DNA of 64,000 bases from Tubulanus polymorphus (taxonomy: Eukaryota > Nemertea > Palaeonemertea > Tubulaniformes > Tubulanidae), in contig NC_134035.1 in the NCBI RefSeq assembly GCF_964204645.1, forward strand, positions 430,001 to 494,000, read 5' to 3'. This document shows positions 1-64,000 of the stretch, piece after piece. The notes under the pieces are model-generated. The model saw only the letters and a program-made list of their open reading frames with translations, was not told where the DNA came from and made no database searches. A program made the translations under genes and the position numbers. Position 1 is the stretch's first letter, and each line of letters begins with the position of its first letter.

Positions 1-2570
1 ACTCCGGAGAATGAAGCGGAGAATTTCTCCTGCCCCCATAGGAAAATACTGCTTCCCGGAATTAAAACCACCATCGATCACCATTTCTGAGGCTTAGTGC
101 GTATTGGATTACTGAATAAGTAATACGTATGATTCAGTCTGGTGCCACATTTTCTCCTTCGAATACGCTTCATTCATTTTGCACAGTTATTGACGGGGTC
201 CAGAGGTCTATGTCTCAGATCCCCGCCTTAAGGGTCCTCTGTGATTTCTGCATTTCCTAGATTGTATTGTTAAGAATATCTCATCAATCAGTCGCTCGGT
301 CATTCGGTCACCAGTCATCCATTTATCCAGTCAGGCATCAGACCATATTTGTAATGAAGAGGGACCCCAAATCCATTGGCCTGAGAGACAGATTGATGAT
401 AAAACAAGGGATTTTCTGGACTTTTTCGCCTGGAGAAAGAGTACCAAACAGGTGGGGGATTTCCTTCTATATTCGGCTCGGATGTACTCGCATACCTGTA
501 CTGGGATACCCCTCTTTCTAAAGGTTTGATTATTTCAAAAGTTAGTTTGGTTATGTGGGGCGAAAACCATTATCAGCCGAGCCCAACTTTCGTTCGACAA
601 TGAATGGCCAAGGAATGGTTTTGGCCGTTGATGATAGTGACATTAAAAGTAAAATAATCATTCCTTAACTATAATCGAAGTTTTTTAAGGGTTAAGAGGC
701 GCAAGTTGCGTACATATTTGAACAAAATGTGTCGCGCACGACTTAACTGGAACCATGGCCGTGACCGGGACGTGATTAGTCTATATATATTCTGTACATG
801 AGTCAGATCGGCTGTCATACGAGACGCACGTAGAGTTTTGTGGGATTCAGGATATTGGATTTTTGAAACGGAAATACGCTATTTAGAACTCTCAAATTCA
901 AAAACCACCCGTCGTATCTAGGACTAATATGCTGCAACGATCAGTATATATTTGTAGAGATTCAAGATATAGACTCTGGAGCTGCAAGTTTGGTCAGAAA
1001 CGGGCGATTTCAGTCTGAGTCGACATCGTCACGGCGTTGACCATTGTGACGTCATGGTCTTTTGTCCGAATGTGAATGGCCGTGGAATATGTTCGAATGT
1101 TTTCCTGTCACAATCGGGCGGACCGGATGGCTTAGTCGGTCGGCGACTAGCGTGTCACCGCTGTGGCCCAGGTTCGAGTCTCGGAGGAGGCGGGTCAGGA
1201 TGTGGCAAGTGATCTCCGGTAAGCGGGCGAGTCGAGAGTACTGTCCTCCCTGGAATGAGGTTGCTAATGCGTGAGTCCTACAAAATAACTGGTGTGGGGT
1301 AAATTATGTTTAATTCAGTCGTTTCTGGCTGAATTATTTATTTATCCCACAATACCGGTCCCGGCAGCGGAGTAATTCCCCCAGGGACCTTCGACTTTTT
1401 TACAATATTAGTTTGTTATTTTAAGTTGAGTGGTGAGGGTTTGGGTCATTTTATATTTATTTAATTCCTCGAACTGAAGAAATCCAAGCGACTATTCGGT
1501 ACAAGCAGCGCGCGGTGATCAATCACAGTTCTTTCTCAACTTCCATAATTTTTCACCAGATTTCAGTTAAAGTAGATGTGTACGCGGCGATGTCTGGTGA
1601 ACTTGTGTATAAATTCGGATTGAAAACGACTCTATCCAATAGAGAATCACTCTCTGGAGACCTGCCATACGCTCTACTACACAATTGTGCCGCGTCACTG
1701 CACAAACCCTTAAGCAAACTTCAATATCATAAAGCAAAACTCGAAAAAAGTAAAATTGAGCCGGTATTACAGTTCAAAACCAGACTTAAATAGAAGGGAA
1801 ATCTACACTAAAGTTTGTTGGAGTTTATCTAAACCATTAGCTAAAATTTCAGCATACAATTTTAGGCTAAAATCGTAGCATTCGATATTTCTATCTTTAA
1901 CAATATGTGCCTCTATGAATAGTCGAATTAAACTCGATGACCTGTAGGCCCCATTGAAAATGTTTGGCACGAATTGAATGGTTCTTGCGGATTAGCGTCA
2001 CGGACTCGGGTCTGTCACAGGAATGCGCGATCGAGCTTTCTGATTGATCCAATCCGGTCGCATCGATGATGCACCGTCGCTGATTGGTTGACGTAGGTAT
2101 TAGAAGCGCGGTTCGAGCCGCCCGATGCCAGTCCGAGAACTGATGTCCAGCGATGAAGGTCACCTATAAGAGCTCTGCAACAAGGCGTGAAGAAAGTGTG
2201 GCTTCAAGCGAACAACCAACTAATAAGCGGCTGATGATGTAAGGAGAGACTGGAACGTGAAGGAATTTGTGACGCCTAGCGATTGAGAACGCAAGATGAG
2301 ACTGGCGGCTGATGGTGCAGATGATCGCGGAGGAGATCCCGATACTGCTGCTGCTGTTACTGGTGTTGCTGCTGCTGTTGATGTCGGATTTCAACTACAA
2401 ACAGATGACGGCTAATTTGCTGATGAAGACTAGTTGCTGTTGTCGCTGATTTCCGATGTTCTATTTCGCGCACATTCATACATTATGAATATTGTGTCTT
2501 TTTAGGGTTAAACCGAAACCAGTTCGCTACTACTGACAACTACATGTACACACAATTCGTTTGTCGCAAC
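1..2570. other. Non-coding DNA with no supported gene
   Basis: Only short open frames without splice or protein support. There is a TATA-like CTATATATAT near 780 without a linked gene, and CTG-rich imperfect runs near 2345-2390. A tRNA-like segment is listed separately. Confidence 0.5.
1112..1195 (+). repeat. tRNA-derived SINE-like head
   Basis: Contains a pol III A-box-like TGGCTTAGTCGG (about 1127) and a B-box-like GGTTCGAGTCTCG (about 1171) at tRNA-like spacing. It does not fold as a clean tRNA. Body and tail limits are unclear, perhaps reaching about 1390. Confidence 0.4.
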
Positions 2571-2582
2571 GTCCTGAACTAG

Positions 2583-2622
2583 TCTGCTGCTGCTGCTGCT
2601 ACTGCTGCTGCTGCTGCTGCTG
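2583..2622 (+). repeat. CTG trinucleotide microsatellite
   Basis: About 13 CTG units with one interruption (CTACTG). Confidence 0.9.
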
Positions 2623-2787
2623 CATTGGGAACCGCATCAACTCACATTTTGCTGTTTCGGTATCTTTACATTAAGATAAGGTAATTATATTAAACTTACC
2701 CATCCGTACATTTTGCATCTTCATTAGCTTGACGATTATCCGATTTGTTTTTCAGCTGGCAATATTTGAGTGACGGCAACATCTTCA

Positions 2788-3415
2788 AACCTCGAGACGC
2801 AGACTCTACCCCGACTACAGAACCATCTTCAAACCTCGAGACGCAGACCCTACTCCGACTACAGTACCATCTTCAAACCTCGAGAAGCAGACTCTACTCC
2901 GACTACAGTACCATCTTCAAACCTCGAGACGCAGACTCTACTCCGACTACAGTACCATCCTCAAACCTCGAGACGCAGACTCTACTCCGACTACAGAACC
3001 ATCTCCAAACCTCGAGACGCACTCCGACTACAGTACCATCTTCAAACCTCGAGACGCAGACCCTACTCCGACTACAGTACCATCTTCAAACCTCGAGACG
3101 CAGACTCTACTCCGACTACAGTACCATCTTCAAACCTCGAGAAGCAGACTCTACTCCGACTACAGTACCATCTTCAAACCTCGAGACGCAGACTCTACTC
3201 CGACTACAGAACCATCTTCAAACCTCGAGACGCAGACTCTACTCCGACTACAGAACCATTCTCAAACCTCGAGACGCACTCCGACTACAGTACCATCTTC
3301 AAACCTCGAGACGCAGACTCTACTCCGACTACAGAACCATCTTCAAACCTCGAGACGCAGACTCTACTCCGACTTCAGAACCATCTCCAAACCTCGAGAC
3401 GCAGACTCTACTCGT
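2788..3415 (+). repeat. 44-bp minisatellite, about 14 copies
   Basis: The unit starts CCTCGAGACGCAGACTCTAC and ends CCATCTTCAAA. Two copies lack an internal 7-bp AGACTCT-type segment (near 3010 and 3270). Because 44 is not a multiple of three, long open frames appear in two frames and cycle the same peptide; I do not treat them as genes. Confidence 0.9.
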
Positions 3416-3764
3416 CATTATTTCGTTTTGCCGCATGTTATAAAAAGTAACGTAAATAAATAAACGTCCATATATAAAATGCTCTCTTTAATAAAATCTC
3501 TTTGTCTCGGGCACTTTGCCCCGGAAAGGACTCTCCCCTCTCACAACTTCCACTTGCCCCGGACTCTCGTACAACTTCTCACGTTCAAGGAAAGGACAAA
3601 GTCAAAAAGGAAAGGACAAACGCAAAGTACAATCAAAGGATTTATTCCAAATTCAAAGTAGGAATTTGTTACAGCTTGTTTGCAAAAGTAAAATTCAACA
3701 TTTTATTGAAACGAACAAAATCAAAATTCAACATTTTTATTTAATCAACAACCAATAAAATTTT

Positions 3765-3836
3765 ATTTAAAATACGGGATTTGAACCACCAACCACTGTC
3801 TAGCAGTCCAGCACCCTACCCACTACGCTATAGGGA
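3765..3836 (-). repeat. tRNA-derived SINE-like segment
   Basis: Minus strand reads TATAGCGTAGTGGGTAGGG (A-box-like) and then GGTTCAAATCCCG (B-box-like) at tRNA spacing, followed by an AT-rich tail. No convincing acceptor stem, so not a working tRNA. Confidence 0.5.
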
Positions 3837-3949
3837 CGTACTGACAGCCTACAGGGGAACTCATATTTATCCATTGCTTAAGCAAATTTTATCAAAAAAA
3901 TAATGCCATCTACCGGGCGAGACAGGAACTAGTTCCTATCACAACCCGG

Positions 3950-4605
3950 TAGATGGTGGAGAATGAGACCAGAGATGAGAGATGAGATGAGTATGAGAGA
4001 TGAGAATGAGAAATGAGTATGAGAGATGAGAATGAGAGATGAGGATGAGATGAGGATGAAAGAGTGAGATGAGGATGAGTATGAGATGAGAGATGAGTAT
4101 GAGATGAGTATGAGAGATGAGGATGAGAGATGAGTATGAGATGAGGATGAAAGAGTGAGATGAGTATGAGAGATGAGGATGAGAGATGAGAATGAAGTAT
4201 GAGAGATGAGGATGAGAGATGGCTATGAGAGATGAGGATGAGAAATGAGTATGAGATGAGGATGAAAGAGTGAGATGAGTATGAGAGATGAGGATGAGAG
4301 ATGAGAATGAAGTATGAGAGATGAGGATGAGAGATGGCTATGAGAGATGAGGATGAGAAATGAGTATGAGAGATGAGAAATGAGAATGAGAAATGAGTAT
4401 GAGAGATGAGTATGAGAGATGAGTATGAGAGATGAGTATGAGAGATGAGTATGAGATGAGGATGAAAGAGTGAGATGAGGATGAGTATGAGATGAGTATG
4501 AGAGATGAGTATGAGATGAGGATGAAAGAGTGAGATGAGGATGAGTATGAGAGATGAGTATGAGAGATGAGTATGAGAGATGAGGATGAGAGATGATAGA
4601 GAGAG
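3950..4605 (+). repeat. Purine-rich GATGAG/TATGAGA low-complexity array
   Basis: Mixed units of GATGAG, TATGAGA and GATGAAAGAGT. The minus-strand open frame of Ser/His/Leu/Ile repeats is a by-product. Confidence 0.9.
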
Positions 4606-6299
4606 ACAGAGGATAGGATTGTATATCACCTGAACTTCTATGTTCCTCGTTGTTTTCTATCCGGCAGATTCTAGATGCCGTCAGTAGTTTTAGTTTTACA
4701 GTTTTTAGTTCAAACAGATATTTATCCCATCAGCAGCAAAGTCATCACATAGTTAGTCCTCGTGGACATAAAGTTCACTATAACTGAAGTCAAGTTCTCC
4801 CAATATTTGTTCGTTTGTTTGTTTATCCTCCCGGTGAGTTCTAACGCTGCCAACACATATTTTATCCAGTTCATCTGATGTAGTCCTGATCATCAAACAC
4901 AAACGTCAATAATTCCATCCTAATGATGACAAACATCCTAAAAGATATAAATGAAACTTTATAGATTTGAGGCAACCAATCAGTTATACACAGTGTAAAA
5001 GTTAAGTAAAGTTACTGGTGTATCAGAGAAATGGTAGGCTACTCCCCAAAATGAGTGTCAGGGGTCAAATATTTTTTGTCTCCGATTTTGATGAAATTCA
5101 GTATAAACATGTATTCTTGGGTGTTGATCACAAATCTGAACGAATTTTTCGGATCTGAGGCCCAGAAAATGAGAAATTCGAATTATTGGGGGACCCCCTA
5201 AATTTTCAAAAGGCCTTGGACCCCAGAGTTTTCGAGATATTCAAAATCTGATTGCAGATTTGGAATCAGCACCCCTGAAAATATAAAGGACTAAAATTTC
5301 AAGCAAATCGAAGAGATTCGGTTTTTTGGCCAAAAATGGCAAAAATCTAAGGTGTTAGTCCAGGAGTTTTTTTTCGGCGAAAAATTTTTTTTCCCTGATT
5401 CCTTCTAAAATTGGTAGGAATATGTATTCTAAGGTGTAGATTCCGGATCCGCAATCAGATTTTGAATCGGAATTCATCTTCATGGGCAAATATGGGTTTT
5501 AATGCCCAAAATATGCACCCCAAAAATGGGGTACAAAGTCAAAATTTTTTTTTGGCCCAATTTTAATGACACTTAGTGCAGACATGTTTTTTGGGGTGCT
5601 GATTACGAATATGGGGTTAGATTTTGGATCCGAGGCAACTAAAATGAGATATTCAGGATTTCGTGTTTTGACCCCCTTAATTTCGTCACAAATTTTGATG
5701 AAATTTGCCTGGGAAATTCGGCCCAAAATCGAATTTTATTCAATGATCAAATATTCAATTAATTTTTAAGGTAGAAATTGATGCTCTTACTAAAACCCTG
5801 TATTATAATTCCTGCAACAGAATTACAGGCTGCTTCAAATAACCACATTGACAATTCTTATGAAATGCAGTGAACAGTGTTTACAGATAAACTGCTTTCT
5901 CATAATTGTTTTGGAAACTTATAAGAAATTCTACTCACACACTCACTAGCCCTTGTCTAGCAGTAATGGTAGTCCACTGAGTTCCACAAATCCACACCTC
6001 CTGGAGTCCACCACTGACTGTATTTTTATGAGTATCAATCCACTTATAGTCCGGTTAGTTGACTAAATAGTCCAGTTAGTTCACATATAGTCTGGTTAGT
6101 TCACTAGTAGTCCAGTTAGTTCACTTATAGTCCGGTTAGTTGACTAGAAGTCCAGTTAGTTCACTAGTAGTCCGGAAGAAGTTCACTGAAGAAATAAAAC
6201 TGTGATGAATTTCAGTTGAAGTCAACATCCAGTTTCGTGATGAAGTTTACACCACAGCCCGACAGGAAAACCTGAAATACTAAAATTGAAATCACATTA

Positions 6300-6745
6300 A
6301 CAGGGAGACTGACTGAGAGGTTGAGGGAGGATGGGGTGAGAGGTTGGGGGAGGATGGGATGAGAGGTTGGGGAGGATGGGGTGAGAGGTTGAGGGAGTAT
6401 GGGGTGAGAGGTTGGGGGAGGATGTGGTGAGGGGTTGGGGAGGATGGGGTGATAGGTGGAGGAGGATGGGGTGAGAGGTTGGGGGAGGATGGGGTGAGAG
6501 GTTGAGGGAGGATGGGGTGAGAGGTTGGGGAGGATGGGGTGAGAGGTTGAGAGAGGATGGGGTGAGAGGTTGGGGAGGGTGGGTTGAGAGGTTGGGGAGG
6601 GTGGGTTGAGAGGTTGAGGGAGGGTGGGGTGAGAGGTTGAGAGAGGATGGGGTGAGAGGTAAGGGAGGGTGGGTTGAGAGGTTGGGGAGGGTGGGTTGAG
6701 AGGTTGAGGGAGGGTCGGGTGAGAGGTTGAGGGAGGATGGGTGAA
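6300..6745 (+). repeat. GGATGGGGTGAGAGGTTG minisatellite, unit 1
   Basis: About 19 copies of a 22-25-bp unit with variants. The shorter equivalent array in the second segmental copy is at 9862-10015. Confidence 0.9.
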
Positions 6746-9700
6746 AAGGGAAGCAAAACAGTACAATAACTCTGACATAGTAAAGGCTTAAGCAAAAGTT
6801 TTCAGCAGTTTTCAGTCACACTGGATTAACAGATTCACGTTTTACACAAGAGCCCAGCCTGTGGCAGTGGAAGAAAGCTGGTGTAACCTGCTGAACAAGA
6901 TGTGGTGCTGGAGGAAGTTAAAGAACAGTTCATCAAGATTTGTGAAACTATCGCCTGCTGCACCATGTGCAATGCAAGCGGCTAGGGTAGTGCGGCCCGT
7001 GTAGGCTAGAAAGTGGTTTTTGAAACCGAGTGAGGTCCCTGTTCGTGTTAGCCTAGCACCTAGCCGTCGTTACCCAAACAACCCGGAACCCGTAGTAACA
7101 ACAACTGACTGATTCAGACTAAATTTGAGTAGGTCCCGGCCTCCACTGACTGTCGTGAAGTGTCTGCGAAGTCACTGGAGTGAGGTCCCCCTAAACTGTG
7201 TGTACCTGAGGACATGAAAATGAAATATCAAGCATGAATTTTTATCTTTTTTACCAATATCGAAATTCGTACATTTAGAATCAGCGTGGCTTTAAAGTCT
7301 TTATCAATTGAGGGAATAGTTCACTGTAAATAAAGAATTAGCGATTGAATTGAGCCCGCTCCACAGTAAAATAGCGCGATTAATTCAATCTCGACCGTCT
7401 AGTGCTGCCGCTATGTATAACGATAGCGTGGAAAATGTGAACTAACATAATACTCGCTTGCCAGAGTCTTCGAACGGCAGGAGTGGACGAACTAATTACC
7501 GATTGGCGGGCCGGATTCCGAGGAAAATTCTCAAACTCTGAAAACTGCTCTGAAACGTTCGAACCAAACAATTTTTCTATAAGAGAATGAGCCTTAAAAG
7601 AGTTAATTTGAATCGGGGTATTTCTAGTATGGTCTGGGAGAGAGCGACAGGTGTTTGTAAGTTCCCTGTTTATTTGCGCGTAAATAGAATATATCGAAGA
7701 AGAAATATTGACATTTTGTCAATTCTGATGATATATTATCATTAAAAAATGAAAATGAATAATTTATTCTGTATACAAATACTATATTTATTGATAAGTA
7801 AGTGAATTTTAGCTAAAAAAAATTAAATATGTTACCTAAAAATAAGGAAATATCATACAAAATTCAGAACGTATTCATAGTATCATATTTAATCAGAATT
7901 AGACGACACACTGGTCTGTATTGTACGTAATAAGGACATTTAAATTCCGGCGGTAAATATGCGCTACTATTTTAGTTCACAGAAATTCCGCTATCGTTAT
8001 TCATAGGGGCAGCACTGTACGGTAAATATCTAACTCATCCTCGCTATGTTACTGTGGCATGCGAGCAATACAGATATTTTTCTTAGCCGATTTCGTTGAT
8101 TTTCTAATACGATTCCATTGTATATGAATAATTCTACTATCGTTTAAGGTTTTTAGAAGGGGATTCTCTTTTTAAAACGAATTTCAAACCGTTTGTGATA
8201 GAACTCTTTTGTCTGCGGAATGTATTAGCATCCATCAAAGCGCTAAGCTCACATGCCAAAGGAAGAATTTCAAGCAAATTAAATTTTATTCTCTAAAATA
8301 GTGCATTCAACTACCACTATTCACTGTAACCAGAAATAATGCTCGGAAACTATTAAAGAAGAGTAAATTTGAAGTCAAGTTCTCCCAATATTTGTTCGTT
8401 TGTTTGTTTATCCTCCCGGTGAGTTCTAACACTGCCAACACATATTTATCCAGTTCATCTGATCCTGATCATCAAACTCAAAAAGTCAATAATTCCATCC
8501 TAATGATGAGAAACATCCTAAAAGATATAAATGAAACTTAATAGATTTGAGGCCACCAAACAGTTATACACAGTGTAAGAGTTAAGTCTAGTTACCGGTA
8601 TATCAGAGAAATGGCAATCTAAGGTAGGCTACTCCCCAAAATGAGTGTCAGGGGTCAAATATTTTTTGTCTCCGATTTTGATGAAATTCCGGTTAGACAT
8701 GTATTCTGGGGTGCTGATCACAAATCTGAACGAATTTTTCGGATCTGAGGCCCAGAAAATGATAAATTCGAATTATTGGGGGACCCCCCTAAATTTTCAA
8801 AAGGCCTTGGACCCCAGAGTTTTTGAGATATTCAAAATCTGATTGCAGATTTGGAATCAGCACCCTTGACAATATAAATGACTGAAATTTCAAGCAAATC
8901 GAAGAGATTCGATTTTTTGGCAAAAAATGGCAAAAATCTAAGGTGTGTTAGTCCAGGAGTTTTTTTTCGGCGAAAAATTTTTTTTCTCTGATTCCTTCGA
9001 AATTTGGTAGGAATATGTATTCTGAGGTGTAGATTCCGGATCCGCAATCAGATTTTGAATCAGAATTCATCTTCATGGGCAAATAAGGGTTTTAATGCCC
9101 AAAATATGCACCCCAAAAATGGGGTACAAAGTCAAAATATTTTTTTGGCCCAATTTTAATAAAATTTAGTGCAGACATGTTTTTTGGGGTGCTGGTTACA
9201 AATATGAGGTTAGATTTAGGATCCGAGGCTCCTAAAATGAGATATTCAGGATTTTGTGTTTTGACCCCCTTAATTTCGTCACAAATTTTGATGAAATTCG
9301 CCCGCGAAATTCGGTCCAAAAACGATTTTTATTCAATGATGTCAAATATTCAATTAATTTTTAATATTTAATTAATTTTTAAGGTAGAAATTGATGCTCT
9401 TACTAAAAACCCTGAATTATAATTCCTGCAACACAATTACAGCCTGCTTCAAATAACCACATTGACAATTCTTATGAAATGCAGTGAACAGTGTTTACAG
9501 ATAAACTGCTTTCTCATAATTGTTTCGGAAACTTTTAAGAAATTCTACTCACACTCACCAGCCCTTGTCTAGCAGTAATGGTAGTCCACCGAGTCCCACA
9601 AATCCACAGAGTTCAACACCTCCTGAAGTCCACCACTGACTGTTTTTTATGAGTATCAATCTAAATGGTCCTAAATGGACTAAATGGTCCGGTTAGTTCA

Positions 9701-9861
9701 CATATAGTCTGGTTAGTTCACTAGTAGTCCGGAAGAAGTAAAACTGTGATAAATTTCAGTTGAAGTCCACCACATCCAGTATTCGTGATGAAGTTTACAC
9801 CACAGCCCGACAGAGGAAAACCTGAAATACTAAAATTGAAATCACATTAACAGGGAGACTG

Positions 9862-10015
9862 ACTGAGAGGTTGGGGGAGGATGGGGTGAGAGGTTGGGGA
9901 GGATGGGGTGAGAGGTTGAGGGAGGATGGGGCGAGAGGTTGGGGACAATGGGATGATGAGGTTGGGTGAGGTTGAAGGAGGATGGGGTGAGAGGTTGAGG
10001 AAGGATGGGTGAAAA
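9862..10015 (+). repeat. GGATGGGGTGAGAGGTTG minisatellite, unit 2
   Basis: About 6-7 copies of the same unit as at 6300-6745, contracted relative to it. Confidence 0.85.
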
Positions 10016-11699
10016 GGGGAGCAAAACAGTACAATTACTCTGACATAGTAGCCTAAAGGCTTCAGCAAAGGTTTTCAGCAGTTTTCAGTCCCCTGGTCAC
10101 ACTGGTTTAACAGATTCTCGTTTTTCACAAGAGCCCAGCCTGTGGCAGGGAGAAAGCCATTGTAACTAACTGGTCGAGTCAGGGCCTGACTAGTGTGTCG
10201 TGACGTGTTTGCGGTGGAGTGAGGTCTCCCTGTGCGTCCCCGGGGCCCTGAGTACATAAAATATGATGAATTCTTATCATTTTACCCAATTCAAAAGTCG
10301 TACATTTAAAATCATCGTGGCTTTAAAGTCTTTATCAATTGAGGGAATAGTTCACTGTAAATAAAGAATTAGCGATTGAATTGAGCCCGCTCCACAGTAA
10401 AAATAGTGCGATCTAATCTTGACCATCTAGTGCTGCCCCTATGTATAACGATAGCGTGGAAAACGTGAACTAACATAATACTCGCTTGCCAGAGTCTTCG
10501 AACGGCCGTAGTGGACGAACTAATTACCGATTTGCGGGCCGGATTCCGAGGAAATTTCTCAAACTCTGAAAACTGCTCTGAAACATCTGGCCAAACAATT
10601 TTTCTATGAAAGAATAAGCCTTGAAAGAGTACTTTTGAATCGGGGTATTTCTAGTATGGTCTGGGAGAGAGCGACAGGTGTTTGTATGTTCCCTGATTAT
10701 TTCTGCGCAATTAGAATATATCGAAGAAAAAATATGGACATTTTGTCAATTTTATCATTCAAAAATGTAAACGAATAAGTTATTCTGTATATAAATACTA
10801 CATTAATTGATAGGTAAGTGAATTTTAGCTAAAAGAATTAAATATGTTACCTAAAAAATTAGGAAATATCATACAAAATTCAGAACGTTTTCATAGTATC
10901 ATATTCAATCAGAATTAGGCGCCACACTGGTCCGTATCGTACGTAATAAGGAAATTTAAATTCCGGCGGTAAATATGCACTACTATTTTAGTTCACAGAA
11001 ATTCCGCTACCGTAATTCATAGGGGCAGCACTGTACGGTAGATATCTAACTCGGCCTCGCTATCTTACTGTGGAATGCGAGTAATAAAGAGATTTTTCTT
11101 AGCCGAATTTCGTTCAATGTTTAATACGATTCCATTGTATATGAATAATTCTACTGTCGTTTAAGGTTTTTTGAAGGGGATCATCCTTTTAAAACGAATT
11201 TCAAACCATTTTTGATAGAACTGTTTTGTCAGCGGAATGTATTAGCATCCGGTAAAGCGATAGGCTCACATGCCAAAGGAAGAATTCTGAGCAAATTAAA
11301 TTTTATTCTCTAAAATAGTGCATTCAACTACCACTAACACTGTAACCAGAAAAAATGCTCTGAAACTATTAAAGGAACAACTTTCTATGAAAGAATTAGG
11401 CTTAAGAGTAAATTTGAATCGGGGATATTCCTAGTTTCGTCCGGGAGAGAACGACAGGTTCTAGATGCCACACAGTTTTTTTTCAGTTGCCCTGTTTTTA
11501 GTTCAAAAGCAAATCGGTAGTGTCACATATTTAGTCCTCGTAAAGTTCACTATAACTGACGTCAAGTTCTCCCAATATTTGTTCGATTGTTTGTTTATCC
11601 TCTCGGTGAGTTCTAACGCTTGCCAACATCCAGTTCGATGTAGTCCTGATCAACAAACAAAAATGTCAATATATAGTTCCTAATGATGACAAACATCCT

Positions 11700-13050
11700 A
11701 AAAACAGACATGAGTCATTTTGGCCAAATTTTCATCTTCAGGAAAAATGTGGTAATGTATTCTGATGGTGAAGAGTAAGAAGTGAATGGTGATTGTGACC
11801 AATTCTTGCTAAACTTGCGAAAACATTCCAAATTTAGACACATTACTTAGAGCTTCAAATTTCCACTCAGCAAAATTGATCCAAGATGGTTTAGATATCG
11901 TCATACATGTATAGATCCCTCCAGTGGTGTATAGTAAAGTATCTGTATATTTTGTCAATAACTTTCATGTCACCAATGTTTTCAAAATGTTTTTATTTCT
12001 ATCTCGATTAACAAAATTATTTTTCCCCATTTACCATGTAAATGGTAGGCGAGTAATGGAATTATCTTGGCGATCTGGTTTTAACTACTCTTCTGTTCAA
12101 AATGGTTTTAGCATTATATTTTTTTTCACTTTAAACATTTCAACCAGTTCACCATAGATCAACAAGGGAGAGGAAATTCAGAATAAGCTCTATAGAGAAG
12201 GGATGTGCTTGGGGTCTATATCCCGAAGTGCTGGAGTTACATCTTCTTTCTTCACTTTTCCAAGATAAAACCAATGAATAAAAAGAAATTCATGGGGTTG
12301 GATCATTCATAGCTATTGGATTTTATCCTCTTTCATTCATTTTTCACCTTCTGCTGTTCACAAATAAAATCCCGTTTTGAGAACAAAAATCCAAATGAAC
12401 AAACAACAAATATCAAACAATCATAAAAGGTCATGTTTTTCCAAATGAATTTAAACATATAAATACATCTCTATCTACATTTTTAGAACACACGTGTTTA
12501 TATGTAATCGTGTTCAAAATTATATACACTCTAACTCTTCAATGAAAATGAAAACATACAAAGTTTACATGACTTAATTAGACTTTGCCTGTTTAACATA
12601 TTATAAAAATGAGATCATATGAAATCGCGAGTAGCTATTTATTATCACTGCTAGTTTCTATTTAATAGATTGAATATATAACCCGAGTAACCATCATCAG
12701 TATCAGTGCAAATCACAAAATACTGATAAAATCTTCCAACAAAATCACCCTCACGATTTTTATAAGTTTTATCTTTGTAACCTAGACAAACCTGGACTGT
12801 GAAAAACTGGAATGTTTCACAATCACAAAAACACAATCATAATATTTCAACATCAAGCCACTAGAAAAACAGGAATGTTTCAGAATCATCAAATTTTTCC
12901 CTTTACGGTTTTAATATAACTGTATTCATTATACAACAGTTTATCAAGATCTTTCTGTATCACAAGAAAAATCACACAAAATTCATCGTATATTTCCACA
13001 TCAAATACTTCTATTTTATCGCTTGAACAACCTGAGTAATTATATATCAG

Positions 13051-13101
<51 letters not shown>

Positions 13102-14600
13102 ATATCTAGTGGCACGGAATGCAATTCACAAAATAGTAACATTTTTCAACAAAATCACCTCACTGTTCTATATCTTATTCTTGTAACCTAAACCATATTC
13201 CTATGCGGACTTTCGTAACCTGACCTTGAAACCTTAAATGAGGAAAATTCTTATAACAAGAAAAACGGGAATGTTTCATAATCACAAAAATCATCATAGT
13301 ACTTCCGCATTTAAATCTATTTATGCCACACCACTGGAAAAACAGGAATATTTCAAAATCATCAGATTTCTTCCTTCATGGTTTAACACTGTTTAACACA
13401 GTATCTAAATCTAATTGTTTCACAAAAATGTTTCCTATATTTTCACGCACAACAGTTTATCAAAATCTGTATCAAAATTTCTTTCAATGATTATTCCATT
13501 TCTTCATTTTACAGTTTTAATCGTATATCACTGTGTTTATCAGAATTTTTGTCAACTCTTTTCTTACAGCTACAAAACATTTTTCGACCAACACAAACTT
13601 CACACAAGTAATTCATAATCTCCTTTTCAATGAAATATCTATACCATAGATTTCTATAGTCTATTCAAAATTTCTATTACTCTATCTAGGTTTCTTCATT
13701 TTTCAGCAGTTTTTCACCGATCGACTCAAGAATTAAAGTCAATCAACTTCGATCAAACATTAAAGATTATTTGATAGATATTCAACCACACTAAAACAAC
13801 ATGAAACGCTTTAAATCAATCTCTTGAATAGAATCGTATTCATAATTCGACAATTCAGTTTATTTTCAGTTATTCACTTTTCTATGTCCAGTCCATCATA
13901 ATAAATATTCTAACTTCTAAAATTTACTGATTTACAATTCAATTATTCACCAAATATCCTAATAATATTCACCACAATCTCTAAACTCAAATTATTGACA
14001 GATCAACAGTTCAGTAATTCATCTACGTTTGTCTAAATCCTATTTCAGTGACTTCAAATTTGTAATCAAATATCACATATAAACCTGCACTAGATTATTC
14101 TAAACTTGACTCAACTGTTAACTACCCGGTATTCGATTTATGTTTGTATTATTCAAATCTGTTAATTCAACTGCTTCTTCACAATATTCTTTTCTTATTG
14201 TCTAAGATATTTATGCCTTATTTTCTTAGAAATTTTTTTTTCTTTTCTTACAATAATATATTTTTTTCCTTTCTTACAATAATATATCTTTTCCTTTCTT
14301 ACAATAATATATCTTTTCCTTTCTTACAATGATATATTTTTTTCCTTTCTTACAATAATATATCTTTTCTTTTCTTACAATTTATTTTTTCTTTTCTTAC
14401 AATAATAATATATTTTTTCTTTTCTTACAATAATATATTTTTTCGATAATTCAAGCTTTAATGTTATCTTTTAGGTTTCTCAAAATATGTTTTATGTTTA
14501 ACATATCTCTCTTTATGTTTCCTACAATTTATTTTCTAATCATCTAAAATATCAATCCAAGTTTTTTTTTTTTCGAATACAAATATTTTTCAACCACTAA
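11700..14600. other. AT-rich DNA without supported genes
   Basis: Holds a TA microsatellite (13055-13097) and a TTTCTTACAATAATATATC-type degenerate repeat (about 14228-14450). Nothing else resolved. Confidence 0.5.
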
Positions 14601-14926
14601 AATCCTGTAGTCGTCGTTGCTGAAGTTGTCGTCATCGTCGATGAAGCGTTTACGAATTTTAAAACGAGTCTAATTACGCGAAGTAACCAAACGTAGTAAC
14701 GAACGAACGAACGAGGCGATTCAGCTCCCTTAACTCCTTCCACTACCCGATTACACAACGTACACTTTCAACCAAATTTTTCTTTCTGGAAAATATCTCG
14801 AGATCGCAAGCGAGAAGGAACGCTAGCGAGTAATTTGTGCACTGGAACGTTTTTGATTCGACCTGTTTCGTTATTACTCGCGATCGTGACGTATTGGACT
14901 ATATACGACAGCCCTATGACAGATAG

Positions 14927-15043
14927 CGGGTTACTGGATCTACGACAGATAGCGGGTTACTGGATCTACGACAGATAGCGGGTTACTGGATCTACGACAG
15001 ATAGCGGGTTACTGGATCTACGACAGATAGCGGGTTACTTGAT
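14927..15043 (+). repeat. 26-bp minisatellite, 4-5 copies
   Basis: The unit TACGACAGATAGCGGGTTAC plus TGGATC repeats head to tail and ends with variant TTGATC. Confidence 0.9.
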
Positions 15044-15275
15044 CCTTGGTGTCTCAACTCAGTTCGTCTCGTTTCTTTGTTACTGATGAACATGACGTAT
15101 TGTATCATATAAGCCTTTTCGCTGTGGGTATCATTCAACTTTCATACTCGATATCGCATTGTATGAGACGGTCCCGTAAGACTGGATAGCATAGCAGGTG
15201 ACTCTCACGCATTTATATCAGACAGTCTCTTGACTGATAACAGCAAACCTGATGTTTCGATAGATTGAATTGTTT

Positions 15276-15412
15276 CTATGTTACTTTACATCGCAAGATT
15301 GATGTTTTGTAATCACATTGGTTTGGTACATTTTTTTCTGAATGCGATTTTTCACACTGTTCGGCACATCCTGCTTTACAGTTCATATCATAAAAGCAGC
15401 AAATTGTAGAAA
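15276..15412 (-). CDS. Candidate terminal exon encoding a cysteine-rich tail
   Basis: A good acceptor (GTTTTTCAG, just above 15412) is followed by a phase-completing TT, then 44 codons and TAG at 15276-15278. The peptide starts STICCFYDMNCKAGC and has seven Cys. The nearest upstream donor (CAAATCAG|GTAAAT at 15523) supplies the missing base, giving ...NWTNNSSKS-V-STICC.... Two sibling exons with the same acceptor and ICC start occur at 18 kb and 15.8/19.4 kb. The upstream part of the gene is not resolved. A secreted or disulfide-rich product is possible but unproven. Confidence 0.4.
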
Positions 15413-15545
15413 CTGAAAAACAACAAAATAATCAAAATATAAATATAGATTTCAATCCGATCAAAATATTACAAAGCAACAAAGTAATTCAAATACAAGG
15501 AATTATGAGAAAGTAATATTTACCTGATTTGCTTGAGTTGTTTGT

Positions 15546-15715
15546 CCAGTTGATGGAACTGATAGCGATACCGTCCACGAGACGCAACTGATAGCAATAC
15601 TGTCCACGAGACGCAACTGATAGCGATACCGTCCACGAGACGCAACTGATAGCGTTACTGTCCACGAGATGCAACTGATAGCGATACCGTCCACGAGATG
15701 CAACTGATAGCAATA
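15546..15715 (+). repeat. 29-bp minisatellite, array 1
   Basis: About six copies of GCGATACCGTCCACGAGACG plus CAACTGATA. 29 is not a multiple of three, so the three minus frames interleave. Confidence 0.9.
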
Positions 15716-15742
15716 TAGTGGATTTTGATTGATCAGATTTGT

Positions 15743-15813
15743 TCACACTGTACGACGTTGTTTTTGCGAAGCAGTGTTTTCCGGTTCATAGTAACAACAG
15801 CAAATTGGAGAAA
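15743..15813 (-). CDS. Candidate terminal exon, shorter paralogue
   Basis: Acceptor ATTTCAG, phase-completing TT, 22 codons starting SPICCCYYEPE and TGA. An identical arrangement recurs at 19411-19481. The copy near 18441-18513 has a 2-bp insertion that changes the frame. A donor after NWANNSSKS lies upstream (about 15914). Confidence 0.3.
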
Positions 15814-16090
15814 CTGAAATGATAAAACAAAATATAAATACAGATTTCAAACACATCAAAATATTACACAAAACTACAAATTTTAAAGTGAGAAGTGATG
15901 AGAAAGATAATTACCTGATTTGCTTGAGTTGTTTGCCCAGTTGACCGTTGAATGTTGGTGGAGTAATAGACTGAATGACTCCAAGATAGAGTTGACATTA
16001 GATCTGACCATTGAGTCGACATTTAGCCGAGAGTAGCGTTGGCCGCAGTTTGAGTTGACAGTACTGAGTTGATCGCAGGGTTAGATGACC

Positions 16091-16200
16091 ACCGCACGTT
16101 GACGGTAAATGATAGCAGTGCCAGTCGATCACGTGGTGAGTTGACAGTAGATTCAGTTGACCACTGCGCGTTGACGGTAAATGATAGCAGAGCGAATCAA
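16091..16200 (+). repeat. 72-bp repeat, short array 1
   Basis: Under two copies of the unit that expands at 18.8 and 19.75 kb; in this block it contracted or never expanded. Confidence 0.75.
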
Positions 16201-17284
16201 TCGATAGCACGGAGTTGATCACTGACATTAGATCTTACCGGTTTTGAGTAAGTTGACCACTGAACGTGTGGTCATAGAGTGGATGTTGTATCAGGAGTTA
16301 ACGGAGCCAATTAGTTGTTACTATGGTTACTATTGTTGTCCATCGTTGCCATTCCCGTTGTTGTCGTTATCGTCGTTGATTTACAATATATATTTTTTTC
16401 TTACAATATTTTTTTTTTCTTACATAATTTTTTTTCTTTCATTACACAAACGTTTTTTTCCCTTGTTCGAACCTGAGTCGACTGAAATGTCGAACAATGA
16501 ATAATCGTATCACATCGAGATTTTTCATAATTGATTTTGATGAAGTCACATGAGACTTGAAATAATGTTTACAGGTTCGGTCCCTGAAGATACACATTAT
16601 TTCTACTAAACTGAAAAGTGTTAAAGACTTTATCATTTCTAAACACTTCGGGTTCTTTTGAACCGAGCATCAAATGCAAAACATGGAAACTAAAACATAC
16701 ATGATTCCATGAATAAGAAACTCCTTTTAGGATTTTACTTTGATGACAATAAATTTCACAAAAACTTCCCAACAAATTTTCCAAAGTTGAGAAGTTCGAT
16801 ATCAGGTTCAGTTTATGAAGTTATGAATAAGACATAACTTCATAACTGTTGTAGTTTTTGCTGAAAATGAAAGTATTTGATACCAAAAATAGCAGATTTT
16901 GATATCACACAAAACTTGGTAATTTTATAGTGACAGGTTCGGTCCCTGTAAGCCGAGAAATGTTAGAGATTTCTCCTTAGAAATTTTGTACTTGTTCAAA
17001 ACCAGCATCGAATACAAAACATGGAAACTAAAAAGAAATTCCAACAGGAAAATCCTTTCAGTTTCAATAATTTGATGACGATATCTGTAAGAAAAACGAA
17101 TGCCAAATTTCAGAAGTTCAATATCAGGACCAGATCATGAAAATCTATGAATAAGACTTAACTGATACTGTAGTCGTTTTTTGGCTAAAAATGAAAGTAA
17201 TTTGACGTCAAAAAATGGCAATTTAATCAAAAATGATGACGAAATTATCCAGATTTAGAGAGCATTTTGACTGTTGCTCAACGT

Positions 17285-17375
17285 TGTTTAAAGTTCACCA
17301 TCTGGCTCATTGGTAAGAGTAAACCAGATATAATAATCTGTGCAGTTTCAGGTTCGATTCCTGATGACAATTTCT
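17285..17375 (+). repeat. tRNA-derived SINE-like segment
   Basis: TCTGGCTCATTGGTAAGAGT (A-box-like) and GGTTCGATTCCTG (B-box-like) at tRNA spacing. Further B-box-like pieces occur nearby at about 16573, 16936 and 17749. Confidence 0.5.
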
Positions 17376-17957
17376 GAAATTGGAAAAATTTCACAAAGTG
17401 TTTCCAACGTAGACACGAGATTTTATTCACGTGTTTCACTTGAGCTTTTCATTTCAATAAAAATAGGATTCTATTCAGGTAAAATTCCCGAATAATGAAT
17501 GCCTCAAAATAATTTGGTCGTTTTTCAAAAGGCAATTCATTGGAAATCATAGAAGTTTCCTTTGTTAAGTTCAGCTTCGTGAGTTCGAAGACTCAAATCA
17601 TCAAATCTTTCAACTAGAATTAGTAATTAGTACATTGCTTACGCATGATTTAACTTTTTGTGTTAAATCTGAACTCAGAACCCTATAGAACTGCGTCCTG
17701 CCGTTTAGTAATACATCATTATCATCCAGAATGATTTATCCATTTACAGGTTCAAATCCTGTTGGCAAGAAAATTGAATTAGGCAAATAACTGAGATTCC
17801 ATATTTAAATTCTGAAGGAAATGATAGTTTCACGGATCATGGATCAATTTGGTCTCGATTTCAAAGATTTGATAGACAATTTTGATATTTCAATATGGAA
17901 CATTTGATCTCAATTTCATAGGATTGAGACGCACATTTGATCATTTTGGTCTCAATT

Positions 17958-18058
17958 TCACAGATTTGATATCCAAAATTCTTTGAATATCAATTTCTCT
18001 TGAGTATCGACTTTGCGCTTCGACCGTCCCATATCATAACAGCAGCAAATTGTAGAAA
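17958..18058 (-). CDS. Candidate terminal exon, paralogue of 15276-15412
   Basis: Same acceptor (GTTTTTCAG) and phase. It encodes 32 residues starting STICCCYDMG, then a charged tail, and ends at TGA (17958-17960). The first 30 nt match the 15.4-kb exon and then diverge. A donor CAAATCAG|GTAAAT lies upstream at about 18170. Confidence 0.35.
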
Positions 18059-18191
18059 CTGAAAAACAACAAAACAATCAAAACATAAATATAGATTTCA
18101 ATCCAATCAAAATGTTACAAATCTATAAAGTAATTCGAATACAAGGAATTATGACAAAGAAATATTTACCTGATTTGCTTGAGTTGTTTGT

Positions 18192-18416
18192 CCAGTTGGT
18201 GGAACTGATTGCGATACCGTCCACGAGACGCAACTGATAGCGATACTGTCCACGAGATGCAACTGATAGCGATACCGTCCACGAGATGCAACTGATAGCG
18301 ATACCGTCCACGAGATGCAACTGATAGCGATACCGTCCACGAGACGCAACTGATAGCGATACTGTCCACGAGATGGAACTGATAGTGATACCATCCATGA
18401 GATGCAACTGATAGCA
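18192..18416 (+). repeat. 29-bp minisatellite, array 2
   Basis: About eight copies of the unit seen at 15546-15715, with ACG/ATG and GCA/GGA variants. Confidence 0.9.
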
Positions 18417-18792
18417 ATATACTGGATTTTGATTGATCAGATTTGTTCACACTGTACGACGTTGTTTTTGCGAAGCAGTGTTTTCCGGTTCATAGTAACA
18501 ACAGCACAAATTGGAGAAACTGAAATGATAAAACAAAATATAAATACAGATTTCAAACACATCAAAATATTACACAAAACTACAAATTTTAAAGTGAGAA
18601 GTGATGAGAAAGATAATTACCGGATTTGCTTGAGTTGTTTGCCCAGTTGACCGTTGAATGTTGGTGGAGTAATAAGACTGAATGACTCCAAGATAGAGTT
18701 GACATTAGATCTGACCATTGAGTCGACATTTAGCTGAGAGTAGCGTTGACCGCAGTTTGAGTTGACAGTACTGAGTTGATCGCAGGGTTAGA

Positions 18793-19150
18793 TGACCACT
18801 GCGCGTTGACGGTAAATGATAGAGGAGCGAGTCGATCGCGTGGTGAGTTGACATTAGATTCAGTTGACCACTGCGCGTTGACGGTAAATGATAGCAGAGC
18901 CAGTTTATTACGCGGTGAGTTGACATTAGGTTCAGTTGACCACCGCGCGTTGACGGTAAATGATAGCAGTGCCAGTTTATCACGCGGTGAGTTGACATTA
19001 GGTTCAGTTGACCACTGCGCGTTGACGGTAAATGATAGCAGTGCCAGTTTATCACGCGGTGAGTTGACATTAGGTTCAGTTGACCACTGCGCGTTGACGG
19101 TAAATGATAGCAGTGCCAGTTTATCACGCGGTGAGTTGACATTAGGTTCA
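18793..19150 (+). repeat. 72-bp repeat, array 2
   Basis: About five copies; the unit contains GTTGACGGTAAATGATAGCA and CGCGGTGAGTTGACATTAGG. At 24 codons per unit, several frames on both strands stay open. Confidence 0.9.
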
Positions 19151-19151
19151 G

Positions 19152-19384
19152 TTGTCCACGAGACGCAACTGATAGCGATACCGTCCACGAGACGCAACTG
19201 ATAGCGATACCGTCCACGAGACGCAACTGATAGCGATACCGTCCACGAGACGCAACTGATAGCGATACCGTCCACGAGATGGAACTGATAGCGATACCGT
19301 CCACGAGATGGAACTGATAGCGATACCGTCCACGAGACGCAACTGATAGCGATACCGTCCACGAGACGCAACTGATAGCAATAT
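19152..19384 (+). repeat. 29-bp minisatellite, array 3
   Basis: About eight copies, directly abutting the 72-bp array that ends at 19150. Confidence 0.9.
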
Positions 19385-19410
19385 AGTGGATTTTGATTGA
19401 TCAGATTTGT

Positions 19411-19481
19411 TCACACTGTACGACGTTGTTTTTGCGAAGCAGTGTTTTCCGGTTCATAGTAACAACAGCAAATTGGAGAAA
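19411..19481 (-). CDS. Candidate terminal exon, shorter paralogue, second copy
   Basis: Same 22-codon exon as 15743-15813 in a duplicated block; flanks are almost identical over several hundred bases. Confidence 0.3.
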
Positions 19482-19748
19482 CTGAAATGATAAAACAAAA
19501 TATAAATACAGATTTCAAACACATCAAAATATTACACAAAACTACACATTTTAAAGTGAGAAGTGATGAGAAAGATAATTACCTGATTTGCTTGAGTTGT
19601 TTGCCCAGTTGACCGTTGAATGTTGGTGGAGTAATAAGACTGAATGACTCCAAGATAGAGTTGACATTAGATCTGACCATTGAGTCGACATTTAGCTGAG
19701 AGTAGCGTTGACCGCAGTTTGAGTTGACAGTACTGAGTTGATTGCAGG

Positions 19749-20085
19749 GTTAGATGACCACCGCGCGTTGACGGTAAATTATAGCAGTGCCAGTCGATCG
19801 CGTGGTGAGTTGACAGTAGATTCAGTTGACCACCGCGCGTTGACGGTAAATGATAGCAGAGCCAGTTTATCACGCGGTGAGTTGACATTAGGTTCAGTTG
19901 ACCACCGCGCGGTGACGGTAAATGATAGCAGAGCCAGTTTATCACGCGGTGAGTTGACATTAGGTTCAGTTGACCACCGCACGTTGACGGTAAATGATAG
20001 CAGAGCCAGTTTATCAGGCGGTGAGTTGACATTAGGTTCAGTTGACCACCGCGCGTTGACGGTAAATGATAGCAGTGCCAGTCGA
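19749..20085 (+). repeat. 72-bp repeat, array 3
   Basis: About five copies of the same unit, inside the third copy of a larger duplicated block (15720-16230, 18415-18800 and 19380-19760 share flanks). Confidence 0.9.
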
Positions 20086-20429
20086 TCGCTACTTCAATCA
20101 AAACGTAAACGTAGACGATCATAAGCGGAATATCGCGATGGTAGCGGATCCGGGTTCGACGACGACGACGAATCGAGACAAGTAAAAGGATGGTCCGGGT
20201 AAAGCCTTTTTACGAAATACAATCGAACAAAAACCATTTATGATTACAATTAAGCTCCACTGCGGCATAAAAATCCCTCAACTAACCCGTGGTATATCCC
20301 TGAACCAAATAAACAAGAATCCTATATTGGGCGGGTAAAATGTGATAATATGAGAGGAACAAGTTTATCGCGATATCAATATTAAAAAGTTAACAGGGTA
20401 AAACATTTCTTCACAGGAATGTTTTCATG

Positions 20430-21000
20430 TACAGTAAAAATACCAAGGTTACGCCCTCAGTTACAACTGATCTAAACATTAAGTCAGTTTGTATTATTGA
20501 ATCTATTTACATAAGATGGCAGTTAAACTGCGTAATGAAATATGGTTTCAGTAAAAAACGGCGAAGGTATCTTCAGATAGATCGAAGGGAAAAAAATCTC
20601 AATGAAATCTGGTTTCAGTAAAAATTGTAAACCTTCAGCAATCTATTTCATCGCAAAATATCAGAGTACAGCAAAACTCTGCATTCAACATTAGATCAGA
20701 TTTTAAAACTTATTACATAAGATGGCAGTTAAACTGTGCAATGAAATATGGTTTCAGTAAAAAACGGCGAAGGTATCTTCAGAAGGGAAAAAAATCTCAA
20801 TGAAATCTGGTTTCAGTAAAAACTGTAAACCTTCAGCAATCTATTTCATTGCAAAATATCAGAGTACAGCAAAACTCTGCATTCAACATTAGATCAGATT
20901 TTAAAACTTTTTACATAAGATGGCAGTTAAACTGCGTAATGAAATATGGTTTCAGGAAAACCGTAAACCTTTAGCAATCTATTTCATTGTGAAATAGATG
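20430..21000 (+). repeat. ~200-bp tandem repeat, about 2.7 copies
   Basis: ACATAAGATGGCAGTTAAAC recurs at about 20510, 20716 and 20912 with matching flanks. A fragment (GCGAAGGTATCTTCAGATAG) recurs alone at 21443. Confidence 0.85.
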
Positions 21001-21522
21001 AAAATATATATAGTTGACCTCATCATCACATTGTTATAACGGGTGGGTGGGGCCCCCCAAAACATATTGAAGTCCAAGGGCCCCCAACTAGATCTAATTG
21101 CCAAGCCACATAAAGATCAGTAATAATATATATACAAAGACCATCAACGGTCCACAGTTAAAGTGTCACAACACTGCAACACATATTCGGATGATAATAA
21201 TTATCATCGTTATCCCGAGGCTCACGCCAATTTATCGAGTTCAAAAAAGTGACTTGGCAATGTTCCGCAGCGGAGAAAAAAACCAATAAAAAACATCCCG
21301 GGACCCACCAAAAAAATAAAAGGGTACTTACTGGCAAAAGCAAACGCATACAGTCGACAGAGGCTCAGATCACAGCGCCGCAGCATAAACCGTGGAACAG
21401 CGCAGAAGCAGTGAAGCACGGACAGAGGAGAGCATGGAAGAGGCGAAGGTATCTTCAGATAGATCGAAGGCAAAAAAAGGGTAACCAGCAGCAAAACACA
21501 CGTAGTCAACTAATTTGACCTA

Positions 21523-22880
21523 CGAAATAACGAATGAGTAGTCATATACTTGAACTAACGAATGAGTAGTCGTATACTTGAACTAACGAATGAGTAGTCG
21601 TATACTTGAACTAACGAATGAGTAGTCATATACTTGAACTAACGAATGAGTAGTCATATACTTGAACTAACGAATGAGTAGTCGTATACTAGAACTAACG
21701 AATGAGTAGTCATATACTAGAACTAACGAATGAGTAGTCGTATACTTGAACTAACGAATGAGTAGTCGTATACTAGAACTAACGAAAGAGTAGTCGTATA
21801 CTTGAACTAACGAATGAGTAGTCGTATACTTGAACTAACGAATGAGTAGTCGTATACTTGAACTAACGAATGAGTAGTCATATACTTGAACTAACGAATG
21901 AGTAGTCATATACTTGAACTAACGAATGAGTAGTCGTATACTAGAACTAACGAATGAGTAGTCATATACTAGAACTAACGAATGAGTAGTCGTATACTTG
22001 AACTAACGAATGAGTAGTCGTATACTAGAACTAACGAAAGAGTAGTCGTATACTTGAACTAACGAATGAGTAGTCGTATACTTGAACTAACGAATGAGTA
22101 GTCGTATACTTGAACTAACGAATGAGTAGTCATATACTTGAACTAACGAATGAGTAGTCGTATACTAGAACTAACGAATGAGTAGTCATATACTAGAACT
22201 AACGAATGAGTAGTCATATACTTGAACTAACGAATGAGTAGTCATATACTTGAACTAACGAATGAGTAGTCGTATACTAGAACTAACGAATGAGTAGTCG
22301 TATACTAGAACTAACGAATGAGTAGTCATATACTAGAACTAACGAATGAGTAGTCATATACTTGAACTAACGAATGAGTAGTCATATACTTGAACTAACG
22401 AATGAGTAGTCGTATACTAGAACTAACGAATGAGTAGTCATATACTAGAACTAACGAATGAGTAGTCGTATACTTGAACTAACGAATGAGTAGTCGTATA
22501 CTAGAACTAACGAATGAGTAGTCATATACTAGAACTAACGAATGAGTAGTCATATACTTGAACTAACGAATGAGTAGTCATATACTTGAACTAACGAATG
22601 AGTAGTCGTATACTAGAACTAACGAATGAGTAGTCATATACTAGAACTAACGAATGAGTAGTCGTATACTTGAACTAACGAATGAGTAGTCGTATACTAG
22701 AACTAACGAAAGAGTAGTCGTATACTTGAACTAACGAATGAGTAGTCGTATACTTGAACTAACGAATGAGTAGTCGTATACTTGAACTAACGAATGAGTA
22801 GTCGTATACTTGAACTAACGAATGAGTAGTCGTATACTTGAACTAACGAATGAGTAGTCATACTCTTTGAACTAACGAAC
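21523..22880 (+). repeat. 28-bp satellite, about 48 copies, with 9-mer higher-order structure
   Basis: The unit is GAACTAACGAATGAGTAGTC plus GTATACTT. Two variable sites (CG/CA before TATAC; CTTG/CTAG after) and a rarer GAAAGAG variant repeat in a 9-unit (252-bp) pattern at the left end, then degrade into shorter cycles. Confidence 0.95.
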
Positions 22881-23109
22881 ACACTTAGTTTTACATCCAA
22901 GATAAAAGCTTGGTTTAGTTGTAGTGAGTATGTTGTAAACATACTTACATCAAAAATATTGAAAATATTCCTGGATAAGATGCAGAAAGCGAGTGCAACT
23001 TCATACATAGAGAAAGGCTAATGCCTGAACTTTTAACATGAATAACTGCATCGTACTGTAAACTCATTAACAATTACTACCAATTAATGAAACGAATATC
23101 TCGGCATTT

Positions 23110-26100
23110 TTATATATAGGGGATATAGTTTATCTTACCCCAAAGTGAAGAAATGATTCTTGTGGAGCTTATCTTACTCCAAAGAGAATTTCCATGTATT
23201 ACTAAATAAATAGGGGTTATATTCATCTTACTTCAAAGTAAAAGATTCTTACAGGAGCAGCTTGTCTTGTATTTCTTATGTTATATTTATCTTACCCGTA
23301 GGAAAAATGAGATTCTAACAGGGGTGGCTTATCTTACCCCATAGTGAAATGATTCTGACAGGGGTAGCTCATCTTACCCCAAAGTGAAGATTCATGTATT
23401 ACCTAAATAAATAGGGGTTATATTCATCTTACCCCAAAGTAAAAGATTCTCACAGGGGTAGTTTATCTTACCCCAAAGTAAAAGATTCTGACAGGGGTAG
23501 TTTATCTTACCCCAAAGAGAAGATCATGTATTGCTAAATAAATAGGGGTTATATTCATCTTACCCCAAAGTAAAAGATTCTTACAGGGGTAGCTTATCTT
23601 ACTCCAAAGAGAAAAGAGATTCTTACAGGGGTAGTTTATCTTACCCCATAGTAAAATGATTCTTACAGAGATAGCTTATCTTACCCCAAAGGTAAAAGAT
23701 TCTTACAGGGGTAGTTTATCTTACCCCATAGTAAAATGATTCTTACAGGGATAGCTTATCTTACCCCAAAGTAAAAGATTCTTACAGGGATAGCTTATCT
23801 TACCCCAAAGTAAAAGATTCTTACACGGGTAGCTTATCTTACTCCAAAGGTAAAAGAGATTCTTACAGGGGTAGTTTATCTTACCCCAAAGAGAAGATTC
23901 ATGTATTACTAAATAAATAGGGGTTATATTTATCTTACCCCAAAGGTAAAAGATTCTTACAGGGGTAGTTTATCTTACCCCAAAGTAAACAGATTCTTAC
24001 AGGGGTAGTTTATCTTACCCCAAAGAGAAGATTCATGTATTACTAAATAAATAGGGGTTATATTTATCTTACCCCAAAGGTAAAAGATTCTTACAGGGGT
24101 AGTTTATCTTACCCCAAAGTAAACAGATTCTTACAGGGGCAGTTTATCTTACCCCAAAGAGAAGATTCATGTATTACTAAATAAATAGGGGTTATATTTA
24201 TCTTACCCCAAAGGTAAAAGATTCTTACAGGGGTAGTTTATCTTACCCCAAAGTAAACAGATTCTTACAGGGGTAGTTTATCTTACCCCAAAGTAAACAG
24301 ATTCTTACAGGGGCAGTTTATCTTACCCCAAAGAGAAGATTCATGTATTACTAAATAAATAGGGGTTATATTTATCTTACCCCAAAGGTAAAAGATTCTT
24401 ACAGGGGTAGTTTATCTTACCCCAAAGTAAACAGATTCTTACAGGGGTAGCTTATCTTACCCCGAAAAGAAGATCGGGGTTTGAACTCACAGACTGAGCT
24501 CAAACTAGTAAGCCTTACCTCTCCTCAAGGGTACATAACATACACCAAGCTTATCTTACCCCAAGTGAAACATTTTTACAGGGGTTACATTTATCTTACC
24601 CCAAAGTTAAAATAGATTCTTACATGAACAGTTTATCTTACTCCAAAAAGAAGAAAAGATTCATGTATTACTAAACAAGGGTTGTAGTTTATTTTACCCA
24701 AAAGGTAAAAAATAAACACTTTTACAGGACTAGTTTATCTAGGTCAAAAGTGAAAAGCATATATCACCACAAAGTACAGATTCATGCCTTACTAAACAGG
24801 GTTTGTAGCTTAACCTACCCCAAAGTAATAAGATTCTTACAGGGGTAGCTTATCTTACCCCAAAGAGAAGATTCACTGAATAAACAGGTTAGCTTATCTT
24901 ACCCTAAAGTAAAAATAGATTCTTACATGAACAGTTTATCTTTCCCCAAAAAGAAGAAAAGATTCATGTATTACTAAACAAGGGTTGTAGTTTATTTTAC
25001 CCAAAAGGTAAAAAATAAACACTTTTACAGGAATAGTTTATCTAGGTCAAAAGTGAAAAGCATATATCACCACAAAGTACAGATTCATGCCTTACTAAAC
25101 AGGGTTTGTAGCTTAACCTACCCCAAAGTAATAAGATTCTTACAGGGGTAGCTTATCTTACCCCAAAGAGAAGATTCACTGAATAAACAGGTTAGCTTAT
25201 CTTACCCTAAAGTAAAAATAGATTCTTACATGAACAGTTTATCTTTCCCCAAAAAGAAGAAAAGATTCATGTATTAATAAACAAGGGTTGTAGTTTATTT
25301 TACCCAAAAGGTAAATAAACACTTTTACAGGACTAGTTTATCTAGGTTAAAAGCATATATCACCACAAAGTACAGATTCATGCCTTACTAAACAGGGTTT
25401 GTAGCTTAACCTACCCCAAAGTAATAAGATTCTTACAGGGGTAGCTTATCTTACCCCGAAAAGAAGATCGGGGTTTGAACTCACAGACTGAGCTCAAACT
25501 AGTAAGCCTTACCTCTCCTCAAGGGTACATAACATACACCAAGCTTATCTTACCCCAAGTGAAACATTTTTACAGGGGTTGTAGCCTATCTTACCTCAAA
25601 GTGAAGAAAAGATTCTGACAAGTTTTTCTTTTATTAATAATGTTATATCTATCTTACCCGTAGGAGAAATGAGATTCTAGGAGTAGTTTACCCCAAAGTG
25701 ATATGATTCTTACAGGGGTAGCTCATCTTACCCCAAAGTGAAGAAAAGATACATGAGCAGTTTGTCTTGTACTTTTACGATAGATATTTATCTAAGAAAT
25801 GTTGTTGCTTATGAGAGAAATGAGATTCTAACAGGGGTAGTTTATCTTACCCCACAGGGCAAAGAGATTCTAACAGGAGCAGTTTATCTTGCCCCAAAAT
25901 AAAAACATTTTTCCAGGGGTAGCTTATCTTACCCCAAAGAGAAGAGATTCTTACAGGAGCAGTTTGTTTTCCCCCAAAATAAACAGATTCTTACAGGGAT
26001 AGTTTATCTTACCCCAAAGAGAAGATTCACTGAATAAACAGGGGTTGTAGCTTATCTTACCCCAAAGATACTCACAGGGGAAGTATGTCTTACCCCAAAG

Positions 26101-27560
26101 AGAAGATTGTTTGGGGTTTGAACTCATCTAGTTAGCCATACCTCTCCTCAAGGGTACTTAACATACATCAAGCTTATCTTACCCCAAGTGAAACATTTTT
26201 ACAGGGGTTACATTTATCTTACCCCAAAGTTAAAATAGATTCTTACATGAACAGTTTATCTTACTCCAAAAAGAAGAAAAGATTCATGTATTACTAAACA
26301 AGGGTTGTAGTTTATTTTACCCCAAAGGTAAATAAACACTTTTACAGGACTATTTTATCTAGGTTAAAAGCATATATCACCACTAAGTACAGATTCATGC
26401 CTTACTAAACAGGGTTTGTAGCTTAACCTACCCCAAAGTAATAAGATTCTTACAGGGGAAGCTTATCTCGCCCCAAAAAGAAGATTGGGGTTTGAACTCA
26501 CTGACTGAGCTCAAACTAGTAAGCCATCCCTCTCCTCAAGGATAGCTATACATAACATACACCAAGCTTATCTATTCATTTATTAATTATCTATCTTACC
26601 CGTAGGAGAAAAGAGATTCTTACAGGGGTAGCTTATCTTACCCCAAAGATTCTCACAGGGGTAGTTTGTCTTACCCCAAGATAAACAGATTCTTACAGGG
26701 GTAGCTTATCTTACCCCCAAAGAAAAGATTCACTGAATAAACAGGGTAGCTTATCTTACCCCAAAGAGAAGATTCACTGAATAAACAGGGGTTGTAGCTT
26801 ATCTTACCCCAAAGATTCTGACAGGGGAAGTATGTCTTACCCCAAAGAGAGGATTGTTTGGGGTTTGAACTCATCTAGTTAGCCATACCTCTCCTCAAGG
26901 GTACTTAACATACATCAAGCTTATCTTACCCCAAGTGAAACATTTTTACAGGGGTTACATTTATCTTACCCCAACGGAAAAAGTTTCTTGCAGGGGTAGT
27001 TTATCTTACCCCAAAGTAAGAATAGACTCTTACATGAACAGTTTATCTTTCCCCAAAAAGAAAAGATTCATGTATTACTAAACAGGGTTTGTAGCGTTTA
27101 TCTTACCCCAAAAGAGAAGGGATTCTTACTCTTACAGGAGCAGTATATTGATCTTCTACCCAAAAAGATTCTTGTATTACTAAAATAAACATGGGTAGTT
27201 TATCTTACCCCAAAGAGAAAGGTGATTCTAACAGGGGTATTCCGTCGTACCCCAAAGAGATTCTAACAGGGGTAGTCACCCTAATAATAAAAAGATTCTA
27301 ACAGGGGTAGTTTATCTTACCCTAAAGAGAAGAGATTCTAACAGGGGTAGTTTATCTTACCCCAAAGTGGAAATATTATTACAGGTGCAGTTTATATAGG
27401 TCAAAAGTGAAAAGCTTATATTAGCACAAAGTACAGATTCATGTATTGCTAAACAGGGGTTGATAGCTTAAATCTTACCCCAAAGTGATTCCAACAGGTG
27501 CAGTTTATCTTACTTCAAAAAGAAGATTCTTGTATTACTAAACTGGGGCGGTATTCAACT
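23110..27560 (+). repeat. Hairpin-forming GGGGTA...TACCCC repeat field
   Basis: About 4.4 kb of degenerate ~38-45-bp units of the form GATTCTTACAGGGGTAGTTT then ATCTTACCCCAAAG. GGGGTA and TACCCC are complementary and 8-10 bases apart, so each unit can form a short stem-loop. Larger cycles include a ~135-bp unit (23890-24470) and ~330-bp units (24540-25470). Confidence 0.92.
24474..24535 (-). repeat. tRNA-like fragment inside the repeat field
   Basis: Minus strand contains GAGTTCAAACCCC (B-box-like) after GGTAAGGCTTACTAG. Related copies lie at about 25467-25530, 26108-26160, 26485-26545 and 26860-26915, so the piece was amplified with the array. Confidence 0.5.
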
Positions 27561-28006
27561 TATCCCAAAGTGAAAAAAGATTCGTATGATAATAACCGAT
27601 GCATCATTAACCGGGTATTGATACAAAAATAAGTGTTAGATACGCATATTCTCAAATTATAGACACCACACAAAAACCATAAGATTCTACCGCATTTGAA
27701 TCGAACTATAACGTTGTCCGCCCTTCACGGAGGAAATAGTAAAGGGCGCAGAATTCATACAGAAAACAATAGTTTCAACGACAGTCTTAATAACGACCCA
27801 GCTAAATTCAGGGAAGTAAAACCCATTTGGAAATATGGTTATGAACGTCCATTTCAATCGTAATCTAATTTTGCTAGATTTTAATCTAAGTTTGCTCCGA
27901 ATTGGTAATGAACGTCTCCATTTCAATTCTAATGAAATAAATCATTTTGCAAAATTATCGAAGTATAATTATACTTTTTCTTCTAATTTTAATTCTAATT
28001 TTACAG

Positions 28007-30079
28007 TGGAACAAATTTTTATTGATAGGGTGGAGAATGGTCCGGAGGACATGAAAGAGGCCATAGACCACTTGAACCTTAGTCCCGTGTTGGACGACCA
28101 GCTGGCAGACCCCGTTCCAGCTGCTGCCTTCCCAGTTAGGCGGCCTAGGCAGCGGACCCTCCGGCAGCCGCACCCTGCTGCACAGAGGTGATCCCGTCGC
28201 GTGGACGGGCGGCTGTGGGAGGGGGAGTTACGGGAGGTAAGCATCATTTCAACATCAATGAGATTTGATATTGTACTAACCAGGTGGCGATCGCGTCACC
28301 GAAACCACCAGATGGCGATCCCACCATTTATGCCACCAGATGGAAATTTTATGCTTCATCAGCTAATAACGAAAATGTTGCAGCCGCCGTGATATTTCAA
28401 GGTAAGACATATTCGATTTTAATCAATTAAATCTCAACATCGTCGAGAAGAAAATGTAGCCCCTGATGCAGTCGCCGCTGATGCCACAGAAAATAGTAAG
28501 TCTACACATATTCATGATCCTATTTTAGATATGTCCGTTTGTAGCCAGACATTTTTGGTGGATGGGTTTATATATACTTATGTAAAAGTGGCAAATCTCA
28601 CTTGGCGGAACCAAGAATTCTAAATAAGAGCTGAAACGTTCATATTTTCAGTTGTACATATTGAATACACGCATACCAAGCGGTCCAGTTCCAGTTAAGA
28701 TTCGACTCAGTAGAGTTAAAACATCAAAACGAATTAATTCTATAACTAAATGATCGAAAATATCCATTTCGATTGTGATCAAATTGATAAGTTTAACTAG
28801 ATTCTCAAAGTTCACCAGATGGCGATCCCACCAGTTACGCCACCAGATGGCGATCCCACCAGTTATTACCAGATGGAAATTTTACGCTTCATTAGCTGAT
28901 AATGAAAATGTTGCGGCCGCCGTGACATCTTAGGACGTATTCAATTTTAATCAATTAAATCTTAACATCATGATTGTTATTATATTATAGGAAGAAAATG
29001 CAGCTCCTGCCGCTGCTGCAGTTGTCGCCGCACCTGCACCTGAGCCAGCCCGAAAAGGGCCCGCGTTGGTGCCGTGAAAGTAAGTTTGATTTGCGTCAAA
29101 TCATTTTAAGTTCGATAATCTGGGCAGGGTTTTATAGACCACATCATTTTCTCCTAGGGGTAAATCCTCAACCTTGGCCCGATTTCATAGACCGGGTTTC
29201 AATGTTGCCCCTAGCGGTAAATCCTCAACATAGGTGACAACCACCATTGTAACAATGATAAACTATGGTAATAACTGACAAATTTTTAAATGTTTCCATT
29301 TCGAACCACTTTTCAAGTGATTTTCGCGTCTCTGCACCCACAGTTCATGGTTATTCATGAAGACTTGACCATTATTTCCTGTTTTAAGTCATGTAGATTA
29401 TTATCATTGTGGTTCACCAATGATTATGAGGATATTTTATTGTTTTCAAAATTTGCATCGGAAAAAGAATTATCCCTGAATCTCTCTGGTCCTACCGAGC
29501 TATTCACATATAAGAATCCCTGAACCTTTCCAGTCCTACCGAGCTATTCACATATAGAATCCCTGAACCGAGCTATTCACATATAGAATCCCTGAATCTC
29601 TGGTCCTACCGAGCTATTCACATATAGAATCCCTGAACCTTTCCGGTCCTATAAAACCAAGTTATTCTGATACCGAATTCTCCAAACAGTAAGAAATCAT
29701 TTAATGTTTCGATGATTTAATCAATGTTGATCGTTTTGTTTTTTCCAGAGAGACGAGATACCGTTACGGCGTTCGCCGCAGCTCCGACGCCGTAGAGTAA
29801 GTTTGAATTGTTTACTGAGTTAGTGGTATTCCAGACCTGATAACGACTTTGAGAGTAGTGCCTACATTTTTATGAGCTTTGAAATATCAAAATACTTTCA
29901 AGATCACAATGATTTCTAGTTGTGGTTATTTTTCGATCTCTTTCATCTGAACCTTGGCTGTGGGAGGGGGAGTTACGGGAGGTAAGCATCATCTCAATTT
30001 GTTTATTTAACAATCATTGAAGAGATTAGGCGGAATATCGCCGTGGATCCGCGGTATTTAGTTAATTTTTTGACGCGAT
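28007..30079 (+). pseudogene. Inverted, degenerate copy of the 3' exons of the micro-exon gene
   Basis: Parts in order: 28007-28236 (copy of exon 35644-35879, in-frame 6-nt deletion, TGA at 28189-28191 where the gene has TGG); about 28451-28495 (copy of exon 38624); 28991-29079 (89 nt, a fusion of parts like exons 38624 and 40766, frame broken); 29749-29796 (copy of exon 39434, intact); 29944-29976 (fragment of the end of the penultimate exon); 30014-30079 (copy of exon 37957 with acceptor AG changed to AA). Matching introns lie between them. Exon order differs from the gene. The stop, frameshift and lost acceptor make a working product unlikely. Confidence 0.75.
29478..29655 (+). repeat. 43-bp minisatellite, about 4 copies
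   Basis: The unit contains CCGAGCTATTCACATATAGA and is the reverse complement of the nine-copy array at 39567-39945. Confidence 0.9.
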
Positions 30080-30789
30080 GTAAGTACAACTTTTTGCACT
30101 TATATTATACTCTCTACTTTCTCTTTTCACTGATCACATCATTTTTCATCCCCCGCTCGTGTTGAGATAAATATCCTCAACGTATATTGAATAAAGTACT
30201 GGCTGTAATGGTGTAAAACTATCTTGCTCTATCCGTTATCAATTACACTTTCCTGTTCGACCGATAATCAGAAGATTATGTATCAAAAGAAATCCTAAAT
30301 TATCTCAAATACTGACAAAACTTGAGAGTGAGAAGCAAAAAACATTTTCATGCTGGTATCACGGTTCCCTCAGTTATATGAATTCAGAATTCCCAAGTAT
30401 TTCATGGGTGATTTTTCAATTTTCCCAAATGGCAATGAACACATATCGTCATGCAACAGTCAACATTTTAGCGGTGACTGGTTGATAAAGGTGATTTTCA
30501 ACGGAAATTGCTGAAGAAAGTTGCCCTTGGCAAATACAACATGTGAAATATAATGAATTTCCCAAGTATTTTCCTGATATAAGGAAAATTTTTTCAAATT
30601 CCCAAATATTTCCAAACCGGGAATTATTATTACCAAATTCCCAAGTTTTCCCAATTTCCCTGTTCTGTGGGAACCATACGGTATAATACGCACATCGTAA
30701 ACGGATGCATAGCAAAAATCGAAAAAATAATTTGGTGTCTATAATTTGAGAATGTACCTTTATAAGAATAACTTAGTATACATGTGACT

Positions 30790-30950
30790 AAATATACACA
30801 TAACTAGACATACACAAACCTAGACATACACATGCCTAGACATACACATGACTAGACATACACATGACTAGACATACACATGACTAGATACACACATGAC
30901 TAGATACACACATGACTAGATACACACATGACTAAGTATTCAGGTGACTA
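30790..30950 (+). repeat. 16-17-bp minisatellite CATGACTAGACATACA
   Basis: About nine copies. Inverted relative at 33460-33640 (CACCTAGTCATGTG / CACCCAGCCATGTG). Confidence 0.85.
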
Positions 30951-31209
30951 GTCAGAGACTGCATTCGTGTTTTAATAGTTGTTATCATTGTTTCCAGAGG
31001 GTTGGAGAAACCTCTGGGGAGTTACTGGACATATCCCGTGAATCGTAGCGGTCTAACCAGGAAGATGACCATATCCAGACCAACCAGAATACCCGCTTTT
31101 GAAAACCCTTTTACATCTTCCCATATTGCTGGCTGAATGCGTGCTCGCGGCGCGTGTTGGGCGTAAATTCTTGATATCTGCACCGGCAACGTGGACCTGA
31201 GTAAAAGCT

Positions 31210-31640
31210 CAGCAACAATTTAGAGGGGAGTGGGTAGACCAGGGAGGGAATAGGGCAGGACTATGGGAGAATTTGGGAGGGGAGCAGAAATGGGAGTAAG
31301 AGGGAGATAGAAAAGAGGTAAGGAGGAGGGCAGAGTATAAAGAGAAGAGGATATGAGGGAGGGATGCAGGGAGGGAGGGAGGGATGCAGGGAGGGAGGAC
31401 AAGAAGAAGTGAAAGAGGAGGGCAGAGCATAGAGAGAAGAGATTAGGGCAGGGTAGGGAAGAGGATGTGAAGAGGAAAGGGAGAGAGGGAGGATCAGGTA
31501 TGGGAGAGGATGAGAGGAAGAGGGTTAGGGTAAGGAGAGGGTGGTAAAGGAGAGAGGCAAGAAACGTGGAAGGGAGGAGGAAAAGAAGAGAGAGGAGGAG
31601 CAGGGTAGAGGGTAGAGGAAAGAGGGAGCCAAAACTAGGG
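31210..31640 (+). repeat. GGGAG purine-rich low-complexity tract
   Basis: Long G/A-only stretches with GGGAGGGA motifs; the Leu/Pro/Ser-rich minus-strand frames are by-products. Confidence 0.85.
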
Positions 31641-31854
31641 ATGCAATATCCAGTTATACTAAGTGAAAATACCAAGAATTTACGTGCCAAGATAAATGGG
31701 GAGGGCCTACAAAAAAGTCTAAGAAAAAAAAACCTAAGAAAACGAAATACCTAAAAAAGTGTTTGGAAAAAAATCAGGAATTTCTGAAAATATTGTGACA
31801 AATTTTGAATATTTTTGCTATATGATTTTTAAGAATGGTCTAAAGAGCAACGAA

Positions 31855-31931
31855 CCCAGTTTCACGAAGTATAATTTGACAATGATTGGTTCTAACTCAA
31901 TCCTAAACTGAATATCTTCGTGAAACTGGGC
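31855..31931. mobile_element. Short foldback element
   Basis: CCCAGTTTCACGAAGTAT at the left and its near-complement TATCTTCGTGAAACTGGG at the right enclose about 40 bp. Confidence 0.6.
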
Positions 31932-32489
31932 CCACATAGGAATACCAACCACCCCCATAACCCGAACCCATCCTCAACCATGTCCCTACACCCCATCCCA
32001 GGGTTTAATGGGTTCAGACGACACGCGTGAAGAACTAACAATCATTCTCGCAAAAACAGAACCAACATTCACTGTATACAACATTCACACACACACACGC
32101 ACACACATACTAAGAGAAGCTTCGTAATTGAAACGTTGAAATTAATTTCGAATATTTCATTCAATTAATGGATTCACAAAAAAGCATCAACTCCTTAAAC
32201 GAGTTTCCAAACGTTTTTGTTTAACTTTGCCTAGGATCGAAACATCACGAATTGTTATGAAATCCAAACTCCAAATCTATTTCAAATTTTCAATTACGTT
32301 CTTCTGAGAAAAAACAAAAGAAGACCAATCTTAATAATGATTATTTCAAAAATTTTCTAAAATATCAAAACATTCTCAGTAGTTCCCGACGCAGAAAAAA
32401 TTTTGCCTAGAATTTTGCCTAAGTTAAACCTAATTTAACCTAATATATTTTGTCTGGGATCGATTTTTTCGGATATTTCCTTGAATCAT

Positions 32490-32905
32490 TTGAACACTTG
32501 CCTCAACTTGGGCTTAAACGACAAGTGAAACTGTGTACTCTGAATAAAACATTGTTTCTTATAATCCATTTTACACTGTATCGAAGAATTGTCAACAAGT
32601 CTAATAGGGAGAACAATAGACTCAATTTTTTTAAATAAATCAAAAATAAATTAAGTTCAGAAATTAGCCTACACCTTTCACGCCTAAATACTGAAATATT
32701 TTCCAAATGATCAAAATTATAATTTGTCGGCTTGAAAAAATTGGAAACACATTGTTAGAAATGAAAAAAATGGAGTCTCTTTTCTCTTATTCAACTAGAG
32801 TAGATTCTTTTTCTATCTTTCAATACAGCATAAAATGGATATAAAAGCTAGTTCATTTAGACTGCACCGTTTCACTATCATATCAAGACCAAACTCGAGG
32901 CATGT
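32490..32905. mobile_element. Foldback (MITE-like) element, family copy 1
   Basis: Both halves are inverted copies: the outer CTTGCCTCAACTTGGGCTT... pairs with ...AAACTCGAGGCATG, and the inner TCCATTTTACACTGTAT pairs with ATACAGCATAAAATGGA. A half copy is at about 36550-36745 and a full relative at 61515-61945. Confidence 0.6.
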
Positions 32906-33654
32906 GTTCAAAAGATTAAGAAAATTATCCCGAAAAATCTACCACAGACAGAAAAATATAAGACTTACGTTAGACTTACGTTAGATAAGAAAAAAAAAGA
33001 AAAAAAACCGAACTCCTTAAAATTGTAATAATAAATCCTAAACTATCACTAAACCTAAACTATAAAAAAAAAGGTAGGAAGAGGGGGGCCAAGATCTCGG
33101 CACAGCGAGCCAGGGGGGTTAGTGCACATCCTGCGCTCGCTAGGAGGGTACATGACCACCCTCCTGCAACCTCGGGAGGACCTCCTACTGCAGCCTCGGG
33201 AGGTCTTATGCCTCGTGCTACAGCCTCGAGAGATTTTATACCTCCTATTCCGTCACTTCCGACGGAAATACGCCATTGCCAGCTATGGAAGAATGGGATG
33301 TATGTTTTGTGCGAGTTTATCTCCGGAAGGCCCGGATCTGCGGCCATCAACCCAGCACCGTACGATTCATATCGAGATATGACTAGTAACTCCGAGAGGT
33401 AGCCCAACCATAGAAACAATGATAGCAACTAGTAAAACAGAATACAGAGTCTGACTAGTCACAAGAATACCTAGCCACGTATATACCTAGTCATGTGCAC
33501 ACCCAGCCATGTGTACATCCAGCCATGTGCACACCTAGTCATGTGTACACCTAGTCATGTGCACACCCAGCCATGTGTACATCCAGCCATGCGCACACCC
33601 AGCCATGTGTACAACTGGTCATATGCATACTTAGTACCTGAATACATATGTACC

Positions 33655-33780
33655 AAGCACCTAACAGCACCTGCACCTAAAAGGATCTGCACCTGTACCT
33701 GAGAGCATCTGCACCTGTACCTAAAAGGATCTGCACCTGTACCTAAAAGGATCTGCACCTGTACCTTATAGTATCTGCAC
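33655..33780 (+). repeat. ~22-bp minisatellite CTGCACCTGTACCTAAAAGG
   Basis: About six head-to-tail copies. Confidence 0.85.
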
Positions 33781-34009
33781 TTGGAAAATTGACTGCAATT
33801 TTCGCAGAGTAATTTTTACTCAAATTGCTGAAAATTAGAAAATATCGACGAGGCGAACACGTCGAAAAAACGTTTGACACGCAAAATATTGTTTTAGAAA
33901 AAATCGGTTTAAGAAAATGCCGAGATATCGATCGACGGTTTTTCGAATAATCTGAACTCAATTGAGCTGATTATCAATTTATCGACTGATCGACTTTCAA
34001 CTGACTACT

Positions 34010-34660
34010 ACGACCGAGTCACTGACTTATAAAGACTTACTGACTACTACTGAACATGACTACTGTGATTGAGTGACTGCTACAGAGTCACCAATACTAT
34101 TACTATTAATGACAAAATGACTACTACGAGTCACTGACTACAACTTAGTGACTACTATTAACCAAAAAATGACTACTACAACTGACTTATAAAGACTTAC
34201 TGACTACTACTGATCATGACTGCTGTGATTGAGTGACTGCTACAGAGTCACCAATACTATTACTATTAATAACAAAATGACTACTACGAGTCACTGACTA
34301 CAACTTAGTGACTACTACTAACCAAAAAATGACTACTACAACTGACTTATAAAGACTTACTGACTACTACTGATCATGACTACTGTGATTGAGTGACTGC
34401 TACAGAGTCACCAATACTATTACTATTAATGACAAAATAACTACTACGAGTCACTGACTACAACTTAGTGACTACTATTAACCAAAAAATGACTACTACA
34501 ACTGACTTATAAAGACTTACTGACTACTACTGATCATGACTGCTGTGATTGAGTGACTGCTACAGAGTCACCAATACTATTACTATTAATGACAAAATGA
34601 CTACTACGAGTCACTGACTACAACTTAGTGACTACTACTAACCAAAAAATGACTAGTATG
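34010..34660 (+). repeat. 160-bp tandem repeat, four copies
   Basis: AAAGACTTACTGACTACTAC starts at 34031, 34191, 34351 and 34511, exactly 160 bp apart, with very few differences. Lies just beyond the stop of the micro-exon gene, so it may be in its 3' UTR. Confidence 0.95.
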
Positions 34661-34843
34661 ACTGCGTAACTTGACTGAATGACTACACTACTACTGCTGA
34701 TTAACTGACTACCATGACCGATGAAAAAAACTGTTTCGTTGAACTGCTGATTACCCGGATACAGGAAGCAGTTGAATTGTAAATGACCCAGTGAAGCAGT
34801 GAACAAACAAGCCTACCTCGTTACTGGATCATTTACGATTCAT

Positions 34844-35311
34844 CTACTCCCTGTACCCACGCCTAAACAAGACCGATTTTAAATCATGTAAAAGAGCCTT
34901 TGATCTATCCGAAGATAGAAGCTCCTCCCACGGTCCCACGGAACCGCGAGCCACCACCCGCACTTCGGCGCGGCATCGGTCGCTGGACAGAACTCTGTCC
35001 AGCGCCGAAACCGGGGCAGCGGCCAACGGCTCCACGGGGGCAGGAGGAACCCCTCTTACCTCCTCAACCTCCACGACCATCTCCTCTTCTACCAGTTCCG
35101 GCTCCGGCTCCGGCTCCGGGACCGGTTCAAACACCGGTTCCGGTTCCGGCTCCGGCTCCGGCACCGGCACCGCCTCCACCACCTCCGGAACTACCACGAC
35201 GCCGATCTCCTCCCCTCCGCCACCGCGTCGCTCCCCCTCGGGAGGCGCCACACCACCGCGACGAACCGCCGGACGGCGTCGTCTTCGATGCCGAGCGGTG
35301 CGCGTGCCCGT
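34844..35311 (-). CDS. Terminal coding exon, 155 codons plus stop
   Basis: A 468-nt exon, acceptor TTTTTTTGCAG, phase 0, ending GYRE and TAG at 34844. It begins TGTRTARHRRRRR, then glycine/glutamate-rich sequence and a long Pro-Glu repeat (PEPEPEPE, from tandem GGAGCC units at 35096-35170). It finishes in a non-repetitive tail with two LSSDR motifs (VLSSDRCRAE and LLSSDRSKALLHDLK). GC-rich, unlike flanking DNA. No clear polyadenylation signal is seen before the 160-bp repeats that start 185 bp downstream. Confidence 0.72.
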   Translation of the reverse strand, partial: TGTRTARHRRRRRPAVRRGGVAPPEGERRGGGGEEIGVVVVPEVVEAVPVPEPEPEPEPVFEPVPEPEPEPELVEEEMVVEVEEVRGVPPAPVEPLAAAPVSALDRVLSSDRCRAEVRVVARGSVGPWEELLSSDRSKALLHDLKSVLFRRGYRE

Positions 35312-36838
35312 CTGCAAAAAAAAGAAAACATTCATTTACTAAATGATCGGTTGAAAAGTGATTTTTTACAGAAAATTTTCGGATCAGTAACCGAGCTGAA
35401 ATAATGGAACAATTGATTACATATAAACAAAGAGATAAATCGTCGCGATCTGGGAAACAATATTCTAAAGGGTTAGAAAATAAAGCAAAAAAAAAAATGA
35501 CGATGGCTCGCTGAAAATGAAAGTATTATTTAAGAAAAGATATTATAAGTGATTCATAAAAACTGTTCGTGTGAGAGAAATTCATTCGAAATCAAAACTG
35601 AGAGAAATATAAAAAAAACAGTTAATGTTGAGATGATGCTTACCTCCCGTAACTCCCCCTCCCACAGCCGCCCGTCCACGCGACGGGACCACCTCTGTGC
35701 AAGAGGGTGCGGCTGCCGGAGGGTCCGCTGCCTAGGGCGCCTATCCGGGGAGGCAGCAGCTGGAACGGGGTCTGCCAGCTGGTCATCCAAGACAGGACCA
35801 AGGTTCAAGTGAAAGAGGTCTATGGCCTCTTTCACGTCCTCCGGACCATCCTCCACCGTCTCAATTAATATTGGTTCCACTGTAAAATATAAAATAGAAA
35901 GAAATACATTAACAATCAGGAGAAACAATTAATATATCAAGGGCGGATCCAGTCCCCCGCCTTTAATATCTTGAGGTGCCCTCGAGATATTTTAGGAATT
36001 TCTTTTTCCATTTTATAAAGAAATATCAAGTATTCCCTCATGATGGCTATCGAATAGCCTCGGGCAACAAAATTTCAAAATTTTCTGGGGAGAAACACTT
36101 AAGACCCCTTTCATCCCTTCACGAGTGCTCATGTGCCCTTCAGTAAACCTTCCAAAAATCCTGGCTCAGCCCTTGTAGATTTACAGTGAACCCAGTGTAG
36201 CTAGTAATCTCATTAATACAAAATGGTTGACTTTCCACTTGAAGCGTGATTGGTTGCCAATAATTTGTGACATCATCATGCAGCAGAATGGGGGATGCGG
36301 AAAGAATACAATATCAGTCTCGATGAGTGACATTGATGGGCTGGTTGAGAGTTTAGGGTTGTCGGGACAGGGTTACTACAGTACAGCACAGAAGTAACTA
36401 AACATTGTATCATTGTATTGTACAGTCACATGAACAAACAAATAAATAGGTGTCATACCATCAGCGAACCATCACTTAACCATCAGGTGAACCCCTGCCA
36501 TAACCGCAAACCATGATTCATGATGATTTGAAAATAATTCTAAATGGTAGGCATGGAAACTTGTTAAAATTGATCTAGTTCATAAAATGCAGTCTATTTT
36601 CTCTGATTCAAATCAGTTCAAGAAGACTTTTTTGGCAATGCTTCAATTAACAGCGTAAAATGGATGCAAAAACGATGGTTTATTCAGACCGCGCGGTTTC
36701 ACTGGTCGTATTTAAACCAAATTTGATGCGGTATGTGTTTAAAACAATGAGCGACATATGGTATATGGAGTATATTACTTCATGCCTTGCCAAACACTAA
36801 TTACTTACTCACCAAATCACTCAATTAACCTGTTCTTA

Positions 36839-36905
<67 letters not shown>

Positions 36906-39900
36906 TTTTAGTCAATATCTCACACCTGACGATGATCTCTAGGGTGAGATCGAAACATCGTGTTCTTATGTTTTAGATTGTTTCCATAAATAAATTCTCG
37001 ATTTTAGAATTCTTTTAATTTGTAAATAAAGTTGGTTTTTATCTTATTAACCCTTTCAGTGCTGACTGATCAATACCCGTATACTGCTGGAGATAATTTG
37101 AAAAATTCCACCCAAGTGTGTTGAATAACGGGAATAGCACTACAGTGCGTCTACACCACGGCGCGGTGTATCGTTAGTTACTGATATTTCACGATGTGTC
37201 TGAAAATGGTTGACGCCGCACGAAAATAAATAGGCTTTTGTTATACAGAATTCTGTTGTAAACAGAAAGGGAACAATGATCTCGTTTTTCGATTTCAATT
37301 ATTTCTAGGATGTACCGTCAATAAGACCCGGGGCTTGATGAGGCAGTGGCTGCGTTACTGTGGCAAGCGAGGATCAGCTAGTGGTTACTCCTCAATTACC
37401 GTGCTTCAATTTCGTCGTCACTTCCCGATTGAACTGTAGCCGACTCATCGCTTTATCAATACGCGAAAGTTCACGATTGGTAGAACACTTTATCTGTGTT
37501 GACGCGATGAGGAGAGAATCCCACAATGATAATAAAAAGTCCGAAAATGAAACTTCGAGATAGTAGTTTATTCAACGTTTCGACTATATCCTAATAGTCA
37601 TCTTCAGGAATAATCAGGAATTATTCCTGAAGATGACTATCAGGATATAGTCGAAACGTTGAAATAAACTACTATCTCGAAGTTTCATTTTCGGACTTTT
37701 TATTATCATTGTGGGATTCTCTCCTCAACGCGAAAGTTGCTCGAACAAAAATTCGTTTGATTATATTTGAATTTTGTAAGCGAAAATCGAGTTCGAAAAT
37801 AAACTAATTTCATCGCGTATCAACGAGTGTACCAGTACCTTATTCAATGTACGTTGAGGATACTTAACACGAGCGGGGGGGGGGGGGGGGGATGAAAAAT
37901 GATGTGATCAGTGGAAAGAGAGAGGAGAGAGTATAAATGCAAAAGGTTGTACTTACATCGCGTCAAAAAATTAAGTAGATACCGCGGATCCGCGGCGATA
38001 TTCCGCCTTATCTCTTCGATGACTGTAAAATAAATAAATGAGAAAAATTATTAGTATTTCATTAAATCATGGACGATCAATAGGAGTTTTACGACGTGGA
38101 CAATACAGTCAAAGTCCGTTATACTGCCGCCATACTCCATCAGGAGTGACATGATTTTGGGCATTCTAATGTGCTGGATCCAGTTCCACAAATGAGTTAA
38201 CTCTGATCTCAGAATCTAGTTCTACATTTGGGAGAGTTAATTCTGAACTCAGGATCCAGTTCCACAGATGAGTTAGATTTAACTCTGAACACAGAATCCA
38301 GTGCTACAGTTACGAGTTAAAGTTAACTCTGAACTCAGGATCCAGTTCTACAGTTACGAGTTAAAGTTAACTCTGAACTCGGGATCCAGGACCCAGTTCC
38401 ACAGTTGTGAGTTACAGTTAACTAAATTTATCATCAGTTATCAACAGTAAGGCGCTCAGTAACATCTTTCATATTTCTGTTCAAATCAGAGACAAATTCA
38501 GTATTTCTTGTCATAAAATAGTAACAAATACCGAAAATCAGTAACAGTTTGGGCAGCTCTGCTAAAAATGTCTGGCTACAAACGGACATATCTAAATAGG
38601 ATCATGAATATGTGTAGACTTACCATTTTCCGTCGCATCGACGGGGGCGGCGGGGGCGGCAGCTGCATTTTCTGCCTATAATATAATAACAATCATGATG
38701 TTAAGGTTTAAGAAAACAACAAAAAAATTTGTCAAAATTCATGCAGTTTTTACTAGCGTTTCGATAACACGAATCGTAATTAGAGAGATAATGGGGCCAA
38801 TTCCCTATATGAAATCAAAAGCTGAAATAGAGCCTGCAAACAAGAGCATTTCAAGAGCTCAACTAATGCAGCGCAAAGTTTCCAAACAAACCAAGAAATC
38901 ACAATTTCAAAGTTTTTCTTGATTTCTCTTTATAGTACATTCGCCGTTTATGTATAGCAGTTCCGGTCCATTGGATAATCCTTTCATCATCGCTTTCATG
39001 AAATTTGAACAGTAGGGAACTGGCACGCCAGCTATCCCTTCAGATGGCACCGCTTAGGTATGTGAGACAATCTAATGGGACAGAAAGTGAATTTCAGAGA
39101 CGTCGTCTGCGCGACAAGAAGTCGTCAAATTAGAGCATCGATATTTTTTCGCGCATCTCTTATTGTATTAATAGTGAGCACTGGATCATATCATTACGGT
39201 TAAAAATACCTGACAATTTGATATCTCTAATTTGAGTAGTTTTCACCTGAATATATGACAGCGCAAGGGCTCTAATATCAAAAATGGTAGTTGAATAAGA
39301 AATAACCACAACTAGAAATCATTGTGATCTTGAAAGTATTTTGATATTTCAAAGCTCTTAAAATGGAGGCACTACTCTCAAAGTCGTTATCAGGTCTGGA
39401 ATACCACTAACTCAGTAAACAATTCAAACTTACTCTACGGCGTCGGAGCCGCGGGGAGCGCCGCAATTGCGGTATCTCGTCTCTCTGGAAAAAACAAAAC
39501 GATCAACATTGATTAAATCATCGAAACATTAAATGATTTCTTACTGTTTGGAGAGTTCGGTATCAGAATAAGCTCGGTAGGACCAGAGAGATTCAGGGAT
39601 TCTATATGTGAATAGCTCGGTAGGACCAGAGAGATTCAGGGATTCTATATGTGAATAGCTCGGTAGGACCAGAGAGATTCAGGGATTCTATATGTGAATA
39701 GCTCGGTAGGACCTGCGAGGTTCAGGGATTCTACATGTGAATAGCTCGGTAGGACCAGCGAGGTTCAGGGATTCTATATGCGAATAGCTCGGTAGGACCA
39801 GAGAGATTCAGGGATTCTATATGTGAATAGCTCGGTAGGACCAGAGATTCAGGGATTCTACATGTGAATAGCTCGGTAGGACCAGAGATTCAGGGATTCT

Positions 39901-42900
39901 ATATGTGAATAGCTCGGTAGGACCAGAGATTCAGGGATTCTGTATGTCTTCCTGTTCATTGACGTGTCAGTAATGATCAACACATTCAGTGTATTCGATG
40001 CATTATAATTATTTTCACTTATAGTTCAAACTTACATCAGCTTGCGGCGGCGGCGGCGTCGCAGGTGTTTCAGTCTAAAAAGTAAAAAAACGATATTTCC
40101 ATTGGTTATAAAAACATGAAAATGATTCATTTCAACTTAATATAATAAAACTTGGTTCCACAGTTCTGGACCCAGTCCCACAGTTACAGAACCTGGCTCC
40201 GCAGTTCTGGACCCAGTTCCACAGTTTGAAGTTATGATCTAGTAAAGAGTTACCGATGCTGGATCCTAGTTTTCCAGCCAATGATATTCAGTTAGTTCCG
40301 TGCGATAGTCATCAAGCCGATTGTCATAAATTTCTAGATCTCTCCCTGTCCCGCCGCCCCAGAATTAGGTATTTTTACTTTTTTTTGGTTTCGATTTTTT
40401 GGTGCCACGAGATCCAAAGCAGAAGAATTCTACACTATTTTAATTCTTTTTCCGATGCAGATTTTGAAAACAATAAAATATCCTCATAATCATTGGTGAA
40501 CCACAATGATGATAATCTACAGGACTTAAAACAGGTCAATTTGTCAGTTTTTACCATAGTTTATCATTGTTACAATGGTGGTTGTCACCTATGTTGAGGA
40601 TTTACCGCTAGGGGCAACATTGAAACCCGGTCTATGAAATCGGGCCACGGTTGAGGATTTACCCCTAGGAGAAAATGATGTGGTCTATAAAACCCTGCCC
40701 AGATTATCAATAAACTTATTTGAAATTAGCTTCACTTAAAATGATTTGACTCAAATCAAACTTACTTTAACCGGTCCGACGCGTGCCCGTTTAGGGCTAA
40801 CGGGGTCCTATAAAATAAAAACAAGTTGAAATCAACATCCAGAATTTTCAAACATATTTCTGAAGGAAATCTCAATTTCAGATTATCTTAATAATCTTTG
40901 ATGAGCCACGAAAATGATAATCTACACAACTAAAAAATGTAAATGAATAACCATGAACTGCGGGTGCAGAAACGACAACACCACTTGCAAAAAGGGCTTC
41001 AACAAACTCTCCACAATCACAAGAGGCACGTACTACCATCGCGAAAATCTTGTGCCTTTTTTTCCATGCCCAAAATAGATGTTCAAGCCACTTGGAAAGT
41101 GGTTTTTTTCGCATCGACAAACTCTCGTCGCAATCACAAATCATACTTGTCGTAAGCTTAAACTTTCACAAGATCCCGTCGGCAGACGGACAGACGGAGA
41201 GACAGGCGGACAGACGGAGAGACAGGCGGACAGACGGAGAGACAGGCGGACAGACGGAGAGACAGGCACACAGACGGAGAGACAGGCGCACAGACGGAGA
41301 GACAGGCGGACAGGCGGAGAGACAGGCGCACAGACGGAGAGACAGGCACACAGACGAACGGACTGTAAAATGATTTGATGAAATTCAAACTCACCGATGC
41401 CGGTACCTCGAGCTTCCTCTTCTATAAAATAAAAAATCAACTTTAGTTTAACAACGTCAACAAAAATTCAGACATATTTCATCTGCAGTCGTTTGTGTTC
41501 AACTGTAAATTCAATAGAAATGTTCACAATATTTACCGGCACATTCACGCACGTGTGGAATTCATTTCTCTACATAAAAAGAAAAACAAGAGCTCAATTT
41601 AGCATTTATGAAAATCAGAATAAATTATCTCAAATCTCGCATTTTTTTAATAGCTTGGTTGACAGGGTAGACTATTGAAATATCATTTCGGAAAATTAAA
41701 AAAAAAAGAACTCGCTCAGCGCGATAAACACAGTTTTTGAAGGAAGAGGGAACTATCGATAGGGCAATATACATATGTCCAAAACAATGATCCTTGGAAA
41801 GTTCGAATTCTGCACACAAATGTGATCAAAAAAAGAATAAACGTGCGTTTTTCAATTTTTTCATCATTCAAGCCGGGATTCTCATTCGGCGAAGGTGAAA
41901 AACTTTTTTGCTCGTTTTCCACTGAATTTGTTCCACGGATGGGAGTAAAAAAAAAATTCTACTTTTGTTTGACTTTTCTTCAAATTTCGGGAGGCGGTTC
42001 CCGTAAACTAAGCTATTTAAGAAAAAGCCTCATCTGGTGAACCATCACAAATAGTTATTATTACGTTATAGGTTGTTACTAATGATCGGATTTATGAGAA
42101 CCACAACGGTATAGTGTACATTATGGAATAAAGTTCAAGTTTTTGTCAGTAGATGGCAGGCAGGTGGTATTTATAAAGTGACTGGGTGTCAACATGTGTA
42201 ACTGAAATTGTCTATTGTAAACTTACGTCAATTTGCACAATACGCGCGATTTCCGATTCCTAGAAATGTAAAGAAAAAAAATTCTGAAATCAAGTTTTGA
42301 ATAACTATACCACGGATGAAAGATTCCATGATCTAAATTCTTAGTTGACCCTCGATTTAGAGACTATTTTGAGGATAATTGAACCGATGGATGCTGCGTG
42401 ACATGATTTCAATATTCTACTAACTCGGTCTGAAGAATATTTACATCGATACAAAACTGTGACCGAGCCGCAACTTTTAAACATTCTTAGTTTCACTTAA
42501 AAACATTGCTTCACGCTATTATCAATACCAATTTTACGAATAATATGAACTCGGTAAGATAAATATTCACATCGATACAAACTGTGACCGAGTGCGACTA
42601 CTTTCAAACACTCTTTAGATATAACTGGCTTCAGCTGTGATTAATTTAGGACCGAAGATACTACTCTATATAGCTTAATCAGTAGCGGATCCAAACTAGA
42701 TTCCATTGTATTCCCGAATATAGTCAGAATAACATTTTTTTTTTTTAAGTAACTCGATCCAACAGAATGTCCCAGATACAAGGAAATTAGAACATATTTC
42801 AAAATTTTTATTGGTTAGGACCCCTAAACTGCGGCAGCTGCAGCGGTCAGGCAAAAAATATCTTTAAGGAATATAGCCAAATTCACCAGTCCCCCACGGA

Positions 42901-45900
42901 ACTGCCCCTAAGTAATGACTTTAGAATTGAACCCATGATACCGTATAGCGGCTGCAAACAGATCGGTCACAATTACCAGTGTTTATGTTTTCCAACAACA
43001 AATAAGCTAGCAAAAACTAGGTGCCTTTAGCCTACGAGCAAAATTGGTCGTAGCTTTAGCCAAGTTTGACCTTGGTGGAGATATGCTATGGGATCTCATA
43101 GAACATGGATATTTCAGCAGGAAAATCAATATCAGATTATAATAATCTGGTGAACTACGAAAATAATTATCTTTTACAACTTACGATAATGGTAGGAGCC
43201 TCGGGCTCCGGCGGCGGCGGCTCTGGGAAATCATCATTCTAGTAATCAAAATAACATGAAATATCATGAAAAATTCTAGCTAACCCTAAAAGCGAGTATA
43301 TATGGAGCCACCCACTAATGAAAGGGATGGCTCCAAATTCACTGAGAACGAGTAGGCGATCAAAAGGATATTTACCCAAAGGTCGTCGAATAAATTGATG
43401 TCCTATAAAAAAGAATACAAAAAATTTATTACGATAAAATGTACGTATGTTTTTGGTAAATGACACTTACTGATCACAAGTGACATATGGTCACGATAGT
43501 ATCACAATTGCTTGCCAGTGAGGCTAGGCGTTCACCAGAGCCAAGTTTCATAGATGTTGGGAAAAAATAATACCAGCTGGGATCATTTCGAAATTTTTCA
43601 GTTATTACCAAGGTTTTCATCATGAAGTTGTCACCTATGTTGAAGATTTACCTATAGGCAACCAACAGGGCTGCCAACCTCTGAAAAGTGCTATCACTAA
43701 CAAATTGTAATATGAAAATAAATGTTCAAATCAATCAGTAATCAACAGTAAGACCCTCAGTTAGATCTTTCATACTTCTCATATGCATCGAACAAAACAA
43801 ATCAGTATTTCTTGTCATAAAAGAGTAACAAATACCGAAAATCAGGAACGGTTGGCAACTCTGGGTAACATTGATATCCGGTTTACAAAATCGGGCTCAG
43901 GTTGAAGAAATACCTCCAGGGTATTATTGATATACAGTCTATGAAACAGGGCTAAGGTTATCAATATTTAACATCGATATCGAAAATGATTTAATGAAAT
44001 TGAAACTTACCTCGTCACGCGGAATCTTCGGCGGGCTTACGGGTTGCTGTAAAATATTTTAAAAAAAGTTGAAATCAACATTCAGAATTTTGATACACAT
44101 TGATAATAATCTACACGACTTAAAACAGGAAATAATGGTCAAGTCTTCATGAATAACCATAAGCTGTGGGTTCAGAGACGTGAACACGACCGACCGACCG
44201 ACCGACCGACCGACCGACCGACCGACCGACCGACCGACCGACCGACCGACCGACCGACCGACCGACCGACCGACCGACCGACCGACCGACCGACCGACCG
44301 ACCGACCAATTCAATGAGATTGCCAGGTTTTCTAGGACATTAGCACCCTTGAATTGCTGAACAATGCCTATACCACTGGCGATTGTGAGATCCTATCTAT
44401 GGACGAAAAGACAGATTGAAAGTAATAACGGGAGAACGATTCGATAGAATTCAAACTGACCTCGTCGACGGATCGGCGTCGTCGCTTTCTGGTGACCTAT
44501 AAAATAAACGAGCAACATTTAGATTTAATCATTTTTCATTTTCAAGTTCATGATCACGTGTAGTTCGAACATGGAAAGCATTTCATGAGAGAAATTGAGT
44601 GGAGCCGATTTAAGACTGCGAGGAAAGATATCAGTAATGTCAGTGATGAGCGAAAACTAAAAACATGGCCAAAACTTACTTCTTTTGTTGTTGTCGTTGT
44701 TGTTATTTGTTTGCACTGATGCCATGAAAGAAAAAAAGAGAATTAATTTTAGTTTTGTTATTTTATGTTCAGTAGCACACGTAGGTATCAATATACGTAA
44801 TAAATGAGTTCTAAGCGACGGATGCCTCGTTATAGATATTGTTTTGATTCTGTATCGTTATTTAATAAAACGAACAGGAGAATTTTTATGACTTTGTTCG
44901 GTATGAAATACATTGGCTGTCAGATAGAAATGAACACGACAGAAAATCCATGATACAGAAAAATGCTGACTTACTTCCTTCGGTGCTGCTGCTGTTGGTT
45001 TCTGTTGCAATAAAAGAAAGAAAATTCAGTAAGTTTTTTTTTTTTATATTTCATATACAGCAGCAAACGTTAATAAACACAGTAGACATAAAAACTGGAC
45101 AGGTTTATATAGATGTCTGTATCTGAAAAATGATTTTGATGTCATTAGCATAAATATCTTACATTAAGTTAAGTGCAATTCCTGAGTGCTAATGGATTAA
45201 AGTTGATGTTAAGACAGGATCATCTACGAGGGAATACACGGGAAACGAATGACGCTCAATTATAAAATTGAAACTTACTCGTGCAGGAATGGCCGCTACC
45301 GCTGCTGTTGCCGTTGGTGTTGGTTTCTGTTGCAATAAAAGAAAGAAAATTCAGTAAGTTTTTTTTTTTATATTTCATATTCAGCAGCAAACGTTAAACA
45401 CAGAAGACACAAAAACTGGGCAGGTTTAATATCTGTGTCTGGAAATCGATGAAAATCGCAAAAAATAATTGCCCATAGGCCAAGAGGTTTACCACAGCCT
45501 TATGAAATGCTTATATCAGGTAACGAAATAGGGATGTAAAGTGTAAGGTGCGAGAAGTTTCGGTCTCGGTTAGAGAAATGAACGTTATCGCGGACCCAAG
45601 ACAGAGCCGCTATACCGCGCCGTTCATCAGTCAGAATAGGACCGATTCCATCGCATCTCAGCTGCAGCCTCGGTACGGGAATTCAGAGCGTCGTTACGAA
45701 ATGCGAGTTAAACACACCTACTTCCCACTTAACCCATTAGCACTCAAGCCGCTCGAATCCGCCCCGGTACTTTTTTTGTATCCTGCACAAAAACGGTTAT
45801 AGTGGGATTCGAACCCGATAGCTTATAACAATCTACACACCTAAGTCCTCGAAATACCGAACAGAAAATCGACATCCTCCTATTTCAATTTCTCAAGTAT

Positions 45901-48900
45901 TTCGAGTTTGAACATGAAATATCTGAGCGTTCACTTAAAATCCAAGTAGCGGTATGTTTGGATGAATTTCAAGGGGGGCCAAAAGGACACAAGGATTTTG
46001 GTGGCCCATCTCATCAAATCTTACATCATATGAAAGCCATGATTATTTACTACAAAATAACACTAACTTGTAATGCATGGAAATAAACAGCCAATGAGCT
46101 ATTCGGTGAGGAGAGAATCCCACAATGATAATAAAAAGTCCGAAAATGAAACTTTGAGATAGTAGTTTATTCAACGTTTCGACTATATCCTAATAGTCAT
46201 CTTCAGGAATAATGAGATACTACAGAAATTATGAGATATATATACAATCCAGAGACAAAGAGACTAATTCAAGTAATCAGAGATGATACAAACTAAAGGA
46301 AAATTAACGTAGAAACAGTTACACGCTAAAATAGATTAAAGGGAAGCAAACTAAGGGGTGATTATAAACAACAATAGTGAGTATAAATATAAATGAAACT
46401 TAAAGTCAGTAGTAAAAAGAAAGACAAACTAAGGGGCACTTAAATTAAAACAAAGGTGAATACAAGTTAAGTCAGAGACGAAATTGATGAGAGAACAAAT
46501 AACAAATAATCAAAGGGGAAATCAAGTGTTGAGTTTAACCAGTTTACAGAGGAATTTTGATATAAGTTTATTATGGGGTGAAAAACCATTATTAAGGTTT
46601 ACAACGTTGTTCGAATTTTCAATAATTAATGCAGATTCCAAAATATGTCTTCTAGTTTTATCGCTGCAAGGGTAAACTAATTCAGCATTAGCAAAATCAA
46701 AATTGTGTGAAGTCTGAAAAACATGACTAGCAACTCCGCTTTCAGGTTTAAAGTTTTTTACATCTAATTTATGCTCTTTTATGCGTTGATTAAGATTCCG
46801 ACCTGTTTCTCCTATATATACTTTGTCGCAAACTTTACAAGGTATTTTATAAATTCCACAGTTTAGGGATTCGGTTTTCGGTTTGTTGTTAATCAATATG
46901 TTACTAAGTTTATTATTGTATTTAAAGATGAGTTGTTTATTTAGTGACCGAAGAGAAACTTTAGAATTCTCGAGGAAAGGTACATACGGTACAATGATAG
47001 GCTGTTTATCGGTAGCCAACGTAGGAGTTCTAAGGTTGTTATTTCTAAAATGCGTAGTACGAGCTTTAAGTAGAGCTTTTTTCAATAGGAAATCGGGGTA
47101 GGCAAGTTTTTTGAGAGATTGGTTAATATGGTGAATTTCATCGGGTAGAAATGAGGGGTCGCAAATTCTCAAAGCGCGAAGAAATAATCCTTGAGCTAAA
47201 CCGAGTTTAATATCCGGAGAAGTAAAAGAGAAGTAATGGAGGTAGGATTCAGCGTTGGTAGGTTTCCTATAAACCGCGAATTTCAAAAAGATATTAAACT
47301 CGGTTTAGCTCAAGGATTATTTCTTCGCGCTTTGAGAATTTGCGACCCCTCATTTCTACCCGATGAAATTCACCATATTAACCAATCTCTCAAAAAACTT
47401 GCCTACCCCGATTTCCTATTGAAAAAAGCTCTACTTAAAGCTCGTACTACGCATTTTAGAAATAACAACCTTAGAACTCCTACGTTGGCTACCGATAAAC
47501 AGCCTATCATTGTACCGTATGTACCTTTCCTCGAGAATTCTAAAGTTTCTCTTCGGTCACTAAATAAACAACTCATCTTTAAATACAATAATAAACTTAG
47601 TAACATATTGATTAACAACAAACCGAAAACCGAATCCCTAAACTGTGGAATTTATAAAATACCTTGTAAAGTTTGCGACAAAGTATATATAGGAGAAACA
47701 GGTCGGAATCTTAATCAACGCATAAAAGAGCATAAATTAGATGTAAAAAACTTTAAACCTGAAAGCGGAGTTGCTAGTCATGTTTTTCAGACTTCACACA
47801 ATTTTGATTTTGCTAATGCTGAATTAGTTTACCCTTGCAGCGATAAAACTAGAAGACATATTTTGGAATCTGCATTAATTATTGAAAATTCGAACAACGT
47901 TGTAAACCTTAATAATGGTTTTTCACCCCATAATAAACTTATATCAAAATTCCTCTGTAAACTGGTTAAACTCAACACTTGATTTCCCCTTTGATTATTT
48001 GTTATTTGTTCTCTCATCAATTTCGTCTCTGACTTAACTTGTATTCACCTTTGTTTTAATTTAAGTGCCCCTTAGTTTGTCTTTCTTTTTACTACTGACT
48101 TTAAGTTTCATTTATATTTATACTCACTATTGTTGTTTATAATCACCCCTTAGTTTGCTTCCCTTTAATCTATTTTAGCGTGTAACTGTTTCTATGTTAA
48201 TTTTCCTTTAGTTTGTATCATCTCTGATTACTTGAATTAGTCTCTTTGTCTCTGGATTGTATATATATCTCATAATTTCTGTAGTATCTCATTATTCCTG
48301 AAGATGACTATTAGGATATAGTCGAAACGTTGAATAAACTACTATCTCAAAGTTTCATTTTCGGACTTTTTATTATCATTGTGGGATTCTCTCCTCATCG
48401 CGTCAACACGGATATTGTGTTTTACCTATCGTGAGCTATTCGGTATCGCGATAAACTTGGATTTTAATTTGAATTTTCTGAGGAGTAATCGACACTACAT
48501 AGTGCAATTCCTGAGTGCTAATGGATTAAAGTTGATGTAAAGTTGATGTTAAGACAGGATCATCTACGAGGGAATACACGGGAAACAAATGACGCTTAAT
48601 TATAAAATTGAAACTTACTCGTGCAGGAATGGCCGCTGCCGCTGTTGGTTTCGTCTGCAATAAAAGAAAGAAAATTCAGTAAGTTTTTTTTTAAATATTT
48701 CATATTCAGCAGCAAACGTTAAACACAGAAGACACAAAAACTGGGCAGGTTTAATATCTGTGTCTGGAAATCGATGAAAATCGCAAAAAATAATTGCCCA
48801 TAGGCCAAGAGGTTTACCACAGCCTTATGAAATGCTTATATCAGGTAACGAAATAGGGATGTAAAGTGTAAGGTGCGAGAAGTTTCGGTCTCGGTTAGAG

Positions 48901-51900
48901 AAATGAACGTAATCATAAAATCGTAATTATAAAATAGAAACTTACTCGTGCAGGAATGGCCGCTGCCGCTGTTGTTGTTGTTGGTGGTTTCTGCTGCAAT
49001 AAAAGAAAGAAAATTCAGTTTTGTTTTAAATTTCATATTCAGCAGCAAACGTTAATAAACACAGTAGACATAAAAACTGGACAGGTTCATATAGATATCT
49101 GTATCTGAAAAATGATTTTGATGTCATTAGCATAAATTTCTTACATTAAGTTAAAATCAAACATGCCACATGGTAAATCATTTTGAAGGGAATCGAACTC
49201 AGATTAAATTCTGTAACTTTTGACAAAATTCTGATGAAAAGCTCTTTAAGAATCGATTGTTATATTATTTGATGATCATTGGTTTACATATATCTGTTGG
49301 TTAATATTATCAATGAACTTGTGGTCCAGTCGCCAATCCCACGCGAAAAATGATTTGGACGCTTGATAATCAGACTTATTTGATATTCAACGCCCCCTGG
49401 TGAAAATATACAAAAACCGTTGACCTTGAAACTCGTCACTATCATAGAAAATGTCGCAAGTGAACAGATGGAGAGATGAATAGACGGACAAAAAAGTCCA
49501 TGATACAGAAAACTTCAAACTTACAAATGCTGCTGCTGTTTTTGCTGCTGCTGCTGCTGCTGCTGCTTTCGTCTGCTATAAAAGAAAAGAGAATTCATGA
49601 ATTTCTTGCGTTATTTCGTATTCAGTTGCAAACATTAAACATAGATCATATCTTGATTAAAACAAAAGAAACAAAAAACAAGTTTTTTATCTGTGTTTGG
49701 AAAAACTCTGATATTTATGTAACTTTGAAATTGATATTTCTGTATTCGTTTGTTTTACGGTTTAAAAGATATAAAGTCCATTAAACAGACAAATTCAAAC
49801 TTACTTCTAATGCTTTTTTTTTCCTTTCCCTCTGGAAAGAAAAGAGAATTAATTTATTTAGTTTTGTTATTTCAGACTCAGTAACTGTGTGACCTAAATC
49901 CGCCTGTAATTATTCGAAAGAATTTACTTACTTCCATTTTTCTCTTCTCTTTCAGAGTCTATTAAATAAAAACGATTCAATTAAATTCTTTTTCTATTTT
50001 CAAGAGTGATGAGAGTAATCAACAATAGAAATTTCGGCGACGATAAACTAGAAATTATTGTGTGATTGTTTGGTATCAGCTGAGCTGTTAAAATGAGGAG
50101 AAACTAAAACTTAGCAAAGTGGCAACAACTGGAAGACAGGTAAAGAATGTTGCAGTCTTCGTAAAAAACGACAGAGTTTACTTAATTTGTTATTGACTTC
50201 GAAAGAATTAAGCTTAGCCGTCTTAAAGCGAAGTTTCACGGGAATCCATCGAGAAATAAAGGGCAAACTTTGGTTTTTCGTAGCTAGTCGACCAATGGTT
50301 GGAAATCACTGAACGCCCGATAGCTCAGTCGAAACATATTCCAGCCATCTTGGAATCATGAAGTCCGAACTACAGCGACCGTGCTCAATACCACAGTCGA
50401 TCATTTCTGACTATAGTCATAACTGACATTCTGTTGCACTTAGTTCACAAATAGTCGACTAACTGCGATAACCAAAGTTCGTCCAGGCTTTGTAGCGCTA
50501 AAAATAAATTCAAGATGGCCGCCGATGACATCCTTCAATAGGGGTTAACGTGTGCCCTATATCGCACCGAGGATTGCAGGCTGGATGATGCTGGGACTGC
50601 ACACACTGAGTAAGATTAGATGGCCCCCACAACCGAAGAAACATTAATATACTCTCATATTATAGTTGTCATAATCAAGTATGGATATTATTAACACTAT
50701 TATTCTTACCTCCTGCGCGACGAGCCGGTCGCGTAGTTCGTGGGCGTACTCGTAGCAGTTGTCAACTGCTACTTTCGGCCCACGAACTACCACAATGGCG
50801 TGTACCCTCGGCGTATCTACGATCACTTGCTGTAAATAGAGAACAAAAGAGACTGTATGAGCATTTTAAATCAGTAGCAGTTTGAAAGTGATGAGAAATA
50901 AACGTCATTCACTGAAAGCTCGTTATATACAACAATGAATTTCAGTAATCTGTTCGTTTATAATCGATATGAAATTATTAAAATGTTTTATTTTGGACGG
51001 AATTCTCAGGTTTATAATAAAACTAAGAAATAGTTAGATAAGTCGTTATATCCAAAGTCATTTTAACGTGAATACAAAATGTATAGAGCATTTTCACCCT
51101 TTGACTGTTTAATTTATGTAATCAAAGTGGCTCCCCCTAGGGTAAGCTGCACTTCCTTTGAAATCAATCTTTTTCACATTACCGGATGTTTTCGCGTCAG
51201 CGTCTTCTGGAACGAGGCCCTGAGCGACGTCCCCAACTTTAATTCGAAAACTGTTTCGATTTCCTGAAATATAAATGAAAAATTTTACATCTCCATAAAT
51301 ATCAATTAGAGGAAAACTGAAAGAGGTGTTTATTGACACCTTGAATGACACATGAATTGCTTGTCAACGATTGACGATATATGAATTAATCGGGGTCGAA
51401 TTCTGTATTTTCCTTTCATAGGAATGAAAGTTACGAAAGCAGTGTTGTCGTATGTCAGTTACATCTTTATTCTTCAAGTTCTCCGTGTTCCTGTTCCGTC
51501 CGATGAGTCGGGGTAGTCAATCAGTGTGACTACTAGCAGGATCAATAAATATATGTTGAATTTGAATATATCGATGATTGAATTGAACTGACCGGCAAAA
51601 TCTCTAGTCTCTAGCCCCGATATATCAACGAGGTAATACCGGTACACAAATGTCTATTGCCAATAAGACATATATAAAATTTATCGAACAGAAAACATAC
51701 AGAATGAAATATGTTATATTCAGAGTTGCCACTTATGTGAAGCTAAAAATCCGGAAAATAAGTCGGGGGTCTGGGGCCCTCCCCCCAAAAAAATTTTTAA
51801 ATTAGAACGCCAGGAGATGCGTTCTGGCGCAATACGCGTTATAGGCCTCACTTTCATTACCGCCTATAGATCTTTTTTTCAAATAGCAATTGGCTCCGGC

Positions 51901-54900
51901 AAATACACCTCATATATAAACCAGAGCCAAAAAAACAAACGAAGCGTCAGTCGATTTCGATCGTCGCGTCATCTTGGTTTAATCGTGTACTGCGCGCGGG
52001 GTTGTTGCCACTACGTGGCAGCACAATACGGCTTTTTCGAACCCTCTACGGAGCCGTCACGTTTTGATGTTTAGGGTCGAATCCCGAATTGATTTTATTT
52101 TTTTCGCGATGTTTTCTTTTGTGGTTATTTGACTTCTCCCGAAAATCCGGAAATGAAATTGGATTTTTTTTAAATCCGGAATTCCGGAGAAATCCGGAGA
52201 AGTGGCAACACTGTATATTACAAAATGGATAAGCGAACATTCACAATTGTAATTGTTATTTTGAAATGCTTCAATATTGAAATCTTCACCTGTCAAGGGA
52301 TTCGAACCCACTACGCTAAAGCTGTTCCCCGAACCCCCTGACCTCACGAGTCGTTGGAGTCGTTACTAGCCGACCAGAATCCGGTCGTACCAATCACAGC
52401 GCTTGTAACAAACCGTCAGTAGACTTATGTTGGTTTTCCCGTTAAATAGACCAATCAGCGAACGTTTTACCGAACAAGGAAGTATTTCGCAAATCGATAT
52501 ATGACGTCACGCGCAACAGCGCCAGTAATGAAATCACGCTTCATGAGGCCAGGGGGCTGGTGGAAGCGAGTTCGGGAGTGATACCGGACCCCTGGCAAGC
52601 GTTATATTACAAAATGGATAAGCGAACATTCACAATTGTAATTGTTATTTTGAAATGCTCCAATATTGATGACGTAGCGCACATTGACTCACACAAAACC
52701 ATAGGCGTCCCCGAGGGGGGTGCAGGGGTAGCGGACCCTTTTCAAGATAGCTAACTTCTCAAGTTAACATGTAATCAATGTTCAAGATTTTTCTTGCCAA
52801 TTTGACTTAAGTCCTTTAACTCTAAGTGATTCATTTAGAGCCTGGAAAACGTCTCTAAAGCCTCAAATTTAAAAAAAAGTTTTTTGGGGGAGGCCCCCCA
52901 AACACCAGACATTGTGCTTGGATGCTGGATTGATGCTTATTCGAACCCCGTATGAAAATTCCTGGGGACGCCTATGAGAACCTGTTTTAAATAACGCACA
53001 GGTATGAATGTATATGAACATCGTTGTAATTCCGGTTTTTACGGCATCAAAAAAGTTGCGATATTTGCTTCGCTATTAACACTCCCTCCCGTTAAATAAT
53101 ACAGTCGAAGTACCAAAAAATTGCATCAAAAGATTGAATCGTGAGAGCATCTCAAAAACGACATTTCAATAAATTGTCGTTAAGCCCTTGGGTTGTTTAT
53201 CCTATACCTGAAATTTAAGGAGTTAGCAAATAAACTGGTCGCTGAGCTATAATTAATTGGAGAGGCGCAGTGGCCAAGTGGACTAAGCCGCCGGTCACTG
53301 GTCTCGTCAATCCAGGGTTTATAGGTTCAAACCCTTGTGACGACAGAGTTTCTTAGTCGAATGTTTTTCTCTGGTCTCTTAAACAACGAATCCACTTATA
53401 ATGCCATGTGTGGCGCTTAGCGTTTTGAGGCTCTTAAAAAGAGCTATAATTCGTGCAAATTAGATCATTTTTCAAAAAATTGTTACCAATCTTTTCTAAG
53501 GGTCAGTCATACCCTAGAAACCTTTCAATTAACATTAAGCTCATCTCTTACAGTTTTCACTCTATGGAGCTCGAAAGTTTCTATCGATTTTCCTACTTTT
53601 ATGTTACCAATGATGGGCACTCTGAGTGTTTTTTTTTATCAAATCACCCGTGAGTGCTGAAAGAGTTATGCCCTTGGATGATATATACTGGGAGGTGGGT
53701 TGATCCGACGTGGCTCCTTAACTCATTTCCACCCAAACACGTACTCGTATGTTCGTTATCTCCCATCACATTCCTGCCAAAACCGTACTGGCAAAATGGT
53801 TGGCTTGTTTCTTAACTCAAAACCGTACCGATACGGTTGGCTTGTTTCTTAACTCAAAACCCTACCGATACGGTTTGCTTGATTCTTAACTCAAAACCGT
53901 ACCGATACGGTTGGCTTGATTCTTAACTCAAAACCGTACCGATACGGTTGGCTTGGTTCTTAACTCTAACGATAGATGGCGAATTCATCGCACAACACCA
54001 GTTAGTTTAATGCCTTTTAATACTAAACAAACTCATCAGTTGTTCTATACAGTGTGCGAGTGACATCATCTATTGAAATGGGGGCTGAACACGCATGAAC
54101 GAGCATATATTCTGCAAAATACTCCCTCTGCACTGGTTATCGCTACAGATTTTATCACTCTTAGAAGAAATGCCGCTTATTTTACATGAAAATGCAAGAC
54201 CAGATCAAAGATATAAAACAAATTTGATGAGAAGATATCTCTTCTTGTTTTTGTTTTATGAATCTCTGAAAAACACGGAAATCCTGGCAAAATGCAGCAT
54301 TGCCTGAAAAATAGGCGTGGCAGGCAAAGAGTTACGAATGTTCTTCATTTATATTCCCGCTTTTTTTCTCATATACCCTAATTATTCACTCGCCTTAAGC
54401 CCGCCGCACCGGCATAACATTTTTTTCGCCAAAACAGAAAACACACTTTTCAGAACACGTTTTGCCCACAAACAATAAAATGTTCAACGGACACGACATT
54501 TTGCTGTTCGGCGTTTTGTGTTTTGCCTTCCCCGCACACGGCATAACAAAAAAGAGGCTTTAACCTCATGTACTAACACAATACAAATCATTTTCATCTC
54601 AAGTCTCAACATATTACAATTGATAACCAGCCAACAGAATGGATACATCTAAACTTACTTCGATGTCTGGGGACGCCAACGTGGACCTCGTTCCAGTGTG
54701 ATGCTGTAAAAGAATAAAATTCATTAATACAAAGCCTAGGAATTGGTAAATCGACCATGGAAAACATCATCTTGTTTTGCAGAAAATCTACCAGGCGAAA
54801 GAAAAAAATGAGTCGGAATCTATTCAATCGTTGCGCTTATGAAAATCAGCACCAGTTTATGGGCATAAAAATGTGCGCCAAGAATTGAATTTGATGACCA

Positions 54901-57900
54901 ATACAAATAAACCAAAAATAGACAGGTTTGATATCTGTAACCGAACTGGATTTAGAGCCGCCTTTTTTCAGGTCAAAAACGATAAGTTACGAAGGGAATC
55001 GAACTCCGATTTAATTCTGTAACTTTGATGATAATTCTGACGAAAAACTCATAAGAATCGGTTGTTTCAAGGTAACAGAAGAATTAATACTTACTGCCTT
55101 TGCTGCTGTTTGTTTACGCTGATGACATGAAAGAAAAAAAGAGAATTCATTTTAGTTTTGTTATTTCACGTTCACACGTTAAATACAGTAAATATAAATA
55201 CATCAATAAGAGATACATAAAATATATGCACATATATCCGTGAGCAAATGCTTCCAGATTTTACTGTGTGTGCTAATGTTATATAAAAGAAACTTGATAT
55301 ATAAAATAATTCTAAGTGACGGGAATTTATTTCATTGAAAGCAGGATTATTTTCATGACTTTGTTCCTGGTATGAAATATACGATGAAAATCACAAACAA
55401 ATCATCGGCTGTCAGAAAGAAATAAACACCACAGAAATTCCATGATACAGAAAACTTCTCACTTACTTCTGGTGCTGTTGTTCTTGTCGTCGTCGAATTC
55501 TGTCGCAATAAAAAAAAAGAAGAGAATTCATGAATTTCTTGCATTATTTCATATTCAGTAGCAAACATTAAACACAGGAGATCATATTATAATTAAAACA
55601 AAAGACAAGTTTTATATCTGTATTCGGGAAAAACCTCGATATTTCAGTATTCGTTTGTTTTAGGGTTTTATTTAAACAATATAAAGTCCATTAAACAGAA
55701 AAATTCAAACTTACTGTATTCGTCGCTGTTTGTCTGTTCTGTTGCAATAAAAGAAAAGAGAATTCATTAATTTCTTGCATTAAAACTCTGATCTCTGTAA
55801 CTTTGATATTTCTGTATTCGTTTGTTTTACAGTTTGATTCAAACGATATAGAGTCCATGAAACAGAAAAATTCAAACTTCTGTTGTCATTGCTGCTGCTG
55901 CTGCTGCTGCTGCTGCCGCTGCAGCAGCAAACTGTCGCGATGAAAGAAAAGTAATTAATTGCGTTGTTATTTCATATTGAGTAGCACACATTTAACAGAG
56001 ATCATGATTAAAACGAATACCAGACAGGTTTAATATCTGGAAAAAGATTTCATCAGAGTAAACTTGTTACAATGAGAGAAAACCAAAAACACCACGCGAT
56101 AAATCAGTTTGATAATTCCTTTTATCGGGATATTTGCACTTTAAAAATGACAATTGTAATTATCATCATTACTATTATCGTTGTTACTACGAGTATGATG
56201 ATAATTATGAAAGACGAAATCAGTTACAACTTGCTTAAAGAGTTATGAAGTTTCAATGACTCTCAGCGAAAATGGTAGATATCATATTCCACCGAGGAGA
56301 TTAATAGAAAACTTACAAAATGAATTTCCGCTTCTACTGTTATCTAGAAAAGAGAATTAACATTCATATCTATAAAAATCATTCATTAAATGATCAATGA
56401 ATCTAAGCACCAGTTTTATGGAGACCAATGTTTACTTTAATAAATCTGGGTTAACTTGATTAAAAGTGAATTCAGTTAACTGAGCACGGGTTAAACATAA
56501 TACCAGTCTAACCGGCTTCAGAGGACCAGGTTAAACAAAACAGGTTTACATAAAATGATATCATAAAATCTAAACTTACTGGCGGCGGAATTTCCTCCAG
56601 GACTTCTGGCTGTTAGAAAAGAACAATAACATTCACATTCAGGTCAAAAACGATAAGTTATGAAGGGAATCAAACTCCGATTAAATTCTGTAATTTTGAT
56701 GATAATTCTGTTGAAAAACTCATAAGAATCGGTTGTTTCAAGGTAACAGAAGAATTAATACTTACTGCCTTTGCTGCTGTTTGTTTACGCTGATGACATG
56801 AAAGAAAAAAAGAGAATTCATTTTAGTTTTGTTATTTCACGTTCACACGTTAAATACAGTAAATATAAATACATCAATAAGAGATACATAAAATATATGC
56901 ACATATATCCGTGAGCAAATGCTTCCAGATTTTACTGTGTGCGCTAATGTTATATAAAAAAAACTTGATTATAAAATAATTCTAAGTGACGGGAATTTAT
57001 TTCATTGAAAGCAGGATTATTTTCATGACTTTGTTCCCGGTATGAAATATACAATGAAAATCACAAACAAATCATCGTCTGTCAGAAAGAAATAAACACG
57101 ACTAGAAATTCCATGATACAGAAAACTTCTCACTTACTTCTGGTGCTGTCGTTTTTGTCGTCGTCGTCGTCGTCGCTGAATTCTGTCGCAATAAAAAAAG
57201 AAGAGAATTCATGAATTTCTTGCATTATTTCATATTCAGTAGCAAACATTAAACACAGGAGATCATATTATAATTAAAACAAAAGACAAGTTTTATATCT
57301 GTATTCGGGAAAAACCTCGATATTTCAGTATTCGTTTGTTTTAGGGTTTTATTTAAACAATATAAAGTCCATTAAACAGAAAAATTCAAACTTACTGTAT
57401 TCGTCGCTGTTTGTCTGTTCTGTTGCAATAAAAGAAAAGAGAATTCATTAATTTCTTGCATTAAAACTCTGATCTCTGTAACTTTGATATTTCTGTATTC
57501 GTTTGTTTTACAGTTTGATTCAAACGATATAGAGTCCATGAAACAGAAAAATTCAAACTTCTGTTGTCGCTGCTGCTGCTGTTGCAGCAGCAAACTGTCG
57601 CGATGAAAGAATAGTAATTAATTGCGTTGTTATTTCATATTGAGTAGCACACATTTAACAGAGATCATTATTAAAACGAATACCAGACAGGTTTAATATC
57701 TGGAAAAAGATTTCATCAGAGTAAACTTGTTACAATGAGAGAAAACCAAAAACACCACGTGATAAATCAGTTTGATAATTCCTTTCATCGGGATATTTGC
57801 ACTTAAAAAATGACAATTGTAATTATTATCATTACTATTATCGTTATTACTACGAGTTTGATGATAATTATGAATTATATGCGCAAATATAAGCGTATGT

Positions 57901-60598
57901 GTAAGTGAGCGCGCACACAAACTGAAGACGAAATCAGTTACAACTTGCTTAAAGAGTTATGAAGTTTCAATGACTCTCAGCGAAAATGGTAGATATTATA
58001 TTCCACCGAGGAGATTAATAGAAAACTTACAAAATGAATTTCCGCTTCTACTGTTATCTAGAAAAGAGAATTAACATTCATATCTATAAAAATCATTCAT
58101 TAAATGATCAATGAATCTAAGCGCCAGTTTTATGGAGACCAATGTTTACTTTAATAAATCTGGGTTAACTTGATTAAAAGTGAATTCAGTTAACTGAGCA
58201 CGGGTTAAACATAATACCAGTCTAACCGGCTTCAGAGGACCAGGTTAAACAAAACAGGTTTACATAAAATGATATCATAAAATCTAAACTTACTGGCGGC
58301 GGAATTTCCTCCAGGACTTCTGGCTGTTAGAAAAGAACAATAACATTCACATTCAGGTCAAAAACGATAAGTTATGAAGGGAATCGAACTCCGATTTAAT
58401 TCTGTAACTTTGATGATAATTCTGACGAAAAACTCATAAGAATCGGTTGTTTCAAGGTAACAGAAGAATTAATACTTACTGCCTTTGCTGCTGTTTGTTT
58501 ACGCTGATGACATGAAAGAAAAAAAGAGAATTCATTTTAGTTTTGTTATTTCACGTTCACACGTTAAATACAGTAAATATAAATACATCAATAAAAGAGA
58601 TACATAAAATATATGCACATATATCCGTGAGCAAATGCTTCCAGATTTTACTGTTTGCGCTAATGTTATATAAAAAAAACTTGATATATAAAATAATTCT
58701 AAGTGATGGGAATTTATTTCATTGAAAGCAGGATTATTTTCATGACTTTGTTCCCGGTATGAAATATACGATGAAAATCACAAACAAATCATCGTCTGTC
58801 AGAAAGAAATAAACACCACAGAAATTCCATGATACAGAAAACTTCTCACTTACTTCTGGTGCTGTTGTTCTTGTCGTCGTCGAATTCTGTCGCAATAAAA
58901 AAAAAAAAGAGAATTCATGAATTTCTTGCATTTTTTCATATTCAGTAGCAAACATTAAACACAGGAGATCATATTATAATTAAAACAAAAGACAAGTTTT
59001 ATATCTGTATTCGGAAAAACCCTGATATTTCTGTATTCGTTTGTTTTAGGGTTTTATTTAAACAATATAAAGTCCATTAAACAGAAAAATTCAAACTTAC
59101 TGTATTCGTTGCTGTTTGTCTGTTCTGTTGCAATAAAAGAAAAGAGAATTCATTAATTTCTTGCATTAAAACTCTGATATCTGTAACTTTGATATTTCTG
59201 TATTCGTTTGTTTTACAGTTTGATTCAAACGATATAGAGTCCATGAAACAGAAAAATTCAAACTTCTGTTGTCGTTGCTTGCTGCTGCTGCAGCAGCAGC
59301 AGCAGCAGCAGCAGCAAACTGTCGCGATGAAAGAATAGTAATTAGTTGCATTGTTATTTCATATTGAGTAGCACACATTTAACAGAGATCATGATTAAAA
59401 CGAATACCAGACAGGTTTAATATCTGGAAAAAGATTTCATCAGAGTAAACTTGTTACAATGAGAGAAAACCAAAAACACCACGCGATAAATCAGTTTGAT
59501 AATTCCTTTTATCGGGATATTTGCACTTTAAAAATGACAATTGTAATTATCATCATTACTATTATCGTTATTACGAGTTTGATGATAATTATGAACTACA
59601 TGCGCAAATATAAGCGTATGTGTAAGTGAGCGCACGCACAAACTGAAGACGAAATCAGTTACAACTTGCTTAAAGAGTTATGAAGTTTCAATGACTCTCA
59701 GCGAAAATGGTAGATATCATATTCCACCGAGGAGATTAATAGAAAACTTACAAAATGAATTTCCGCTTCTACTGTTATCTAGAAAAGAGAATTAACATTC
59801 ATATCTATAAAAATTATTCATTAAATGATCAATGAATCTAAGCGCCAGTTTTATGGAGACCAATGTTTACTTTAATAAATCTGGGTTAACTTGATTAAAA
59901 GTGAATTCAGTTAACTGAGCACGGGTTAAACATAATACCAGTCTAACCGGCTTCAGAGGACCAGGTTAAACAAAACAGGTTTATATAAAATGATATCATG
60001 AAATCTAAACTTACTGGCGGCGGAATTTCCTCCAGGACTTCTGGCTGTTAGAAAAGAACAATAACATTCACATTCATTAGAATTATTTGAAAAATAAGCA
60101 TCTGGGGGCGGTTGCACGTCAATCGAGACTTAAGTCCGAAAGTGGTCTTAAATCTTAAGACTGGTCTTAAGTTGTTAGATTGGCTATAGAACCAAGTTGG
60201 TCTTAGACTGATCTTAAGTCTAAGCCCTGACTATGGAACGGGCCCCAGAAAATGTTTCAGTTTTGAATATTGATTGTAACATCAAATGATAACCGGTCCC
60301 GGGTTCAATTCCACATTTAATTCAATATTATATATAATATCTGTATCCTGGATGGTTAGTGAGGTGTAGTGGATGGTATCTTTGATGGGTTGGTATGAAC
60401 GCCAACACCAGGGGGAGTGGGGGCGGGGGATTTAAATCTAGCTCCGATATATCAATGAAATAGTGCGCACTATCTCAAAAATATCGACGACGTAGTGCAC
60501 ATCTACTCAGGTAAGTATACTAGGTATCAATGTAGATACAGACATATTATTGGAACAAAAAAATGAATACTTACTATCTGCTTTCGTTTTGGAGCCAT
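34844..60598 (-). CDS. Micro-exon modular gene, about 40 coding exons, product of unknown family (~720 aa)
   Basis: I built this from exons flanked by consensus GTAAGT-type donors and TAG/CAG acceptors that read through in one frame from ATG (60598) to TAG (34844). Coding exons, start-end: 60575-60598; three five-exon cassettes between 60044 and 55095; then 54659, 51183, 50710, 49932, 49805, 49525, 48946, 48619, 45279, 44975, 44680, 44461, 44011, 43376, 43185, 42227, 41395, 40766, 40036, 39434, 38624, 37957, 35644 and 34844 (ends listed separately). All junctions are phase 0 except the two around 37957-38022, which are phase 1 and agree with each other. The N-terminus is MAPKRKQI. The product is low-complexity (Thr, Ala, Pro, Lys/Arg) with several basic clusters, a KH-like middle and a 155-aa C-terminal exon. 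I recognise no family; nuclear or nucleic-acid binding is inference only. No transcript evidence is available, so exon inclusion is unproven. Confidence 0.75.
35644..35879 (-). CDS. Penultimate exon, 78 codons
   Basis: A 236-nt exon, phase 1 to phase 0, acceptor TTTTACAG, donor GTAAGC. It starts with the acidic helix EPILIETVEDGPEDVKEAID, then a VLDDQLADPVPAAA linker, then an Arg-rich part (RRPRQRTLRQ) and ends GRLWEGELRE. A plus-strand copy at 28007-28236 shares most residues but carries a stop codon in place of a Trp. Confidence 0.75.
35950..36830. other. Intron without further exons found
   Basis: Between exons 37957 and 35644. Holds a half copy of the foldback family (36550-36745) and otherwise unassigned AT-rich DNA. 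Confidence 0.4.
36841..36901 (+). repeat. TA dinucleotide microsatellite
   Basis: About 30 uninterrupted TA units. Confidence 0.95.
36922..37015 (+). mobile_element. Fragment of another Penelope-like terminal repeat
   Basis: After a TA microsatellite comes CCTGACGATGATCTC, a short loop, GAGATCGAAAC and a T-rich tail. This is the same arrangement as the CCTGAAGATGACTAT...ATAGTCGAAAC segment of the 46-48 kb and 37.5 kb elements, with a different but still complementary stem. Outer limits are uncertain. Confidence 0.5.
37051..37230 (+). mobile_element. piggyBac-like MITE fragment
   Basis: TTAA followed by CCCTTTCAGTGCTGACTGAT and about 150 bp matching the right end of the element at 61948-62840 in reverse complement. 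The other end is not found here. Confidence 0.5.
37472..37727. mobile_element. Solo hairpin terminus of the same Penelope-like family
   Basis: Two arms of about 106 bp (37509-37614 and 37620-37726) are inverted copies separated by 5 bp, and match the outer ends of the 46108-48432 element. It has the same asymmetric ~37-bp tail (37472-37508) on one side. An 11-bp direct repeat ACGCGAAAGTT flanks it (37461-37471 and 37728-37738). It has no coding sequence and looks like an insertion in its own right. Confidence 0.85.
37957..38022 (-). CDS. Exon VIEEIRRNIAADPRYLLNFLTR
   Basis: A 66-nt exon, phase 1 to phase 1, acceptor TTTTACAG, donor GTAAGTAC. It encodes an apparently helical peptide (IEEIRRN ... 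RYLLNFL), joins in frame to both neighbours, and is conserved at the protein level in the plus-strand copy (30014-30079). Confidence 0.72.
38165..38415 (+). repeat. Degenerate ~40-bp minisatellite
   Basis: About five copies with GAGTTAACTCTGAACTCAG and GATCCAGTTCCACAG, in the intron between exons 38624 and 37957. Confidence 0.8.
38624..38675 (-). CDS. Exon AENAAAAPAAPVDATEN
   Basis: A 52-nt exon starting in phase 0 and ending in phase 1, acceptor TATTATAG, donor ATG|GTAAGT. Its spare G joins TC of the next exon to make Val. It is the first exon of the non-symmetric 3' group. Two relatives sit on the plus strand near 28451 and 28991. Confidence 0.65.
39434..39484 (-). CDS. Exon RDEIPQLRRSPRLRRRR
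   Basis: A 51-nt phase-0 exon, acceptor TTTTCCAG, donor GTAAGTTT. Strongly basic. A close relative on the plus strand (29749-29796) keeps both splice sites and the frame, one codon shorter. That cross-copy conservation supports it as a real exon. Confidence 0.7.
39567..39945 (+). repeat. 43-bp minisatellite, about 9 copies
   Basis: The unit contains GATTCTATATGTGAATAGCT then CGGTAGGACCAGAG. It lies in the intron between exons 40036 and 39434 and has expanded relative to the inverted copy near 29.5 kb. Confidence 0.9.
40036..40074 (-). CDS. Micro-exon TETPATPPPPQAD
   Basis: A 39-nt phase-0 exon, acceptor CTTTTTAG, donor GTAAGTTT. Confidence 0.6.
40766..40807 (-). CDS. Exon DPVSPKRARVGPVK
   Basis: A 42-nt phase-0 exon, acceptor TTTTATAG, donor GTAAGTTT. 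The PKRARV core resembles a monopartite nuclear localisation signal. A frameshifted relative of this exon is fused into 28991-29079 on the opposite strand. Confidence 0.65.
41175..41358 (+). repeat. 20-bp minisatellite GGACAGACGGAGAGACAGGC
   Basis: About nine copies in the intron between exons 41395 and 40766; open frames on both strands are by-products. Confidence 0.95.
41395..41421 (-). CDS. Micro-exon KRKLEVPAS
   Basis: A 27-nt phase-0 exon, acceptor TTTTATAG, donor GTGAGTTT. The downstream intron starts next to a 20-bp minisatellite. Confidence 0.58.
42227..42259 (-). CDS. Micro-exon ESEIARIVQID
   Basis: A 33-nt phase-0 exon, acceptor ATTTCTAG, donor GTAAGTTT. Not low-complexity. Confidence 0.6.
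43185..43238 (-). CDS. Exon NDDFPEPPPPEPEAPTII
   Basis: A 54-nt phase-0 exon, acceptor TTACTAG, donor GTAAGTTG. Acidic and proline-rich, GC-rich against AT-rich introns, as expected for real coding sequence here. Confidence 0.62.
43376..43402 (-). CDS. Micro-exon DINLFDDLW
   Basis: A 27-nt phase-0 exon, acceptor TTTTATAG, donor GTAAAT (less canonical). A short acidic and aromatic peptide of the kind seen in docking motifs; no partner can be inferred. Confidence 0.5.
44011..44046 (-). CDS. Micro-exon QPVSPPKIPRDE
   Basis: A 36-nt phase-0 exon, acceptor TTTTACAG, donor GTAAGTTT. Proline-rich, with an SP dipeptide like that in the exon at 40766. Confidence 0.62.
44186..44308 (+). repeat. CGAC tetranucleotide microsatellite
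   Basis: About 30 uninterrupted copies, in the intron between exons 44461 and 44011. Confidence 0.97.
44461..44496 (-). CDS. Micro-exon VTRKRRRRSVDE
   Basis: A 36-nt phase-0 exon, acceptor TTTTATAG, donor GTCAGTTT (a weaker donor). It encodes a strong basic cluster, RKRRRR, that could act as a nuclear localisation signal. Confidence 0.62.
44680..44715 (-). CDS. Micro-exon CKQITTTTTTKE
   Basis: A 36-nt phase-0 exon, acceptor GGCATCAG, donor GTAAGTTT. Its first codons and acceptor context resemble the RKQTAAKA cassette exon, suggesting common descent. Confidence 0.6.
44975..45001 (-). CDS. Micro-exon KPTAAAPKE
   Basis: A 27-nt phase-0 exon, acceptor TTGCAACAG, donor GTAAGTCA. Related to the AIPAR exons at its start. 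Confidence 0.6.
45279..45326 (-). CDS. Exon KPTPTATAAVAAIPAR
   Basis: A 48-nt phase-0 exon, acceptor TTGCAACAG, donor GTAAGTTT. It is the third member of the AIPAR exon group and lies on the far side of the Penelope-like insertion. Sequence 45274-45585 is nearly identical to 48613-48908, so the duplication is recent. Confidence 0.65.
46522..47286 (-). pseudogene. Penelope-like element ORF fragment: RT C-terminus plus GIY-YIG endonuclease
   Basis: About 254 codons are open. The fragment begins within the reverse transcriptase (FAVYRKPTNAESYLHYF, the conserved VYRKPT...YLH block). Next come a linker and the GIY-YIG nuclease: CGIYKIPC, then KVYIGETGRNLNQRIKEHK with the catalytic Arg, HVFQTSHNFDF, and a catalytic Glu in RHILESALI. 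The catalytic core of the reverse transcriptase is missing, so it cannot mobilise itself. This is the longer of the two arms. Confidence 0.88.
47236..47982 (+). pseudogene. Second, shorter Penelope-like ORF fragment with GIY-YIG endonuclease
   Basis: Homologous sequence starts at about 47288 with DIKLGLAQG. The upstream codons of this frame are spacer read antisense, so the ATG at 47236 is not genuine. From there the protein matches the minus-strand copy through CGIYKIPC, VYIGETGR and RHILESALI to the end, with no visible disabling change. It lacks the whole reverse transcriptase core. Confidence 0.85.
48297..48332 (+). ncRNA. Hammerhead-ribozyme-like motif in Penelope terminus
   Basis: The sequence reads CCTGAAGAT, GACTAT, a 6-7 base loop, ATAGTC, GAAAC. 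This matches CUGANGA and GAAA core blocks around helix II, but with one extra U before helix II. Hammerhead motifs are reported from Penelope-like terminal repeats. The same motif occurs inverted at about 46177-46211 and in both arms at 37.5-37.7 kb. Self-cleavage is not shown by sequence alone. Confidence 0.4.
48619..48654 (-). CDS. Exon TKPTAAAAIPAR
   Basis: A 36-nt phase-0 exon, acceptor TTGCAG, donor GTAAGTTT. Its flanking introns match those of the 48946 and 45279 exons closely. The intron downstream, toward 45326, holds the Penelope-like insertion. Confidence 0.65.
48946..48993 (-). CDS. Exon QKPPTTTTAAAAIPAR
   Basis: A 48-nt phase-0 exon, first of three related exons ending AIPAR (also 48619 and 45279). 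The acceptor is a NAGNAG type (TTGCAGCAG), so the first Gln may be optional. Donor GTAAGTTT. Confidence 0.65.
49525..49575 (-). CDS. Micro-exon with polyalanine tract
   Basis: A 51-nt phase-0 exon: QTK, eight Ala from a GCA run, KTAAAF. Acceptor TTTATAG, donor GTAAGTTT. The GCA run is a microsatellite inside coding sequence and probably varies in length between individuals. Confidence 0.6.
49805..49831 (-). CDS. Micro-exon RERKKKALE
   Basis: A 27-nt phase-0 exon, acceptor TTTCCAG, donor GTAAGTTT. It contains a run of nine A that would be prone to length change. It continues the charged helix of the preceding exon. Confidence 0.6.
49932..49958 (-). CDS. Micro-exon TLKEKRKME
   Basis: A 27-nt phase-0 exon, acceptor TTTAATAG, donor GTAAGTAA. 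Highly charged and probably helical. Confidence 0.6.
50710..50829 (-). CDS. Exon encoding KH-like strand-strand-helix
   Basis: A 120-nt phase-0 exon, 40 codons, acceptor TTTACAG, donor GTAAGAA. It contains QVIVDTPRV, then AIVVVRGPKVAVDNC, then a charged helix ending RDRLVAQE. The 'VVRGPK-AV' pattern resembles the last strand and final helix of KH modules. It is the most sequence-diverse stretch in the gene and the best query for homology search. Confidence 0.72.
51183..51263 (-). CDS. Exon encoding start of a KH-like segment
   Basis: An 81-nt phase-0 exon, 27 codons, beginning EIETVFELKLG and ending LTRKHP; acceptor ATATTTCAG, donor GTAATG. Together with the next exon it reads as alternating hydrophobic strands and amphipathic helices, unlike the low-complexity neighbours. 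I suggest a divergent KH-like fold, but the GxxG loop expected of RNA-binding KH domains is not visible. Confidence 0.65.
51721..52213. mobile_element. Short hAT-like non-autonomous element
   Basis: Terminal inverted repeats CAGAGTTGCCACTT and (complement of right end) CAGTGTTGCCACTT. A TATATT direct repeat flanks it at 51715-51720 and 52214-52219. It interrupts a sequence that exists uninterrupted at about 52605-52680 (TTATATTACAAAATGGATAA). hAT elements usually make 8-bp duplications, so the class is tentative. Confidence 0.65.
52283..52372 (-). repeat. tRNA-derived SINE-like segment
   Basis: Minus strand contains GGGTTCGAATCCC (B-box-like) after GCTTTAGCGTAGT; flanking sequence 52214-52280 recurs at 52608-52680. 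Confidence 0.4.
52700..52976. mobile_element. Small element with 13-bp terminal inverted repeats
   Basis: CATAGGCGTCCCC at 52700-52712 and GGGGACGCCTATG at 52964-52976. Internal sequence is non-coding with a G-rich/C-rich stretch (TTTTTTGGGGGAGGCCCCCC). Target duplication not clear. Confidence 0.5.
53262..53349 (+). repeat. tRNA-Ser/Leu-like SINE head
   Basis: GGCGCAGTGGCCAAGTGG (A-box-like, class II style) and GGTTCAAACCCTTG (B-box-like), with a long variable-arm spacing. Stems are imperfect and the 3' end lacks an acceptor stem, so I call it SINE-derived rather than a working tRNA. Confidence 0.5.
53765..53965 (+). repeat. ~37-bp minisatellite with internal palindrome
   Basis: About five copies of TTGGCTTGATTCTTAACTCA plus AAACCGTACCGATACGG; AACCGTA and TACGGTT pair to form a stem-loop in each unit. 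Confidence 0.85.
54659..54703 (-). CDS. Exon HHTGTRSTLASPDIE
   Basis: A 45-nt phase-0 exon with acceptor TTTTACAG and donor GTAAGTTT. It lies below the cassette array and is not a copy of any cassette exon. A 3.4-kb intron rich in short transposons follows (54658 to 51264). Confidence 0.7.
55095..56609 (-). CDS. Exon cassette C (five micro-exons)
   Basis: Third copy: 56580-56609, 56317-56343, 55715-55738, 55467-55499 and 55095-55118. Peptides are the same as cassette A. Intron similarity continues below the last exon to about 54970, which marks the end of the tandem array. Confidence 0.72.
56766..58323 (-). CDS. Exon cassette B (five micro-exons)
   Basis: Second copy of the cassette: 58294-58323, 58031-58057, 57396-57419, 57138-57182 and 56766-56789. 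The peptides equal those of cassette A, except that the fourth exon is 15 codons (NSATTTTTTKTTAPE) rather than 11, through expansion of an ACG/GAC run. All splice sites are kept and intron sequence is nearly identical to cassette A, pointing to recent duplication. Confidence 0.72.
58480..60044 (-). CDS. Exon cassette A (five micro-exons)
   Basis: Exons in order: 60015-60044 (PEVLEEIPPP), 59752-59778 (ITVEAEIHF), 59101-59124 (NRQTATNT), 58854-58886 (NSTTTRTTAPE) and 58480-58503 (RKQTAAKA). Each has a GTAAGT-type donor and a CAG/TAG acceptor, and each is a multiple of three in phase 0. A sixth, alanine-rich exon (59266-59318) has a good acceptor, but its donor reads GAAGTT instead of GTAAGTT, so I left it out of the model. 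Confidence 0.72.
60104..60246. mobile_element. Short foldback element (GGGGGCGG...CGGGCCCC)
   Basis: Ends are inverted (GGGGGCGGTTGCACG... and ...CATAG-like GGAACGGGCCCC), with internal ACTTAAGT/CTTAAGAC repeats. Non-coding. Lies in the intron upstream of exon 60015. Confidence 0.5.
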
Positions 60599-60602
60599 AT
60601 TT
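60575..60602 (-). CDS. First coding exon (MAPKRKQI)
   Basis: The ATG at 60598 is followed by seven codons and a GTAAG donor at 60574. Only four bases upstream of the ATG is a good acceptor (TTTTCTAG), so this is probably not the first transcribed exon: a 5' UTR exon should lie further upstream, above 60.6 kb. The short Lys/Arg start resembles the beginning of nuclear proteins, but this is weak evidence. Confidence 0.65.
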
Positions 60603-60776
60603 CTAGAAAACAAAATAGAGACATCATAAACATTTGAGCGACGACACTTATCATCATTTGAAAATTGGCATATCGATTGTAAACAAATCCGCCAGATGAC
60701 AGATCTGTAATCAGTCAGTGCTATGGAGGGTAGCCCTTGGGTTTTAATAGAAACAATTTCAGAGACAACACATTAA

Positions 60777-60861
60777 CAACTTTCGTCAACGAATTCCCTT
60801 GAGAATCATCTGTATCAACCAGTTACAGATGATTCTCAAGGGAATTCGCTGACGAAAGTTG
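60777..60861. repeat. 38-bp-arm hairpin
   Basis: CAACTTTCGTCAACGAATTC... (60777-60814) and its near-perfect complement (60824-60861) flank a 9-base loop. The sequence after it (60855-61020) matches 30515-30680, a dispersed repeat. Confidence 0.85.
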
Positions 60862-61514
60862 CACTTGGTAAATACACAAAATATAAATGAATTACCCAAA
60901 TATTTCCTTGATTTTAGGAAAATTTCCGAAATTTATTTTTGGAAATATTTCCAAACTAGGAATTATCATTTCAAAATTCCAAAGTTTTTCCCAATTTCCG
61001 CGTTCTGTGGGAACCATGAGTATGCCTGTTTATCTAAGTGCTGAGGTGGAATTTTTTAAATCTTACATCTCCAGCACTTTCGAGTATTGATTAGTTCAAT
61101 GAAATGCTTAACGCACCTTAAAATTTCAACAAAATATTTTGTTTAGGGTTTCATTCAGTAAACCATCAGGCCATACATGCAGTTCAACAGTTTTGGACGC
61201 AATGGGATACCGGCAAGGCTAATGAATGAATAAGACCCTAAAGATATTTTCTGTTGAAGACATTTTGAGGGCACCAACGATTCCCTACCATTTTTCATTA
61301 CCAGTTGAAATTTGGTTTATTTCAGAATGTTTTAAATCTAAAAAACTGATCAAGAAATGTGGAACTGGGGGGTCCAGAACAGTGGAACTGGATCCTGATA
61401 GCCGCTTTAAATGAAATCTTTTTGACATTTTTGTTGAAGAAATTAAATTTGTGTAGGGTGCCAAAAATCCCAGATCAGTTATCCAAAGTAATACACACTA
61501 AATTTTTTATTTTC

Positions 61515-61945
61515 GTGTTTAAACTTTTCTCAACTTGGTCTCAACAGGACCAGTGAAACTGTATAGTCCAGATAAACCATCGTTTCTATATCCATCTGAC
61601 ACTGTTTTCAAAGGATTGTCAAAAAATCGTCTTTAACTGATTTGAATCAGAGAAAAGAGACTCCATTTTATGAACTAAATAAATTTTAACAATATGTTCC
61701 ATGCCTACCATTTTAAATTATTTTCAAACCATCAAGAATCATATTTCAGAGGCATGGAAACACAAGAAACATTTTGTTAGAATTTCAAAAATGGCTGATC
61801 TTTTGTAATTGCAACATGAGAAAATGAAGACTTTTTGGCAATTCTTCAATATGGTGTAAAGTGGATGTAAATACAACTGTTTATTCAGACTGCACATATT
61901 CACTCTGGTCGTATCGAGACCAAATTGAGGTGTTTTCAAAAGTTT
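61515..61945. mobile_element. Foldback (MITE-like) element, family copy 2
   Basis: Halves are inverted relatives of each other and of 32490-32905: CTCAACTTGGTCTC near the left and GAGACCAAATTGAG near the right. Confidence 0.6.
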
Positions 61946-61947
61946 AA

Positions 61948-62840
61948 CCCCTTTAGTGTGTCTACAGCACAGTGTGGTATATAAATCAGTGATAGATTTT
62001 GCTAATTCACCGCACTGTGGTGTCTTGATGTAATAAGTAATTAGTTTTTATCTCTATTGAAAGATGACAGCACCTGTCAAACATAGTGAAATACTAGTAC
62101 CGTATTTTCCGGCCAATAAGCCGATTTTCTAGCCTCAGATTTTTACCCAAAATATCGTGATCGGCTTATTGGGCGGATACGATCTGACATAAAAAATCAC
62201 TTCCCGATCTATGCCACTCTAATGCTCTCAATGATCGTCAAAATCAAGAAAAGTGGTCGATATTTATTGGAGGTCATTATTTACTACCAATTATAATCTA
62301 TTTTGAACTATTTTATTTTTACTTTGATTGTTCCATCACCGCACAGCGGCAATGGTATACATTTATATAATGCGCGAGTTCATCGCACTACCACACTACC
62401 ACGTGTCAGTTCATACATTAGTATTTATGCAAATCAGCAGTGAGCCGCGTACTGCGTGTATAGTAATCAGCTGAGTGATTCTATATATAGCACAGTCACT
62501 CGGCGATGATAGTATACACAGCACTCTCACACATCGGCGGGCGCTACTGTCAGCCTCTTAAATGTCAATTAAGACGAACTAATTGACAAATCAGTGAATT
62601 AAAATCTCCGATGAAGGGCCTCGGCTTATTGGGCGAAGCTTTATGAAATCCATGTATTTTAGGCTAAAAAACTGCCCTTGGCTTATTGGCTGGAAAATAC
62701 GGTAGCTAATGATACACCGCGCCGCGGTGTAGACGCACTATAGTGGTATTCCCGTTATTCAACAAACTAGGGCAGAATTTTTCAAAATTTTAAAATTATC
62801 TCCAGCACTATAAGCTATTGATCAGTCAGCACTGAAAGGG
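61948..62840. mobile_element. piggyBac-like MITE (interrupted)
   Basis: TTAA at 61944-61947 and 62841-62844. The right end in complement reads CCCTTTCAGTGCTGAC and the left end CCCCTTTAGTGTGTC. A second copy of the right part is at 37051. TTAA duplication and CCCTTT ends fit piggyBac-type MITEs. Split by the element at 62100-62702. Confidence 0.6.
62100..62702. mobile_element. Tc1/mariner-like non-autonomous element nested in the piggyBac-like MITE
   Basis: Ends CCGTATTTTCCGGCCAATAA and TTATTGGCTGGAAAATACGG are inverted, extend to about 40 bp imperfectly, and are flanked by TA on each side (62098-62099 and 62703-62704). No transposase frame. Confidence 0.65.
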
Positions 62841-63120
62841 TTAAGAGAAATATCACAAAGTAACGGATGTCATGCAAAAATTATGAAGACATCGGTCCAT
62901 TCCGTTTCATGAACGTAAAAATAAAACCCTGTAAATCAATTCAACATTCACTAAATTCACCTGCATTAATGAAGAAATTTAAAATCGATTTTAAGTGTAA
63001 GATATTTTTTATGTAAGTGGGTCCTAGTCTAATTGGGTCTAACAGTCAGTTTCACAAAAATTTTATTGGCGAGATAAACTTTAGTTAATGATGAAATTTT
63101 ATAATCGATTCTAAGTGTAA

Positions 63121-63340
63121 GGCTAAACAAAAATGATACCTTGTTTCTCCGCAGCGGCCGGGTCATTTTTGTAAAATATGATAAAATCTATAAACAGTTC
63201 ATTTCTATAGCGGCCGGGTCTGTTATGGTAAAATTGATCACGATTTTTAAAAAAGTAATGTATAGGGTAGATAGGCGGCCGGCCGGGTCAACATTTAAGT
63301 TCAGCAGAGTGGAGAAACAAGGTATCAATTTTTTTTAGCC
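63121..63340. mobile_element. Small element with ~32-bp inverted termini, TAA flanks
   Basis: GGCTAAACAAAAATGATACC... (63121-63152) and its near complement (63309-63340), flanked by TAA on both sides, a Harbinger-type target duplication. Inside are three GCGGCCGGGTC motifs. Confidence 0.55.
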
Positions 63341-63443
63341 TAAGATATTCTTCATCTAAGTGGGTCCAAGCCTAATTGGGTCCAAGAGTCAGTTTCTCGA
63401 AAATTGTACAGCTATTTTCTATTTCGACTTGACTTGCACATCA

Positions 63444-64000
63444 GGTGGCCTAGCTCAGTCAGTTTTAGTGGTATATACCTGATAGAAGTCTTATTAGGAC
63501 CAGAAAGGACTGGCAGTTGACGAAAAACATTGTTTTCTGATCCATTCTACACTGTATTTAAGGATTGCAAAAAAAGTCTTCATTGAAAACAGTTAAAATA
63601 AAGAAAAGTGGCTCTATGATTCTAACATTCTAACAAAAGTGGCTCTATGATTCCAACATTAAATTCTAACAATTTATTGCCATGCCTACATAGCAAACTT
63701 CAGTTGCTAAGGCTTTTTTGTAATCATTTGATACAGTGTGCAATGGATTAAAAAACGACTGCCCCTCAGTAAGTTTAGGTAAAAGGGTCAAAAGGGTAAG
63801 CACAGATGGGCAGCTGATCTAAAAGCATCGGTTCCATTTAAACTGCATTGAGGGATAACCTAAATCTTCTTTAACTCAAATGATCTTCAATACAACGTAA
63901 AATGGATTAAATATCAAAGTTTAAGGTTGGCCGCCTATCTGTGCCATCTCATTTGAGACAACAGGTTACGTACTACCAAAACTGACTGAGCTAGGCCACC
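63444..64000. mobile_element. Foldback element with GGTGGCCTAGCTCAGTCAG termini, cut by window end
   Basis: The left terminus at 63444 and the right terminus ending at 64000 are inverted copies over about 35 bp. The terminus resembles a tRNA A-box (TAGCTCAGTCAG). Inner halves relate to the foldback family at 61515-61945. The right flank lies outside the window. Confidence 0.55.

Follow-up and report, generated by a model that had tools for sequence, protein, structure and literature searches.

The question raised by this locus of the nemertean Tubulanus polymorphus is whether a long succession of very short open segments on one strand constitutes a genuine protein-coding gene, and, if so, what kind of gene it is and how it has grown. 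The window analyzed here, a stretch of 64,000 nucleotides (C11:430001-494000), comes from an assembly of 77 contigs totalling 268 Mb, in which 12 contigs are 11.5-32.1 Mb long and C13 is 0.24 Mb. Based on the comparisons described below, we propose that the segments probably form a genuine protein-coding 41-exon micro-exon gene, one of nine full copies in an amplified family, whose product is most likely a non-secreted nuclear protein; the family is apparently undescribed.

A dynamic-programming search for exon chains on the minus strand of the region 34700-60700 yielded 41 coding exons, all of them predicted, which join from 60598 to 34844 into a single frame of 731 codons (Table 1). The ends of the chain were set by trimming exon 1 to the ATG at 60598 and extending the last exon to the stop ending at 34844, and the joined coding sequence of 2196 nt comprises 731 amino acids plus one stop, with zero internal stops. 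The first-pass annotation had described a gene of about 40 exons and about 720 residues in one open frame, made of mostly symmetric phase-0 micro-exons whose few non-symmetric junctions agree with one another, and this description holds: 39 of the 41 exon lengths are multiples of three, 36 exons are at most 54 nt long (56% of the coding sequence) and 26 at most 36 nt, phase 0 occurs at 39 of 41 exon ends, and the sole detour from the frame runs 0-1-1-0 through exons 38 to 40. Most splice sites in the chain have strong and uniform scores. An extra Ala-rich candidate exon in each module, with a weak gtttga donor, was excluded; it would disrupt the frame in module 1.

Table 1. Predicted exons of the minus-strand gene, its five-exon module and the excluded candidate exons, in window coordinates.
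Feature	Position	Strand	Length (nt)	Peptide or content	Basis
Exon 1, coding part	60575..60598	-	24	MAPKRKQI; ATG 4 nt past strong acceptor	
Exons 2-16	55095..60044	-	~1.7 kb per copy	three tandem copies of five-exon module, 95% identical	
Module peptides, in order	exons 2-16	-		PEVLEEIPPP / ITVEAEIHF / NRQTATNT / NSTTTRTTAPE / RKQTAAKA	
Exon 2	60015..60044	-	30	PEVLEEIPPP	exon chain
Exon 3	59752..59778	-	27	ITVEAEIHF	exon chain
Exon 4	59101..59124	-	24	NRQTATNT	exon chain
Exon 5	58854..58886	-	33	NSTTTRTTAPE	exon chain
Exon 6	58480..58503	-	24	RKQTAAKA	exon chain
Exon 7	58294..58323	-	30	PEVLEEIPPP	exon chain
Exon 8	58031..58057	-	27	ITVEAEIHF	exon chain
Exon 9	57396..57419	-	24	NRQTATNT	exon chain
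Exon 10	57138..57182	-	45	NSATTTTTTKTTAPE	exon chain
Exon 11	56766..56789	-	24	RKQTAAKA	exon chain
Exon 12	56580..56609	-	30	PEVLEEIPPP	exon chain
Exon 13	56317..56343	-	27	ITVEAEIHF	exon chain
Exon 14	55715..55738	-	24	NRQTATNT	exon chain
Exon 15	55467..55499	-	33	NSTTTRTTAPE	exon chain
Exon 16	55095..55118	-	24	RKQTAAKA	exon chain
Exon 17	54659..54703	-	45	HHTGTRSTLASPDIE	exon chain
Exon 18	51183..51263	-	81	EIETVFELKLGTSLRASFQKTLTRKHP	exon chain, eight-locus comparison
Exon 19	50710..50829	-	120	QVIVDTPRVHAIVVVRGPKVAVDNCYEYAHELRDRLVAQE; best conserved among middle exons	exon chain, copy comparison
Exon 20	49932..49958	-	27	TLKEKRKME	exon chain, eight-locus comparison
Exon 21	49805..49831	-	27	RERKKKALE	exon chain, eight-locus comparison
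Exon 22	49525..49575	-	51	Ala-rich; 48-66 nt across eight loci, always multiple of 3	
Exon 23	48946..48993	-	48	QKPPTTTTAAAAIPAR; 45-54 nt across eight loci	
Exon 24	48619..48654	-	36	TKPTAAAAIPAR; 36-48 nt across eight loci	
Exon 25	45279..45326	-	48	KPTPTATAAVAAIPAR	exon chain
Exon 26	44975..45001	-	27	KPTAAAPKE	exon chain
Exon 27	44680..44715	-	36	CKQITTTTTTKE	exon chain
Exon 28	44461..44496	-	36	VTRKRRRRSVDE; basic cluster	exon chain
Exon 29	44011..44046	-	36	QPVSPPKIPRDE	exon chain
Exon 30	43376..43402	-	27	DINLFDDLW; acidic-aromatic	exon chain
Exon 31	43185..43238	-	54	NDDFPEPPPPEPEAPTII	exon chain
Exon 32	42227..42259	-	33	ESEIARIVQID	exon chain
Exon 33	41537..41569	-	33	RNEFHTCVNVP	exon chain
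Exon 34	41395..41421	-	27	KRKLEVPAS; basic	exon chain
Exon 35	40766..40807	-	42	DPVSPKRARVGPVK; SPKR, basic	exon chain
Exon 36	40036..40074	-	39	TETPATPPPPQAD	exon chain
Exon 37	39434..39484	-	51	RDEIPQLRRSPRLRRRR; basic	exon chain
Exon 38	38624..38675	-	52	AENAAAAPAAPVDATEN; phase 0 to 1	exon chain
Exon 39	37957..38022	-	66	VIEEIRRNIAADPRYLLNFLTR; phase 1 to 1	exon chain, genome search
Exon 40	35644..35879	-	236	phase 1 to 0	exon chain, genome search
Exon 41	34844..35311	-	468 incl. stop	Arg-rich start, Pro-Glu stretch, C-terminal segment common to C6/C3 relatives	exon chain
Rejected candidate exon	59318-59264		55	Ala-rich	weak gtttga donor
Rejected candidate exon	57594-57559		36	Ala-rich	weak gtttga donor
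Rejected candidate exon	55931-55878		54	Ala-rich	weak gtttga donor

In the window gene (60598) and in relatives at C6:1290429, C3:563150 and C12:3307464, an ATG lies 0-4 nt past a strong splice acceptor, a position that would suit either a first exon without coding sequence or trans-splicing of a spliced leader. Intron 24 contains two inverted open frames of 260 aa (46522-47982), which we take to resemble the GIY-YIG end of a Penelope-like element. Elsewhere in the window, 48 copies of a 28-bp satellite, which match at 96%, fill 21524-22879 among many further tandem repeats, and searches of the window with Rfam (at the gathering threshold) and for tRNAs returned no match. A search of the genome for COX1 was likewise negative.

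The chain, with a score of 415, is far from what the same finder produces by chance: over 100 dinucleotide shuffles the scores averaged 6.3 and peaked at 23.2. Only 1 exon was found on the plus strand of the same region and 4 on the minus strand of 9000-34700. As the splice model had been trained on 26 of the gene's own exons, it was cross-validated: training on 13 exons of one half and testing on the other recovered 23 and 15 exons, with a few known exons missed per half, while the plus-strand controls gave 1 and 1. Because the finder imposes a consistent frame and hence favours multiples of three, the open frame alone is no independent proof, and comparisons from copy to copy give the gene stronger support.

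A genome search located nine copies with near-identical 3′ exons on C11, C9 and C8, which places the gene in a large amplified family, an addition to the first-pass annotation that only the genome-wide comparison could supply. The 66-nt exon occurs at 100% identity in nine places, which also contain the 120-nt exon (11 matches at ≥95% in all, two of them stray) and the 5′ flank, once partially. In 8 of the 9 copies, a relative of the 66-nt exon lies 7.4-8.1 kb beyond the gene's own. Two of the C11 copies form a block at 0.40/0.48 Mb with a spacing of ~80 kb, and the block recurs, inverted, at 1.99/2.07 Mb, so that the paired copies look like a segmental duplication. With the 79-aa exon, the search gave 79 genome matches at E≤10, 25 of them to near-identical copies or fragments of these on C11, C9 and C8, and 54 distant: 26 on C6 (0.65-1.75 Mb), 10 on C3 (0.42-1.33 Mb), 8 on C8 (14.6-16.3 Mb) and 10 on C12 (3.29-3.34 Mb). 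Thirty-six of the distant matches reach E≤0.001, and those on C12 lie above that cut-off. All family clusters are within ~3.4 Mb of a contig end.

The family also includes disordered relatives. The plus strand of the window carries a scrambled, inverted partial copy of the 3′ exons at 27998..30202, with pieces of exons 40, 38, 35, 37 and 39 out of order, and C12:3290001-3350000 holds a tandem array of gene-like units of ~5.6 kb with a MPKAKKKT first exon, the units being apparently decayed.

The architecture, its conservation and the copy number are shown at the level of sequence. The C8 copy, the only one besides the window to be read end to end, agrees with it exon by exon and in exon order, but has two modules where the window has three. 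Between these two copies, all 10 of 10 non-zero differences in exon length are multiples of three, whereas only 8 of 30 intron differences are. At splice sites, 9 of 875 positions (1.0%) have changed, and in introns 534 of 9105 (5.9%), or 253 of 7521 (3.4%) after removal of 6 of 34 badly aligned flanks, so that the splice sites change less than even the trimmed introns (p=3e-5). Non-repeat exons (16/525, 3.0%) are indistinguishable from the trimmed introns (p=0.80), and low-complexity exons (55/781, 7.0%) are more divergent than introns. The dN/dS ratio is ~0.28 over 667 codons (bootstrap 95% 0.18-0.43), 0.20 (0.12-0.34) over 541 codons with the variable repeats removed, and 0.26 (NG86) or 0.37 (YN00) on 433 codons, values that may appear lower than the true one because synonymous divergence (0.09-0.10) is about three times higher than intron divergence (0.034).

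Seven exons were compared across eight loci, the window being one. Four of the seven, of 81, 120, 27 and 27 nt, are constant in length and the next three vary within the ranges given in Table 1, with every one of the 56 lengths divisible by three. Of the 8 loci read, 7 have a last exon whose frame is intact; the eighth has TGTAG instead of TGCAG at the acceptor, so the acceptor pattern is unmatched there. Genomic variation between copies is modest: the gene varies, short of demonstrated hypervariability and of the very many protein variants that the first-pass annotation thought the locus could make.

Within the gene, units of exon plus intron match one another at 67-95%: 95% between modules, 81-92% among exons 23-25, 71% between exons 4-5 and 21-22, 70-74% between exons 5/10/15 and exon 26, and 67% between exons 29 and 35. 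This duplication of exon units, together with the in-frame length variation between copies, bears out the earlier suggestion of a modular gene. Eight of the 9 copies contain the five-exon module three times and the C8 copy contains it twice, making 26 near-full matches; among the 40 of 47 candidates that were scored, no near-full match fell outside the nine copies, and one gene copy has an additional piece of 191 nt.

The distant relatives on C6 and C3 have 3′ exons and final phases in common with the window gene, and their C-terminal part is identical to that of the window protein at 61 of 184 residues (E 1e-10). By our reading, they would have about eight coding exons, in the order MPKAMKK..., Gln-rich, two small exons, a Ser/Gln/Ala-coding repeat, the 66-nt exon, a 230-nt exon and the last exon. 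This model is partly a manual one, because a second 85-nt candidate exon (C6 1295489-1295573) was removed by hand, the two together disrupting the frame; the automatic chains for C6 and C3 include additional weak exons. The C3 and C6 copies show several differences in a short stretch at the start of the 230-nt exon, next to an intron that looks near-identical; diversifying selection or conversion is a possible cause. The simplest account of the growth of the family would be a short gene whose middle was expanded by unit duplication in the C11/C9/C8 branch.

As for the encoded protein, the highest 19-residue hydropathy is 1.13, with no signal-like or membrane stretch, and at the N-terminus (MAPKRKQIPEV) the highest 11-residue mean is 0.79 within about the first 40 residues, a signal peptide being judged here from the hydropathy scan alone. 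Basic clusters resembling nuclear-import signals occur in exons 1, 20, 21, 28, 34, 35, 37 and 41. The protein is not histone- or protamine-like, because its net charge is only +4, and it has 4 cysteines in 731 residues. The acidic-aromatic stretch of exons 30-31 resembles activation domains. We read the product as a mostly disordered protein of the nucleus that contains a variable linker, its location being deduced from motifs alone.

Consistent with the first-pass annotation, which recognised no family, a Pfam search of the joined protein returned 0 families at E≤10, and solved structures searched with exons 17-22 gave a best E of 0.14. The last exon of the C6 relative had two sub-threshold Pfam matches only. 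When residues 155-731 were searched against 5.8 billion proteins, 7999 candidates were scored and not one reached E≤0.001, a weak absence since the collection may hold few spliced eukaryotic proteins. Two proteins of that collection matched the last exon, at E 9.8e-5 and 0.036, one of them under the name peptidoglycan-associated lipoprotein; we take both, with the alignments unseen, for matches of Pro-Glu composition and dismiss them. These searches thus led to no recognised relative beyond the genome itself.

The nearest known kinds of gene are the schistosome micro-exon genes (MEGs) and the aphid bicycle genes. In MEGs, longer introns separate numerous very short exons whose lengths are mostly divisible by three, and the genes are duplicated on several chromosomes with repeated units (PMC10526429, PMC4015677); in these respects the window gene is alike, most of its coding exons being very short and multiples of three and its copies, with repeated units, lying on several chromosomes. 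However, MEG proteins carry an N-terminal signal peptide, the longest has 189 residues, and the majority of exons are of 15 bp (PMC10526429, PMC4015677), whereas the window protein has 731 residues (versus 189 in PMC10526429), basic nuclear-import-like clusters and no signal-like stretch by hydropathy scan, and its micro-exons are of 24-54 nt. The bicycle/megacycle genes likewise form a large family, weakly conserved in sequence, in which the many micro-exons share a single phase and one giant member has >100 micro-exons (PMC9168663). The large family and the many uniform-phase micro-exons are shared with the window gene, but bicycle internal exons are almost all in phase 2 and the proteins have signal sequences and CYC motifs (PMC9168663), in contrast to the phase 0 of the window gene and a protein in which the string CYC is absent and the hydropathy scan alone reveals no signal-like stretch. 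On these descriptions, membership in the schistosome MEGs fails on the hydropathy profile and the 731-residue length, and membership in the bicycle genes on phase, the CYC string and, again by hydropathy, the signal.

Fibrillar collagens, elastin and the titin PEVK region are also encoded by short in-frame exons, which such genes can gain or lose. The window gene resembles them in this, but none of the domains of collagen, elastin or titin was found in its protein by Pfam. To our knowledge, uniform-phase micro-exon families are otherwise only secreted host-interaction proteins, namely the MEGs and bicycle genes.

Several other explanations were weighed. That the chain is a repeated non-functional relic or a chance open chain would agree with the broken relatives, both the scrambled partial copies and the C12 array, but is very improbable in view of the shuffle and strand controls, of length differences in multiples of three in exons only, of the constraint on splice sites, and of distant relatives with the same phases. 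Hardly more probable is a cargo gene or transposase of a large mobile element; near-identical copies scattered over three chromosomes would suit such an element, whereas Pfam found no transposase-like family and the paired ~80 kb spacing at two places fits segmental duplication.

Somewhat more room, though still at low probability, is left for a selfish or drive-like ampliconic gene, for example a germline-expressed one, maintained by its copy number and not by host benefit. Amplified clusters on C3, C6, C8, C9, C11 and C12, among whose relatives some are decayed or scrambled, and the two-copy block occurring twice on C11 in opposite orientation, speak for it, while the splice sites and protein under constraint between the window and C8 speak against it. 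We regard as equally doubtful a combinatorial, MEG-like diversity gene, in which skipping of symmetric micro-exons would yield a wide range of isoforms that might serve in immunity or mating: the 39 exons in multiples of three and the array being the part that varies between copies speak for it, but most splice sites are strong and uniform, which fits constitutive splicing equally, the protein has no signal-like stretch, and the module number is near-constant (3,3,3,3,3,3,3,3,2). A further reading, unlikely to a similar degree, would make this a new class of micro-exon gene with an intracellular product, a regulator in the nucleus. Its phase-0 exons would then act as interchangeable cassettes, each copy yielding many isoforms, and the amplified, diverging copies would add further diversity.

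We thus return to the probable reading, a member of an amplified family with clusters toward chromosome ends that has expanded through repeated duplication of whole exon plus intron units between conserved end exons, namely the first exon, which is basic, and the four at the 3′ end, whose phases follow the fixed 0-1-1-0 pattern. In such an arrangement the number of units can rise or fall while the frame stays intact. The product would most likely be a non-secreted, largely low-complexity nuclear protein, wherein the micro-exon array may serve as an adjustable linker, bearing short basic and acidic motifs, that joins the small conserved segments of exons 18-19 and the C-terminus. Nuclear location, linker role and any alternative splicing are what we infer from the predicted protein and exon chain.

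Such micro-exon genes are easily missed by annotation. The intermediates of expansion may be seen within one genome, from the relative of about eight coding exons on C3/C6 to the 41-exon version on C11/C9/C8, and if a family that is non-secreted and probably nuclear has come to resemble the MEGs and bicycle genes in architecture, this would point to a general way of growing proteins.
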